From NCBI GenBank assembly GCA_934047225.1, contig OW204009.1:17310898-17374897 (forward strand): DNA of 64,000 nt. The letters are read 5' to 3'. Origin of the DNA: Ypsolopha sequella (taxonomy: Eukaryota; Arthropoda; Insecta; Lepidoptera; Ypsolophidae). Under the pieces are notes generated by a model, which had not been told where the DNA came from, made no database searches, and saw only the letters and a program-made list of their open reading frames with translations. Position 1 is the stretch's first letter, and the number at the start of each line of letters is the position of its first letter. The position numbers and the translations under genes are program-made. Below, one piece after another: positions 1 to 64,000 of the stretch.

Positions 1-742
1 AATTGAAATAAAAGAAAAAAAATTAATTATAACAAAAAGATATTTAAAAGAATTATTATCTACATTAGAGTTAATTAAATTAAATCAAAATTTACAAAAT
101 TATTTGAAATTAGAAAAATAATAGTTATATTAAATTTATAATTGTATTAAGAGGCTATGCGAATTTTATTTTTGTCACTGTCACTCCAAGCGAAAAATCG
201 TGCAGTGCGAGAGGGGCGGATTTAGGGCAAAACGGAAAAAAGTTGGTTTTATATTTTTATTAAAAAAACTAAAATAGCTAGCAAAATTTCAAATATTAAA
301 TCTCTAGATATTGTTAAAACACACCTAATAAAATATGTTTGAGTTCTGTATATGGTTCCTATTCGTCAAACGAGGAGAAAAAGTGTGTTTGAAGACCTCA
401 TTTCAACAATTATTTCTATCGAGGAAAATTTATCCAAACATGTTTTCCAATTTCAAAACCCTAGATTATATAGTCAAAATGCATATACCAGAAATTTATT
501 AAAATTTTCCGTGTATTTCATGAAATACACAGAAGAGAAACACACGTATTTTTTTCGCATATCGCCTTACTCATCTACCTATATTTGTATGAAACACAAC
601 GTTAATGTTTTTTGGTATATCAGCCGGATTTATTTGAAAAATACATGATCAAAAGCGTATCTATAAGCAAACTACATCTTTGTTTTATTGTTATTTATTG
701 GGACTGTATACTTTTAGTTGGTTGATACTACATATTTTTCAG
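1..742. other. Left edge: AT-rich open stretch and MITE remnant
   Basis: Bases 2-118 are open on the plus strand (39 codons, about 85% A+T, ends TAA TAG); this may be chance or the end of a captured gene. From about 150 to 520 the sequence resembles the piggyBac-like MITE family at 40047, 45620 and 60192 (shared 'gcagtgcgagaggg' followed by 'cgga'). No repeat exon is seen before 743. Confidence 0.4.
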
Positions 743-802
743 CTGTAGAAAAAGTCCAGCCAGGAAAGTTATGGAGTAATCCAAAAAAAGTACCGACCAC
801 CG
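743..802 (+). CDS. Micro-exon A (alpha class, 60 nt)
   Basis: First repeat exon in the window. The acceptor is tttttcag and the donor gtaagt, phase 1 to 1. It encodes a repeat with core PGKLWSNPKKV and a tail ending Thr-Thr, one residue shorter than the usual 21. The alpha class has a Pro-Gly-Lys (or Pro-Val-Lys) core and a tail ending in Thr. Upstream exons must exist left of the window because this one begins in mid-codon. Confidence 0.8.
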
Positions 803-3800
803 GTAAGTTTATCGATATCCTAACAAATTTGCAGGCAGACATAAATTAACATTATATCATTGCAGTATAGAAACGCAGAAAAAAAGTAAATCTGGATGTG
901 AGCTCTGAACCGGGATTCGAACCCGGGACCTCTCGCTTACTGGGCGATTACCATAAATTTGCAGGTACCGCTAGTAAAAATAATATCAAAACCGGTCAAG
1001 TGCGAGTAGGACACGCGCCCTGAGTATTCCGTACCATTTTATTAGGTAAATTGTTTTTAACAAATAAGTTGTTAGGTAAATATTTGCTACCATCAAATTT
1101 ATTTTAAAATTGTTAATATATACACGTTCTTTATTATTTTCAGGTGAAGATAAAAGAATAGAACCGAAAAAAGTATGGACAAATCCCAAAACAAGATATG
1201 AAAAGGGTAAGAAGATTTATTACTTTCGACTCCTCGTGTACATTAAGGCGCTCTTATCCCAAAATCAGTAATTTCAAAGTCAAATAGAACTTTAAAATAT
1301 CGTCTAAAAAAAATATGCAATATAGTTCGAACCTTTATCTAGGTCTTCCACGCATGTGTTACACGATTAGATAAACTTTGCTCGATAGAAATAATTCACG
1401 AACACAGCATGTAATAAGACCTTTCAAATCATGCCATTTCCATAATTCCACTCTTTTATTAATGAAACATATCTGGTAATATTGCTCTTTAAATATTCTA
1501 GGTCGACCACGTAAGTGGGTTTTAATAAACATATCCCTTATTTTTAAACAATTAAAAAACCGATGAAAACAACGAAAAAGTACAAAATTGTGGTTATTTT
1601 CTTTACTCCTTACACGTAAAGAAAAAGACAGAGAGTCACTCTTCTGGGATAAGAGCGCCTTAAGCTCATTTCGGCGGCAGCGAGCAGGATAGTGCGCAGG
1701 AAAGTAAGCAGTGCAAGTATACAAGTAAGTATGCAAGTAACACGTCAGTCGCTGCTAGTGCCCCTGCTTCTCCATACCCGAAATTGGCCATCTCGCTTAG
1801 AAGTCCCAATAATACTCCTGCCTCCGTACTGTTCTGATTTGTCTAACCAACAGAATCTAGTGAAGTACATACCATAATAAATAAAATGTAAAAGAATCAG
1901 TAAAAGTTGTGTAGACATCACTATATTCTGGACGGGGTTTTTCAGGTCTTTCTTTGTATGTTTTTTTTTCTGAAATCTATCGTGTGGGGCAAAGCAAAAG
2001 CTTTATGAGCTGATTGTAAAAATGTAGTACATGTTTAAATTATTGCCACTCGTTTTCAAAACCATTATATTAAAATTAAACCAAGTTAATTTAATGAACT
2101 AGAAGCGACGTATTTTTATTAAAAACTTAATAAACACAGCGCTCCAAAAAAATAAATTATAATAAAATTATATTTTTGTCCACCATTGCTGGAAGTTGAA
2201 CGTGGAAGAAGTATGGAGACAGAATGTAAAAATTCACTAGCGTTTGCGCTGCCACAAAAGAAAATTGTAAGTAAATTGAGCAGTGGCATTGGCTGAGTGT
2301 AAACATGGTATAGGACGAAGATTTTTCATTAGTTTTCTTCCATCGGCATTTCTCTACGCCAGAGAATGGTGCTTGAGTCTGCATTTTGAATTGTATGAGC
2401 TACCGATTGGCGCGATAATGCAATCCATACAACATATTTGTTGAAAATAAAATTTGAGACAGATAATTATGGTAAATTTGGGGAAATATCGTCCAAATTA
2501 CAATATTTCACGTTTTATTTATATTGTCATGAAAGGGCTGTCAGAAGTATTTCTGAGTATCCTCTGCCCACGATGACGTAGACACGACATTTCATCGGTT
2601 AAGAACTATTACTATGTATAGACCGAGAACTCCCATACATCAAGGCGTAGTAAATTCTTTACGCGCCCTTACGACACTAGGTGTCGCCAATTGTTGTAAA
2701 TAAGCAGAATTTGTTTAATTGGCTGCAAGTAAACTGTCATGTCTACCAAGTGAACATGTGGCTGTAATAGCTTTGCTTAGAAAAACTAGATGGCGCTAAG
2801 TTGGCAAAACTAACAGTGAATATTTCAGCGCCATCTATTATCCAAATGGGAATTATTTTTATGTTACGTGACATCGCTGTGCCACTAGCGTCACCAATAG
2901 GCCTTTTTTAGCATCGTGTTCGTTAGAGGATTTAGCAACGCCATCTACATTTCGTTATAATTTTACACCTTTTATGTGGCTACAAACTGATGTATGGGAA
3001 CTACTAGTATATACGTAGTAATACTTAGTATATGGTTGTAAACCACAGTTTATCATGCTTTCCGCTACCGTAGACCAAATACAAATGAACCCCAATGGGA
3101 TTTGAACCGGCGACCACCGGATTAGTAACTAAGACGTATGGAGCAATAGACAACAAGGCAATCTTGTTTGTCGTAATTGTTAAATTATTACCATCCTACA
3201 TAAATAAAATGCTTTTTATATTAAGCAAAATATACCTTTAATGGAAAACTTAATTAAAATTATGAAATAATAAAAAAATATATTAATTACTACACAACCT
3301 GTATAAATTATTATTATTAGAGTGCATTACAAGTTTGTAATGGACTCTAACAATAATTAAAGTATTCAAAGCGATGGATTTTGCAATAAAAACATATAAA
3401 CAAATAAAAAACCTAATCTTGATTGTCCCTCCCGCATGGCAAGGTGCCCAAGGTACCTAAAGGGCCTGACACATCTTTGATTATACTTTATTGTACTATT
3501 TTCAGCTGCAGAAAAACAAGTCCCACCTGTTAAAGTATGGACAAATCCCAAAAAAGTTATAAAAACCAGTAAGTTCGTTGAGATCCTTAGACCTGATGAA
3601 TGACGGAGTTATTTTTTAAATTACTGTTCTGGTTCCAGAGTGAATTCTATATTATTCTATAATATAGTGAATCCTACTAAACATTTTTTCAGGCTTATTT
3701 AAATAGTATTCATTTTGAAAAATTCGAAAATCGTTGTTGTTTTCCAGTTTTCTTCACAAACTTCTCTTCAAGTGGCATATCGTTTTTTGGTCGCATTATT

Positions 3801-6800
3801 TTACGATTATTTTATCAAAGGTACACAAACTGTTAAATTTTTGCACTATCACACTTTGAACTATATAAACTATTTTTTATGGTTCCGTACCCAAAGGGTA
3901 ACCAACGGGACCCTATTACTAAGACTCCGCTGTCCGTCTGTCTGTACATCTGTCCGTCTGTCACCAGGCTGTATCTCATGAACCGTGATAGTTAGACAAC
4001 TAAAGTTTTCACAGATGATGTACTCGTATTTCTGTTGCCGCTATAAAAAAAATTACTAAAAAACAGAATAAAATAAATATTTATGGGGGCTCCAATACAA
4101 CAGACAGCCGTTTTTATAGATAATGGTACGGAACCCTTCGTGCGCGAGTCTAACTCGCACTTGGCCGGTTTTTCGAGGTATAATCTCCTGACTATCCTCC
4201 TATCTACCATCGCTTTGAAGTAAGTACATCCTAATAGTTAATGTAAAAAAAAAAAAAATTGATAGCTGTTCCAAAAATTATCTTCAATAGTAAAACATTT
4301 GATAGGTAAAAACAATCAACATAATTAATTACAATACAACTTAAAAATTTAGAACTTATAAAATAACTAAAACTAAAACTACTATAACATTAAAATGCCT
4401 AAAAAATAAACCTAATTAAGAAAATATTTGAAATTGATGCAAAGAAAGTTGCAGATACCACTAGAAATAATACAGTTGCAAATAGTATCGAACTTGAAAA
4501 AACGGTTTGAGTATTTTTATTTGTTTTCAGCTGAAGAAAAAAGTATAGATCCGAAGAAAGTATGGACAAATCCCAAAAAAGTACAAGAAAAGGGTAAAAG
4601 AATTTGTAGTTTTAAGCAATTATAATAATTAAAAAATGATAAGCTTTATATTTTTTCGATATATTTCGGCCTCACTGATGAGGCCGAAATATATCGAAAA
4701 AATATAAAGTTTATAATTTTTTAATTATTATAATTGCTTAAAACTACAAATAAAAAGCTAATTTAGCTAAAATTATATTTATTCATAAAGTAAAAGAATT
4801 TGCTAATATTGAAATTATTATACTAAATTCAGATTACTTCAGCGGCAGTAAGCAGGAAAGTATGTAAGCATGTAAGCAGCCACTCCTACTCTTTGGCGAG
4901 GCGCTCCCGAAAGTGTTCATCTTTCTTGCGGGAATAAAAGGGCCGGCGAGTACAAATACAGGTGTAAAGGGTTTATATGCTGCCCACTACCTCAATTGCA
5001 AAGGATATCAATATCAGACACCATCACATTTTGAAGCGACATAAAAAAAATCTCTTCAAGAACATTCATTTACTTATTAAGCACAGCGCTGTTTTCACAA
5101 AAATATATAATTAACCCATCGTTCCACAAAAATTGCTGAAAGTTGAGCGTAGAAAAAGTACGGGGCAGATTGTAAAAACTGCGTCGACGCTGCCACAGAA
5201 GTATAAAGGAAAGTAAATTAAGCAGTGATAAAGTTTTTATCTCTATACCTGATCTACCGCAATTTTTCTTCCTGGCGCGAGCTCTTGCCTGACTTTAGCT
5301 CTGTCAATATTTGCTTCCAGATGAAGAAAAAAGATTAGAACAGAAAAAAGTGTGGACAAATGCCAAAAAAGTAGAAGAAAAGGGTAAGGGAATTTTATTT
5401 CTATTGAAATCTTCCTAAGTGTATCTATCAAAATCCTTATACCTGTTAATGTTCCACCCGCGGCAGCGAGGAGGGCAGTAGGGAGGAAAGTGAGTAGTGC
5501 GAGTACATGAACAGATCTCCTGCCACTGCCACTGCCACTTCCACTGCCTGGCACGGCACTCCCGAGGTTAGCGGATATGAGTGGCAGTGTGAGCACGGGT
5601 GTAAAACGTTCGCAGTCTGATTGATTTTACAATTTAGGCTCTTACAGTGTTTTGTCAGAAATAAATTTTCTAAAATCAATTAATAAAAGCGATCAGTATG
5701 CGAACGCTTTACTTCCGTATCATTCAATAAACTTAACAAGCACAATACTATTAGAACAACAATAATTTGAGTCCACCATTACTTGGAGTTGAATGTAGAA
5801 TTACAGAGGCAGAGTGTGAACACTCGCGTCGCCGCTGCCAAGACGTATTTAGGGAAGTAAATTGAGCACTGTCATTGGTTGACTGTAAACGACGTACAGA
5901 TATTCCATCTAACAAAGTCCGTTTGTCTATGGTTGTAGCAGTAACGTGTAAACTGCTGCCGTTAATTCGAGAGAATGATGACAGATGGAGTGTGGCGATA
6001 TCTCGAAAAAATACTACAAGTCAACAAGAGCTTCTTCACGACAAAAATAAGTAAAGGCACGTTAAAAAATATCAACGGTACAACAAATGGGACGAAATAA
6101 ATCCAAATCATGATTATTTAAACTTTTTTTATAAATAAAAACCCTGGAATAGAATATATATACGATCTTATTATTTGGTAAGGTATATCAGTTTTATAAT
6201 ACGACAACACTGCCTTACACCGCAGATATTATAAACCTTTTTCTGAAATGTCGATTCAAAAAGTCGAGGATTCATACTGCAGGCATTATGATTGCTGATT
6301 TGACAGAAATAACTTGACACATTTTATTTATTAAACAAATAACTTCATTCGGCTTCTATCTTTGTATAATAATAAAATAAATAAATAAAATGACAACCTC
6401 TATAAAAGGTTCTTAAATTCAAGTGAACACAGTATCGCTAATAGACAACTTTTCGCCAAAAATAGTATTTTTTGCGCTTTTTTTTAACTTTTACGTAGAA
6501 ATTGAGTCAGCTGATTCATTAAGTTTTGTACTAGGAAGTGGAAAATATATACGACAAAAATACTTTTTATTAACAAATGGGACCTTTTAAACGATATACA
6601 ATCTACCCTAAAATCATCATGATAAATATAAAATATTGAAATGCAAAACAGTAAAAAAAAGGTTTTATCCCCTGACATTTGCAAACGTCACCATTCTCTC
6701 GAATGAACGGCCGGAGTTTTGTGTGTGACGCGTTTTGTAGCGCTCCTGAGGTTACGCTAATATCCACTACTACAACCATAGCTAACCAAACTTCGTGGGG

Positions 6801-9800
6801 TACAATTATCTGTATAAGACATATCCGTGGTCTGTCCGCTTTATTGCTTTCACGAGCATTTCGTTAAGAGCGGTTTCGCAGCTGGATTGTAAAAAACGCG
6901 TCTTTTTCTAATTAATCGAAACAGAACACTTAAATTCAAAATTCACTCGAAAGTTATTCAACAAAACTTTATTATCTATGTATTGTGTATGCTGCCATCG
7001 CAAAGTTTCATTTGGTTTCTGTAATTTATATTTCAAAATTATAATTATTTAATATACAACGTGTAACAGAAAGGTGTAACCATATTTGAAGAGCTTATTC
7101 AGTCAATGGTATAGAACACCTTTTGCTATGGAACAAACTGTGTATCTCAAAAAAAACAGCTTTTTCATAGTAAAATGCAATGCCGCTCGGCTGAAATATA
7201 TGGAAGGGCAGATTATTTTTTTGAGATTTCAGGTTTGGCTCCATAGTAAAAGTTGTTCTATACCATTGACTGAATAAGCTCTTCAAATATGGTTACACCT
7301 TTCTGTTACACCTTGTGTAATTTAAAACATTTTGAAATTCTAATTTACAGAAACCAATGGAAACTTTGCGATGGCAGCTAATACATAGGTAGGTACTAAC
7401 GTTTTGTTGAATAACTATTGAGTGGATTTTGAATTTAAGTGTTTTGTTTCTATTTATTAGAAACAGACGGGTTTTTCACAACATGGCTGCAAAACCGCTC
7501 TTAAGCCGGGATGGATGGTCCTTGAGTAAGCATTTTGATTTGCACGAACATAAACGATTAAGTACCGAAATATTGCAATCCATTTTATTTAAAATAAGTA
7601 TAACAAAGATTAAAACCTGTTGAGAACCCGTTTCGAAAATATTTTTCCAGATTTACCCAAAATTTTGCAAACGATTTTGAATTAAAGATGTTTCCCATAT
7701 TTCTGGGAAAAAAAATGTAACGTATTAAAATTTAAATTAAATAATAGTGATTTATTAAAAAATCGCAATATTATAAAATCATAGTAAATCAACATTATCG
7801 TAAAATGTTCAATTTTGTACAAACGAACTCTCCGCTCTACAAGCGTTTATTTCATTCTTAAATAATATTGTTTTTATTCGATTTTACCATAGACAATCTT
7901 AGCGTGTTTTTTTTAATCAAACTGGAGTGCTAACCTCTGTTGAAACGCGCACGCAAAAATATATTACCTTCATTCTTTTGTGAAGTAAATATCGTTCTCT
8001 TTTACTCTTGCTTATGAAACTATTCTCAATATTTCATGTTTTATTTGAATTATGTCCACCATTCTGTATAAATAAAAAGCTTAGTCATGCAAAATATACC
8101 TTTATATAGCAATTATATGGTTTTCAGCTGAAGAAAAAAAACTCCAAAGTGGAAAAATATGGACAAATGCAAAAAAACTAGAGGAAAATGGTAAGCTATC
8201 TATCGAAATCTTCAAATACAGGATGTTAAGATAAAGTAGCGGAAGCCGGAAACTGGCAATAGAACTCGCCAAACGGAACAAGGAACAAAAAAAATCGAGA
8301 AAAGGAATCTGTTGTTTCATATATTTTGGTCGGGTAGCTACGTAATTTTTCTATGGAGCAGCTGTTTTTTTTTTCTCGATTCGTGTGTTGGTTCCAAAGT
8401 AAAAGTTGTTCGTATGGACGAGTACTATCACCAGGTTTCGGTTTCCGCAACTACGTCTTAACATCCTGTATACATCACGACATAATTATAAACATTATTG
8501 AGTACATACATTTTTCCTTTATAATGTTTGTTTAAACTGAAAAGATCGCATACATAATACGGTTGCATGAACAAGCAAAAGAAAACTTAATTTTTATTCT
8601 AATTTCTTAGAAATTACCTAATGATTTTCAGCTCAAGAAAAAAAAGTATGGATAAATCCCAAAAAACCTGAAAAACCTGGAAAATTATGGATAAATCCTA
8701 ATAAAGGAAAGGACCTTGAACAACCTGGAAAAGTATGGATAAATCCCAAAAAAGGAAAGGAACAGCCTGGAAAGGTATGGACAAATCCTAAAAAAGGAAA
8801 GGACCTTGAACAACCTGGAAAAGTATGGATAAATCCCAAAAAAGGAAAAGACCTTGAACGGCCTGGAAAAGTATGGACAAATCCCAAAAAAGGAAAGGAC
8901 CTTGAACAACCTGGAAAAGTATGGACAAATCCCAAAAAAGGAAAGGACCTTGAACAGCCTGGAAAAGTATGGACAAATCCCAAAAAAGGAAAGGACCTTG
9001 AACAACCTGGAAAAGTATGGACAAATCCCAAAAAAGGAAAGGACCTTGAACAACCTGGAAAATTATGGACAAATCCCAAAAAAGGAGAGGAAAATGGTAA
9101 GTTCATTAGGTGAACTGGTCAACGCCGAAGATTTATTTGATGTTGCGGAAGCCGGAAACTTGCAATAGTAAGTACTGGAGCTCTACCGCGTAATTCTCAT
9201 TTGTATCAACTTCAAGCAAATGCATGCGAAATCCAACGCGTGCAAAAGAGATGGCATGTCAGGCGGGCGTCGTCGCACGTACGTCAAATTTCAATCTCAA
9301 GTTGATGTTGATGAAAATGAGAATTACGCGGTTGACCCACTGGTCCATATGAACAACTTTTATTATGGTACCAGCCCTCAAATCAGGACACTATAGGAAG
9401 TCGAAATTTCATTAAGTATATGAATTTCACAAAAATTATCATCGATTCATGATGCTGATCTCGTACCAAGCCTTCAGTATGAATTTGGACGATGCTCAAA
9501 AAGTCATCTTGTATATTCAGTTACAAACTCTATTTTTAATCGAGTGAAGAACGTTGTTCATTATCGACTGAAGGAACCTTCATAAACCTCGGCACCCACT
9601 TTGATCTCAATTCTTTTTTCGGCGAAGCCGACAATCCTGCTCTACCTTTGTACTGAACTCAGCCCCTTTTTCACATTTATGTTTTTGGTGGAATATCATT
9701 TATTTTTGTAAAGTTGTATTTAACATATTTTAATTGCCTTTATATGTATAAGGTTAAATAATATTAGTTGGCGAAACACAAAACATAGGTAGTACTAGTC

Positions 9801-12800
9801 TATATGAATATATTTTATTATTTTAAATTTTGATGAAATTTTATTCAGGTCCACTAACTTGCTAGAATGCTACGGAACTCTTAGGGTGCGAGACTTACTC
9901 GCAGTTGGCCGTTTTTTTTTGTGTAATAATATATGGTTTGTATATTTCTATTCATTTTCAGCTGAAGAAAAAAGAATATCACCGAAAAAAGTATGGACAA
10001 ATCCCAAAATAGTAGGAAAAGCCGGTATTTATTGAAATCCTTATACTTCGATTTTCACATTTAGCTCACTATCGTAGCAGCCAGAAGGGAAGTTGGCAGG
10101 AAAAATAACAATACGAATATGCAAACAGATCGCTTCCATTTCCACTGCCGTTGCCACTGCCATTCCCGCTTCCCAGCGTGGGCACAGTAGAGAAAAGTAA
10201 CAGTATGTTTTCATATAAAACGGCCGAAACGCGCGCTTCCAAATCTCGGCATACCTCGGTAATAGGGATGCGTCGCAGTTAAGGCACAGTACAAGGCAAA
10301 ATGCAGATTTCGCAGACAACTTTATAGATTAATTTAGTACCTTAAAAATTTTAAAAGAATTAACCTAATTTTCAGGGCTATGATTTAGTGCTCTGACGGG
10401 CCAAAAATGCAACTACGATAACTTTTCTCAATAGAAAATAATCACAGAAATTGGTCTCGGAACTAAGGAAAAACAGCTTTTTGGTCTACTTTTTTGAAGA
10501 TAACGCCACGGAATTTTTCATAAATATTTGTTTTACAAACCTTTAATGTAGTGACAGTAATTTATTAAAAGTCCTAATATTGCCGGAAATTCAAAATAAC
10601 TGTAGTTTTGCGTCCACAGCACAATTCAAAAACAAAAACATTAGTGCAGGACGGAAGTTTAGCTTGATACTGGGCCTTAAGTGCGGACACGGAGAGTGTG
10701 AGACGCCACCCAAAACCCTCGCATTTATGTGGGCAGCCCTAATGCGTGCGTCTACCGAGCGTTGTTTCAGGGACACTGCCCCAGATGTTATACTGTTTCT
10801 TTTCTCTACTGTGGCGTGGGGCTTCTGAAATTGTCAGTCCACTGTTACCTATGACCTCAAAAACAAATCTCAGGAAAAACTATTTCTTCAAATCTTTTCG
10901 ATCTTGTGCATTCACTCTAATAATAATTTTGTAATTCAATAAATATATATATATTTTTTTATTTAAACCTTTCAAAGTGATATAGGTATATGATATAAAT
11001 AAATAATATAATACTATATTTTTATAGTTAAGAATAAGAGGTACTCTGCATAAAAAAAAACAATACCTAACCTTTATTTCCACATTAGTTTCTTAACAAT
11101 TATATGATTCCCAGCTGAAGAAAAAAGACTCCAACCTGGAAAAGTATGGACAAATCCCAAAAAAGTTGCTAAAACCGGTAAGTTAAAAAAAAACAAATTA
11201 AAACAAATGAAATCCCAGCGAACTGCTGCACACTGTTATACTATCTGAGCAGCGGCAAAATTAGTTATCGAAAAATATACTAATTTAACTGTGTAACATA
11301 CTACCGACAAAATAAATTAAACATAGCAAACTAAAATTTCTCACGACCACCTGGTCCTCTAAAAAGGCCGTTTTGCATGAATCACATTATGATTCTGTTC
11401 TAATGCCGTCTCTTTTGCACGCATGAAAAAACTCGTGAGTGTATCCTACTTTTAAATCATTTTATGATTTACCCAAGTCGACCTTTTTAGATCCCCATAA
11501 ATTACTGAACTTCCGAAAGAACTTATGAACAAAAAGTCAAAAATAGGTGCGACGACGAGCGAAGCGAGGAGAAGCGTGATAGGTTTACATGTAAGATAAA
11601 ATAAGGAGCCGAGCGAAGCGGAGCGGAGCGAGGCGAGATCTCTAGTTTTAACAGAATTCATGACGTACAAAAAATCATTTTTATTCGGAGATCTACGACC
11701 AAAATAGCTGACAGTAGTTTTCAGAATTTTCAGTATTTCATTCGGTAGTTTTCGGTAGTTTTCGTATATTTATTAGCACACAAGTTTTCGGTAGATTTGT
11801 ATTTAAAGCAGTAACATTCATAAATTGAACACCCTCATTTTTAATTTAGTTTTCGGAGCTTTTATTACGACCCTTAAAAAAAGTTGGACTTAAAAGTAAA
11901 AGTTATCTCTTCCATTTTAAATGGGACCCTATTGGCTACGCTGCCAGTCTGTCCGTCTGTCACAAGTGTCTACAGCTCTAGCCGTTATAGGTAGCCAGTT
12001 GAAACTACTACTTTCTGTCTGGAAGAAGTCGCTTTAAGGTTAAACGTCAGTCGCTTAGCGCAAAGTGCATAACTTAACTTTGTTTTTCTTGTTTAGAAGC
12101 TAGAAACTGAAAAACATTTTGAGAAGATCATGACTAATTGTGTATACAATTCCAAACTCTGGCTTTATAAACCTCACTAATAGTGAAGTATTGGCGTCAA
12201 CTGGCACAGATTAAAATGGTTTTAAATTTTAAATTTCTAAACAGGAAAAACAAAGTTAATTTATGCACCTCCTACCTATAACGGTTTTCTCCTGTAAGTG
12301 TTTCTTTTAAATGGTGGTTTCAATAAAAATGAAGGTAATTTTCCTTCACCGATCGCTTTCAATTTCACACCTTTAAATAGGCAATTCTTTACACTCAAAT
12401 AAAATATATTTTTTTGTTTACCTATTTGTCTTCAGGTGAAGGAGAAATTATGGAACCGAAAAAAGTATGGCTAAATCCCAAAAAAGTAAAAGAAGAGGGT
12501 GAGTGTATATCGATCTCTGTATATATAATAAATAATGAACACAAATGAAAAATTATTCGCTGCAAAATATACATTTTTCTTTAATTCCTTAAACTTTCAG
12601 CAGAAATAAAACAAATCCCACCTGGAAAAGTATGGTTAAATCCCCATAAAATTGGGAATACCGGTAAGTTCACATTCAAATTGGGAATACCGGTAAGTTC
12701 ACATTCAAATTGGGAATACCGGTAAGTTCACATTCAAATTGGGAATACCGGTAAGTTCACATTCAAATTCAAATAGTTTATTTTGCAAAGTAGGTATATA

Positions 12801-15800
12801 TAATACACTTTTTATACGTCAAATCTAATAAAAAATATATATAATAAAATAATAAATGTACATGAACTAAATTAAAGGTTTATTTAATGTATGTAGCAAT
12901 ATATAGTGTGTCCCTCGTACAAGTGCACATCCGAAAGTGGGTGAAACTAGATCTAAATAATATCAACAAAAACAAAGAAAAAAAATGTTTTTGATTTTTT
13001 TTTAATCTTAAAAAATACTCCACCTGGGTATATTTGTATGGGACGCGAGCGCAGTGCCTTTGGTTAACCGCTTGTAGAAAATTTTGTATTTATGATAGAA
13101 CGTTGTATTTTTTTTTGTTAGGAAAATAATAGAATACCTAGGCAGTGATAAATAGGAATAAAAGTAAAGTAAAATGGGGAAATTATTTTGAAAAAATTGA
13201 CTATTACTGAAAAAAAAGACGGAAAAATTAAAGAAATAATCTTTTAGGATATCATTTTTATGGTAATGGTAGTTGATTATGTTTTGTTTTTGATTTGGTA
13301 TGCAACGTCTATTCTTAAGGATTATAACAGTTTTATTTCATTGCATTACTCGCGATAGATCAAAAGTTATGACATATTTTATACATAGTCTCCATGGTAG
13401 GCAAAAAAAAAATTTAATCGTAAATTTATAAAACAAAGATTTTCTAAAAAAAAAAAAAACATTTTTTTTTCGATAAAACAAGGTATAGTTTCACCCCTTT
13501 TCGGATGTGCACTTGTAGGAGGGACACACTGTATACATACCATTAACATGATAGGAAAAATATATATTATACAAGGTGAAATCCAATCAACCGCCCGAAC
13601 CCATACCGGAGACCCAGCCTGGGACCAGGAACAAGGTTCAATGATCACCATTTCATTGAGATCCTTAGACCTGATAACGCCAGAAATATTTTACTACCTA
13701 AGTATACTAAATAAAAAAACCGGTCAAGATTCGCGTAAGATTGGCGCCCCTAGGGTTCCGTGTTACGTCCGTTTTGAAGAAAGTCTGGAAGCTGGTATTT
13801 AAAATCTTGCCTATAACTATTTATTATAACGAAAAAAAAAAAGAATTGAGTGCATCAAATAATGGAAAAAAGAATGTTTATGTCGTGGTAAAATTCCTAA
13901 CCGCTATATTTTTCCTGTAACCTTTACGTAATCACTATTAGCATGACTTTTTTCATATTTTTCATGGAGGGGGACATATCTACATTTTTTTTGTGGTTCT
14001 TCTAGGATTTCTACAGATAAACTATTTATATTAACAGTCAACTCTTTAATACCTACATTTTGAAAGCCATATTATATTTTATAAAATACTTTTTTTGATA
14101 GTAACAAAAGTAATAAATAGGACTAGTAATAGTAAAAGAAGCGGGCGTGAATTTAGTCAGAGATGACGTCGCAGCTCGGAGCTTTGACGAGGGAGAAGGG
14201 TGCGTAGAGGGATACTGCGTGGTAGAGTTGCCAACCGTTCTTTAAAATAAAGTATTTTACGTTATTTTGGGTCTCTGTACTTTATACTTTTGAATACCAA
14301 TAAAGTACGTGAAATACTTTATTTCAATCTTTACGTAAAATTAGACTTAGACTGAAAATACCAGCCAGCGAAAGCACAGCCGTAAAGAAATCCGAGGGAA
14401 AATGTATCACTTGTGCGCAGTTGTGCGTTTGTGTTTGTGCAAAGAGCACAAAAAGCAGTTTCACAAAAGGATTTCAAGCCTGGCCTTCCTAGTTCCTACC
14501 GTCCGCTGCATTGATGTTTTTTTTATTTATTTTGGACACCCTTGAATAAAGGATACTTTTTTTAAAGGACCGTACTTTTTATTTACCTTCCCTGAAATCA
14601 GATATACTTTATTTATTCTAAAAAAAGTTGGCAACCCTACTGCGTGGTGTCAGCTATACACCTCGTCACAGAGAACGGTTCTAGAGGCATGAGCAGCAAA
14701 GTAGTGGGATTTGTTACGGACGGACTCAAAAAATCACTTCAAGGTCATGCCTTGTCATGATCATCATGTCAACGGAGTATAACTACAAGCGCGCCCTCTA
14801 TACTGGTCCGAACTGGCAGCCATTCCAGAAGTTATCCCCTTAATATATAATTCATGCAAACGAAATTGCAGGCACTGCTGGTAAAATAATATTAACAGGT
14901 TAAAGTTCTTTGTATGACGCAATTTGTTATTCTGGAATAAAATTAAAAATAAATTGTATATATCTTTTTGTTTTCAGGTGAAGGAAAAATAATAGAACCG
15001 AAAAAGGTATGGAGAAATCCAACAACGGTAAACGAAGAAGGTAAGCATATCTATAAAAATCTTTAAACTTGTTTGCATTCAGCAAACTCCTGCGGCAGCA
15101 GCAGTACATAGTAGAGCACATATATATTATAATGCTATTGTTCCACCTACATATCAGTGAGTGAGCAGTACGAGTATGTAAACATGTCATGTCAGTCACT
15201 TCCCATACCAACATAATTATCAGTGAGTGAGGAGTACTAGTATGTAAACATGTCATGTCAGTCACTTCCCATACCAACATAATTATCAGTGAGTGAGCAG
15301 TACTAGTATGTAAACATGTCATGTCAGTCACTTCCCATACCAACATAATTATCAGTGAGTGAGGAGTACTAGTATGTAAACATGTCATGTCAGTCACTTC
15401 CCATACCAACATAATTATCAGTGAGTGAGCAGTACTAGTATGTAAACATGTCATGTCAGTCACTTCCCATACCAACATAATTATCAGTGAGTGAGCAGTA
15501 CTAGTATGTAAACATGTCATGTCAGTCACTTCCCATACCAACATAATTATCAGTGAGTGAGCAGTACTAGTATGTAAACATGTCATGTCAGTCACTTCCC
15601 ATACCAACATAATTATCAGTGAGTGAGCAGTACTAGTATGTAAACATGTCATGTCAGTCACTTCCCATACCAACATAATTATCAGTGAGTGAGCAGTACT
15701 AGTATGTAAACATGTCATGTCAGTCACTTCCCATACCACTTTTTTGTCAAAATTTTATTTAACTTTCATATTCATATTGTTTATTGGCATAATTAATAAC

Positions 15801-16092
15801 ACCAGAAGTGGTATACAAATCATTTTAAAATAAACTTAACATCTTACAAACAAATGAGTTAGTATCACAACATCATTACATTTACGCAATCATTTTAACT
15901 ATATCAAATTGGTAAAAATGTCAATAATAATAAAATTACAACGAAATAAAATTAAATATGCATAAAATTATAAGTCTATATTAATTTAAAAATAAGTCCT
16001 CAAATGTATTACAATAGGTACCTTGCACCTTTGCCTTCTATGTTATTATATATGTACTGTGTTTTTATAATAATTTTCTTTGCAATAAAGTG

Positions 16093-16132
<40 letters not shown>

Positions 16133-19100
16133 CTCACCGATGTGAATTCGCCCACATCTAGATTAATCCACGCTACGCCATTGAGCGGAATAATGCAATC
16201 CATATATTATGTTTAACTAAAGTTGTACGTTTGTATATTTAGATTTTATTTGTAAAACAAGATATAGTTATTTGAATCTATTAAAAAACTCAACTTGGAA
16301 ATTTTTAGGTAAATCTGCAAGAGGGACAATTCTAAGAGAACTTTATTATTGCGGTTCCGTACCTGTATATTTATAGTAGTTTATGCTCCAAGGGCGCAAA
16401 GGAATAAGTCACGAGGACGATTTAAAACACGAGCGTAGCGAGTGTTTTAAACGTAACCGAGTAATTTATTGCTTTTACGCCCGTGTATCATACTACATTT
16501 TTCAATGCATAGTGTGAGGAAATGAAAACAAATATAATCTTGTGAACTTTAAATTATAATTGGCTCAAAAGGACTGTATCCAGAGCAGTTAAACAGTGGA
16601 AAAAAAGTATGACATTTATGGTACACAAGAAAGGCTGCAGGTTAGCCAACCATTGAAAAAAAAAAATAATAATAATAAAGCCCTAGGGCAAAATAATCGA
16701 CTTTCTGTTCGGTTTTGATGCATAAAAAGTGGGCCTTTACGAGCACATGCATTGAAAATTTATTTATATAATTCTTATTACATTAATTACAGCTGAAGAA
16801 AAAAAATATCCACCTGGAAAAGTATGGAAAAATCCCAAAAAAGCGGAGGAAAACGGTAAGTTTATTTAAATGATGAACGCCGGAGATATAATAATAATTA
16901 TTCTGGATTCAAATGCGAGTCATTCCCGCGCCCTGGGGGTTCCGTAGCTTTCTATTAAGGCCCTTAATACCGCCAAATGGGTACTTTCTAAAGCCTACTC
17001 CTCGTTTATGGCCAAACCAAAAATAATGAAAAAATGTATTATGAATAATCAACTCTTAGACAACATATGCAACAGTTTTCTTTTTCATACCACCAAAACT
17101 TATACATGATTTTTTTTTTACTGAATGGTGTTTTTTGACCTCAAATTCCCTACTGCTCCTGAGTTGCTTTGCCGATTGAATTCATCTATGATTTGATAAA
17201 TAGATAAACTTTATAGCTATAAACATAACATAAGATTATTCAATCGAGTAATCACGTCCAAGTGAAAAGTATAATTTTCCCCTATTTTGCTCTATCAAGG
17301 ACGCAGCGAGCGTCGTAACAGCCACTATGCATTGCGCGCTGATATGAACGTTATTTCAATGTCGTTTCCGTCGATATTCATACAGACAAACATCGAGCTG
17401 CTAATTTGGCGACGGTAATCGCCTTAAGTTGGTAGACCTAGCCCGGCACTCCCAAAAATATTCAAGTATACGTCCATCTCTAACGCACGCATGGAAAGTG
17501 TGATAGAGATGGATATACCATCGAACGATATTCGATCGAATTTTGTCACTTCTTAGTAGAAGAAACTCTCCCTCTGAAGAAATTTTTAACTAAAGTTAAA
17601 AACTTAATTTTGCAGTTTTCACCTACAAGAGTTTTTAGTTGGTTATTAATTACTTCTTCCACAATCAAATTTCATTATGTTTTAGTATTAGTTGTTTCAG
17701 TACAGTATACTCATAACTAGTTTAGTTTCTGAGATAGACCCCGTAACAAAAATAATTTGACGGCCCTTATTTCTTTATTTTTGAAGATAATAATGTATAT
17801 TTCTTTCATTACATTTTATCCTTGTTAAAATTAAACACTATGATGTATCAACATTTACTGAGCGTTTTTCTCATATTTTTTTTGGTTCTAAGCTTTCCTC
17901 CAGATGGCGCTGTCCATATCACCATAGATAAAATGTGTTTCGTAGCAATCAATGTCAAGTGGTTTTTAGTTTGTTTGGAATGAGCGTTTTTCCTTGTGTC
18001 AAATTTAGTGTTAAATAAGATTCCTAGATGGCACTGTCGTATACTTTAGCAACAGAATCAAAGACAAAATTTGCACGGATTCTAAACAAACTAAAAACTA
18101 CTTTGACATTGATTGCTACGAAACATATTTTATCTATGGTAACATGGGCAGCGACATCTGGAGGAAAGCTAAGAACTAAGCAAAAAAAACAACAAACAAA
18201 ACGCTTATTGAATAATTCTACTTTTTCAGTTGGATACGATAATTCAAAGCTATGGGAAAATCCAGTTAAATCTGAAGAAAATGGTGAGTAGAAATTAGTA
18301 TACCGACGAGTATTATAAACTATGTGCTGTGAAACTTTAGAAAAAAAAACATTTCTTACTAGAATAAATATTGTCAATCTGCTCAAAAATAGCAATGAAC
18401 AGTTTTTACATAGCAAAGTTTTCATAGACAACGTCTTTTTATAGCTAGAATTATAACTAACGGCAAAAGTGGCAGTTTTTAGCAAAAGTTAAAATTTTAA
18501 CTCATTGAAGACGTTGTCTATGAAAACTATAACAGTTCATTGCTATTTCTAGATATTTAATTCAGCAGACGTTCAATAATTAGTCTGATAGGTAAGTAAC
18601 GATTTTTGTTCTAAAGTGGCAGTTACGTGGTGGGGGGAGGCGAGGCGAGTAAAAACAATAGTACATACAAGGTGACTTTTGATCATCGTCCAAATTCATA
18701 CTAAAGGCTTGGTAAGTGATCAGCATCATGAACCAATAACGATTTTTGTAAAATTCATAAAATGAAATTTTGACTCCCCATAGTGATTCACTCAGGACTG
18801 GGACTGAATTACTATGGGAAGTCGAAATTTTTTTATACGAATTTTACAAAAATTGTTATCGATTCATGATGCTGATCAGTTACCAAGCCTCCAGTATAAA
18901 TTTGGACGATGATCAAAAAGTCACCTTGTATATTGCTCACCGAGGGAAGACACCCAAACAAAATTTTAAATCGATTGGGTGGTGGGAAGGGGTTGCCAGC
19001 GTTAATTATAAGTACCAAAATAATAATAATTTTCATGTGGGCTCAGATATCAGCCGGCGAACGCGTCAGCGGCTTGGTACTTTTAATTAACGCTGGCAAC

Positions 19101-22100
19101 TCCTTCCCACCACCTGATCGATTTAAATTTTTTTTGGGTGCACAGGGAGTACAGAGCAACTGTTTGAAAAAAAAAAAGTCGCTGAGCCCACATTTTTTTT
19201 TCATTTTTTTCCCCGCCCCACTACACCCGCACCCACCGCCCGCGGCCTGCCAGCACGAAGATTATCGGAAAAGGTTGTTCAGGGAAGTAGCTAACGGAGT
19301 TTCAATACAGCTGAAGCCACATGACCGATTTGGTCGCTAGCTCTTAGACTAGATCTTTATGCTTTTTGGCACTTACTAGGTAAGTCTAGGTATATGTTAT
19401 CAAAAATCTGTTATTTTCTAGAAAGTCTATAGATTTTCTAAAGATTTACTCCATTAGAATAGAAAAATAAGGTATTCAATAAGTGACATTGTCGGAATTT
19501 TCTTTCCATTTAACGTTTTGTATACAATTAAGTTTTTATTGATAGCGGCTTCGCCCGCGCTGCTGTAGTTTGCATTTTTCCGGGAGAAAAAGTCCCGTCG
19601 ATCCGTTGCTCCGTTACTGCGTGAACGAAGGACAAACCAACAAACACACTTCCGCATTTATAATATTGGGTAGGTTGCGCATGCGCATGCATTCATTTGT
19701 TTTTTTTTTTTTCAGCCCGAGCACATGGGAAAATATGGGTGAATCCAGTAAAATTTTTAGAACAGGGTCAGTTGAAATACTTAAACCTGATATTATATAT
19801 TTAGTTTAATAATTAATAGACACGATAAAAATAACAGTTTTAAATATTTTCGAGATATATTTAAAACTATTATTTTTGTTGTGTCTATAATTATTAAACT
19901 AAATGAAAGGCCTATTATAGCAAAATATAAATATTTATTTCGAGATTATTATATGTGCTTGTAGATAAAATAGAATTATACTCTTATAAGGTTAGGTGGT
20001 AGAGCTGATGCCGGGCTCGACTGTGGAGGTACCACCATCTTACTTGGAGACCCCCTCGAAGTAATTCGGGGGAGAGTAAGAGGACAGCTCACAGGCAAAA
20101 AACCAGGAGGCCCACCATGCCTGGGACCGATGGATGGCGGTATATCCATCCCTAATAGCCGGGCCTTATATGGAACAGACTGGTGACGGGCAGCGGCGTC
20201 ACTGGTGCGAGGGTTCCGGCACCGCGCTCACCAACCCGCCTGCCAGCATGTATGAGTATGGGCAATTCTTCCAGGATGACCGCCGGGAGTGGCAAAGTCC
20301 TGGAAAGGCTTATGTCCAGCAGTGGACGAACTAGGCTGATGGATGGATGGATGACGTTGGTGAAAAATTGTTTGCAAATGGCACTTGACCCGGGAAACGT
20401 CGAAGCAGGAGTAGAATTGTAATTTTTTAACTTTTCGAGGGAGGTGTGAGCCCCTGGCTAGGCCCATGATTATATACCTATTTGAATGAAGTACGAAGTT
20501 TCACACTCAAAGATTAAAAAGAGTATATTTGAGTTTTTGTTTTCAGCCGAAATAAACGAACGGGCAAATTCCAAACAACCAGAAAAAAAAGGTAAATTTA
20601 TCATAATCCTAGGCCACCACACGCGAAAGCTTTACCATACTGTTTTGCCTTCAGGCCAACTTGTACACAGAACACCGTGCGTATAGTTGGTAAAACTGTT
20701 CCACGCGCAAGCCTCAAAGCGCGGTCTGCGATCTTTTTGACTTCCTTGAAATTTGGCCATGCGCAAGCCAGGCCTGCGCGTACTTGCCTGCGTGTGTGTA
20801 TGTTTCAGTGTTCACGCCGCGTTTTCTGACAGTCAAAGCTCTATAGTAGATGTATGTGAATGAATTCTTCAATTCAATAACCATTTTTTCGTTACTTTGT
20901 TCTTTGTATTGTTTTCTTTTTTCATTAAGAGCAGTGTCGCAGCCGGATTGTGAAAAACCCGCCTTTTTTATTAATCGAAACAGATCACTTAAATTCAAAA
21001 TTCACTCAATAGTTATTCAACAAAACCTTATTACCTGAATGAATGAATGAATGAATGAATTTATTCACAACAAAGGTACATTGAAAGCTTATTATTTACG
21101 ATAAATAACAGTTAGCAAAACCCTTAACAATAAAGTTTTACATAATTAGATTTATAGTAAATCAAGACTACTCGCCGTACTAGTTTATAAAAAATAAACT
21201 GTTTGACGGGCAGGTATCCAGTTTGACATACTAAATGTATTGTATATGCTGCCATTGCAAAGTTTCCATTGGTTTATGTAAATTAGAATTTCTAAATGTT
21301 AAAAATTCAAAATGTAAAATAGATAATAATTTTTTTTTAATTTAAAGTTGTTTAAATTCTAATTTTAAGAAACCAATGGAAACTTTGCGGATATTTTCTT
21401 GAATTACAATTTAAATTTTAATTTGTTCACAATATTCTTGTCGTAAGTTTTCAAACATTTTCCGTCGTATCTAAGAGTAATTCTGGTGCAATTTTGAAAT
21501 CGTGCTTTCACTCGAGCGTCTGTGTTTCACAAGCATTACATATTTTTTGCATAAATATAGCAAAAAGACTGTAACAAACACCCAATAAAAAAAAAATAAG
21601 CCACAAAGACTTGAATCAACCATTTTCTTGCATTCCCCTAAATATGAGTCCATGAGTGTACTTTGTTATTTATATTTGTTTTTTTCTGCCGAGGGAAAAG
21701 GATCTACAAGTGGAAAAATTTGGACAAATCCTATTGAATATACAGAACAGAGTAAGTTGAATTTTATACACCGATGAGAACTATTTACCTACAATAGTTG
21801 ATACTTACGATTATAATAATAAATAATAATAATAATAATAATAAAATTTCTTTATTGACACAGATTATAACAAATAAAATTAACAAAAATATCAGAGATC
21901 AGCTTAATTATTACACAAGATAAGTAGTTGCTCTGACACCTAAGGTAAGAGAGTATCTTGAGATTTAGGTGTCAGCGCCCTCCCTATGGTTGACCTTAGC
22001 TTATGGACAACAATGTAGACTTTACAAGATAAAGTGCTCAACATTTAATTTTATACAAGAATAGATAATATTATCAAATGAATTTAAATTAATAAGGTGC

Positions 22101-25100
22101 ATTGTTGCATTAAATTATCAAAATACAAAAACATGGTTAATTATATCGAATAACATGCAGTGTTAGTATTTGTTGTGATAGGTGTGTGCATGCGAGAGGG
22201 TGTGTGTGAGGGTATGAGTAGGGTATGTGTGAGTGAGTGAGGGTGTATATGCGTATGAGAAATGAATTAAAGAAGTACTGAAGAAGAGGAGAACAAAGTT
22301 GTGTTATAGCTGAGTACGAGTTGATTAAGATTGAATAGCAAGCAATTTTTCTGTTTCGTCATAATTTAACCCAAGTAACCATTGGGAAATAACCTTTTTG
22401 CAATAAAAAAAAAGTCAAAAAACTCGAATCGACCCTTTTTTTACATTCCGTTAAATATGTGTCCATGAGTGTACTTTGTTAATTATATTTGTTTTCTTTC
22501 TGCTGAGGGAGAAGGATCCACTAGTGGAAAAATTTGGACAAATCCTAGTGAATATACAGAACAGGGTGAGTACTATGTACAATAGTTGATACTTGCGATT
22601 ATTGGCTCTTGGTGGAACATCATCATGGATGAATAGAACAGTTGTACTGGTTCACAACTTATTATTTCACTATTACCCAACTAGTTTCCCCTTGTCAGAT
22701 TCCTTGCATTACTTCCATCATATACTAAGAATTACTACGTATAGAGCAATTACTCCCATACATAAAGGCGCTGCAAATTTTTTACGCGCCCTTACAGCAC
22801 TAGGTATCGCCAAGTGCTGCAAATATGCATAATTTGTTAAATAGGCTGCAAGTAAACTCTCATGGTTACTAAGTTAACTCTCATGGTTACTAAGTTAACT
22901 CTCATGGTTACTAAGTTAACACGTGGCTGTAATAGCTTTGCTCAGAAAAACTAGATGGCGCTAAGTTGGCAACACTAACAGTGAATATTTGAGCGCCATC
23001 TATTATCGAAGTAGGAATTATTTTTATGTTACGTGACATCGCTCTGCCACTAGCGTCACCAATCGGCCTGTTTTAGCATCGTGTACGTTAGAGGATTTAG
23101 CAACGCCATCTAGATTCCGTTAGAATTTTACACCTCTTTTGTGGCTACAAACTGATATATAGGAACTGCTAGTCTATACGTACTAATACTTAGTCTATGA
23201 TTTAAGTATTTGTTTTCAGTCGAAATAAACGAACGGGCAAATCCCAAAAAACTAGAAAAAAAAGGTAAATTTATCATAATCCTAGGCCGCCACACGGAAA
23301 AGCTTTACTACATTTTTTTGCCTGCAAGCCGACTTGTACTGTACACGGAACACCGTGCGTGTAGTTGGTAAAACCAAGCGCAAGCCTCAAAGCGTAGCCT
23401 GCGATCTTTTTGACTTTCATGAAATTCGGCCATTTCAGTGTTCACGCTATGCTTTCCGACAGTCACAGCTCTAAAGTAGATATATTTGAATGAATTCTTC
23501 TATTCAACAGCCATTTTTTCGTCTACTTTGTTCTTTGTATTGTTTTCTTTTTTCATTAAGAGCAGTAAGAGCAGTTTTATTACCTATGTATTGTGAATGC
23601 TGCCATTGCAAAGTTTCCACTGGTTTATGTATAGTAGAATATAATTTTTTTTTTAATTCGAGATGTAAATTAGTTTATCAAAATTTTTGATTCAAAGTTT
23701 TTGAAATTCTAATTTCCAGAAACCATTTGAAACTTTGCGAATATTTTCAGAAGTTTCAACTTTCTCGTAAGTTAATCCTGAGTTAAAGTTGAGTCGTTTG
23801 AAATTTTAATTTGTTCACAATATTCTTGTCGTAAGTTTTCAAATGGTAATTTATATCTCCTTGCGATGGATAAATCGCCAAGTGTTAAAACATAGTAATT
23901 TATTTCTGTCATAGTTTTCAAATATTTTCCGTCGTATCTAAGAGTAATTCTGGTGCAATATTGGAATCGTGTTTTCGCTCGCTCGTCTGTGTTTCACAAG
24001 CACTAAATATTTCTTGCATAAATATAGCAAAAGGACTGTAACAAACACCCAATAACAAGAAATAAGTCACAAAAAACTTGAATCGACCCTTTTCTTTCAT
24101 TCTTTTAAATATGTGTCCATGAGTGTACTTTGTTAATTATATTTGTTATTTTTTTCTGCCGAGGGAGAAGGATTCAGAACTGGAAAAATTTGGACAAATC
24201 CTAGTGAATATACAGAACAGAGTAAGTTGAATTTTATATACCGATGAGAACTATGTACAATAGTTGATACTTGCGATTGTTGGCTCTTGGTGGAACATCG
24301 TCATGGATGAATAAAACAGTTGTACTGGTTCACAACTTATTATTTCACTATTACCCAACTAGTTTCCCCTTGTCATATTCTTTATATTACTTTTATTATA
24401 GACTAAGTATTACTACATATAGACCGACAACTCCCATACACAAAGGCGCAGCAAATTTTTGCGCGCCCTTACAACACTAGGTGTCGCCAAGTGTTGCAAA
24501 TAATCATAATTTGTTAAATAGGCTGCAAGTAAACTCTCATGGTTACTAAGTAAACATGTGGCTATAATAGCTTTGCTTCGAATAGCTAGATGGCGCTAAG
24601 TTGGCAACACTACTAGTGAATATTTCAGCGCCATCTAGAAAAAAAGGTAAATTTATCATAATCCTAGGCCACCACACGCAAAAGCTTTACCACATTTTTT
24701 TTTGCTTGCAGGCAAAATTTGGACAAATCCTATTGAATATACAGAACAGAGTAAGTTGAATTTTATATACCGATGAGAACTATGTACAATAGTTGATACT
24801 TGCGATTGTTGGCTCTTGGTGAAACATCATCATGGATAAATAAAACAGTTGTACTGGTTCACAACTTATTATTTCACTATTACCCAACTAGTTTCCCCTT
24901 GTCATATTCTTTGTATTACTTCCATCATATAATTAGTATTACTACGTATAGACCGACAACTCTCATACACAAAGGCGCAGCAAATTTTTACGCGCCCATA
25001 CAACACTAGGTGTCGCCAAGTGTTGCAAATAATCATAATTTGTTAAATAGGCTGCAAGTAAACTCTCATGGTTACTAAGTAAACATGTGGCTATAATAGC

Positions 25101-26286
25101 TTTGCTTAGAAAAGCTAGATGGCGCTAAGTTAGCAACACTATCAGTGAATATTTCAGCGCCATCTAGAAAAAAAGGTAAATTTATCATAATCCTAGGCCA
25201 CCACACGCAAAAGCTTTACCACATTTTTTTTGCCTGCAGGCAAAATTTGGACAAATCCTATTGAATATACAGAACAGAGTAAGTTGAATTTTATATACCG
25301 ATGAGAACTATGTACAATAGTTGATACTTGCGATTGTTGGCTCTTGGTGAAACATCATCATGGATAAATAAAACAGTTGTACTGGTTCACAACTTATTAT
25401 TTCACTATTACCCAACTAGTTTCCCCTTGTCATATTCTTTGTATTACTTCCATCATAGAATTAGTATTACTACGTATAGACCGACAACTCCCATACACAA
25501 AGGCGCAGCAAATTTTTACGCGCTCATACAACACTAGGTGTCGCCAAGTGTTGCAAATAATCATAATTTGTTAAATAGGCTGCAAGTAAACTCTCATGGT
25601 TACTAAGTAAACATGTGGCTATAATAGCTTTGCTTAGAAAAGCTAGATGGCGCTAAGTTGGCAACACTAACAGTGAATATTTCAGCGCCATCTAGAAAAA
25701 AAGGTAAATTTATCATAATCCTAGGCCACCACACGCAAAAGCTTTACCACATTTTTTTTGCCTGCAGGCAAAATTTGGACAAATCCTTTTGAATATACAG
25801 AACAGGGTGAGTGGAATTTTATATACCGATGAGAACTATGTACGATAGTTGATACTTGCGATTGTTGGCTCTTGGTGAAACATCATCATGGATGAATAAA
25901 ACAGTTGTACTGGTTCACAACTTATTATTACACCTTTACCCATCTAGTTTCCCCTTGTCATATTCTTTGTATTACTTCCAACATACACTAAGTATTACTA
26001 CGAATAGACCAACAACTCCCATACATCAAGGTGCAGCAAATTTTTACGCGCCCTTACAACACTAGGTGTCGCCAAGTGTTGCAAATAAGCATAATTTGTT
26101 TGATTGGCTGCAAGTTAAATTTCATGGGTACTAAGTTATTATGTGGCTCTAATAGGTGTGCTTAGAAAAACTTGGTCGCGCGAAGTTGGCAACACTAATA
26201 ATGAATATTTCAGCACCATCTCTTATCAAAGTGGGAATTATTTTTAACCGACTTCAAAAAGGAGGCGGTTCTCAATTCGACTGTAT

Positions 26287-26320
<34 letters not shown>

Positions 26321-28119
26321 GTTGTTACTCCATAACTCCGTCAGTTCTGAACCGATTTGAACAATTCTTTTTTTGTTTGAAAGAGTGTGTTTCCAGGTAG
26401 GTCCCATTTTAGGTTTGGTCATGATCTGATGAAGGTCTTCAGAGATAGGCAGTGGAACTCCTCAGAAAATGAAAGCATACTTTTCGAAATTGAGGTGATC
26501 GCTTTGTACCTGGGTCCTGATTAAAAGGTATTACTTGAAAATCATCATTCTTCCACCTGACCTTCGATCCTGGCTTCATCACCATATTCACCATAGAACT
26601 CCTCAACGGATCAGAGCACATAACTCGAGATTGCGGCGATCACTGCGTTAGGGTGCTAATTCAAGGGTATTACTTGGAGATTACCACAATACCCACCTGA
26701 CCTTCGATCCTGGCTTCATCACCATAGAACTCCTCAACGGATGACAGCACATAACTTTGGATTGCGGCAATCAGTTTGTGTTATGATGCTCATTGCAGGG
26801 CATTGCTTGAAAATTGCCTGTGTACCCACCTGACCTTCGATCTTGGCTTCATCCCCGTAGAACTCTTTAACGAACGACAGCACATAACTCGAGAATGATA
26901 GCAGGAAGCTACTCAAACATAGCTATTTATACTCACTTGAACTTCGTTTCATATTAAAACCACGTTTGCAAGAACTACCCATATTTCACAATTTTACCCA
27001 GCAACATTAAAAAATATGAAATAAAATAAACTTTTAACAAAATAAAATAAACTTTTAACAAAAAAATAGCAACCGACTTCAATAGTAACAGCAGTCATTC
27101 ACTAAAAAGTTAATAATAATTCTATAAAGACCGATGGTACCGAAGCAACACTTTTGCCGACTTCTTTCTTCCTGAAACGTTATATTATCTAGAAGTCGGC
27201 GTTCTTATATTGGTTTCTATGTTGCTATATCGTAGGAAATACGCCGACTTCTATATAACATAATGTTTCAGGAAGAAAGAAGTCGGCAAAAGTGTTGCTT
27301 CGGTACCATCGGTCTTTATAGAATTATTATTAACTTTTTAGTGAATGACTGCTGTTACTATTGAAGTCGGTTGCTATTTTTTTGTTAAAAGTTCATTTTA
27401 TTTCACATTTTTTAGTGTTGCTGGGTTTAATTGTGAGGTATAGGTAGTTCTTGCAAACGTGGTGTTAATATGAAACGAAGTTCAAGTGAGTATAAGTAGC
27501 CATGTTTGAGTAGCTTCCTGCTATCAGCACCCTAACACAACATGATTACCGCAATCTCGAGTTATGTGCTGTCATCCGTTGAAGAGTTTTACGGTGATGA
27601 AGCCAAGATCGAAATTCAGGTGGGTACACAGGCAATTTTCAGCAATGCCCTGCAATGAGCACCCTAACACAAACTGGTTGCCGCAATCTAAAGTTATGTG
27701 CTGTCTTCCGTTGAGGAGTTCTATGGTGATGAAGCCAGGATCGAAGGTCAGGTGGGTATTCTGATAATCTCCAAGTAATACCCTTGAATCAGCATCCTAA
27801 CGCAGTGATTGCTGCAATCTCGAGTTATGTGCTCTGATCCGTTGAAGAGTTCTATGGTGAATATGTTGATGAAGCCAGGATCGAAGGTCAGGTGGAAGAA
27901 CGTCGATTTTCAAGTAATACCTTGTAATCAGCATAGCGATTGCCTCAATTTCGAGAGATATGCTGTCATTTTCTGAGGAGTTCCACTGCCTATCTCTGAA
28001 GACCTTCATCAGATCATGACCAAACCCAAAATGGGACCTACCTGGAAACATACTCTTTCAAACAAAAAAAGAATTGTTCAAATCGGTTAGGAAATGACGG
28101 AGTTATGGAGTAACAACGC

Positions 28120-28151
<32 letters not shown>

Positions 28152-31100
28152 ATACAGTCGAATTGAGAACCGCCTCCTTTTTGAAGTCGGTTAAAAATAG
28201 CAACCGACTTCAATAGTAACAGCAGTCATTCACTAAAAAGTTAATAATAATTCTATAAAGACCGATGGTACCGAAGCGACACTTTTGCCGACTTCTTTCT
28301 TCCTGAAACATTATGTTATCTAGAAGTCGGTGTATTTCCTACGATATAGCAACATAAAAACCAATATAAGAACGCCGACTTCTAGATAACATAACGTTTC
28401 AGGAAGAAAGAAGTCGGCAAAAGTGTTGCTTCGGTACCATCGGTCTTTATAGAATTATTATTAACTTTTTAGTGAATGACTGCTGTTACTATTGAAGTCG
28501 GTTGCTATTTTTTTGTTAAAAGTTTATTTTATTATGTTATTTGACATCGCTGTTCCACTAGCGTCACCAATCGGTCTTTTTTAGCATCGTGTTCATTAGA
28601 GGATTTAGTAACGCCATCTAGATTTCGTTGGAATTTTGCACCTTTCTTGTGGCTACAAACTGATGTATGGGAACTGCTAGTCTATAGGTACGTAGTAATA
28701 CTTAGTCTATGATTTGAGTATTTGTTTTCAGCTAAAATAAACGAACGGGCAAATTTTAAAAAACTAGAAAAGAAGGTAAACTTATCCTAGGCCACCACAC
28801 GCAAAAGCTTTACCATACTGTTTTGCCTTCAGGCCGACTTGTACACAGAACACCGTGCGTATAGTTGGTAAAACTGTACCACGTGCAAGCCTGAAAGCGC
28901 AGTCTGCGATCTTTATAACTTCCTTGAAATTTGGCCATGCGCAAGCCAGGCCTGGGCGTGCTTGCCTGCGTTTGTGTATGTTCGCTCAAAGTGCTCGACA
29001 CTAGGTTCGTCCTGCGCGCACGATCACTGTTTAAACCGCCCGCCTCCCCGGAAGAGCAGTTTCGCAGCCGGATTGTGAAAAACCCGCCTTTTTCTAATTA
29101 TTCGAAACAGATCACTTAAATTCAAAATTCACTCAATAGTTATTCAACAAAACCTTATTAACATAACATACATAACATAAAAAGTATTTATTTTCAAACA
29201 CAAAGTCACAATTGTTTTAAAGCAACTGGCTCCCAAAAAGGTAAAACTGAGATTCAGGAACCAGTTTCTCCTCTTATATTATAAATTATACAGATCAAAG
29301 TGTTAGCGTAATAATTATTTACAAAAAAATACAAACAGGAATGTGGTTAGTAGGTACATAGAAATCTTATAATATCATATTAGTGGGTTAGTATTACCAT
29401 TAGGTTTTAATTTTTCCAAAAAAGAAGGTGAATTAATCAATTAGGCAAACTATGTAGAATAACAAATAGAAAAAAAAGTATGAATTTGAGTATGAGGGAA
29501 ATTAATGTGTGAATGGAGTGTGAATGTGTGAGTGTGAGGATGAATGCATTGTGTGTGTAAAGATGTGTTTGTATATAATAAAACTAATAATATAATATAC
29601 CTCGCTATATTTATTTTATAATTTGGAACATTAGAGGGTCGAGCAAATCTTCGGTTTCCTTATATGTTAAATTTTGAATCCAGTCTTTGATGGCAATTTT
29701 ACACTGTCGCAGAGGAAGAGGGTAAATATTAATTTCTCTGTTTATTTTGTTGTATAGGCGGCCACTCAAGCTTGGATAATGGCGATTAGCCAATGCTGTT
29801 TTAAAAAAGGAATTTTGCAGACAAGGTCATTGCGGCGCTTCTTTGTTAAAAAGTTCGGATCATAGGCTAGAGAAGCATGTTTTCTCAGAACAATATAATA
29901 TAGAGCTGCCTTACAGTTTGTACTTTGCATTCTTGATATAATAGTGTGGTCGGATATCGAAAAGGTTTATAATTCATTACCTTCAGGACAGCCCTTTGCG
30001 CTCTCTCGATGCTGATAAATGATGAGATACCAGCACCTCCCCATGCAGCAATGCCGTATGTAAAGATGGATTGGGCTAGGGCATGATAAACAATTAGAAG
30101 AGTCTTTTGGTCGGCGCACGATCTAAGGTTTTTAAATATGTAGATTAGTTTCCTGACAGGGGGTTTTAGGTATTCAAGGTGTTGTTTCCAGCTTAGAGTA
30201 TTATCAATTAAAACACCTAGATATTTAACACTATCAGATCTCTTAAGATTGGAACATTGACAGTTTTGTTCCGAGCCAGAGCGATTGCAACTATGGGCTT
30301 TAAGATGGAACGAGTCAAGTGGGGGCTGGTTAGAAGCTCTAGCAGTAAATGTAATGAATTGGGATTTGTCAACATTTAGTGTTAGCTGGTTAACGGAGAA
30401 CCATCTCATAACTCTCCCAATAGCATGTTCAGCATACTCATGTGCATCTTTCCAAGTTTTACCTTGAACAAGAAGTACCGTGTCATCGGCATAAGATATA
30501 ACTTTACTATTTTGAATTTGAAGCTCACACAAATTATTAATATAAATTAGGAACAGGGTTGGTCCCAGAACACTGCCCTGTGGCACTCCGAACGATAATT
30601 GTATATTCCTGCTCATAAGTCCATCAATAGTCACACATTGAAAACGATTTGATAGGAAGTCACGAAAAATATCATGAGCAAGGCCTCTTACTCCTATTTG
30701 ATGCAATCGATCAAGAAGTAAAGGAACAGAGACAGTGTCGAAGGCTTTAGAGAGGTCAAGAAAAATACCTATAGTCTTGATTACCTATATTACCTATGAA
30801 TTGTTTATGCTGCCATTGCAAAGTTTCCATTGGTTTATGTTAATGAGAATTTCAAAATTTTTAAAATTCAAAATGTAAATTATTAGATTATCAACAATTT
30901 TTAATTAAAAGTTTTTGAAACTTTGCGAATATTTTCTGAAATTTCAACTTTCTCATGGGATAATCCTGAGTTAAAGTTGTGTCGATTGAAATTTTAATTT
31001 GTAATCGTAACTTTTCAAAATTTTTCCGTCCTATCTAAGAGTAATTCTGGTACAATTTTGAAATTGTGTTTTTATTCGCGCGTCTTTGTTTCACAAACAC

Positions 31101-34100
31101 TAAATATTTCTAGTATAAATATAGCAAAAGGATAGTAACAAACACTAAAAAAAAAAATTTGTCACAAAAAACTTGCATCGACCCTTTTCTTGCATTCCCC
31201 TAAATATGTGTAAATGAGTGTATTTGTCAATTATATTTGCTTTTTTTCTGCCGAGGGAGAAGGATTCACCAGTGGAAAAATTTGGACAAATCCTAGTGAA
31301 TATACAGAACAGGGTGAGTTCAATTTTATATACCGATGAGAACTATGTACAATAGTTGATACTTGCGATTATCGGCTCTTGGTGAAACATCATCACGGAT
31401 GAATAAAACAGTTGTAGTGGTTCACAACTTATTATTTCACTATTACCCCACTAGTCTCCTCTTGTCAGGTTCTTTGTATTACTTTCATCATAGACTAATT
31501 ATTACTACGTTTAGACCGACAACTCCCATACAATTAAGGCGCAGCAAGTTTTTTACGCGCCCTTACAACACTAGGTGTCGCCAAGTGTTGTAAATAAGCA
31601 TAATTTGTTACATTGGCTGCAAGTAAACTGTCATGGTTACTAAGTAAACATGTGGCTACAATAGCTTTGCTTAGAAAAGCTAGATGGCTCTAAGTTGGCA
31701 ACACTAACAGTGAATATTTCAGTGCCATCTAGAAGAAAAGGTAAATTTATCATAATCCTAGGCCACCACACGCAAAAGCTTTACCACACTTTTTTGCTTG
31801 CAGGCAAAATTTGGACAAATCCTTTAGAATATACAGAACAGGGTGAGTTGAATTTTATATACCGATGAGAATTATGTACAATAGACTTATCCACTCTAAC
31901 TTATTTATGTTTATGGGTAAGCAGATAGCGTTAGTAGTATTTTACATGGATAAAAGTTTTTAAATCATCGAAAAAAACCAAGTACTTACAGAGATATTAG
32001 CAATAAAAGTTTGAAGTAAAATGAATGTACTGCTAAATGTCCGCCGAAATGAGCACGTTGCCCACTTGACCGATTTGACGTCACACGACTCTACCGTGTG
32101 CGGACGCATTACGCTTTTATTTTACGCTTTATTTCTAGTTTTTAGGAGTTTAAATCTAAGGGTTTACAAAGAGGATTTTTTGAGAAAGTAATTCAATAAT
32201 TTGGCAATAATTACATGCGTTAACATGGTTCTGTATTGTGGATGATGACATAAAATTTTTTTCGTGACTTTCTCAAACGGTTAATTTTTTCTGTAATATT
32301 TACGTAAACACATATTACCATGATTGTGTTCATATTTTTCGGTCCACCAGTTTTGGAGATAAAAGGGGAGGACATACAATTTTTTATGGTTTTTCAAGGA
32401 TTTCTCGAAAAAGATGCAATTAAATATAGCCAAACCATATATTTTTACATTTAGCTTTTTAATACCTACAATATGATGCCCATATTTTATTTTTATTTAT
32501 TTTCCTCCTTGTTTATATTTTTCATTTGTGCTCATTTTTTTTAATCCCTAGAGTTTTCCTTTAATTGGCCAGTTATGATCTATAATAAAAGTTTTCCATA
32601 TTTTTCGGTCTACCAGTTTCGGAGATAAGGGGGGGCACCTACATATTTTTGTGGTTTGTTAAAGATTTCTCGAAACCAGTGCCAGATATAGTAAATGTAT
32701 ATACTTTTACGATCAGCTTTTATCTAGAGGTACAATTTGATACTCATATTGTATTTTTAGGATAAGATTTTTAATCTTTCTTACTTTTGTTTTGGAAATA
32801 TTTTGAACAATTTTAAATTTTTTGTATTTTTTCAACACAGTGATATGTGGGCAAAATAATTATATTTTTTTTTGCCAAATTTCGTGTATTTATCTCAAAC
32901 GGTGCTAAAGTTATGAGGCTGTGACATACGGACGGATGGTCAACGGAGTCTCACCATAGGGGTTCCTTTTATATTTTTGATTTAATGTTGAGATACTCAA
33001 ATATCTGTTTCTTGAGACTTTTGGGCTTTTTGACCCGACTCTTCATTACCCAACTTTAAATGTTTAGAAAAGACATTAAAAAAGTGATTGACAAAATTAT
33101 CACCTGACGAGGACCATTTCAAATATTTTTTTTGGTGTAAATATCGTTGTTGATTGACATTTTGTAACAACGCAATATTTATAAGACTGCTGCATAGATA
33201 GAAAAAATTTTACGGACTGCTCATTCCGGGTGCTGTAGTAGTTTCCTTGTGTAAAAACGCAGGTACAAGCTTGGGACAAGTCGTGTGACGTCACTCTCAG
33301 GGCGGCTCCTGGGAGCTATCGTTTATTCCCGCGCATTAAAACTTGAACTTTAAAAAAACTAAAAAAAAACTAAAACTTAAACCGCACTTTAAACTTCTCT
33401 AACTTCGTCAATTATTATCGTATAACAATGAAACTAGTGCCAAAGTTCAAGTTCTGAAAAGAACATTCAAGACAAAAAAAAAATGGTTGTGGAATAGTCT
33501 ATAGTTGATACTTGGGATTGTTGGCTCTTGGTAAAACATCATCATGGATGAATAAAACAGTTGTACTGGTTCACAAATTATTATTTCACTATTACCCAGT
33601 TAGTTTCCCCTTGCCAGATTCTTTGTATTACTTCCATCATAGACTAAGTATTACTACGTATAGACCGACAACTCCCATACATCAAGGCGTAGCAAATTTT
33701 TACGCGCCCTTACAACACTAGGTGTCACCAAGTGTTGCAAATAAGCATAATTTATTTTATTGGCTGCAAGTAAACTTTCATGGTTACTAAGTAAACATGT
33801 GGCTGTAATAGCTGTGCTTAGGATAACTAGGTGGCGCGAAGTTGGCAACACTAACAGTGAATATTTCAGCACCATCTCTTATCAAAGTGGGAATTATTTT
33901 TATGTTATGTGACATCGCTGTTTCACTAGCGTCACCAATCGGTCTCTTTTAGCATCGTGTTCATTAGAGGATTTAGTAACGCCATCTAGATTTCGTTGGA
34001 ATTTTGCACCTTTTTTGTGGCTTCAAATTGATGTATGGGAACTGCTAGTCTATAGGAACGTAGTAATACTTAGTCTATGATTTGAGTATTTATTTTCATC

Positions 34101-37100
34101 TGAAATAAACGAACGGGCAAATCCCAAAAAACTAGAAAAGAAGGTAAATTTATCATAATCCTAGGCCACCACATGCGAAAGCTTTACCACACTGTTTTGC
34201 CTTCAGGCTAACTTGTACACAGAACACCGTGCGTATAGTTGGTAAAACTGTATCACGCGCAAGCCTCAAAGCGCGGTCTGCGATCTTTTTGACTTCCTTG
34301 AAATTTGGCCATGCGCAAGCCAGGCCTGGGCGTACTTGCCTGCGTTTTTGTATGTTTCAGTGTTGACGCCGCGTTTTCTGACAGTCAATGCTCTATATTA
34401 GATGTATATGAACGAATTCTTCTATTCAACAGCCATTTTTTCGTCTACTTGGTTCTTTGTATTGTTTTCTTTTTTCATTAAGAGCAGTTTCGCAGCCGGA
34501 TTGTGAAAAACCCGCCTTTTTCTAATTATTCGAAACAGATCACTTAAATTCAAAATTCACTCAATAGTTATTCAACAAAACCTTATTACCTATGTATTGT
34601 ATATGCTACCATTGCAAAGTTTCCATTGGTTTATGTAAATAAGAATTTCAAAATTTTTATAATTCAAAATTTAAGTTAGTAGATTATCAGTAGATTATTA
34701 GTAGATTGAGTCGGTTGACACTTTAATTTGTTCACAATATTCTTAACAGGTGGTAGAGCTGATTTCGGGCTCGACTGTGGAGGTACCACCATCTTACTTG
34801 GAGACCCCCTCGAACTAATTCGGGGGAGAGTAAGAGGACAGCTCAAAGGCAAAAAACCAGGAGGCCCACCATGCCTGGGACCGATGGATGGTGGTATATC
34901 CATCTCTAATAGCCGGGCCTTATATGGAACAGACTGGTGACGGGCAGCGGCGTCACTGGTGCGAGGGTTCCGGCACCGCGCTCACCAACCCGCCTGCCCA
35001 GCGTGTGTGAGTATGGGCAATTCTTCCAGGATGACCGCCGGGAGTGGCAAAGTCCTGGATGGATAATTCTTGTCATAAGTTTTAAAAAAAAACCGTCCTA
35101 TCTAAGAGTAATTCTGGTGCAATTTTGAAATTGTGTTTTCATTCGCGCGTCTTTGGTTCACTAACACTAAATACTTCTTGTATAAATATAGCAAAAGGAC
35201 AGTTACAAAAACCAAAAAAAAAAAAAAAATAAGTCACAAAAATCTTTAATCGACCCTTTTCTTGCATTCCCCTAAATATGTGTCCATGAGTGTACTTTGT
35301 TAATTATACAAGGTGACTTTTTGATCATCGTCCAAATTCATACTGGAGGCTTGATAAGTGATCAGTATATTGGATCAATAACAATTTTTGTGAAATTTGT
35401 AAAATGAAATTTCGGCTTCCCATAGAAATTCACTTTCAGTTCCGAGTGAATCACTATGGGGAGTCGAAATTTCATTTTACGTATTTTACAAAAAAAAATA
35501 TTCATCCATGATACTGATCACTTACCAAGCCACCAGTATGAATTTGGACGATGATCAAAAAGTCACCTTGTATTTGTTTTTTTTTCTGCCGTGGGAGAAG
35601 GATTCAGAAGTGGAAAAATTTGGACAAATCCTAGTGAATATACAGAACAGGGTGAGTTGAATTTTATATACCGATGAGAACTATGTACAATAGTTGATAC
35701 TTGCGATTGTTGGCTCTTGGTGAAACATCATCATGGATGAATAAAACAGTTGTACTGGTTCACAACTTATTATTTCACTATTACCCCACTAGTTTCCCCT
35801 TGTCAGATTCTTTGTATTACTTCCATCATAGACTAAGTAATACTACGTATAGACCGACAACTCCCATACACAAAGGCGCAGGAAATTTTTACGCGCCCTT
35901 ACAACACTGGGTGTCGCCAAGTGTTGCAAATAATCATAATTTGTTAAATAGACTGCAAGTAAACTCTCATGGTTACTGAGTAAACACGTAGCTATAATAG
36001 ATTAGCTTATAAAAGCTAGATGGCGCTAAGTTGACAACACTAACAGTGAATATTTCAGCGCCATCTAGTAAAAAAGGTAAATTTATTATAATCCTAGGCC
36101 ACCACACGCAAAAGCTTTACCACACTTTTTGCCTGCAGGCAAAATTTGGACAAATCCTTTTGAATATACAGAACAGGGTGAGTTCACATTGTTCACAATA
36201 TTCTTGTCGTAAGTTCAAACTTTTTCCGTCCTATCTAAGAGTAATTCTGGTGAAATTTTGAAATTGTGTTTTCATTCACGCGTCTTTGTTTCTCAAACAC
36301 TAAATATTTCTTGTATAAATATAGCAAAAGGGCAGTAACAAACACAAAAAAAAATAAGTCACAAAAACTTGAATCAACCCTTTTTTGCATTCCTCTAATT
36401 ATGTGTTCATGAGTGTACTTTGTCAATTATATTTGTTTTTTTTTCTGCCGAGGGAGAAGAATCCACTAGTGGAAAAATTTGGACAAATCCTATTGAATAT
36501 ACTGAACAGGGTAAGTTGAATTTTATATACCGATGAGAACTAAGTACAATAGTTGATACTTGCGATTGTTGGCTCTTGGTGAAACATCATCATGGATGAA
36601 TAAAACAGTTGTACTGGTTCACAACTTATTGTTTCACTATTACCCCACTAGTTTCCTCTTGTCGGATTCTTTGTATTACTTTCATCATAGACTAAGTATT
36701 ACTACGTATAGACCGACAACTCCCATACATCAAGGCGTAGCAAATTTTTACGCGCCCTTACAACACTAGGTGTCGCCAAGTGTTGCAAATAAGCTTTACC
36801 ACACTTTTTTGCCTGCAGGTAAAATTTGGACAAATCCTTTTGAATATACAGAAAAGGGTGAGTTGAATTTTATATACCGATGAGAACTAAGTACAATAGT
36901 TGATGATATAGTGGCGCCTATTTAAGTCAAAAATGCTTGTAATGTAGTCATTTGCACCTGACTATTTTTGAAACAAAACTCGACAATAATAGATTTTTAA
37001 TGGAAACTGCTTGTTGCTAAAACTCACCAGCAATGAAATTCCTTATATATTTGGTGGCGCCTATTCAAGTCAAAAGTGCTTGTAATGTGGTCATTTGTAA

Positions 37101-40100
37101 CTGACTATTTTTGAAACAAAACTCGACGATAATGGATTTTTAATGGACATTGCTTGTGGCTAAAACTCACAAGCAATGAAATTCCTTATATCTTTGCTGG
37201 CGCCTATTCAAGTCAAAAGTGCTTGTAATGTGGTCATTTGTAACTGACTATTTTTGAAACAAAACTCGACGATAATGGATTTTTAATGGAAATTGCTAGT
37301 GGTTAAAACTCACCAGCAATGAAATTCCATAAAACTTGCTGGCGCCTATTCAAGTAGCACGGAAAGATCGACTTTGCTCAAAGAAGTTTGTCAATATAAT
37401 GACCACATTACAAGCATTTTTTTGAGTATAAGTAGATTTTTTATTTTCTTACCTAAATTGAAATGAAAACTTGTGGATTATGTTTAGTTTGTAGGAAGTT
37501 AAAAAATTATATTTGCAGCTGGAGAAAAAAGACTCGAACCTGGACAAGTATGGACAAATCCTAAATATAAAGAGGATGAGGGTAATTATTACTACACGCG
37601 GCTTGAAAACTCACGTGTGATTGTTGTTGACTATATGCCAACAATCACAAGTGAGTGTTCAAGCCGCATGTAATAATAATAAAGGATCTGGGTAAGTTTA
37701 TCTAAAGACTCAAACTGGAAGATCGCCGGAGATGTTTTGTTACTGGTCTCGCTTGAGTATGATTTGTGCAATAAATACAGTGTATCGTTCTGTATTCTCC
37801 GAAATTGGCTGACAACGCTGACACGGAGGTTGTGTGTGATTTTGAGTATACTACACGTACTTAGCTCACTACGATAATAGCAATATGATTGGCTAGTGAT
37901 TATCACGCCATTCCGATTCTGGCCAACCATAGACTTGAGTTGGACCGAAAAGAATGGACCTAGTCGTAGTCTTTATGTCATTGTATTAAAGATGAAAATA
38001 TAAAAAGAACTTAACGTGGTAATGTGTCAATGGTTTATAAGGTTATTTCGTTTTTAGAGTTTTTGGTTATAAATTTATGAAAATTTTGAATACTTACGCA
38101 TAAAAACTGATGCCATGACTCTTGCAGTGTTTGCACGAGTTGCTTACGCACTATTTCACGGTGCAATCCAGCATTTTCGTTCCTCCTTCTTTAGTAATTT
38201 TGTTGTGCTCCTTAGTGCGGACGGCGTACCGTGCAGCACAAGACTGATCAACGCAATACACATAAATATAAGCCCTGCCTGCCTGGGCACATAAATGATG
38301 GCGTCAAGTTTTAAGCGAGTTTACGCTTCCATAAAATTTTAGTTCGTTGGCTAAATCATGCTATTCTTAATGCAGACTCAAGCACTGCTCATCATACTCA
38401 CATAAAAACAGGCAAAAAAATTTGCTGTTGACATTGACCTAAAACTCATTGGCTGTTGAGCAGTCGGGGGAGCAACACATCCCTAGGATGCCTCGTTTAG
38501 AGGCGAAAAACATGTCAATAAATTTTCTTGCTTGATATATTTATGGTCGTACTGCTTGCATGTGCCTGTTTTTATGTGGGAGGGCGGGACCGAGCGGAAC
38601 GTTGCAAATTAATTAATATATCCATAACTTTTTTAAATTATTTTTAAATTATTTGATTCGTAGCTGAAGGAAGAGACGTCGGAAAAATATGGATAAATTC
38701 CAAAGATTCGGAGGACCTGGGTAAGATTACGGAAATACTTTTTAAACTCGATTATCGTTGAAGTTGTTATTATTGTAATGTTAGCGAAGTCAAGTTTATG
38801 GCCTGTCGGTAATTAGTAAATATTAATGATTGCCTTAAGAGCGGTTTCGTCTTTTTCTAATTAATCGAAACAGAACACATAAATTCAAAATTCACTCAAT
38901 AGTTATTAAACAAAACCTTTGTATTGTGCAAATTAGAATTAGAATTTAAAACTTTTGAAATTCTAATTTACAGAAACCAATAGAAATTTTGCGAATGCAG
39001 TATACACAATACATAAATATACGTTATGTTTATATGTGTTGTTATACTAAAAACATAGTAAAATAAAACCAAACGCACATATAAAAGATCCAAATACTCA
39101 TTTACATAATAAAATAATACATAATTGTATCGATTCGGTGTAGCACAACTTAACTTATTTGGTAGAACTAACCTTATTTTTGACGTCCTGTCTTTGTCTT
39201 TTCGATAAAGAAAGAAAAGGACAGAACGCTTAAATTAAGTTTAGTACTGTCAAATTATTTAAATCGTGTTACACCGAATCGACACCAATAAATACAAAAT
39301 TAAGTTTAGGTCAAATGAAATTGGGTTTATTGGAAGGCATAAGCAGCTTAAGGGCAGGTTATCCGGGACCTGTAGGTATTTATCGCTACCTCAGCCCCCG
39401 CCAATTCACCGCGACGTATTTATTTACGATGCAACTGAGCGGCTATAAACGTGACCTCACGTGACTCGACACCGACCGCCGTACATTAAAATAGGTTCGG
39501 GGCCAGTAACTGTACTTCGTACTAATAAGAATTGATTCCGATAAATGAACCAACATAAACTATTCCTACTAAAAAACCGAGTTAGTACAAATAGGGGAGT
39601 TTATTACATTGGATCATATGAGTAATATCTAAGCACGCTCTTGTAAAACATTTGGAAGTACAGCTAAAAATATTTAATACACTTGGTAACCATATGAGCT
39701 AACAAAGCTGACTCTGAAGGCTTTCATTGTAATCTAGGAGCTGTCAAAACAAAATTTTGTTTATTACAAAATAGTTCATAAGTATTAAAAATAGAAGCTA
39801 AATTACTTTGGAATAATTTAGGTTTCGACGGCACTAAAACTAAAATTATAGGCGTAGTATTTAAATGAGCGAATATAAATTCAAATATATGGTGTCAAAA
39901 ATACTGAATATAGCGTACTAAAATACTAAGTGGGCGAAAGATTGTGAGCGAATAAAAATGTTGTAAACGGCGACTTGAAATTACAAATTTGAGTTGAGTT
40001 GATAATTTTCAGGCGAACAATTTTCTATTTTAGTGTCAATTTCATTTTAAGGCGCTACGTAAAAGTTTTAGCGTCCCTGTTACTCCATATGCGAAAAAAC

Positions 40101-43100
40101 CCTCAGTGCGAGTGGGACGGATTCGTGGAAAAGTAGTAAAAAAGTCAGTTTTTTATTAATATAAAATGTACTAAGCAATTTTGTCAAAAAGTTTTTCAAG
40201 GAGACTTTACAAATACATAATATCCACATTTTGAATGCAATTTGACAATGAAATTAGTTAGGATTTCAGAATTACATGAAAAAATAAAACAATTTAGAGG
40301 TCTTTTCGGAATTAAATTCTATCAAGAAAATTTCATCCAATCGCGTTTTCCTTCAGTGAGAATTTTAATCAAATACTCAATAAACATTTACCCAAAAATG
40401 AAATACGTAGATGACGTTATAGTGGAGTAAATGGATTCGAAAAAACCCAATTTTTTTCCGCTTCGCTCGGCTCCTTATTTTATATTACATGTAAACCTAA
40501 CTCGCTCCTTCTTGCTTCGCTCTTTCATACTTTAAATTCGCCCACTCGGTATTTTTAGTCGCACGATTTGTTCAGTTGTATGTGTGCTAGTGCTAGGACC
40601 CGGTTGCGAGGTGTCATAGCTTGATTGTTGCTCTGAGATAGGTGAAGGATCCACGTTTTCTTATTAAATATTATTTTTATTTATTTATTTTATTTTATTA
40701 TTTATATTCACTATCTCTGGTATTACACATTTTATATAAAATTGTATTAGCTTCCTCTCCATCTTCGTCATCCAAAAATCATCATGTCTTGTAATGCGTT
40801 CAATATGTACAAGTTCATTATCTCCTACCCAAATGCCAAAGAGACATAATCGCCGTTCTGTCACGTAAAGCTGTCCTTGTACCTGGTAATACCAATTACT
40901 GTTTTTATCGAGTTTTGTCGTACTTGTTGCCTCTATACATTGTCTCGATGCGAAGGTGCCCTGCTCAGTACGAAGATTTGATAAACTGAAGTTAAGAAAT
41001 TTTATTTAATCACTTAGTTACATACGATTCATACTTACGATTACAAAAAAATAATAATACGTAGATACAATCGCATTATTTTTTATATATATATATTATA
41101 AATTTACATAATATGTACATTATATATCTATACATTCTGTCTGACTGCAAGAGTAAGTACTGTTACATTTTACTGTTGTACAGTTATACTCGGACTCAAG
41201 AGTTGTTTACATTTTTTGCGTAATTTCAAAAGTTGGTTGTTCTGTACGATCAATAAAACATCTGGTTACAGTTTCAAAGAATTGTTTTCTTATCTTCAGC
41301 ACTCTCAAATTTGATGATTTGTATGGTTCCGTAGTACCTAAAAGGTACAAAAGGAATCTTTATGGTGAGACTCCGTTGTCCGTCCGTCCGTATGTCACAG
41401 CCTCATAACTTTAGCACCTTTAAAGATAAAGACATGAAATTTGGCACAAAAACAGCATTTATTTGCCCACATATCACGATGTAAAAAAAGATTGAAATTA
41501 TTCAAAATATTTCCAAAACAAAACTAAAAAATGTTATCCTAAAAATACAATATGGGTATCAAATTATAGATATCAAAAAGCTGATTGTAAAAATACATTG
41601 ATATAAAGAAATGTATGTCTTTATCTCCAAAACTGGTAGACCGAGCATTATGAAAAAAATCATGGTAATAGTGTTTACGTAAAGATTACAGGAAAAATAA
41701 AGCAGTTGAGAAATTCACGAAAAAAAATAGTAAATTAAATTTATCATCCACAATACGGAACCCTAGGTACGCGAGTCTGACTCGCACTTGGCCGGTTTTT
41801 TTCTTCTTATTTCTAGTTTCCATTTTTATTTTTAAACATCCAAGCAAGATACAACTAAATGATTTTTATTTACATGTACACACAACTGATAGTTTGATGT
41901 ATATTTACACGATTATTTAAATAATGATAGTACACTCTATCAGAGCTTCGAGGCGAGTGAGGGGGAACGAGGGCTCAGAAAACTGACATAGGTCTTGCCT
42001 CGACAGCCGCTGGCGGGCAACTGGCGGCCGCTCGCCGAGTAGTCGCGAATCAATTTTTCTTTTTAAATTAAGGGAAAAAAAACGATTTTCATTAAAAAAA
42101 AAGTAACCACAAAAGTTATTAGTACAATAGTTTTACTTTAATTATCTGCAATTTTCATGCAATTTGGTTAAGTACACGTTACATAAAACGAAAAAAATCT
42201 TAAAAATCGACAAAGTTTCGGATTTTTTTTCGATCAAGCAAAGTATAACGTCTCGCAAATTGAACCACAAAAAACACTGCACAAAAGATGTATCTGAAAC
42301 ATATATTTTTTTCAGATTTTAAAAATAACTATTTGATGCTTTAAAATGAGTTTGAAAACAGACAAAATTGGGATAAGCCCCCCTTAAGAGGCTGCACAAT
42401 GCTAAAATTCAGTCCTGCTCTAACGCTTTCGTTTTTTAACTGTCCATCCTGCTCTAATCAGATGCCGCGCACGCAAAATTTCAGTTATTTTGAAATCACA
42501 GCTACATTAGGACATTAACTATAATTTCTTTATGTAATAAATATGTTTTTTTCTAGTAAGCATCAGCGTGTTTTGGTTTCGTTTCAATCGATTTTGAAAT
42601 ACGGAAACTGAATAGCTTTTTTCGTGAAACTCATGCTTTTTAAAAGTATTATAATAAAAGGAAGATTGAAAGTATGTTTATTTATGAAGTGTAATTAATA
42701 ATTTTCATGAGTCAAAAAACAAGCCATATTTTTTCAAATTTCTAACATCTACATTGACGGAATTGAATCCAATGCAAAACTGCTGTTTAGCATTGTGGAG
42801 CCCCTTAAATGGTTCGTGTGATACACTGTCAGTGTATCGTTCCGTTTTCTCCAAAATTGACTGAAACACTGCCGTGTGCAGAATTCTATGTTATACTCGA
42901 AAGTTATTTTAATTCAGAAGTTAATATAATTCACAGCAGAAGAAGGAAAACTCAAACCCAAAAAAGTATGGACGAATTCCAAATACATAGAGGAACAGGG
43001 TAAGTTTCTTGAAAAACTTAAACTCTGTTATCGCTGGAGATTTTAGTAAAGTTAGTTAAGGTCTGTCTATATGTAGTAACAAAGTATTACTACGTACAGT

Positions 43101-46100
43101 TGCCACAAAATAAGAGGCCCGTTTTGACAGATAAGAACGACCATAGAATATAACTTTACATGTAATAAATGAAACCGTTAACAAATAATTATTAACTTAT
43201 TGGGTTTAAAGAAAATAAATAAACGTTATTTAATTATCACGGAACATATTTCAAGTATTATTTTCACGCATATTCCAAAATAAAATGCAATTTTGAATTA
43301 CTACACAATGTCTCAAAAACAGTTACATTCTCAGTCAATTTTTTCTTAATAATAGTGTTGTAACCAGATAATCGCCTACTTTCACGGACTCAATTCGATT
43401 CCACGTGAAAATAATTAACTTGTTTTAATATTGATAAAATAATTGTAATGATCTGTAATTAGCTTTTTTGAGACCAGTACACATAAAGCCAAATTTAAAT
43501 TTTCCTTTTTTTTTGTTGCAAATATGAACTTTTTAGATTTGAACATTTGCATGTATTTGTGGCGGTGTCGCGTATACCGAAAAATATAATATAATAATTG
43601 TGCTAAATATGTAACATACCATCTTAGCTTTTACAAAAACAAAAAATATACATAAAAAAACATGCATTTATTGCTTGAAGTCTCATTTTTTTATTAATGA
43701 ATTGGTTTACAACCAAAGTTTTCCATAAAACATCCTATCAATAGACAGATTGGCTGGTAAGAAATATGGCAGTATTTTTTTTTACAAGGTAAGGAGCAAT
43801 TTTTTCATCTTGAAGCCTACATATTTTTCTTACTGGCCAGTATTTTATATCTATCAACGCACTGACTTTGAGGTCAGTGAAGTACAACAATACAAAATAT
43901 TACTGGCACGTAAGAATTTCCATTTCAGATTCTTTTCGTAGAGAACAAAAATTAACAGCTCATAATTTTCAATACATACAATTTATATCAAACTATCCAA
44001 TGGTAAATTAAATATTCTTCCTAGAAATTATAACCAATAAACTTGAAAATATTTCAAACGATAACAAACTCATAATATTTTGAATCGATTTCTCGTGAGA
44101 ATCGGTTGACCTAGTTACCGATTTGCATGGTTCACATCCATAGATACGTTGCGATGACATGTGTCAAAACGGACCTATTACATTGTGACTACTTTTAAAG
44201 ACTAGCAGTTCCCATACATCAGTTTGAAGCAACAAAAAAGATGTAAAATTCTAATGAAATCTAGATGGCATTCCTAAATCCTCTAACGAACACGACGCTA
44301 AAAAGACCGATTGGTGACCCTAGTGGCACAGCGATGTGACGTAACGTAAAATTAATTCCTACTTTGATAATAGATGGCGCTGAAATATTTACTGTTAGTG
44401 TTGTTAAGTTAGCGCCATCTAGTTTTTCTAAGCAAAACTATTATAGCCACATGTATACTTGGTAGCCATGAGAGTTTACTTGCCAAATTATGCTTATTTG
44501 CAACACTAGGCGACACTTAGTGTCGTAAGGGCGCGTAAAAAATTTGCTACGCCGTGATGTATGGGAGTTGTCGGTCTATACGTAGTAATACTTAGTCTAT
44601 GGTAGTAATGATTGACGTCGCTTTAATTTGAAAAATTATTTCAGCTTCTGTTACAACATTACAGTTCTGAGCTTTATTTTCTGTCTCAGATCCATGGAAT
44701 TAGTATGTACTAAGTACATAATAATTCCATGCTCAGATCACACAGGCCAGGCACTCCCAAAAAATTCGGTCGATCGTTTATCGTTCGACCATACGTTCAT
44801 CTTTGACGCACGCATAGAAAGTGTTATAGAGATGGATATACGACCGAACGATATTCGATCGAATTTTGTCACTTCGGAGTAGGCCACAGTTCACTACACA
44901 AATGTTACTTAAGGCGATTACCGTCGCCAAATTAGCAGCTCGATGTTTGTCTGTACGAATATGACGGAATTCATACGGACATGACGGAATTATGTACGAA
45001 TTCAATGGAAATGACATTGAAATAACGTTCATATCAGTGCACAATGCGTGGTGGCTGTTACGACGCTCGCTGCGTCCTTGATAGGGCAAAATAGGAGAAA
45101 ATAATACTTTTCACATGGACGTGATTGTTCGATTGAATAATTCTATGTTATATTTATAGTTATCAAGTTTATCTATTTATCAAAGCATAAATGAATTAAA
45201 TCGCCTAAGCCGCTTAGGAGCAGTAGGGGAATTCAAGCCAAAAAAACACCATTCAGTTAAAACAATTTTTCATATAGAAGTTTTTGTGGTACGAAAAAGA
45301 AAAATGTTGCATATGTTATCCTAGAGTTGATAATCCATAATACATTTTTTCATTATTTTTGGTTTGGCCATAAAAGGGGCTTTGGGCTTTAGAAAGTACC
45401 CATTTGGCGGTATTAAGGGCCTTAAACATACAATCACTACGCTTACACTTACATCTTTCACTTAAATTAAAATAACTAGGTACATACTTTGGCCGTTTCG
45501 TGACCGCCAAACAGACACTCCCATGTAATATAATACTATGTCATGCAATAGTTTCATGAAACGGCCAAGCCATACTTTTTAAGCAAGATGTAGTGTTTGT
45601 AGAGTTAGGCCTTGTAGAGTTAAGGTGATATACCGTGCTAGCAAAGGTCCCCGTTACTCCAGGCAGAAAGACCCGCAGTGCGAAAGGGACGGAATCGGGG
45701 AAAATTGTCAAAAAGGCGGTTTTAAATTAATGTAAAATTAACTAAAATAGCTACAAAAAATTCCATAACCAGTAATTTAGGTGTAGTTAAAACCCATCTA
45801 AATAAATATTTTTCAAGTCTGTATTTCTATCGAATGAAATTTCTCCTATCGCGTTTCTGATAGACCAAAATCTAGTAAAAGGTCCCAAAATTGTTATACT
45901 AATTGATTTTACTTGGAACTTCATTAAAAGAGCAGATAAATAACTTCAAAAAGTGTCAATTTCCACGGTATAGCCCCTTAAGGACTTGGCTTAAAGCCGG
46001 CGCCAGACATGTGTCCACTTATTTGCACACTTCTTCGACGACTTTGTACACACATTTGGCGCACCTGCCACACATGCTTCGCAAACTCTTTTCTCCACAG

Positions 46101-49100
46101 TATGCCTGTAGACAACAAAGGAGATGGATGACGATTTCGTGGACGCAGTGTGCTTATACTATTTATGTGCATGTAATTATTTTTTACATGAGCAACAAAA
46201 TATATCGAAAATATATATATATGGTTCCCCTTGCAGCAACTCAATAAATTCTAGGACGCATTCGTTACTCCAGTCCATTTTGAACGATCAAGCACGTAGT
46301 GTCTCACACAACCATTCCGTACAACAGCGCTCGCGCAACTGGTCTTTGCAAATAGTGTGGCAGGGTTGGATTTAGACCCTCGGAAAATTATTGTCTATGG
46401 GAGTTAAAAATATACTACTTGGCTAAAATTATACTACGTTTCGTTTTTCGTTGATTTTTGTTTTGAATTGAAATAAAAACAGCCTATTTGTTAGTGAATT
46501 AAAAAAAAAAAATTACTAATAATATTCATAATTTAATAAAATAGCTTATTTGTTATTGAAATTAAAAAAAAAAAAAAACTAAAAATATTCATAACGCACA
46601 GAAATTCCCTATATTGTAGGGTAAATGTTAAAAAGTAAAACGTCTCAACCAATAAAACAAGTCGGTCGGCCTGAAGATAAAATTATGCTATTTTTACGTA
46701 GTATAGTTCCATTACAATACTACATACTACATGTCATGAAAATATGGTACAAATAGTATAATTATACTACAAAATCCAACCCTGCAGGCCACGCACTTAT
46801 TTGAACACATTCCTTTGATGTGCGCTAAAAAACCGATACCGCTCGGCAAAGTGCAAATCTATGTACAAACTTTGGAACACATAGACAAAGTCTCGTGCCA
46901 CACAGTGTGTCCACTCGAGTGTTCAAATAAGTGTACATATGTCTGGCGCCGGCTTAACATGAGATCTGATAACGTTTTAACGATGGAAGCGTTATGAGCT
47001 TATGAATCTTGGCGACCTAGTTTACATGAAATGTTTTTGATGGGATTTCTTTGTCTATGTCATTATTTTGAATCAGAAACCACTATGATTTGCAGTAAAA
47101 GAAAGAGAACTCGAACCTGCAAAAATGTGGACAAATCCCGAATATGAAAAAAACTTGGGTAAGTTCTCAGACCAAATAAAAAAATGAAGACGTAGTTTAC
47201 ACCTTGTACGTAACGGGTGACGTGGGCCAAAAGTGAGACAGTTTCGTTTTCGTACACGTTTTGACACTCACACATGCGAAATCTGTCTCAGTTTTTTAGG
47301 GTTCCGTAGTACCTAAAAGGTACAAAAGGAACCTTATGGTGAGACTCCGTTGTCCATCCGTCCGTATGTCACAGCCTCATAACTTTGGATATGAAATTTG
47401 GCAAAAAAATAGCATTAATTTGCCCGAATATCACGGTGTTAAAAAAATATGAAAAATGACAATTATAGATCATAACTGGCCAATTACAGGAAAATTATAG
47501 CGATTAAAAAAAATTGAGCACAAATGAGAAATATTAAAAAAGAAGTAAAATAAATAAAAAAATATATTTTATAAAAATACAATATGGGTTTGATACCCAT
47601 ATTGTATATATATTTACAATCAAACTTTGATTACCTACAATTTGATACCCATATTGTATTTTTAGGATAATATTTTGATTTTTTTTTTCACTTTTGTTTT
47701 GAAAATATTTTGAACAATTTAATTTATTTTTTACTTTTTTTACACCTGGATATGTGGGCAAATTAAATGGTCAGAAAGAAATTTCTTTAAGGAATAGGTC
47801 CGCCCTTGCCTTCTGTGTTATCCTGTACTCTGTGTTTTTGTTCAAATTTTCTGTGCAATAAAGTGTTTATTGATTGATTGATTGATACTTCACTAACTCA
47901 TCACCAAAAAAGAAAATACTCTTTTAAACCCTACTTTTAAAACGGTCAGTAAGCATGAAACATTTTTGAACACAAGTAGATCTCTTTGATCATAAATTTG
48001 GACTTTGATAGATGGACGGCAAAACCCTAAAAATATAATTAATAATTCAAAATTCAAATTCAAATTCAAATAAAATTCAAATAGTTTTTTTTGCAAAGCA
48101 GGTATAGATATATACACTTTTTACACGTCAAATTTAATCTAATAATGAAAATATATGTAATAAAATAATAAAAATTATAATAAAATATATATAATACTAG
48201 CTGACCCGGCGAACTTCGTTCCGCCTAACAGTCTAATAATATCGTGTTAACTTTAGTTAAACTTAATTTAGGATTTCATTAAGGTAATAACATTAATACA
48301 ACTTTTTTGCAAATACAGAAATGTTTTATTGCTTGCCATTGCGAAAGAAGAATGGCAGGGACCCATGTAGTTTCAGTACCGTTGTAGGCTTAGCGTAGGG
48401 TATTGAATATATGCAGAAATAATAGTGCTTGGAATAACTAAGCGATTTTAAAACTTGGGGTTTAGATGTTATTTAATGATATCAGAACGCTAGATAAATA
48501 GGTTTCTTTTATATGCGTAGTTTTGTCAACAGATGGCACCACATGCTGTTTGCATTCGTAAAATTAATTGATTTATTTATTGTTATTCGATAACTTATCC
48601 GATATTTTATTACTTATTCTGCTATTCGGAGCGGATAAGAATACACCAAAAAAGAGATAACTAACATCGATCCAGCCGATCTTGAGTTATAAGTGGTGTA
48701 ACTAACACGACTTTGTTTTATATATTTAGATAATAATAATTATATAATAATAATAATAATAATAAAGATAATATAATTTATAATAAATAAATATAAAATA
48801 TAATAAATATATAATAATAATAATAAAAAATAATAAAATGTACATGAACTAAATTAAAGGTTTATTTAATTTATGTAGCAATACATTTACGATTAAAATG
48901 ATAGGTAAAATATAAAATAAACAAGGTAAAATCCAATCAGCCGCCCGAACCATTAAGTTATATAACTCAATTCCTATAACATAATTCCTCACAAATATAT
49001 TTCATTTTATTTAATTCATTTCACAGTTTGCATACTAACAATGAAACATTGTCTCAGGCATCAAGTCTGCGAGAAAGGTGCTACAACCATTGCTACATCA

Positions 49101-50179
49101 CAGCAATGTGAGATCAGGTAAGTGAAAGAGATAAATAAGCATTTCATCCATCAGCCTAGTTCGTCCACTGCTGGACATAAGCCTTTCCAGGACTTTGCCA
49201 CTACCGGCGGTCATCCTAGAAGAATTGCCCATACTCACGCACGCTGGGCAGGCGGGTTGGTGAGCGCGGTGCCGGAACCTTCGCAGCAGTGACGCCGCTG
49301 CCCGTCACCAGTCTGCTCCATATAAGGCCCGGCTATTAGAGATGGATATACCGCCATCCATCAGTCCCAGGAATGGTGGGCCTCCTGGTTTTTTGCCTGT
49401 GAGCTGTCCTCTTACTCTCCCCCGAATTACTTCGAGGGGGTCTCCAGGTAAGATGGTGGTACCTACACAGTCGAGCCCGGCATCAGCTCTACCACCTGTA
49501 ATATAGCATTTAAATGCGACAAAAAACATACAAAAAAGAAAAACGAACAAAAAAAGTATTTTGTTAACATATATACTTATGCACATGCTTCATTTGTAGA
49601 CATTGAAGAACAAAGGAATCAAATAGTTACCGGCCGGGAGCTGCTACTTAGAGTGTACCAGGATAAAGGTAATAATTTAGTTACATGGTACAGATCACGA
49701 AGTGCGTTTGGTTATGATTGTAGTAGTGCGGGTACACGCACTTTTTTCTACACACACAAAATGCGCTTATCCGTACACGTCGCTACTACAATCATAGACT
49801 AAGTACTTACGTATAGACCGACAACTCCCATACATCAAGGCGTAGCAAATTTTTTACGCGCCCTTACGACACTAGGTGTCGCCAAGTGTTGCAAATACGC
49901 AAATAAAGTAAAGTATTTAATTACTTCACAGCACGAAGACTAAGAGGAGAGGATGCTATCCCAGAAGTTGTTCGAAGGAGTGGTGACGCCATGATAAACA
50001 AAGTTATACTTTCACAAAACGCAGACACTGACAGGAAAGACTCCTATGAAAGAAATTCCATGAAAATGGGTAAAGAAGGCCAACACTCCATCGAGTATGG
50101 GCTCACCATAGAAGTGCAGGATGGAGCGATCCACAGGGTACATGACAGTTTTGGACAGAAAGACAGCTGGTTGTCATAA
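743..50179 (+). CDS. Micro-exon repeat gene, 3' part (29 canonically spliced exons)
   Basis: Seen: 29 short exons with AG acceptors and GT donors, all in one frame, each entered and left in phase 1. Lengths are 39, 45, 51, 54, 57, 60, 63, 69 or 465 nt, always divisible by three, and the last exon carries the stop at 50177-50179. Together they hold about 735 codons. Most encode one repeat, A-E-E-K-x-x-x-P-K-K-V-W-T-N-P-K-K-x-x-E-K, with Trp and Asn nearly invariant and the rest rich in Lys, Glu and Pro; the codon across each junction is usually Ala or Gly. No transmembrane segment is visible in the exons present. The product is probably a largely disordered, charged repeat protein with a unique C-terminal tail. 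Its function and location are unknown, and the 5' end lies outside the window. Symmetric exons allow frame-preserving alternative splicing; that is inferred, not seen. The general design resembles titin PEVK or schistosome micro-exon genes, but no sequence homology to either is claimed. Confidence 0.82.
900..955 (-). repeat. tRNA-derived SINE fragment
   Basis: Read on the minus strand, it contains a T-arm-like hairpin, cccgggttcgaatcccggtt, preceded by an anticodon-arm-like segment. No complete cloverleaf is present. A similar minus-strand fragment lies at 3088-3150. Confidence 0.5.
1144..1206 (+). CDS. Micro-exon B (beta class, 63 nt)
   Basis: Acceptor ttttcag, donor gtaaga, phase 1 to 1. 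It encodes GEDKRIEPKKVWTNP followed by a Lys-Thr-Arg-Tyr-Glu-Lys tail. The beta class has a Pro-Lys-Lys core. A GC-richer segment at about 1670-1745 in the following intron recurs after beta exons D, E, H and L. Confidence 0.85.
1243..1663. mobile_element. TTAA-bounded MITE (piggyBac-like)
   Basis: The ends are perfect inverted copies of TTAAGGCGCTCTTATCCCA, 421 bp overall, with TTAA at both borders as in piggyBac target sites. No coding capacity. It lies in the intron between exons B and C. Confidence 0.85.
1664..2599. other. Beta-type intron segment (first copy)
   Basis: The GC-richer block from 1670 (ggcagcgagcaggatagtg) and the block at 2180-2300 (ccaccattgctggaagttga, then sequence ending gctgccac) recur after exons D (4841, 5130) and E (5459, 5775), and in part after H and L. 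They are intron sequence co-duplicated with beta exons; no exon is found inside. Confidence 0.6.
2600..3035. mobile_element. MITE with 'tagtattactacgtata' termini
   Basis: The imperfect terminal inverted repeats contain tactatgtatagaccg and end actagtatatacgtagtaat. The internal text (agatggcgctaagttggc; tgacatcgctgtgccactag) is shared with many copies: 22717, 24409, 24930, 25460, 25990, 28540, 31495, 33643, 35838, 36700, 44211 (inverted) and 49786. Confidence 0.75.
3506..3568 (+). CDS. Micro-exon C (alpha class, 63 nt)
   Basis: Acceptor ttttcag, donor gtaagt, phase 1 to 1. It encodes a repeat with core PPVKVWTNPKKV and tail Ile-Lys-Thr. Its last exon base is A rather than the usual G, so the junction codon with a CT-starting exon would be Thr. 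The intron start shares 'gagatccttagacctgat' with sequence downstream of alpha exon K. Confidence 0.85.
3881..4173. mobile_element. Lepidopteran-type 'ggttccgtacc ... ttggccggtttt' repeat
   Basis: A complete copy of about 293 bp, from ggttccgtacccaaagggta to cgcacttggccggttttt. A second copy at 61545-63210 is inverted and split by a LINE insertion. I recognise this text as very common in moth and butterfly genomes. Confidence 0.75.
4531..4593 (+). CDS. Micro-exon D (beta class, 63 nt)
   Basis: Acceptor ttgttttcag, donor gtaaaa, phase 1 to 1. It encodes AEEKSIDPKKVWTNPKKV with tail Gln-Glu-Lys, close to the array consensus. The donor has A rather than G at +5, and a long hairpin (4603-4750) begins ten bases inside the intron. 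Confidence 0.88.
4603..4750. repeat. Long hairpin just inside the intron after exon D
   Basis: Two arms of about 70 nt, nearly perfect inverted copies, meet at tgat (4674-4678; cggcctcactgatgaggccg). The left foot is ten bases from the donor of exon D. It could be a small foldback element or a structured intronic RNA. Confidence 0.85.
5321..5383 (+). CDS. Micro-exon E (beta class, 63 nt)
   Basis: Acceptor ttgcttccag, donor gtaagg, phase 1 to 1. It encodes DEEKRLEQKKVWTNAKKV with tail Glu-Glu-Lys. The Asn-Pro of the core is Asn-Ala here, and the junction codon is Asp instead of Ala. It directly follows another beta exon, which breaks the alpha-beta alternation. Confidence 0.86.
5384..6863. 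other. Intron between exons E and F, left part
   Basis: It holds the beta-type segment (5459-5880) and then AT-rich sequence. No repeat exon, and no splice-flanked Trp core, is found here. Confidence 0.5.
6864..7504. mobile_element. TTAA-bounded foldback MITE with a nested insertion
   Basis: Left end ttaagagcggtttcgcagct; the right end is its inverted match and closes gctcttaa. Arms of about 165 bp are separated by a second MITE (7056-7316). Degraded copies of this element are embedded in each large P-Q duplication unit (for example 20930-21050, 29055-29150, 34480-34600) and at 38836-39010. Confidence 0.8.
7056..7316. mobile_element. Palindromic MITE nested in 6864-7504
   Basis: Inverted termini gtgtaacagaaaggtgtaac of about 55 bp each run almost to the centre. 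A second copy is at 61103-61378. Mirror-image open frames of 63 codons on both strands are a by-product of the palindrome. Confidence 0.85.
8128..8190 (+). CDS. Micro-exon F (gamma class, 63 nt)
   Basis: Acceptor ggttttcag, donor gtaagc, phase 1 to 1. It encodes a repeat with core SGKIWTNAKKL and tail Glu-Glu-Asn, the tail that defines the gamma class (F, G, M, N). A TA-flanked foldback MITE starts 27 bases inside the following intron. Confidence 0.86.
8217..8470. mobile_element. TA-flanked foldback MITE
   Basis: Starts tacaggatgttaagat and ends with the inverse gtcttaacatcctgta. Inner arms also pair (gcggaagccggaaac with the 8430 region). No coding capacity. Confidence 0.75.
8632..9096 (+). 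CDS. Exon G: ten in-exon repeats (gamma class, 465 nt)
   Basis: Acceptor gattttcag, donor gtaagt, phase 1 to 1, 155 codons counting the junction Ala. It contains ten consecutive copies of the Trp core. After a first copy (KKVWINPKK) come units of mostly 16 residues, PGKVWTNPKKGKDLEQ, which are 48 nt each; copy 3 is 14 residues and copy 10 ends in the gamma tail Gly-Glu-Glu-Asn. Copies 6 to 9 are almost identical at DNA level, which indicates recent expansion as a coding minisatellite. All length changes are multiples of three. Minus-strand open frames here are shadows of the repeat. Confidence 0.9.
9185..9333. mobile_element. Foldback repeat
   Basis: Inverted arms accgcgtaattctcat and atgagaattacgcggt flank about 115 bp. 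It is followed at once by another MITE remnant (9384-9512). Confidence 0.65.
9384..9512. mobile_element. Half copy of the 'tacaaggtgacttttgatca' MITE
   Basis: It matches the right half of the complete copies at 18666-18930 and 35307-35572 and ends aagtcatcttgta. The left terminus is missing. Confidence 0.7.
9962..10024 (+). CDS. Micro-exon H (beta-like, 63 nt)
   Basis: Acceptor cattttcag, phase 1 to 1. It encodes AEEKRISPKKVWTNPKIV with tail Gly-Lys-Ala. The donor gtattt departs from consensus at +4 to +6 (no gtaagt), so it is the weakest canonical donor of the early array and may be skipped. The following intron has the beta-type segment at about 10068-10130. Confidence 0.76.
10025..11114. 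other. Intron between exons H and I
   Basis: Beta-type segment near 10068-10130, then mixed sequence with short open frames on both strands, which I read as chance. No repeat exon. Confidence 0.45.
11115..11177 (+). CDS. Micro-exon I (alpha class, 63 nt)
   Basis: Acceptor gattcccag, donor gtaagt, phase 1 to 1. It encodes AEEKRLQPGKVWTNPKKV with tail Ala-Lys-Thr, a textbook alpha exon. Confidence 0.87.
11178..12435. other. Intron between exons I and J
   Basis: It contains a repeat fragment with 'gagcgaagcg' runs (11545-11640), fragments with ttcggtagtttt, and AT-rich sequence. No repeat exon is seen. Confidence 0.45.
12436..12498 (+). CDS. Micro-exon J (beta class, 63 nt)
   Basis: Acceptor tgtcttcag, donor gtgagt, phase 1 to 1. 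It encodes GEGEIMEPKKVWLNPKKV with tail Lys-Glu-Glu; Thr before Asn is replaced by Leu, as in exon K. The intron to exon K is only 102 bp, the shortest in the gene. Confidence 0.87.
12601..12663 (+). CDS. Micro-exon K (alpha class, 63 nt)
   Basis: Acceptor aaactttcag, donor gtaagt, phase 1 to 1. It encodes AEIKQIPPGKVWLNPHKI with tail Gly-Asn-Thr. The 3' end of the exon together with its donor is repeated four times in tandem (12651 onward, 29-bp period), so four identical donors compete. Confidence 0.85.
12651..12770 (+). repeat. Four-copy 29-bp tandem repeat carrying a splice donor
   Basis: The unit attgggaataccggtaagtt plus cacattcaa occurs four times. It starts inside exon K and includes its gtaagt donor. 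Each further donor would extend the exon by 29, 58 or 87 nt. Only the first and the fourth donor keep phase 1; the second and third shift the frame. Confidence 0.9.
12905..13531. mobile_element. MITE nested in a LINE fragment
   Basis: Termini agtgtgtccctcgtacaag and the inverse tgtaggagggacacact, TA target. It splits a LINE 3' fragment that is intact across 12769-12904 plus 13532-13600 and has a second copy at 48042-48955 (shared 'catgaactaaattaaaggtt'). Confidence 0.75.
14224..14638. mobile_element. MITE with 10-bp target-site duplication
   Basis: Termini agagttgccaac and gttggcaaccct are inverted, and the element is flanked by direct repeats actgcgtggt (14214-14223 and 14639-14648). Length 415 bp. 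A 10-bp duplication suggests a Mutator-like or similar superfamily; that is inferred. Confidence 0.8.
14978..15040 (+). CDS. Micro-exon L (beta class, 63 nt)
   Basis: Acceptor ttgttttcag, donor gtaagc, phase 1 to 1. It encodes GEGKIIEPKKVWRNPTTV with tail Asn-Glu-Glu. The following intron begins with the beta-type segment, part of which has been amplified into the 66-bp array at 15155-15738. Confidence 0.86.
15155..15738 (+). repeat. 66-bp tandem array, nine copies
   Basis: The unit starts cagtgagtgagcagtac and ends caacataattat; nine nearly identical copies. It derives from the GC-richer segment found after beta exons (compare 5490-5530). A minus-strand open frame of 270 codons crosses it only because 66 is a multiple of three. 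Confidence 0.92.
15739..16792. other. LINE tail remnants and intron sequence
   Basis: A LINE-type 3' end with AATAAA-like tgcaataaagtgtttattga and a (gatt)n tail is at about 16005-16131. A very similar tail is at 47800-47885. The 16410-16500 block (gagcgtagcgagtgtttt) is another dispersed repeat. No exon. Confidence 0.5.
16793..16855 (+). CDS. Micro-exon M (gamma class, 63 nt)
   Basis: Acceptor ttaattacag, donor gtaagt, phase 1 to 1. It encodes AEEKKYPPGKVWKNPKKA with tail Glu-Glu-Asn. The intron start shares 'gaacgccg' followed by 'agat' with that of exon G. Confidence 0.86.
16856..17560. other. Intron sequence with a dispersed repeat also found inverted at 44740-45430
   Basis: Shared blocks include gctaatttggcgacggtaat, cgatcgaattttgtcacttc and gggtactttctaaagcc. 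Two copies in opposite orientation suggest a mobile element about 0.7 kb long; termini were not resolved. Confidence 0.5.
17855..18210. mobile_element. Foldback element upstream of exon N
   Basis: Inverted arms of about 150 bp: ggttctaagctttcctcca pairs with tggaggaaagctaagaac, and gtagcaatcaatgtcaa pairs with ttgacattgattgctac. The right foot is about 20 nt from the exon N acceptor. Confidence 0.8.
18230..18283 (+). CDS. Micro-exon N (gamma class, 54 nt)
   Basis: Acceptor ctttttcag, donor gtgagt, phase 1 to 1. It encodes VGYDNSKLWENPVKSEEN, a divergent, shorter repeat that keeps Trp-x-Asn-Pro and the gamma tail. A foldback element ends about 20 bases upstream, next to the pyrimidine tract. 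Confidence 0.78.
18387..18548. mobile_element. Short foldback repeat
   Basis: Arms aaatagcaatgaacagtttt and tttcatagacaacgtct pair with agacgttgtctatgaaaac and aacagttcattgctattt. Confidence 0.75.
18666..18930. mobile_element. TA-flanked foldback MITE (tacaaggtgac family)
   Basis: Complete copy from tacaaggtgacttttgatca to aagtcaccttgta, with long internal complementarity. Sister copy at 35307-35572 and half copy at 9384-9512. Confidence 0.85.
18951..19140. mobile_element. Foldback repeat
   Basis: Inverted arms cacccaaacaaaatttta and aaattttttttgggtg, with inner pairs gttgccagcgttaatta and taattaacgctggcaac. Confidence 0.75.
19716..19766 (+). CDS. Micro-exon O (EQ-tail class, 51 nt)
   Basis: The acceptor is preceded by a long T tract (ttttttttttttcag). 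The donor gtcagt has C at +3. Phase 1 to 1. It encodes ARAHGKIWVNPVKFLEQ. The Leu-Glu-Gln tail links it to the Q and S exons downstream (tail Thr-Glu-Gln). Confidence 0.75.
19993..20353 (+). mobile_element. Dispersed repeat 'ggtggtagagctgatgccgg', copy 1
   Basis: A repeat of about 360 bp ending in (gatg)n. Other copies are at 34748-35062 (plus) and 49146-49498 (minus). GC-rich compared with its surroundings. Probably the 3' part of a retroelement; open frames within differ between copies. Confidence 0.7.
20547..20591 (+). CDS. Micro-exon P1 (Trp-less, 45 nt)
   Basis: Acceptor ttttcag, donor gtaaat, phase 1 to 1. It encodes AEINERANSKQPEKK, a shortened repeat without the Trp. The better-preserved copy P2 reads ERANPKKLEKK. 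It is first in a series of large duplicated units (P exon, then an internal MITE-derived segment, then a Q exon). Confidence 0.62.
21689..21751 (+). pseudogene. Micro-exon Q1 with TG in place of the AG acceptor (63 nt)
   Basis: This is a 63-nt open, phase-compatible repeat: Ala-Glu-Gly-Lys-Gly-Ser-Thr, then SGKIWTNPIEYTEQ. The donor gtaagt is intact. The base pair where AG should stand is TG (ttttttctg before CC GAG). The nearest true AG (gccgag) lies five bases inside and would shift the frame to an early stop. It is either dead or uses a rare TG acceptor. Confidence 0.45.
22503..22565 (+). pseudogene. Micro-exon Q2 with TG acceptor (63 nt)
   Basis: Same layout as Q1: ctttctg in place of the acceptor, donor gtgagt, open 63-nt repeat with core SGKIWTNPSEYTEQ. 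Using the internal AG (gctgag) gives a stop within six codons. Confidence 0.45.
22855..22917 (+). repeat. 21-bp tandem triplet inside a MITE copy
   Basis: Three perfect copies of the 21-bp unit that begins aactctcatggttacta and ends agtt, inside the MITE copy that starts at 22717. Single in other copies. Confidence 0.9.
23220..23264 (+). CDS. Micro-exon P2 (Trp-less, 45 nt)
   Basis: Acceptor ttttcag, donor gtaaat, phase 1 to 1. It encodes VEINERANPKKLEKK. It sits 14 bp after the right end of a beta-type MITE copy, which supplies the sequence just upstream of its pyrimidine tract. Confidence 0.62.
24159..24221 (+). pseudogene. Micro-exon Q3 with TG acceptor (63 nt)
   Basis: Acceptor position reads ttttctg; donor gtaagt intact. 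Open repeat with core TGKIWTNPSEYTEQ. It heads the 528-bp tandem array (Q3, S1, S2, S3). Confidence 0.45.
24712..24750 (+). CDS. Chimeric micro-exon S1 (39 nt)
   Basis: Acceptor tttgcttgcag, donor gtaagt, phase 1 to 1. It encodes Gly/Ser-KIWTNPIEYTEQ, the 3' two thirds of a Q exon. Its acceptor comes from sequence that lies in the intron after P exons (gctttaccac followed by a T tract and gcctgcag), so fusion restored a proper AG. Confidence 0.66.
25240..25278 (+). CDS. Chimeric micro-exon S2 (39 nt)
   Basis: Acceptor tttgcctgcag, donor gtaagt, phase 1 to 1; same coding content as S1 and exactly 528 bp downstream of it. Confidence 0.66.
25768..25806 (+). CDS. Chimeric micro-exon S3 (39 nt)
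   Basis: Acceptor tttgcctgcag, donor gtgagt, phase 1 to 1; encodes KIWTNPFEYTEQ. It lies 528 bp after S2 and is the last unit of the tandem array. Confidence 0.66.
26246..28192. mobile_element. Large foldback element with arms of about 0.95 kb
   Basis: Begins aaccgacttcaaaaaggagg and ends with the inverse cctcctttttgaagtcggtt. Arms carry matching poly-T and poly-A runs and several matching blocks (tgaccttcgatcctggcttc and its inverse). The centre is near 27220. It interrupts a MITE copy that resumes near 28536. The termini recur in many lepidopteran sequences as far as I recall. Confidence 0.82.
28193..28520. mobile_element. Second copy of the inner palindrome, with inverted loop
   Basis: It repeats 27061-27387 almost base for base in its arms (caaccgacttcaatagtaac and inverse). 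The central loop (28331-28372) is the reverse complement of the loop in the first copy (27200-27242). Confidence 0.82.
28732..28775 (+). pseudogene. Micro-exon P3, frame-broken (44 nt)
   Basis: Acceptor ttttcag is intact. The homologue of P2 has lost one A in the A-run before the donor (gaaaagaag, then gtaaac), so its length is 44 and it would leave phase 1. The Pro of NPKK is also Phe. Probably non-functional. Confidence 0.55.
29163..30785 (-). mobile_element. 5'-truncated non-LTR retrotransposon (LINE)
   Basis: Lies on the minus strand with its 3' tail at 29163-29180 (atgtt-type repeats) and a reverse-transcriptase coding region to its 5' truncation near 30785. Inserted in a P-Q duplication unit between P3 and Q4. 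Confidence 0.88.
29611..30778 (-). pseudogene. Reverse transcriptase fragment of the LINE
   Basis: Role: RNA-templated DNA synthesis for retrotransposition. Motifs in order on the minus strand: FLDLSKAFDTV (catalytic Asp) near the truncated start, FGVPQGSVLGPTLFLIYINN, then the catalytic box SYADDTVLL, and KYLGVLIDNTLSWKQH in the thumb. Two frameshifts, near 29896 and near 29820, interrupt the C-terminal part (ANRHYPSLSGRLYNK). The endonuclease domain is absent through 5' truncation. It resembles the Jockey-type group; exact clade unassigned. Confidence 0.9.
31251..31313 (+). pseudogene. Micro-exon Q4 with TG acceptor (63 nt)
   Basis: Acceptor position reads ttttttctg; donor gtgagt intact; open repeat with core SGKIWTNPSEYTEQ. 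It is followed 529 bp later by S4. Confidence 0.45.
31804..31842 (+). CDS. Chimeric micro-exon S4 (39 nt)
   Basis: Acceptor ttttgcttgcag, donor gtgagt, phase 1 to 1; encodes KIWTNPLEYTEQ. A 1.6-kb insertion begins 42 bases into the intron. Confidence 0.64.
31885..33500. mobile_element. 1.6-kb insertion in the S4 intron
   Basis: It splits the sequence 'gtacaatag|ttgatactt' that is continuous in sister units. The ends acttatccac and the inverse of gtggaatagt are weakly inverted. It includes a cgtcacacgact / gtcgtgtgacg pair and an inverted fragment of the 41325-type repeat. No long ORF. Confidence 0.6.
34100..34143 (+). pseudogene. Micro-exon P4, acceptor and frame lost
   Basis: This is the homologue of P2 with the acceptor changed from ttttcag to ttttcat, and with the same one-base deletion near the donor as P3 (44 nt). 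It encodes EINERANPKKLEK but has no usable AG. Confidence 0.6.
34748..35062 (+). mobile_element. Dispersed repeat 'ggtggtagagctgat', copy 2
   Basis: Closely matches 19993-20353; inserted in the P4-Q5 unit only. Confidence 0.7.
35307..35572. mobile_element. Foldback MITE 16 bp upstream of exon Q5
   Basis: Complete tacaaggtgac-type copy inserted at a TA between 'ttaatta' and 'tttgtttttttt'. It separates the Q5 pyrimidine tract from the upstream intron that is present in sister units. Confidence 0.88.
35589..35651 (+). pseudogene. Micro-exon Q5 with TG acceptor (63 nt)
   Basis: Acceptor position reads ttttctg. The alternative internal AG (gccgag in other copies) is also lost (gccgtg). The donor gtgagt and the 63-nt open frame are kept, core SGKIWTNPSEYTEQ. 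A foldback MITE ends 16 bases upstream. Confidence 0.42.
36139..36177 (+). CDS. Chimeric micro-exon S5 (39 nt)
   Basis: Acceptor tttgcctgcag, donor gtgagt, phase 1 to 1; encodes KIWTNPFEYTEQ. It lies 526 bp after the matching point of Q5. Confidence 0.65.
36448..36510 (+). pseudogene. Micro-exon Q6 with TG acceptor (63 nt)
   Basis: Acceptor position reads ttttctg; donor gtaagt intact; open repeat with core SGKIWTNPIEYTEQ. Confidence 0.45.
36819..36857 (+). CDS. Chimeric micro-exon S6 (39 nt)
   Basis: Acceptor tttgcctgcag, donor gtgagt, phase 1 to 1; encodes Gly-KIWTNPFEYTEK. The unit is shortened: it lies 347 bp after the matching point of Q6 instead of about 528, with the missing part inside the MITE-derived section. 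Confidence 0.63.
36912..37350 (+). repeat. 143-bp tandem repeat, three copies
   Basis: The unit starts tggcgcctattcaagtcaaa; copies begin at 36912, 37055 and 37198, with a partial fourth from 37340. Located between exons S6 and R. Confidence 0.9.
37519..37581 (+). CDS. Micro-exon R (63 nt)
   Basis: Acceptor atatttgcag, donor gtaatt, phase 1 to 1. It encodes AGEKRLEPGQVWTNPKYK with tail Glu-Asp-Glu. The donor is weak and lies at the foot of a hairpin (37583-37678). After the hairpin, exon-end-like sequence and a strong donor recur (aaaggatctgg, then gtaagt). Confidence 0.82.
37583..37678. repeat. Hairpin at the donor of exon R
   Basis: Arms attattactacacgcggctt and aagccgcatgtaataataat, with inner complement tgtgattgttg / caacaatcaca. 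The left arm overlaps the donor region of exon R. Confidence 0.85.
37682..38663. other. Intron between exons R and T
   Basis: Mixed sequence containing a spare donor-like gtaagt at 37692 and several short repeats. No repeat exon is seen. Confidence 0.4.
38664..38720 (+). CDS. Micro-exon T (57 nt)
   Basis: Acceptor gattcgtag (TAG), donor gtaaga, phase 1 to 1. It encodes AEGRDVGKIWINSKDSEDL, a divergent repeat keeping Trp-Ile-Asn. The TAG acceptor lacks a long pyrimidine tract. Confidence 0.72.
39127..39282. mobile_element. Foldback repeat
   Basis: Arms tatcgattcggtgtagcac and gtgttacaccgaatcgaca, with inner complement around gacgtcctgtctttg. Confidence 0.65.
40047..40452. mobile_element. TTAA-type MITE (gcgagtgggacgga family)
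   Basis: Left end ttaaggcgctacgtaaaag. The body matches the inverted copy at 58780-59581 and, less closely, 45620-45981 and 60192-60615. The right TTAA is not identified. Confidence 0.65.
40453..42936. other. Intron before exon U, rich in repeats
   Basis: Contains gagc-rich repeat text near 40460-40530, AT-rich sequence, the 41325-41802 repeat and a GC-rich block near 41940-42050. No repeat exon. Confidence 0.4.
41325..41802. mobile_element. 'ggttccgtagtacctaaaagg' repeat, complete copy
   Basis: Runs from ggttccgtagtacctaaaag to cgcacttggccggtttttt. Truncated copies are at 47299-47766 (plus), 32300-32965 (inverted) and 13900-14110. It shares termini with the shorter repeat at 3881-4173. Confidence 0.75.
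42937..42999 (+). CDS. Micro-exon U (63 nt)
   Basis: Acceptor aattcacag, donor gtaagt, phase 1 to 1. It encodes AEEGKLKPKKVWTNSKYI with tail Glu-Glu-Gln. It is separated from T by a 4.2-kb intron full of mobile elements. Confidence 0.84.
43000..44210. other. Intron after exon U
   Basis: AT-rich sequence with a short MITE terminus near 43063-43094 (tagtattactacgtacag in part). Nothing else is supported. Confidence 0.4.
44211..44602. mobile_element. Complete inverted copy of the 'tattactacgtata' MITE
   Basis: Starts actagcagttcccatacatc and ends acgtagtaatacttagtcta plus tgg; reverse orientation relative to 2600-3035. Confidence 0.8.
44740..45430. mobile_element. Dispersed repeat, inverted partner of 16940-17560
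   Basis: Shares cgatcgaattttgtcacttc, aaggcgattaccgtcgccaa and the gggtactttctaaagcc block, in opposite orientation. Confidence 0.5.
45620..45981. mobile_element. TTAA-bounded MITE (piggyBac-like)
   Basis: Ends ttaaggtgatataccgtg and the inverse cggtatagccccttaa, with TTAA on both sides. Length 362 bp. Same family as 60192-60615. Confidence 0.82.
45991..46957. mobile_element. TTAA-bounded element with a nested insertion
   Basis: Outer ends ttaaagccggcgccagacat and atgtctggcgccggcttaa. An inner element at 46361-46784 has ends cagggttggattt and aaatccaaccctg. No long ORF. Confidence 0.8.
47096..47158 (+). CDS. Micro-exon V (63 nt)
   Basis: Acceptor gatttgcag, donor gtaagt, phase 1 to 1. It encodes VKERELEPAKMWTNPEYE with tail Lys-Asn-Leu. 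It is the last exon that carries the Trp repeat. Confidence 0.84.
47299..47885. mobile_element. Truncated repeat followed by a LINE (gatt)n tail
   Basis: Left part matches 41325-41802 but lacks its right end. 47800-47885 is a LINE tail (gtgcaataaagtgtttattg, then gatt repeats) very similar to 16049-16131. Confidence 0.6.
48042..48955. mobile_element. LINE 3' fragment split by another dispersed repeat
   Basis: Outer parts match 12769-12904 and 13532-13600. The middle, about 48196-48730, starts tagctgacccggcgaacttc and ends ttatatatttagat, a repeat I recall as widespread in Lepidoptera. Confidence 0.6.
49027..49107 (+). CDS. Possible non-repeat exon W (81 nt)
   Basis: There is an AG acceptor (atttcacag) at 49026 and an open phase-1 frame with four Cys. 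The strong donor gtaagt at 49118 would end it in the wrong phase (91 nt) and lead to a stop in exon X. The weaker donor gtgaga at 49108 keeps phase 1 (81 nt). It could be a real linker exon, an alternative exon or chance; there is no repeat motif to support it. Confidence 0.3.
49146..49498 (-). mobile_element. Dispersed repeat 'ggtggtagagctgat', copy 3
   Basis: Reverse-oriented copy of 19993-20353, in the intron before exon X. Confidence 0.7.
49600..49668 (+). CDS. Penultimate exon X, non-repeat (69 nt)
   Basis: Acceptor catttgtag, donor gtaata, phase 1 to 1. It encodes Asp, then IEEQRNQIVTGRELLLRV, then Tyr-Gln-Asp-Lys, probably a helical segment. It lacks the Trp repeat but fits the frame and phase of both the array and the terminal exon. 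Confidence 0.74.
49710..49903. mobile_element. Foldback followed by a MITE half copy
   Basis: Arms ttatgattgtagtagtg and gctactacaatcata (49710-49795) run directly into a 'tagactaagtacttacgtat' MITE left half (to 49903), 29 bases before exon Y. Confidence 0.65.
49932..50179 (+). CDS. Terminal exon Y with stop codon
   Basis: Acceptor tacttcacag. It enters in phase 1 and runs 81 sense codons to TAA at 50177-50179. It begins ARRLRGEDAIPEVVRRSGDA and ends DSFGQKDSWLS. Polar and mixed-charge throughout, with no membrane segment and no family I recognise. Candidate polyadenylation signals AATAAA occur at 50278-50288, but they overlap an A-rich repeat. It gives the protein a unique C-terminal tail. 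Confidence 0.8.
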
Positions 50180-50690
50180 ATTAGTGTTATTTATGTTGTA
50201 TAAATACGAGTACCTATACATATGTATATATTTACATGGTTGTAATATAATTCATGAAATACAATCGAAAACTTAATAATAAAATAAAATAAAAATAAAA
50301 ATAAAAATAGTCTTTATTTCTGAGCATGTGGGCATCTTAGGTTTGTTTTACATTAATATATTATATTATATACACATATTTTCAAAGTTTATTTGCATTA
50401 AAATTGATAATATTTTTTAATAATTACATGCGTCTTAAAAAATTTATTCCTTTAATTGTTATAATTTTCTTATTATTTATTATTTCATGCATCTTAACTA
50501 TTATTAACTTATACCTATTATTAAAATCATTATAAAATTAAATTTAAATCTCAGCTGCCCATTTCTGAGCAAAGTTTTAATAAAGTTTAAATCTAAACAA
50601 TCTTTAAATATTACAAAACTGTTGCAATAATTTCACTCTTGTAGTAAAACCAATTATTTTGAAGATGCCATTGCCTGCATATTGTTATAC
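50180..50690 (+). other. 3' UTR and following repeat-rich sequence
   Basis: The sequence after the stop is AT-rich. AATAAA signals at 50278 and 50283 lie at the start of an (aaaata)n run that leads into sequence resembling a minus-strand retroelement tail (ctttatttctgagc). No further coding signal is seen up to 50690. Confidence 0.45.
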
Positions 50691-50697
50691 AAGATGG

Positions 50698-51219
50698 CGC
50701 AAAAGTAATGTCATAATTTGAATTGGCTGCCATTTTGTTATAAATGAAAAAAAAAGAGCTCTGTTTTCATAAATAGTTTATTTAATTTTTAATTGATGAC
50801 ATTAATTGGCAAAAATTATATCGCTCAAATGGCCACCTTCCGAGTTGATACATAATTGCGCTCGTTTTACGGCATTTTAAATTGTTGCACGCATCTGGCT
50901 CCAAATTGGCGATTTCTTCTTCAATGTTATCTTTCAAGACTTGCGAGGTTCGTGGTTTATGATAAACCCGAGATTTTAAAAAGCCCTAAAGGAAGAAGTC
51001 TGGTGCTGTTAGATCTGGCGATCTGGACGGCCAGTTCAGATTCTCCAAAACGGGAGATCAAAAATTGTCAAAGAAGCAGTAACAATAATTCCACGTTCTT
51101 GAGGTGTGTTTCGCTCCATGACTTATTGACAACTAATTCTCTGTGTCATCATCATTTGGCGCCATCTGCAAAAATGGCAGCCAATTCAAATTATGACATT
51201 CCTTTTGCGTCACCTTGTA
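50698..51219. mobile_element. Tc1/mariner-type deletion derivative
   Basis: About 50-bp terminal inverted repeats: tacaagatggcgcaaaagta on the left, the inverse of ttttgcgtcaccttgta on the right, both followed by tgtcataatttgaattggct, with TA at the borders. Both ends of a transposase remain inside, with the middle deleted. Confidence 0.82.
50782..51119 (-). pseudogene. Transposase remnant, DDE (IS630/Tc1/mariner) type
   Basis: Minus strand. It begins MERNTPQERGIIVTASLTIF, then after a deletion continues ENLNWPSRSPDLTAPDFFL, a TAG where a Trp is expected (Leu-Trp-Gly-Phe), and GFLKSRVYHKPRTSQVLKDN, IEEEIANLEPDACNN. The WPSRSPDLTAPDFFLWG block is typical of this transposase superfamily. The stop and the deletion make it inactive. 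Confidence 0.85.
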
Positions 51220-52456
51220 CATTGCTCTTATCTAAGAATTGTATTTTGGCCGTTATAATTTTTGTAACAAATACCAAGAGTCGATGCTTATGGGGATTAA
51301 TGAGGCAAATAGAAATAAAACGACAGACTTTGAATGATTTTGTTGCAATAATCAGGAAACCCACCGTTCACCGATCCGTGAAAGAATAATTATTTGTTAT
51401 GCAAGGCTGGAAAGTTAATTTTTGGCGCGAGTACCTTGTATTGAAACCTGAGCAAGCGAAGGATTCTAGGATTGAACCACGAGCGAAGCGAGTGGTTCAA
51501 ATATAGAATCCTTAGCGTAGCGAGGGTTTCAAAGGTACGAGACACTAAATAACTTTGCTGCCTAGCAAAACACACAACTTTTCACCTCACTAAAGCGAGG
51601 AAAATATTAGGTGCAAGAAAATATATATCGTACGCTTTTATGCATTTTTCGCGCGATTTTTCCGGAAGAAAACTCAACTCTGCATTATGTACCGCTTGCA
51701 CTAATTCTGCAGGTGTTAAATTTATATATTCGTCGCTACTAGCCTCGCTCATATTTTATGATTTCTTTCGATTTTATCAAAAAACAAACCAAAATAATGG
51801 AAGGAAAGTCTTACAAGAAAATACAAACAGTGAAATGATAAGTAGATTTATTATAGACAGATAGTTTTTCCAAAATTATCACACAGTATATCTTTATAAA
51901 AATACCGAAACGTGTGACAGATCGTACCTCATCTGTTCACGTCTCAATTCACAAATAAATGTTATGATAATGGGCAGGAAGATTGTTGTATGTAATCAAA
52001 TAAATCACGTTGAAATAAATAAAGCAAATTGAAATCGATCGCGTAGAATAACTGATTTTAAATGATAAATACAGTAAACTCAACCACCGGCCCAAACAAT
52101 CGATCCAATATGGAAGGAATTAAGAATAAACTTTCAATTTCAAACATTATGGTTTCCAATTATGCGTGAACCCTAAATTAGCTGTTGTTGTCACGCAACT
52201 GCCAAGTTGTTGCCACGTAGACTAGATGACGCCTTAGGCTTGTCACCATGTGTCTATCTCTTTCACTCTTACTTGTATATTTTTGTCCTGTCCTGCTTAC
52301 GCCGAGTATATGCTGTTGCCATGTTTTGTTGTTATGTTGCCATCTCTATTACTCTTGTTTGGTTGTCTCACTTTTGTTCGTTCTGCACGAAAGCGCACAT
52401 AACACCGTTAGCACCGTTGACGCCGATAGCACTGATAACGCTGATATCACATTTAG
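51220..52456. other. Intergenic repeats
   Basis: Includes the 'cacgagcgaagcgagtggtt' repeat (51475-51560) and AT-rich sequence. No gene is supported. Confidence 0.4.
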
Positions 52457-52493
52457 TATATAAATGGGTGAAATGTAGGGTGGGAGGTCATTC
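52457..52493 (+). promoter_or_regulatory. TATA box plus arthropod initiator
   Basis: TATATAAA at 52457-52464 and TCATTC at 52488-52493, a match to the arthropod initiator TCAKTY. The spacing puts TATA at about -33 from the initiator A. Either an LTR-type or a non-coding RNA promoter; no protein gene follows. Confidence 0.45.
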
Positions 52494-55400
52494 AATTTTA
52501 CACCGCCGTCAGTGGAAGTGCTGCAAGAAGTCTTAAAGGAGTAGTTCATTTTCGAGTTTGTTTGGGGAAGTTTTTGTTTGTTTTAATAGTGATTTTGTTT
52601 TCGGAATTTGCGATTAAAATACGGAATGTGTCAATCTATCTGTTCGTTAGGTCTCGGGACCATTTCGCGTCGCGTTAGCTTTTAGGTGGCGGAATGCCCT
52701 TTTTTCGTAAATAGATTCGGTTATGGTCAATAGTTTTTGACTTTTCCGACTCGGCGATTGACACAAACGCGTTTGAATTCGTGTAGGGTGAACGAGCGAA
52801 CGAGCTAGATTCCGCGTTATGTAAAGGGTTCGATAATCGTCTTTTCAAGTTCCGAAATTAAAGTACGTACCTAAATAATGTAATAGTGCATAGGTCGATT
52901 CAGGGGTTGATGGGGAGGGAAGGGAGTATGGTCTCTTCTTAGTAATGCCGGACGTGGAAACGGGAAGATGTACCAGGGTAGTGGCATAGGGCTAGTCGCT
53001 GGGAAATCTTGAAGAGTCAGGCAGGGATCTTACAGAGCGGAAGTCGCACTGGATTAAGGCTCGGGTCACCTACTGGTGTGAACGACAGAGTCTAGTTTTA
53101 ACCTCCTCTGGAGGGAAGCAAGCGTCTGGGATGGCCTTGCGCCAGTTTTACATACTGGAAACACATCCTCCATGAAAGGCGATGTTTATGGCAAAGCGTC
53201 CGAGCCGTGAAGAGGCTGCGATTTGTTCTGTCCTTTGTCATCTGACTGAGCTGGTCATGGTCTCATATCTATATATTTATATATACACATGATCATATAG
53301 GCTATCCCAGCCAGCGGGGTGACGTCCTTTTTACCTACTGTATCACCCCCTGTCTGAGTAGGGCAAAGTTTTAGGGTGTTAGGCACACAGAGAGGTTTCA
53401 ACTTGCCTCACTTCTTTCTGTCGATTAGTTGAGGGGTTGTATGGTGTTTGCTAGCACAATATACAACCACACACACGTTTAATTGTAAATGTGAGGTGAC
53501 GGACCTCTAGCTTTGAAAATTCACACATTTAAAAGCCTAGGAACATTTGATTTTAGGGCCAAATGTTAGGTAGGTAAATTCCAAAATTCAAGTCTATTGT
53601 TAGGACATTAATAGGTTTTTTTTTGAGTAATTATGCATAGTGGGAGGTTTCAGGTAACTTTCTTCATTGTTCAGGGAAAATAGGTCAATAAATTCAATTA
53701 TGATAGGTTACAAGTTTTCAAGTAGATAGGGACCTCTGAAAATTAGAGTTAGTGATTCAGGAATAGGTTGTTGTTGACTAGTTTGTTTGACAAATAGTTT
53801 CATTGTTTACTTATCTGAGAGGGCTTTATAAGTCCAAAGAACTCCAATTTTGGATGTAAGGGCATAGGGCTTTGATATTGAAATAGTTTCATTGTTTATC
53901 TAAGAGGGTTTTATATACCCACAGAACTCTAATTTTGAACGCTAGGGCATAGGCTTTTAATATTGGCAATAAATATGAAATGATAGGAAATATAAGTTTC
54001 ACCACTTAATTATCTCTTAAAATATTGTATTTACTTAGGTATTTCTTTCAAGAAATAAAGAGACTTGAGTTTGGCACAAAATATGCCTAAATAACATAGA
54101 AAGCCTAGATTTAGAATTCAGGTTGATGAAATGTATTCTAGACCATAAAAGTTCATAACTATAGTACCTATCAAACGCTTTTTAAGGTCAGTTCGTAGTA
54201 AACATTAAGGTATAAAGTAAAATCAAATAGTTTGGTATATAAGAATCCAAAATAGAGTATAGATGACTAACAAACCTTTTGGTCAGTATTTACTTACATT
54301 CTCCGTTGTCGAAATGACTGTTGCACTGATATAGAGTAGAACCTTGATGAAATATAGAATGTTTCGGATTTTCTTTTATTACTCAATTGAGTAAGTAACT
54401 AATAAACTAACTACCGTGAAAATAGTTTCGGGAAATCTTTATTGAAGAGAATAATTTCAATTGGTTCTTATAAATGTTCAATAAACTTGAAGTACATAAC
54501 ATGATGTATTTGTTTGCATAAATGCTTTCCCTTGTCTGGCAAAATAAAAGCCTTAACTGATACTATACACCAAATATGGGGTAGTAAAAGTTGTTCTTCG
54601 TCAATGGAATTAAATGAATACATCTTTAGAACAAAAACAAAGTTCTATTAGAATTTTTAATACTACATTACCTAGAGCAGATTTCTCTTTCAAAATATAT
54701 TGAAATTATTCTACTGAGTGTAGTTATAAAATTGACTACATAAATAACTGCAATACTGTTAAGGATGAAAGTCACAGTAGTTTCATATTACTAGAAAATC
54801 AATGATTTTTAAAGTAAACTTTCTTACATGAAATGAGGGTTGAAAGCCTAATTTATTGTATTCAAAAGTTTTAATATATTTGAGACTTATTATGTAAAAA
54901 CCTTACTGAAACTTGGAGATTTTTAGAAAATGGGTAAAATTCCAACCTGGTAGTAATTTGTACTTATCTGACTTGCATTAAATACAACAAAAACGATTGT
55001 ATTAGAGAAGTTTATTACTGAAACAACTTACAATTTTGACTTGATAGAAATTCTCTATTGAATAATAAACAGAATGACTGTACGCTGAATATGAAAGTCT
55101 AAGTTTTTTACTAGATAGTTTTGTCAAATTGACATAGCAACTTTAAGTTGAGTATTACCAGCAGTATCTAAGAAATTAATTTTAACTGTCAGTCACTATT
55201 TGAGTAGATCTGTTAAGAGGCCGAATCTTTGAATGGGACATGGTGCAACACGAGTGATTTCAATGTTTATTACTCAAATAAATAGTAATATTTGGTGTAT
55301 TTGTATGAATGTACTTGTTCTTTTGTCAGGCAAAATTCAGCCACAAGCTAACTATACACTGAAATGGGGTAGTTTAGCTTACCAATGTCATAAGAACAAA

Positions 55401-57140
55401 TAAAATATATTTGGTACAGAAACACAAGATAGCCATAAGTTAGAAATCTGAAATCATTCTGTTGGATTAGTTGTGTCATTTGTGGTTTTGGTTACTACGA
55501 TGGTAGGGACGCTCTGGATTTCTTGTTGGTTCTTTACCAGAGCTGTGTAGTCAGGGAACCAACATAGGCGCGTAAAATTAAAAATAAATAAATAAATCTT
55601 AAATTTAGAATTCAAAAAAAAGTATACACTAAAAAAAGTCAAGGGGGTATTCCACATCCAAGGGAAGGTACTTCTGAGAAGTTGCCAATATGGCTTTCTT
55701 TGAGTCTCTATTTTATTGACCAGATAATCACAGATGTGAGAATTTTACTCACTGTCCTATGGACTTATTCGAAGATTACCAGCTAAATAAGTAATTTTCG
55801 TATAGAAGTATCTATCGAGTAATAAGTTTTACAACATACATAAAGGTCAGCTGTTGGAATACTATTCAGCTTTGATCATCAATAAATGATTAAATTTCAA
55901 ACTCAGAAATACCTCACCTCATCCATCCCCAATTATTGGTAGTGGTTATTAAAAAAAATAATAATAATGCATTTTATTCATAACATAATCAAACAAAATT
56001 TGTATGTGATGTATCGTCTAAAGTAGCGGGTATAGTCTAACATAGTAAATTCACATAGCCTCTTAAGAGGCTGACTGGCGCAGAATTGCTACAGAGATTT
56101 TATTCACCTTTTTATTTATTGTAACATTAATGAAATTTTACATCTAGAATTGTTTACAAAGTGCTATTTATCTCTATGACTTTCATATATTGGCTTAACT
56201 GACAAACAGTGAAATTTCTAATCTGAACACTTTACCAATACTTTATATTCTCTGATTTTACTATCTAAATCTACGAATTTGGTTTTAATTATTTTATGTC
56301 CAATTTACTTAGCACGTGAAAGATAAGTTATATTTTAGAACAGGACTATTAATAAGGGTTTGTTAGCTATCTTCATCTCTGAATCGCTTCTAAAGAATTT
56401 GGGTTACTACTTAAGGCGCAACGTAAGGTTCTAATCTGACGATCACACTCTGGCCATATATCTGTTAAAATCATTTCTATTAAGCACCAAACGTTAAACT
56501 ATGTAGGTTGTAAGTGGTTTGTTATTCGGGTCGATGGAGTTCAGTGTGAGCAGTAATGAGCGTACAAGAGGGTTAGTACAAACGTTAACAGTTAAAGATT
56601 AACAGACTTATTAACTTAAAAGAACAGAACATTTTCAAGAAGTACATTATTACGAGTATGTAACTTGTTATATTATGTAACTTGATATTAAACATGAAAT
56701 AGTAAAGGCACAATCGTGAGTCTGTTCACTAGAGTTTTTAGTTGGGTTAACTATGACGGAAGAAACCTAAACATTAAATAGATTATTATAGACAAAATAG
56801 GTTCTCGAAAACTATTACATAGTGTGCTATTTATAAAATTACGAGACATTAACAATGAAAGCACTTACTGATGAGGTATTATTAACTTAAAAGAACAAAA
56901 CAATTTCAAGAACAAGAATTAAAAAATACCTTATTGTTAAACACGAGATATTAGGGGCACAATGATGCTACAAAAGGAGGTACATGTTATTTAAATTTAT
57001 ATAAATACTGACGCACCAAACGAGACGCACAATAGTAAGTTATTATATTAAGAACGAACTTTTAACAGAATAGGTATGACTATTTATTTAATTATGATTT
57101 GGTTATAACAACTGCAAGTAACGAAAGAGAAAAGCAGTTA
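52494..57140. other. 4.6 kb without long ORFs, with diverged internal repeats
   Basis: Partial tandem duplications are visible: 53798-53886 against 53887-53965 (tagtttcattgtttatct), 54500-54620 against 55290-55420 (gtctggcaaaat, ggggtagt), and 56610-56720 against 56881-56965 (attaacttaaaagaacaga). It has few of the MITE families found elsewhere. Could be a non-autonomous retroelement interior or a non-coding transcription unit. Confidence 0.45.
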
Positions 57141-57148
57141 AAGATCAA

Positions 57149-57690
57149 TTACGGGAATATTTCAGTGGTTTTCCTTTTGAACACATTTAAAGACATTGAA
57201 AAAGGGTCCAGATCACTTAAGGAGTCATTGTACAAACTGCACACTCTGCTGATGAAACTGTTTTTAGAATAATTTGTTCTAGAAAATGGAATAGAAAAAA
57301 GATTTTTTGAACGGGTCATTATGTATGGAACTCTAAAAGGGATTTTTTCGAGGAGTGAGGGGGAGTCGATCATACTATTGACAATTTTGTACAGGAAAAG
57401 AGCATCATATTGCTGTCTTCGTCCATGAAGCGAAGGTATATTGTGATATTTACATGAGGATTGGTAGTCAAAATGTTGATGTTGAGTCCGGTAATCTAAT
57501 GCTTTAACGAATTTCTTTTGTAATCTTTCAATACGCTCAATGTGAACATTATACTGAGGGTGCCAGACTACGGGGGCAAATTCAAGAACACTTCTGACGT
57601 AAGCAAAGTATAGAAGTTTGTAAGTGGATGCCAATTTAAAAGGTTTACCAAGACGCAGGATTAGTCCAAGCTGCTTATAAGCCCTATTTA
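57149..57690 (-). pseudogene. LINE reverse-transcriptase C-terminal fragment
   Basis: Minus strand. In-frame from about 57690: NRAYKQLGLILRLGKPF, then YFAYVRSVLEFAPVVWHPQY, typical of the region after the catalytic box in LINE ORF2, ending FKRKTTEIFP and a stop at 57149. The catalytic part and 5' end are missing. A different family from the 29.6-kb LINE. Confidence 0.85.
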
Positions 57691-58420
57691 TAAACTATTA
57701 AGAAACCAATGAGGTTCTATATATATGTAATATTATTGTATGAAAACTTTATTGAACAAAAATATTCGAATTTTAAAAAAACACTTTCCACGCTAGTGGA
57801 TAAAGTGCGCTTTTCCACCCAGATTTCTAATGATAAACAGGGCCTTTCCGAACTTGTGAGGTGAAAAGGTTATTTCTCCTCTCGTCTGTTTGTTCAAGGA
57901 TCAAAACAATGAGGGGTTTTCAAAGACAGATTAAAAAAGAAAAAGTAGTACCGAACGACGCAATAGATGGCGCAGCCTGTACTAAAAGTGTCAAAAAATG
58001 TCTTCCTGGCAACACTGGATTCTTATGATTTTGACACTTCTTCTTTGCTTCTTTGTTTTTTATGGTCAATTCATGCCTCAAATGTATTATTGCTAAGATT
58101 GTTCTTTCCGTAATTAGTTAAACTGTGTGTTCCTTATTTTTAAAATTAGCTACAACGCATGTTGAAGTTGAAAAGTTGAAACAAGCTATTAACGTAAGTA
58201 ATACAGATAGAAAACAACACAATATAAACACAACAAAATAGGAATGTCTTTGTGAAGGGTGTTGTTGGATTTAACAATTGAATTGACGATTTTTATCTTG
58301 CTGCCCACAGATTAAAAAATAATCTGTGCTTTTTGACACTTGAAGGCAGGGTAACGCCATCTGTGTTTACGTCTGAAAGCTTGATCAAGGTCAGTCTGGA
58401 AAACCGCTCATTGATCGACC

Positions 58421-58660
58421 GCCTCTGTGGCCGAGTGGTAGAGAGCTCGCCTGCTAACCCAGAGGTCGTGGGTTCAATCCTCGCGGTACGCATTAATTTG
58501 TTGTTGGTCCATTTATTCCGGAATTACGGCAATAGGGCTCACCATCCATTACGTTTGGGTCGTAATAACCATCAGCGAAAAGCGGGTGTACTAAATGTGG
58601 ACACTTCTTACACCTCCTCCGGGATTCATGTCGTGACGACAATATTGTATGTGGGCAAAA
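58421..58660 (+). mobile_element. tRNA-derived SINE
   Basis: The head (58421-58492) resembles a tRNA with A box tggccgagtgg (58428-58438), an anticodon-loop-like ctgctaa, and B box ggttcaatcct (58471-58481). The 5' seven bases do not pair with the 3' seven, so it is not a working tRNA. The body continues with unrelated sequence to about 58660. Confidence 0.75.
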
Positions 58661-58779
58661 AAAACAATTATTTACCTATGTTCTTTTTGGCCACAATAGG
58701 TAGGTTACGATAGGTTAAGAGACGATGGAATAATCTCGTAAAGCGATACCAAAAAAAAATGGGGTTTTTTCGAATCCAT

Positions 58780-59581
58780 TTACTCCACTATAACGTCATC
58801 TACGTATTTCATTTTTGGGTAAATGTTTATTGAGTATTTGATTAAGATTCTCACTGTAGGAAAACGCGATTTGATGAAATTTTCTCGATAGAATTTATTT
58901 TAATTCTGAAAAGACATCTAAATTGTTTTATTTTTTCTTTTTCCTGTAATTCTGAAATCCTAACTAATTTCATTGTGAAATTGCATTCAAAATGTGGATA
59001 TTATATATTTGCATTTAGGCGGGCAATGTCCCGTTCGCAAAATGTCCCTTCGTAATTTCGCAAAAGGTCCCTTTTTCAAAACATCCCTTTCGCAAAAGGT
59101 CCCTTTCGCAAAACATCCCTTTTGCAAAAGGTCTCTTTCAGGACTTGATGCCTTTGTTGGAAACGTCACATGTCCACCCATTAAAATTAAAATACAGACT
59201 TAGGTTAGCTTACACTTTAATAATAACAACAACTGATATTGACACTTATAACCTGAAGTGGTATTCAAAATAACGAAACCTTCCCTTACAACCAGCTGCT
59301 ATCTAAAATTCTAAACGAATGTTTCATTTAGGCGGACAATGTCCCGTTCGCAAATAAATATGATGATGATGATGATAGGTATATTATGGTAAGTACTAAA
59401 TATAATAAGGTCTCTAATGACCTTTTGTAAAGTCTCCTTGAAAATCTTTTTGACAAAATAGCTTAGTACATTTTATATTAATAAAAAACCGACTTTTTGC
59501 TACTTTTCCACGAATCCGTCCCACCCGCACTGAGGGTTTTTTTGCATATGGAGTAACAGGGACTTTTACGTATCGCCTTAA
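58780..59581. mobile_element. Inverted TTAA-type MITE split by a 412-bp insertion
   Basis: Matches 40047-40452 in reverse orientation and ends tatcgccttaa at 59581. The match is interrupted from 59012 to 59423. Confidence 0.8.
59012..59423. mobile_element. Insertion with 'ttcgcaaaaggtcccttt' repeats
   Basis: Flanked by a possible TTTG duplication. It contains about six degenerate copies of ttcgcaaaaggtcccttt (59030-59142) and two copies of tttaggcgg-caatgtcccgttcg (59014 and 59328). Confidence 0.7.
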
Positions 59582-60191
59582 TGTCCTAATGTAGCCGCTA
59601 TTTCAAAATAACTGAAGTAACAGGGACGTTAAAACTTACCTTATTCGCCTTAACAACTTGAAATTTTAGTGGTTCTGGAAACGAAAATCTGTGAAAATAC
59701 TTGTCCATACAAATAATTTTTACTATGGATCCAAACCTGAAACCACGAAAAATAAAACAACTGTTTGATATATTTGGTCGAGTAGACATTTAAATTGTCT
59801 ATGGAACAGTTGTATTTTAAATAAAATAAAATACGTCCATCTTCTGCGATATACTGGCTATATTCGACTAACGAGACGAGAATGTGGATGATCAACACGA
59901 GACTGCACGAGAACCCTTCGATTTCGGACATTTTACCGACACAGCTATGCAAGCACGTACGCGTCGTCGATTAGATAAATTTGACAGATAGAATCGATAA
60001 ATTCTAAACGATAACCCTTATTGTAATGAAATAAGAATTACATTTTTATTTATCGAATCGATGTCGAGTCGATACCAAGTTCATGAGAACTGAGACGTAT
60101 ATAGGCGAGAACTGCCTCCACATTCTCGTACTCGGCAAGTCTCGTGTAGTTTCGCCGAGAATGTAGAGCAGCTTCTACACCACGTTGACCA

Positions 60192-60615
60192 TTAAGGGGG
60201 TATATCGTCAATATCGACACTTTTTGAAGTTATTTATCTGCTGTTCAAAAGTAGTCCCAAGTTAAATAAATTATTATAACAATTTTGGGACCTTTTTCTA
60301 CATTTTGGTCTATCAGAAACGCGATTGGAGGAATTTCACTCGATAGAAATAATTACTGAAATGAGGTCTAAATTTACACTTTTTTTGATATTCTGACAAA
60401 TTGGAGTAGTATACGCACTTCAAAAATATTTACTGAGATGGGTTTTAACAATACCTAAATTACTGGAAATGGAAATTTTCATAGCTATTTTAGTTAATTT
60501 TTTATTAATTTAAAACCGACATTTTGTCAATTTTCCCCGATTCCATCCCTCTCGCAGCGCGGATCTTTCCGCCTGGAGAAACGGAGACCTTTGCACGGAC
60601 GATATATCACCTTAA
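60192..60615. mobile_element. TTAA-bounded MITE (piggyBac-like)
   Basis: Ends ttaagggggtatatcgtc and the inverse gacgatatatcaccttaa; 424 bp; related to 45620-45981. Confidence 0.82.
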
Positions 60616-61102
60616 CCACCGACAAAAAGAAAAAGAAGCACAATCGTGTAATATATGTATGAATTTTATTTATTACGAACTAAGATTAAAACACCTGCAC
60701 CGCAAGCAAGTTAATATACAGACCACCAAATAAACATACTGATTAATTAATACGTGTTAATCTATAGCCTTGTGAATATTAAACAAGGTCTGATAACCGT
60801 ATGTTTTACGTCTCCTAGACGACATCAAGCGACGGTTTACTGAAAAAAAGAAAAATATTTTCGGTTATGTATGTTCGTATTTTATTACAATTAAAATAAG
60901 TTGAGACGAAATAAAATGAAAAATATTTTTTATTATTATTACTGGTCCGTTTTAATGTAATATAAGTAATTAAATAATCTATGTATATAGGTAATAGTTT
61001 TATGTCATAAATAAAGGTTGGGTTTACCTAAATTTAATAATAAAAATACACTTGAATAAAATAAAAATATAGGAATAAGCAACAAATAATATTATAAATA
61101 AT

Positions 61103-61378
61103 ATACAACTTATAACAGAAAGGTGTAACCCTATTTTCGAAGAGCTTATTCAGTCAATGCTATAGAACAACTTTTACTATGGAGCCAACCCTGTATCTCA
61201 ACAAAAAAAAAAAAAAATTAACTCTTTCATATAAAAATGCAATGCCGCTCGGCCGAAATGTATGGAAGGGCAGTTTTTTTTTTGAGATTTCAGGGTTGGC
61301 TCCATAGTAAAAGTTGTTCTATACCATTGACTTAGTAAGCTCTTCAAATATGGTTACACCTTTCTGTTACACATTGTA
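61103..61378. mobile_element. Palindromic MITE, second copy of the 7056 family
   Basis: Inverted termini cagaaaggtgtaacc and ggttacacctttctg; the central region matches 7100-7260. Confidence 0.82.
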
Positions 61379-61704
61379 TATGCAATACATATAATAAATA
61401 CGAGTATGTGCCTAACTCCGCCCATTCTATTAGTCTTGCTAAGAGAAGAAGGGCAAGAAACTTAGCAAGATCATGTCTTTTTTCATAATATTAGTTACAA
61501 CTAAAAAGTAGGTCTATCATTCAATTGAATAAAGAGATAAAAAAACCGGCCAAGTGCGAGTCGGACTCGCGCACGAAGGGTGCCGTACCATTATCTATAA
61601 AAACGGCAAAAAACAAACACGTCTGTTGTATGGGAGCCCCCTTAAATATTTATATTATTCTGTTTTTTAGTACTTGGTGTAATAGCGGCAACATAAATAC
61701 ATCA

Positions 61705-63072
61705 CTGCCTGTCTTCAGAAAATTTGTCAAGGGTTATTACTTGTCTCTCTAACTCTTCTGCACCATATTTTGTATTCAGAGCTTTTATATTTAATTTTTT
61801 TAATTGTATATTTGTAAAATGTATTTTTTATGTTTGAAATAATTATTTATATATGTAGGTATATGTATTGTATACATTAGTATGTATTATTATTCATATA
61901 ATTTGGCTTCTACTTTATATATCTTATTTTATATGTACACCGCCTCTTCAGCAATCTTAATGTATTTTTTCCACCTAAAGGTTGTCTGGAAGAGATCGCT
62001 TTAAGCGATAAGACCGCCTATTTGTACTTACCCTCTGTACTCGTATTTTTAAGTTCAATTAATTGTATTATTTTTCTTTTGTGGTGTGACAATAAAGCTG
62101 TATTGTATTGTGTTGTATTGTATTGTATTGTATTGTATTGTATTGTATTGTATTGTATTGTATTGTATTGTATTGTATTGTATTGTATTGTATTGTATTG
62201 TATTGTGTTGTGTTGTGTTGTGTTGTGTTGTGTTGTGTTGTGTTGTGTTGTGTTGTGTTGTGTTGTGTTGTGTTGTGTTGTGTTGTGTTGTGTTGTGTTG
62301 TGTTGTGTTGTGTTGTGTTGTGTTGTGTTGTGTTGTGTTGTGTTGTGTTGTGTTGTGTTGTGTTGTGTTGTGTTGTGTTGTGTTGTGTTGTGTTGTGTTG
62401 TGTTGTGTTGTGTTGTGTTGTGTTGTGTTGTGTTGTGTTGTGTTGTGTTGTGTTGTGTTGTGTTGTGTTGTGTTGTGTTGTGTTGTGTTGTGTTGTGTTG
62501 TGTTGTGTTGTGTTGTGTTGTGTTGTGTTGTGTTGTGTTGTGTTGTGTTGTGTTGTGTTGTGTTGTGTTGTGTTGTGTTGTGTTGTGTTGTGTTGTGTTG
62601 TGTTGTGTTGTGTTGTGTTGTGTTGTGTTGTGTTGTGTTGTGTTGTGTTGTGTTGTGTTGTGTTGTGTTGTGTTGTGTTGTGTTGTGTTGTGTTGTGTTG
62701 TGTTGTGTTGTGTTGTGTTGTGTTGTGTTGTGTTGTGTTGTGTTGTGTTGTGTTGTGTTGTGTTGTGTTGTGTTGTGTTGTGTTGTGTTGTGTTGTGTTG
62801 TGTTGTGTTGTGTTGTATTGTATTGTATTGTATTGTATTGTATTGTATTGTATTGTATTGTATTGTATTGTATTGTATTGTATTGTATTGTATTGTATTG
62901 TATTGTATTGTATTGTATTGTATTGTATTGTATTGTATTGTATTGTATTGTATTGTATTGTATTGTATTGTATTGTATTGTATTGTATTGTATTGTATTG
63001 TATTGTATTGTATTGTATTGTATTGTATTGTATTGTATTGTATTGTATTGTATTGTATTGTATTGTATTGTG
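61705..63072 (+). mobile_element. LINE 3' end with an expanded pentanucleotide tail
   Basis: About 395 bp of retroelement 3' UTR (gaagagatcgctttaagcga is a text I associate with lepidopteran LINEs) ends in gtgacaataaagctg and then the TATTG array. Microhomology atca/tcat at the borders. Confidence 0.75.
62101..63070 (+). repeat. Pentanucleotide array, TATTG and TGTTG blocks
   Basis: 194 uninterrupted 5-bp units: 62101-62205 TATTG (third unit TGTTG), 62206-62815 TGTTG (122 units), 62816-63070 TATTG (51 units). Long open frames on both strands are artefacts of the repeat. Confidence 0.97.
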
Positions 63073-63419
63073 TCATATGTCAAAATTTCAACTGTCTGAC
63101 TATCACGGTTCATGAGATACAGCCTGGTGACAGATGGACAGACAGACGGACAGCGGAGTCTTAGTATTAGGGTACTACCGTTGGTTACCCTTTGGGTACG
63201 AAATCCTAAAAATACGAAACGTATGAAACGATGATTTCGCGGTTACATATTCTATCTAAAATAACAAAAGATTTTTTTTTCTTATACTGAACTGCTATCT
63301 TTAATCATTCCACACAATTGTCCCAAATAAAGAAACCCGCGAAAAACGTTTTTTTTTCTCTTCTCTATCCTACTTTTTATTTTTCTATCTATCTACTAAC
63401 TTAAACCGGTCGGCCGCAG

Positions 63420-63790
63420 CTTCAGGCTTCGAGAGGCGCGCCAAGCGGTTCTTCTTGCGACGGCGCCAGCAGAGAGAACAAATGTATGAAGTTGTATAGA
63501 GCCGGCTCACGCGTCTTGTCCGGCTTGGAGTGACTTTTGCTCTCGGGACGGCGGTGTGTGGGGAGGCGGGCGGTTGAAACAGTGATCGAGCGCACAGGAC
63601 GAACCTAGTGTCGAGCGCTTTGAGCGAGCGATCGCGCTATACATCCGATGCGGTGGAAGGCGCCGACGGGTGTCGTGGCAGGGCAAAGCCCGTCGCAAAA
63701 ACTGCCTGGAAGCGCAGCAAGAAGCGCTGCCAGAAGCGCTGCCAGAAGCACTGCCAGAAGCCTGAAGCTGTGGCCCTTTGGTATTATAAA
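63420..63790. repeat. GC-rich dispersed repeat
   Basis: 63571-63625 matches 28985-29045 in inverse orientation (acaggacgaacctagtgtcg). Contains a 12-bp tandem, gccagaagcgct, three to four copies near 63730. Open frames on both strands are low-complexity and not supported as genes. Confidence 0.5.
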
Positions 63791-64000
63791 GGTTTTTGCT
63801 TAAATGTTGTTGAGTCAACTACTGACCCTTTACCATTGACCAGGCCTCAAAAACGCACCGAACATTTTGTATGGTCAAGTGAATTATTTTTTATTCGCGC
63901 GGATATGTTTCTTTGGAAACGGTCAGTATGATCAGCAGAATATGTGGTTTCAATTAAAGATAGCTGTCCTTTTACGCCCCCTACATCTGATTCTAGCATA

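Follow-up and report, generated by a model that had tools for sequence, protein, structure and literature searches.

The lepidopteran Ypsolopha sequella carries, on contig C26 (OW204009.1) of its 866.8-Mb assembly (151 contigs), a gene assembled from short symmetric exons that each encode a copy of a Trp-Asn motif, and this architecture is both real and unusual. The gene lies on the + strand of the window, by which we mean the whole stretch of 64,000 nucleotides that was analysed (C26:17310898-17374897); positions are given relative to its first letter and are negative upstream of it. The recognised locus is the 3' part of one gene, which is longer than the stretch examined. Judged from its sequence, the gene is very probably translated, into a product that is probably charged and disordered, and we lean towards the view that it encodes a PEVK-like, disordered, extensible and multivalent tether that grows by exon duplication.

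Architecture and extent of the exon array

Thirty-one motif exons were found in the window, all on the + strand between 743 and 47158 (Table 1), and a profile scan of both strands returned none on the - strand of the window. An earlier note on this DNA had described 29 such exons; the array holds, but the count is 31, including one exon of 465 nt. The other 30 are short (39-63 nt) and comprise 14 exons of 63 nt, seven of 51 nt, six of 39 nt and one each of 60, 57 and 54 nt. Exons start at codon position 2 and finish after codon position 1, and phase 1-1 and a length divisible by three, as had been claimed, are found in 31/31 window exons and in 44/44 motif exons when those upstream are included. 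The earlier note had also reported AG/GT borders throughout: the GT donor is present in all 31 window exons, but six young exons lack the ancestral CAG acceptor.

The window's left edge cuts the array. Sequence was added on both sides of the window (180 kb upstream and 50 kb downstream, giving 294 kb examined in all), and 13 further motif exons were found at -57354 to -1088, within 57 kb upstream, one of which (-45989) has a GC donor. The whole array thus amounts to 44 motif exons with about 53 motif copies, and begins at or before C26:17253543. The repeat variants that had been placed over 49 kb are present, but their extent is larger: with the 3' exons included, the array spans at least 107.5 kb. 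Four candidates for a first exon were found between -180 and -57 kb, none of them convincing and none with a hydrophobic stretch. At the other end, a stop does close the frame as had been claimed, but in the second of two unique 3' exons rather than in a single one, and an A-rich, AATAAA-like run follows about 100 nt past this stop. Joined end to end, the window exons encode 812 residues without interruption, 707 of repeat and 105 of tail. The name micro-exon gene is loose here, since the exons of schistosome micro-exon genes (MEGs) measure 6-36 bp.

Two tandem repeats lie beside motif exons. At 12649-12769, the last part of exon 12601-12663 and its donor recur in a perfect tandem repeat of 29 bp (4.2 copies), so that there are four successive GTAAGT donors, of which, by eye, the second and third would shift the frame and the fourth lies after a stop. 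A 66-bp tandem repeat (15152-15738; 8.9 copies, 99% matches) is located in the intron after exon 14978-15040. In the surrounding sequence, diverged inverted copies at 184-437 and 60325-60578, 74% identical and transposon-like, lie near both window ends; a 975-bp pentanucleotide array of the form (TTGTA)n-(TTGTG)n-(TTGTA)n at 62099-63073 adjoins an apparent transposon end; and open frames at C26:17213877-17220652, about 95 kb upstream of the window, look by eye like an LTR element.

Table 1. Exons and exon-like copies of the array in window-relative positions; upstream motif exons (negative positions) were found by profile and splice-aware scans
Feature	Position	Strand	Remarks
Upstream motif exon	-57354	+	
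Upstream motif exon	-54622	+	
Upstream motif exon	-45989	+	
Upstream motif exon	-33870	+	
Upstream motif exon	-25501	+	
Upstream motif exon	-23468	+	
Upstream motif exon	-21776	+	
Upstream motif exon	-15390	+	
Upstream motif exon	-12004	+	
Upstream motif exon	-6842	+	
Upstream motif exon	-6404	+	
Upstream motif exon	-2462	+	
Upstream motif exon	-1088	+	
Motif exon	743..802	+	60 nt, KLWSNP
Motif exon	1144..1206	+	63 nt, KVWTNP
Motif exon	3506..3568	+	63 nt, KVWTNP
Motif exon	4531..4593	+	63 nt, KVWTNP
Motif exon	5321..5383	+	63 nt, KVWTNA
Motif exon	8128..8190	+	63 nt, KIWTNA
Motif exon	8632..9096	+	465 nt; in-frame 48-nt minisatellite, 10 motifs (PGKVWTNPKKGKDLEQ)
Motif exon	9962..10024	+	63 nt, KVWTNP; donor weak
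Motif exon	11115..11177	+	63 nt, KVWTNP
Motif exon	12436..12498	+	63 nt, KVWLNP
Motif exon	12601..12663	+	63 nt, KVWLNP; then 29-nt tandem repeat repeating donor
Motif exon	14978..15040	+	63 nt, KVWRNP
Motif exon	16793..16855	+	63 nt, KVWKNP
Motif exon	18230..18283	+	54 nt, KLWENP
Motif exon	19716..19766	+	51 nt, KIWVNP
Trp-less copy, open	20547..20591	+	45 nt, ERANS
Young motif exon	21701..21751	+	51 nt; CTG at ancestral acceptor site, AAG in frame retained
Young motif exon	22515..22565	+	51 nt; shifted acceptor
Trp-less copy, open	23220..23264	+	45 nt, ERANP
Young motif exon	24171..24221	+	51 nt; shifted acceptor
Young truncated motif exon	24712..24750	+	39 nt; new acceptor, probably intron-derived
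Young truncated motif exon	25240..25278	+	39 nt
Young truncated motif exon	25768..25806	+	39 nt
Trp-less copy, decayed	28732..28775	+	44 nt; 1-nt deletion, frame lost
Young motif exon	31263..31313	+	51 nt; shifted acceptor
Young truncated motif exon	31804..31842	+	39 nt
Trp-less copy, decayed	34100..34143	+	acceptor CAT and 1-nt deletion
Young motif exon	35601..35651	+	51 nt; shifted acceptor
Young truncated motif exon	36139..36177	+	39 nt
Young motif exon	36460..36510	+	51 nt; shifted acceptor
Young truncated motif exon	36819..36857	+	39 nt
Motif exon	37519..37581	+	63 nt, QVWTNP
Motif exon	38664..38720	+	57 nt, KIWINS
Motif exon	42937..42999	+	63 nt, KVWTNS
Motif exon	47096..47158	+	63 nt, KMWTNP
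Unique 3' exon	49600..49668	+	69 nt, phase 1-1, DIEEQRNQIVTGRELLLRVYQDK; single genomic locus found
Terminal exon	49932..50179	+	82 aa, then TAA; single genomic locus found

Specificity of the locus

The 294 kb were searched for symmetric phase-1 exons (27-180 nt) by a splice-aware scan whose weight matrices had been trained on 31 of the exons. All 39 rows fell on the + strand (14 at -58 kb to 0 and 25 at 0 to 50 kb), with none on the - strand and none outside the array, although the window exons are partly training data. These rows represent 35 distinct candidates, namely 34 motif exons (12 upstream and 22 in the window), four of which were listed twice with alternative starts, and an unrelated candidate at 22161. 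The scan missed ten of the 44 motif exons: the 465-nt exon, which is too long for it, the exon with the GC donor, 9962, 42937 and six with shifted acceptors. A stricter first scan, trained on window exons only, gave seven upstream matches, all of them repeat exons, and none on the other strand.

Single sites are comparable on both strands, with 413 donor-like sites on + vs 345 on - and 277 acceptor-like sites on + vs 251 on -. At thresholds of 5 and 5, phase-1 rows inside the array numbered 18 and 32 on + vs 3 and 1 on -, compared with 9 and 4 on + vs 7 and 3 on - outside it. Scans in the other phases over two array intervals gave 7 and 12 rows on + vs 0 and 1 on - for phase 0, and 5 and 4 on + vs 1 and 1 on - for phase 2. 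Several motif exons remain open when read in phase 0 or 2, and most of these + rows are known exons in another frame; it is thus the Trp-Asn frame common to the exons, rather than the scan, that fixes the phase.

Searches of the 867-Mb genome with an exact pattern, the 465-nt exon and the tail found no second cluster. The pattern GTNTGGACNAAYCC gave 65 matches in 867 Mb, the same number as its reversed control; the 11 matches on C26 all lie inside the window on one strand, while those on other contigs are scattered. The 465-nt exon (P0001) matched itself at E=4e-93 and gave 52 far weaker rows (best 1.7e-8). This search did not list the gene's other motif exons and is therefore blind to lone diverged exons elsewhere. 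The tail matched only itself. Among the 52 weaker rows, three loci that were opened (L059, L061 and L062) proved to be unrelated minisatellites.

Evidence for translation and constraint

The coding frame of the 30 short exons is free of stops in 523 codons, vs 23/553 and 42/523 in other frames, a count that is partly circular as the exons were selected as open. When the changes among the 14 exons of 63 nt were placed at random, a mean of 8.2 stops resulted and none of 2000 trials was stop-free. Neutral simulation on the tree of the same 14 exons gave 8.8-9.1 expected stops, with stop-free alignments in only 0.2% (GTR) and 0.1% (GTR+G) of 1000 (P=0.001-0.002), and in 0/1000 simulations were Trp and Asn present in all copies. 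Both residues are retained in every old copy in the window. A DNA profile scan of the window that ignored reading frame returned no broken Trp-Asn copy and only two broken copies of the Trp-less kind; the decay of two among the four Trp-less copies shows that broken copies do persist, and the intact state of the Trp-Asn exons is thus informative. Among 15 old copies, exon identity was 0.70 (shuffled 0.55), whereas the intron flanks of the same copies were at chance level, at 0.515 and 0.516 (shuffled 0.507 and 0.504).

A comparison of synonymous and nonsynonymous changes had been set beforehand in the earlier note as a possible refutation, and its outcome, taken literally, is neutral-like. The synonymous fraction of changes was 0.201 vs 0.188 under random placement (P=0.33), and pN/pS was about 0.8 (0.82 on the 15 old exons), the three frames showing no clear difference. 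We do not read this as refuting translation, because the conserved core leaves little synonymous room and because the other tests reject neutrality; Trp has one codon. The translated product that had been argued for is supported, as very probable, by stop avoidance, by Trp and Asn retention and by the exon/intron contrast, the synonymous fraction giving no support. We read the pattern as spacers that are nearly free to vary around a frame and core that appear to be strongly constrained, and RNA-level constraint on the purine-rich exons could contribute.

That the array is a transposon-borne or satellite repeat without a product, its open frames being accidental, is very improbable. The neutral look of the synonymous fraction would fit such a repeat, as would the block at 20-37 kb, which is largely duplicated with transposon-like sequence, but stop avoidance and splice sites speak against it and the failure to find a second cluster disfavours it. 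The confinement of the GTNTGGACNAAYCC matches on the contig to one strand of the window, a total no higher than the control, and the unrelated nature of the P0001 loci that were opened point the same way.

Growth of the array and the young block

Along the first twelve short exons, the position three residues ahead of Trp switches between Lys and non-Lys at 10 of the 11 steps (P=0.013, with Val at 3506 counted as non-Lys and the 465-nt exon excluded), which suggests that exon pairs were duplicated before their introns diverged. The block at about 20-37 kb has expanded recently, its units being mostly 85-95% identical in DNA, and much of it was duplicated along with transposon-like sequence. 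Duplicated exon units at one locus bear out the proposal of the earlier note that repeat number changes by exon duplication. A reverse transcriptase fragment (29885-30706 on the - strand; Pfam RVT_1, E=2.2e-16) lies inside this block.

Six young exons (21701, 22515, 24171, 31263, 35601 and 36460) have CTG in place of CAG at the ancestral acceptor. Each of them retains an AAG in frame 12 nt downstream, and five have an earlier out-of-frame AG; the AAG acceptors of these 51-nt exons are weak, and all six fail the splice-aware scan. The six 39-nt exons have a strong new acceptor and all pass the scan, four with acceptor scores of 13.9-18.0, these four being among the matrix training exons. By eye, the sequence before the acceptor of the 39-nt exons appears to derive from the intron following the Trp-less exon, joined to a motif exon at a few shared bases, and the other end of the unit seems to meet a transposon-like CGCCATCTAG end; the new acceptors would originate from intron sequence. 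The four Trp-less copies read CGG GCA AAT in place of TGG ACA AAT, and two of them (20547 and 23220, 45 nt each) are open.

Divergence of the young exon cores, at 4.6%, is only slightly lower than the 6.4% of their introns (seven copies). The codon after WTNP occurs in four states (Ser, Ile, Phe and Leu) among the 12 young exons at 21701-36857, all of them amino-acid changes, and few other sites vary within the last 37 nt, a hint that this one site may be diversifying.

It is doubtful that the array is partly decaying, with the older exons used and the young block at 21-37 kb consisting mostly of skipped pseudo-exons. The six exons that lack the ancestral acceptor and fail the scan, together with the two decayed Trp-less copies, are what such decay would leave, but 12/12 young Trp-Asn exons retain the frame, the donor and an in-frame AG, and the 39-nt exons pass the scan.

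Protein product

The motif is K-[ILVM]-W-x-N-P, and its core is changed in two exons (Trp to Leu in -33870, Asn to His in -57354). Over the 44 exons, with the 465-nt exon entered as one unit, Lys is found in 42, the aliphatic residue in 44, Trp in 43, Asn in 43 and Pro in 35. The peptide per exon is 12-22 residues long, and a Trp recurs every 13-21 residues. The repeat part of the window model contains 18% Lys, 13% Glu, 9% Pro and 5.7% Trp, and Cys is absent from all 812 residues of the model as well as from the 13 upstream peptides. For the window exons, PEVK content drops from 54% over the first 405 residues to 35% thereafter, and exceeds 40% in 315/458 windows of 250 aa (range 0.32-0.54).

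In the Uversky charge-hydropathy plot, the repeat part falls on the disordered side. AlphaFold2, run on single sequences, gave a pLDDT of 49.7 for the 465-nt exon, with only 4-residue strands at the KVW cores, and an uninformative 49.6 for the terminal exon, a low pLDDT without an alignment being weak evidence of disorder. The composition, the position on the Uversky plot, the absence of Cys and the low hydrophobicity agree with the modular, charged and possibly disordered protein that the earlier note had envisaged.

Homology searches and comparison with known genes

No described family with this repeat had been known to the authors of the earlier note, and none emerged from Pfam, predicted-protein or text searches. 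In Pfam, neither the tail nor the first seven exons had a match that reached the cut-off, and matches to the repeat were weak and below it. Searches of 5.8 billion predicted proteins gave nothing at E<=10, with 7995 and 1 candidates scored; because just one candidate shared a word with the tail query, insect proteins may be few in the protein database. A literature text search for WTNPKK, with most subscription papers outside its scope, returned no paper and no mention of the repeat. Nine ankyrin-like PDB matches of the tail (best E 2.5e-05), mostly engineered proteins and with no stretch passing alone, were rejected as chance, and the matches of the pattern to contigs of viruses and prokaryotes (5 and 21 stretches) were likewise put down to chance, the pattern being so degenerate.

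None of 149 I-set matches lies on C26 (genome-wide, 150 of 632 candidates scored); I-set clusters are located on C30, C11, C24, C3 and others, and one regular expression found no Ig signature in six frames of the 294 kb. With the I-set clusters, among the candidates scored, on other contigs and no Ig signature in the 294 kb, the gene is neither sallimus nor projectin. In an I-set run at C11:27333054-27341459 the domains are spaced almost evenly, about 400 bp apart, an arrangement that resembles the Ig-linker pattern of kettin/sallimus and would place that gene on another contig.

In mouse titin, 47 PEVK exons encode 1586 aa (PMC6300359), and of 363 coding exons counted for titin in another source (PMC9222585), 311 are symmetric. 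The array gene shares with the PEVK regions of titin and sallimus its many small symmetric exons, a charged sequence that is PEVK-rich in its older part and would be extensible, and a length set by repeat number. In contrast, however, it has no Ig signature nearby and lies on another contig than the I-set clusters, nearly all of its motif exons carry the Trp-Asn core, and its tail is short and unique. That it is the PEVK segment of the I-band titin sallimus is hardly credible: symmetric small exons, the PEVK content of the older part and the majority of 250-aa windows above the 40% criterion of PMC12063666 fit, but the lack of I-set matches on C26 among the candidates scored, of an Ig signature in the 294 kb and of a Pfam match in the tail does not. 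Projectin of Lepidoptera (PMC3835035) also has a PEVK region of short, partly alternatively spliced exons, but one with no repeating pattern and placed between Ig tracts, whereas the array gene repeats and shows no Ig signature in the 294 kb.

More broadly, the array might be the variable spring or linker of a known large gene whose conserved domains lie >120 kb upstream or in unrecognised exons. That no 5' end was found in the stretch examined favours this, but the 122 kb upstream of the array contain no strong symmetric phase-1 exon, and neither the Ig search of the 294 kb nor the I-set search, the only domain searched genome-wide, linked the locus to one. We regard this reading as unlikely, if well short of negligible.

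Among genes with very many short exons, PMC9168663 describes one aphid megacycle gene with 118 exons over about 100 kb, encoding an internally repeated protein of 15 repeat units with no obvious CYC and no orthologue found outside aphids. The array gene resembles bicycle and megacycle genes in its very many short exons and in their start at codon position 2 (44/44 exons, one of them 465 nt), but bicycle proteins carry CYC motifs and the array gene encodes no Cys, and, unlike megacycle, it has one repeat per exon. Schistosome MEGs, according to PMC5825161, have symmetric exons of 6-36 bp that form most of the coding region, and their products are almost always secreted or membrane-exposed; short symmetric exons form most of the coding region here too, but they measure 39-69 nt, with one of 465 nt. 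Numerous short repeating exons are also found in the modular zonadhesin-like (Zon) silk genes and in a caddisfly PEVK-like silk protein, and the Trp-Asn motif is absent from the silk-protein descriptions in the accessible parts of both sources (PMC9432349, PMC11092239). As described there, Zon silk proteins are Cys-rich with EGF-like patterns, whereas the array gene has no Cys and no Pfam match above cut-off; the caddisfly protein is similar in its PEVK-like composition, but is a 57-kDa protein mainly of E, A and V.

These resemblances leave, as an improbable but serious alternative, a secreted protein of the salivary or silk gland, comparable to that of aphid megacycle or to the products of modular silk genes, with exon duplication diversifying an adhesive or effector. 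The exon number, extent and repeat protein of megacycle, its salivary expression and the codon-position-2 start of bicycle exons (PMC9168663) favour it. The absence of Cys in the encoded part makes the product neither CYC nor Zon-type, and none of the four first-exon candidates between -180 and -57 kb has a hydrophobic stretch, although the true first exon may lie elsewhere.

Proposed function

A tether would be the most economical reading of the composition and the invariant core. The nearly invariant K-aliphatic-W-x-N core would act in docking or self-association, with the spacers setting the reach and charge of the tether, each exon contributing one motif copy (ten in the 465-nt exon) to a chain that would close with the unique 105-residue tail. 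Since every exon is symmetric, gain, loss or skipping of an exon alters length and valency and leaves the frame intact. We infer expression, disorder in vivo, binding and the use of splicing, which the earlier note had also suggested as a way in which repeat number might change; no binding partner is derivable from the sequence.

More tentatively, and in a form that we hold with less than even confidence, the gene may be a lineage-restricted giant that arose from a single 20-residue exon and encodes a disordered scaffold unrelated to titin, with at least 50 K-aliphatic-W-x-N-P docking motifs and a valency set by exon number and tissue-specific skipping. The region at 21-37 kb would then represent ongoing exon birth, in which truncated exons with an intron-derived acceptor at a microhomology-like in-frame join have spread with the surrounding 528-544 bp.

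Significance

Repeat proteins growing one symmetric exon at a time are represented mainly by titin, nebulin, megacycle and the schistosome MEGs, and the array gene is an independent case of exon-by-exon growth in which each exon carries one motif. Because of this arrangement, a single locus allows selection on the motif to be distinguished from selection on the spacers, the frame or the splice sites, with old, young, truncated and decayed copies lying side by side. A gene consisting almost entirely of exons of 39-63 nt could easily be missed by gene finders and protein databases. If the product is indeed a multivalent tether, copy number would be a readable measure of valency, and the pace at which such a scaffold is remodelled would emerge from a comparison of related species.
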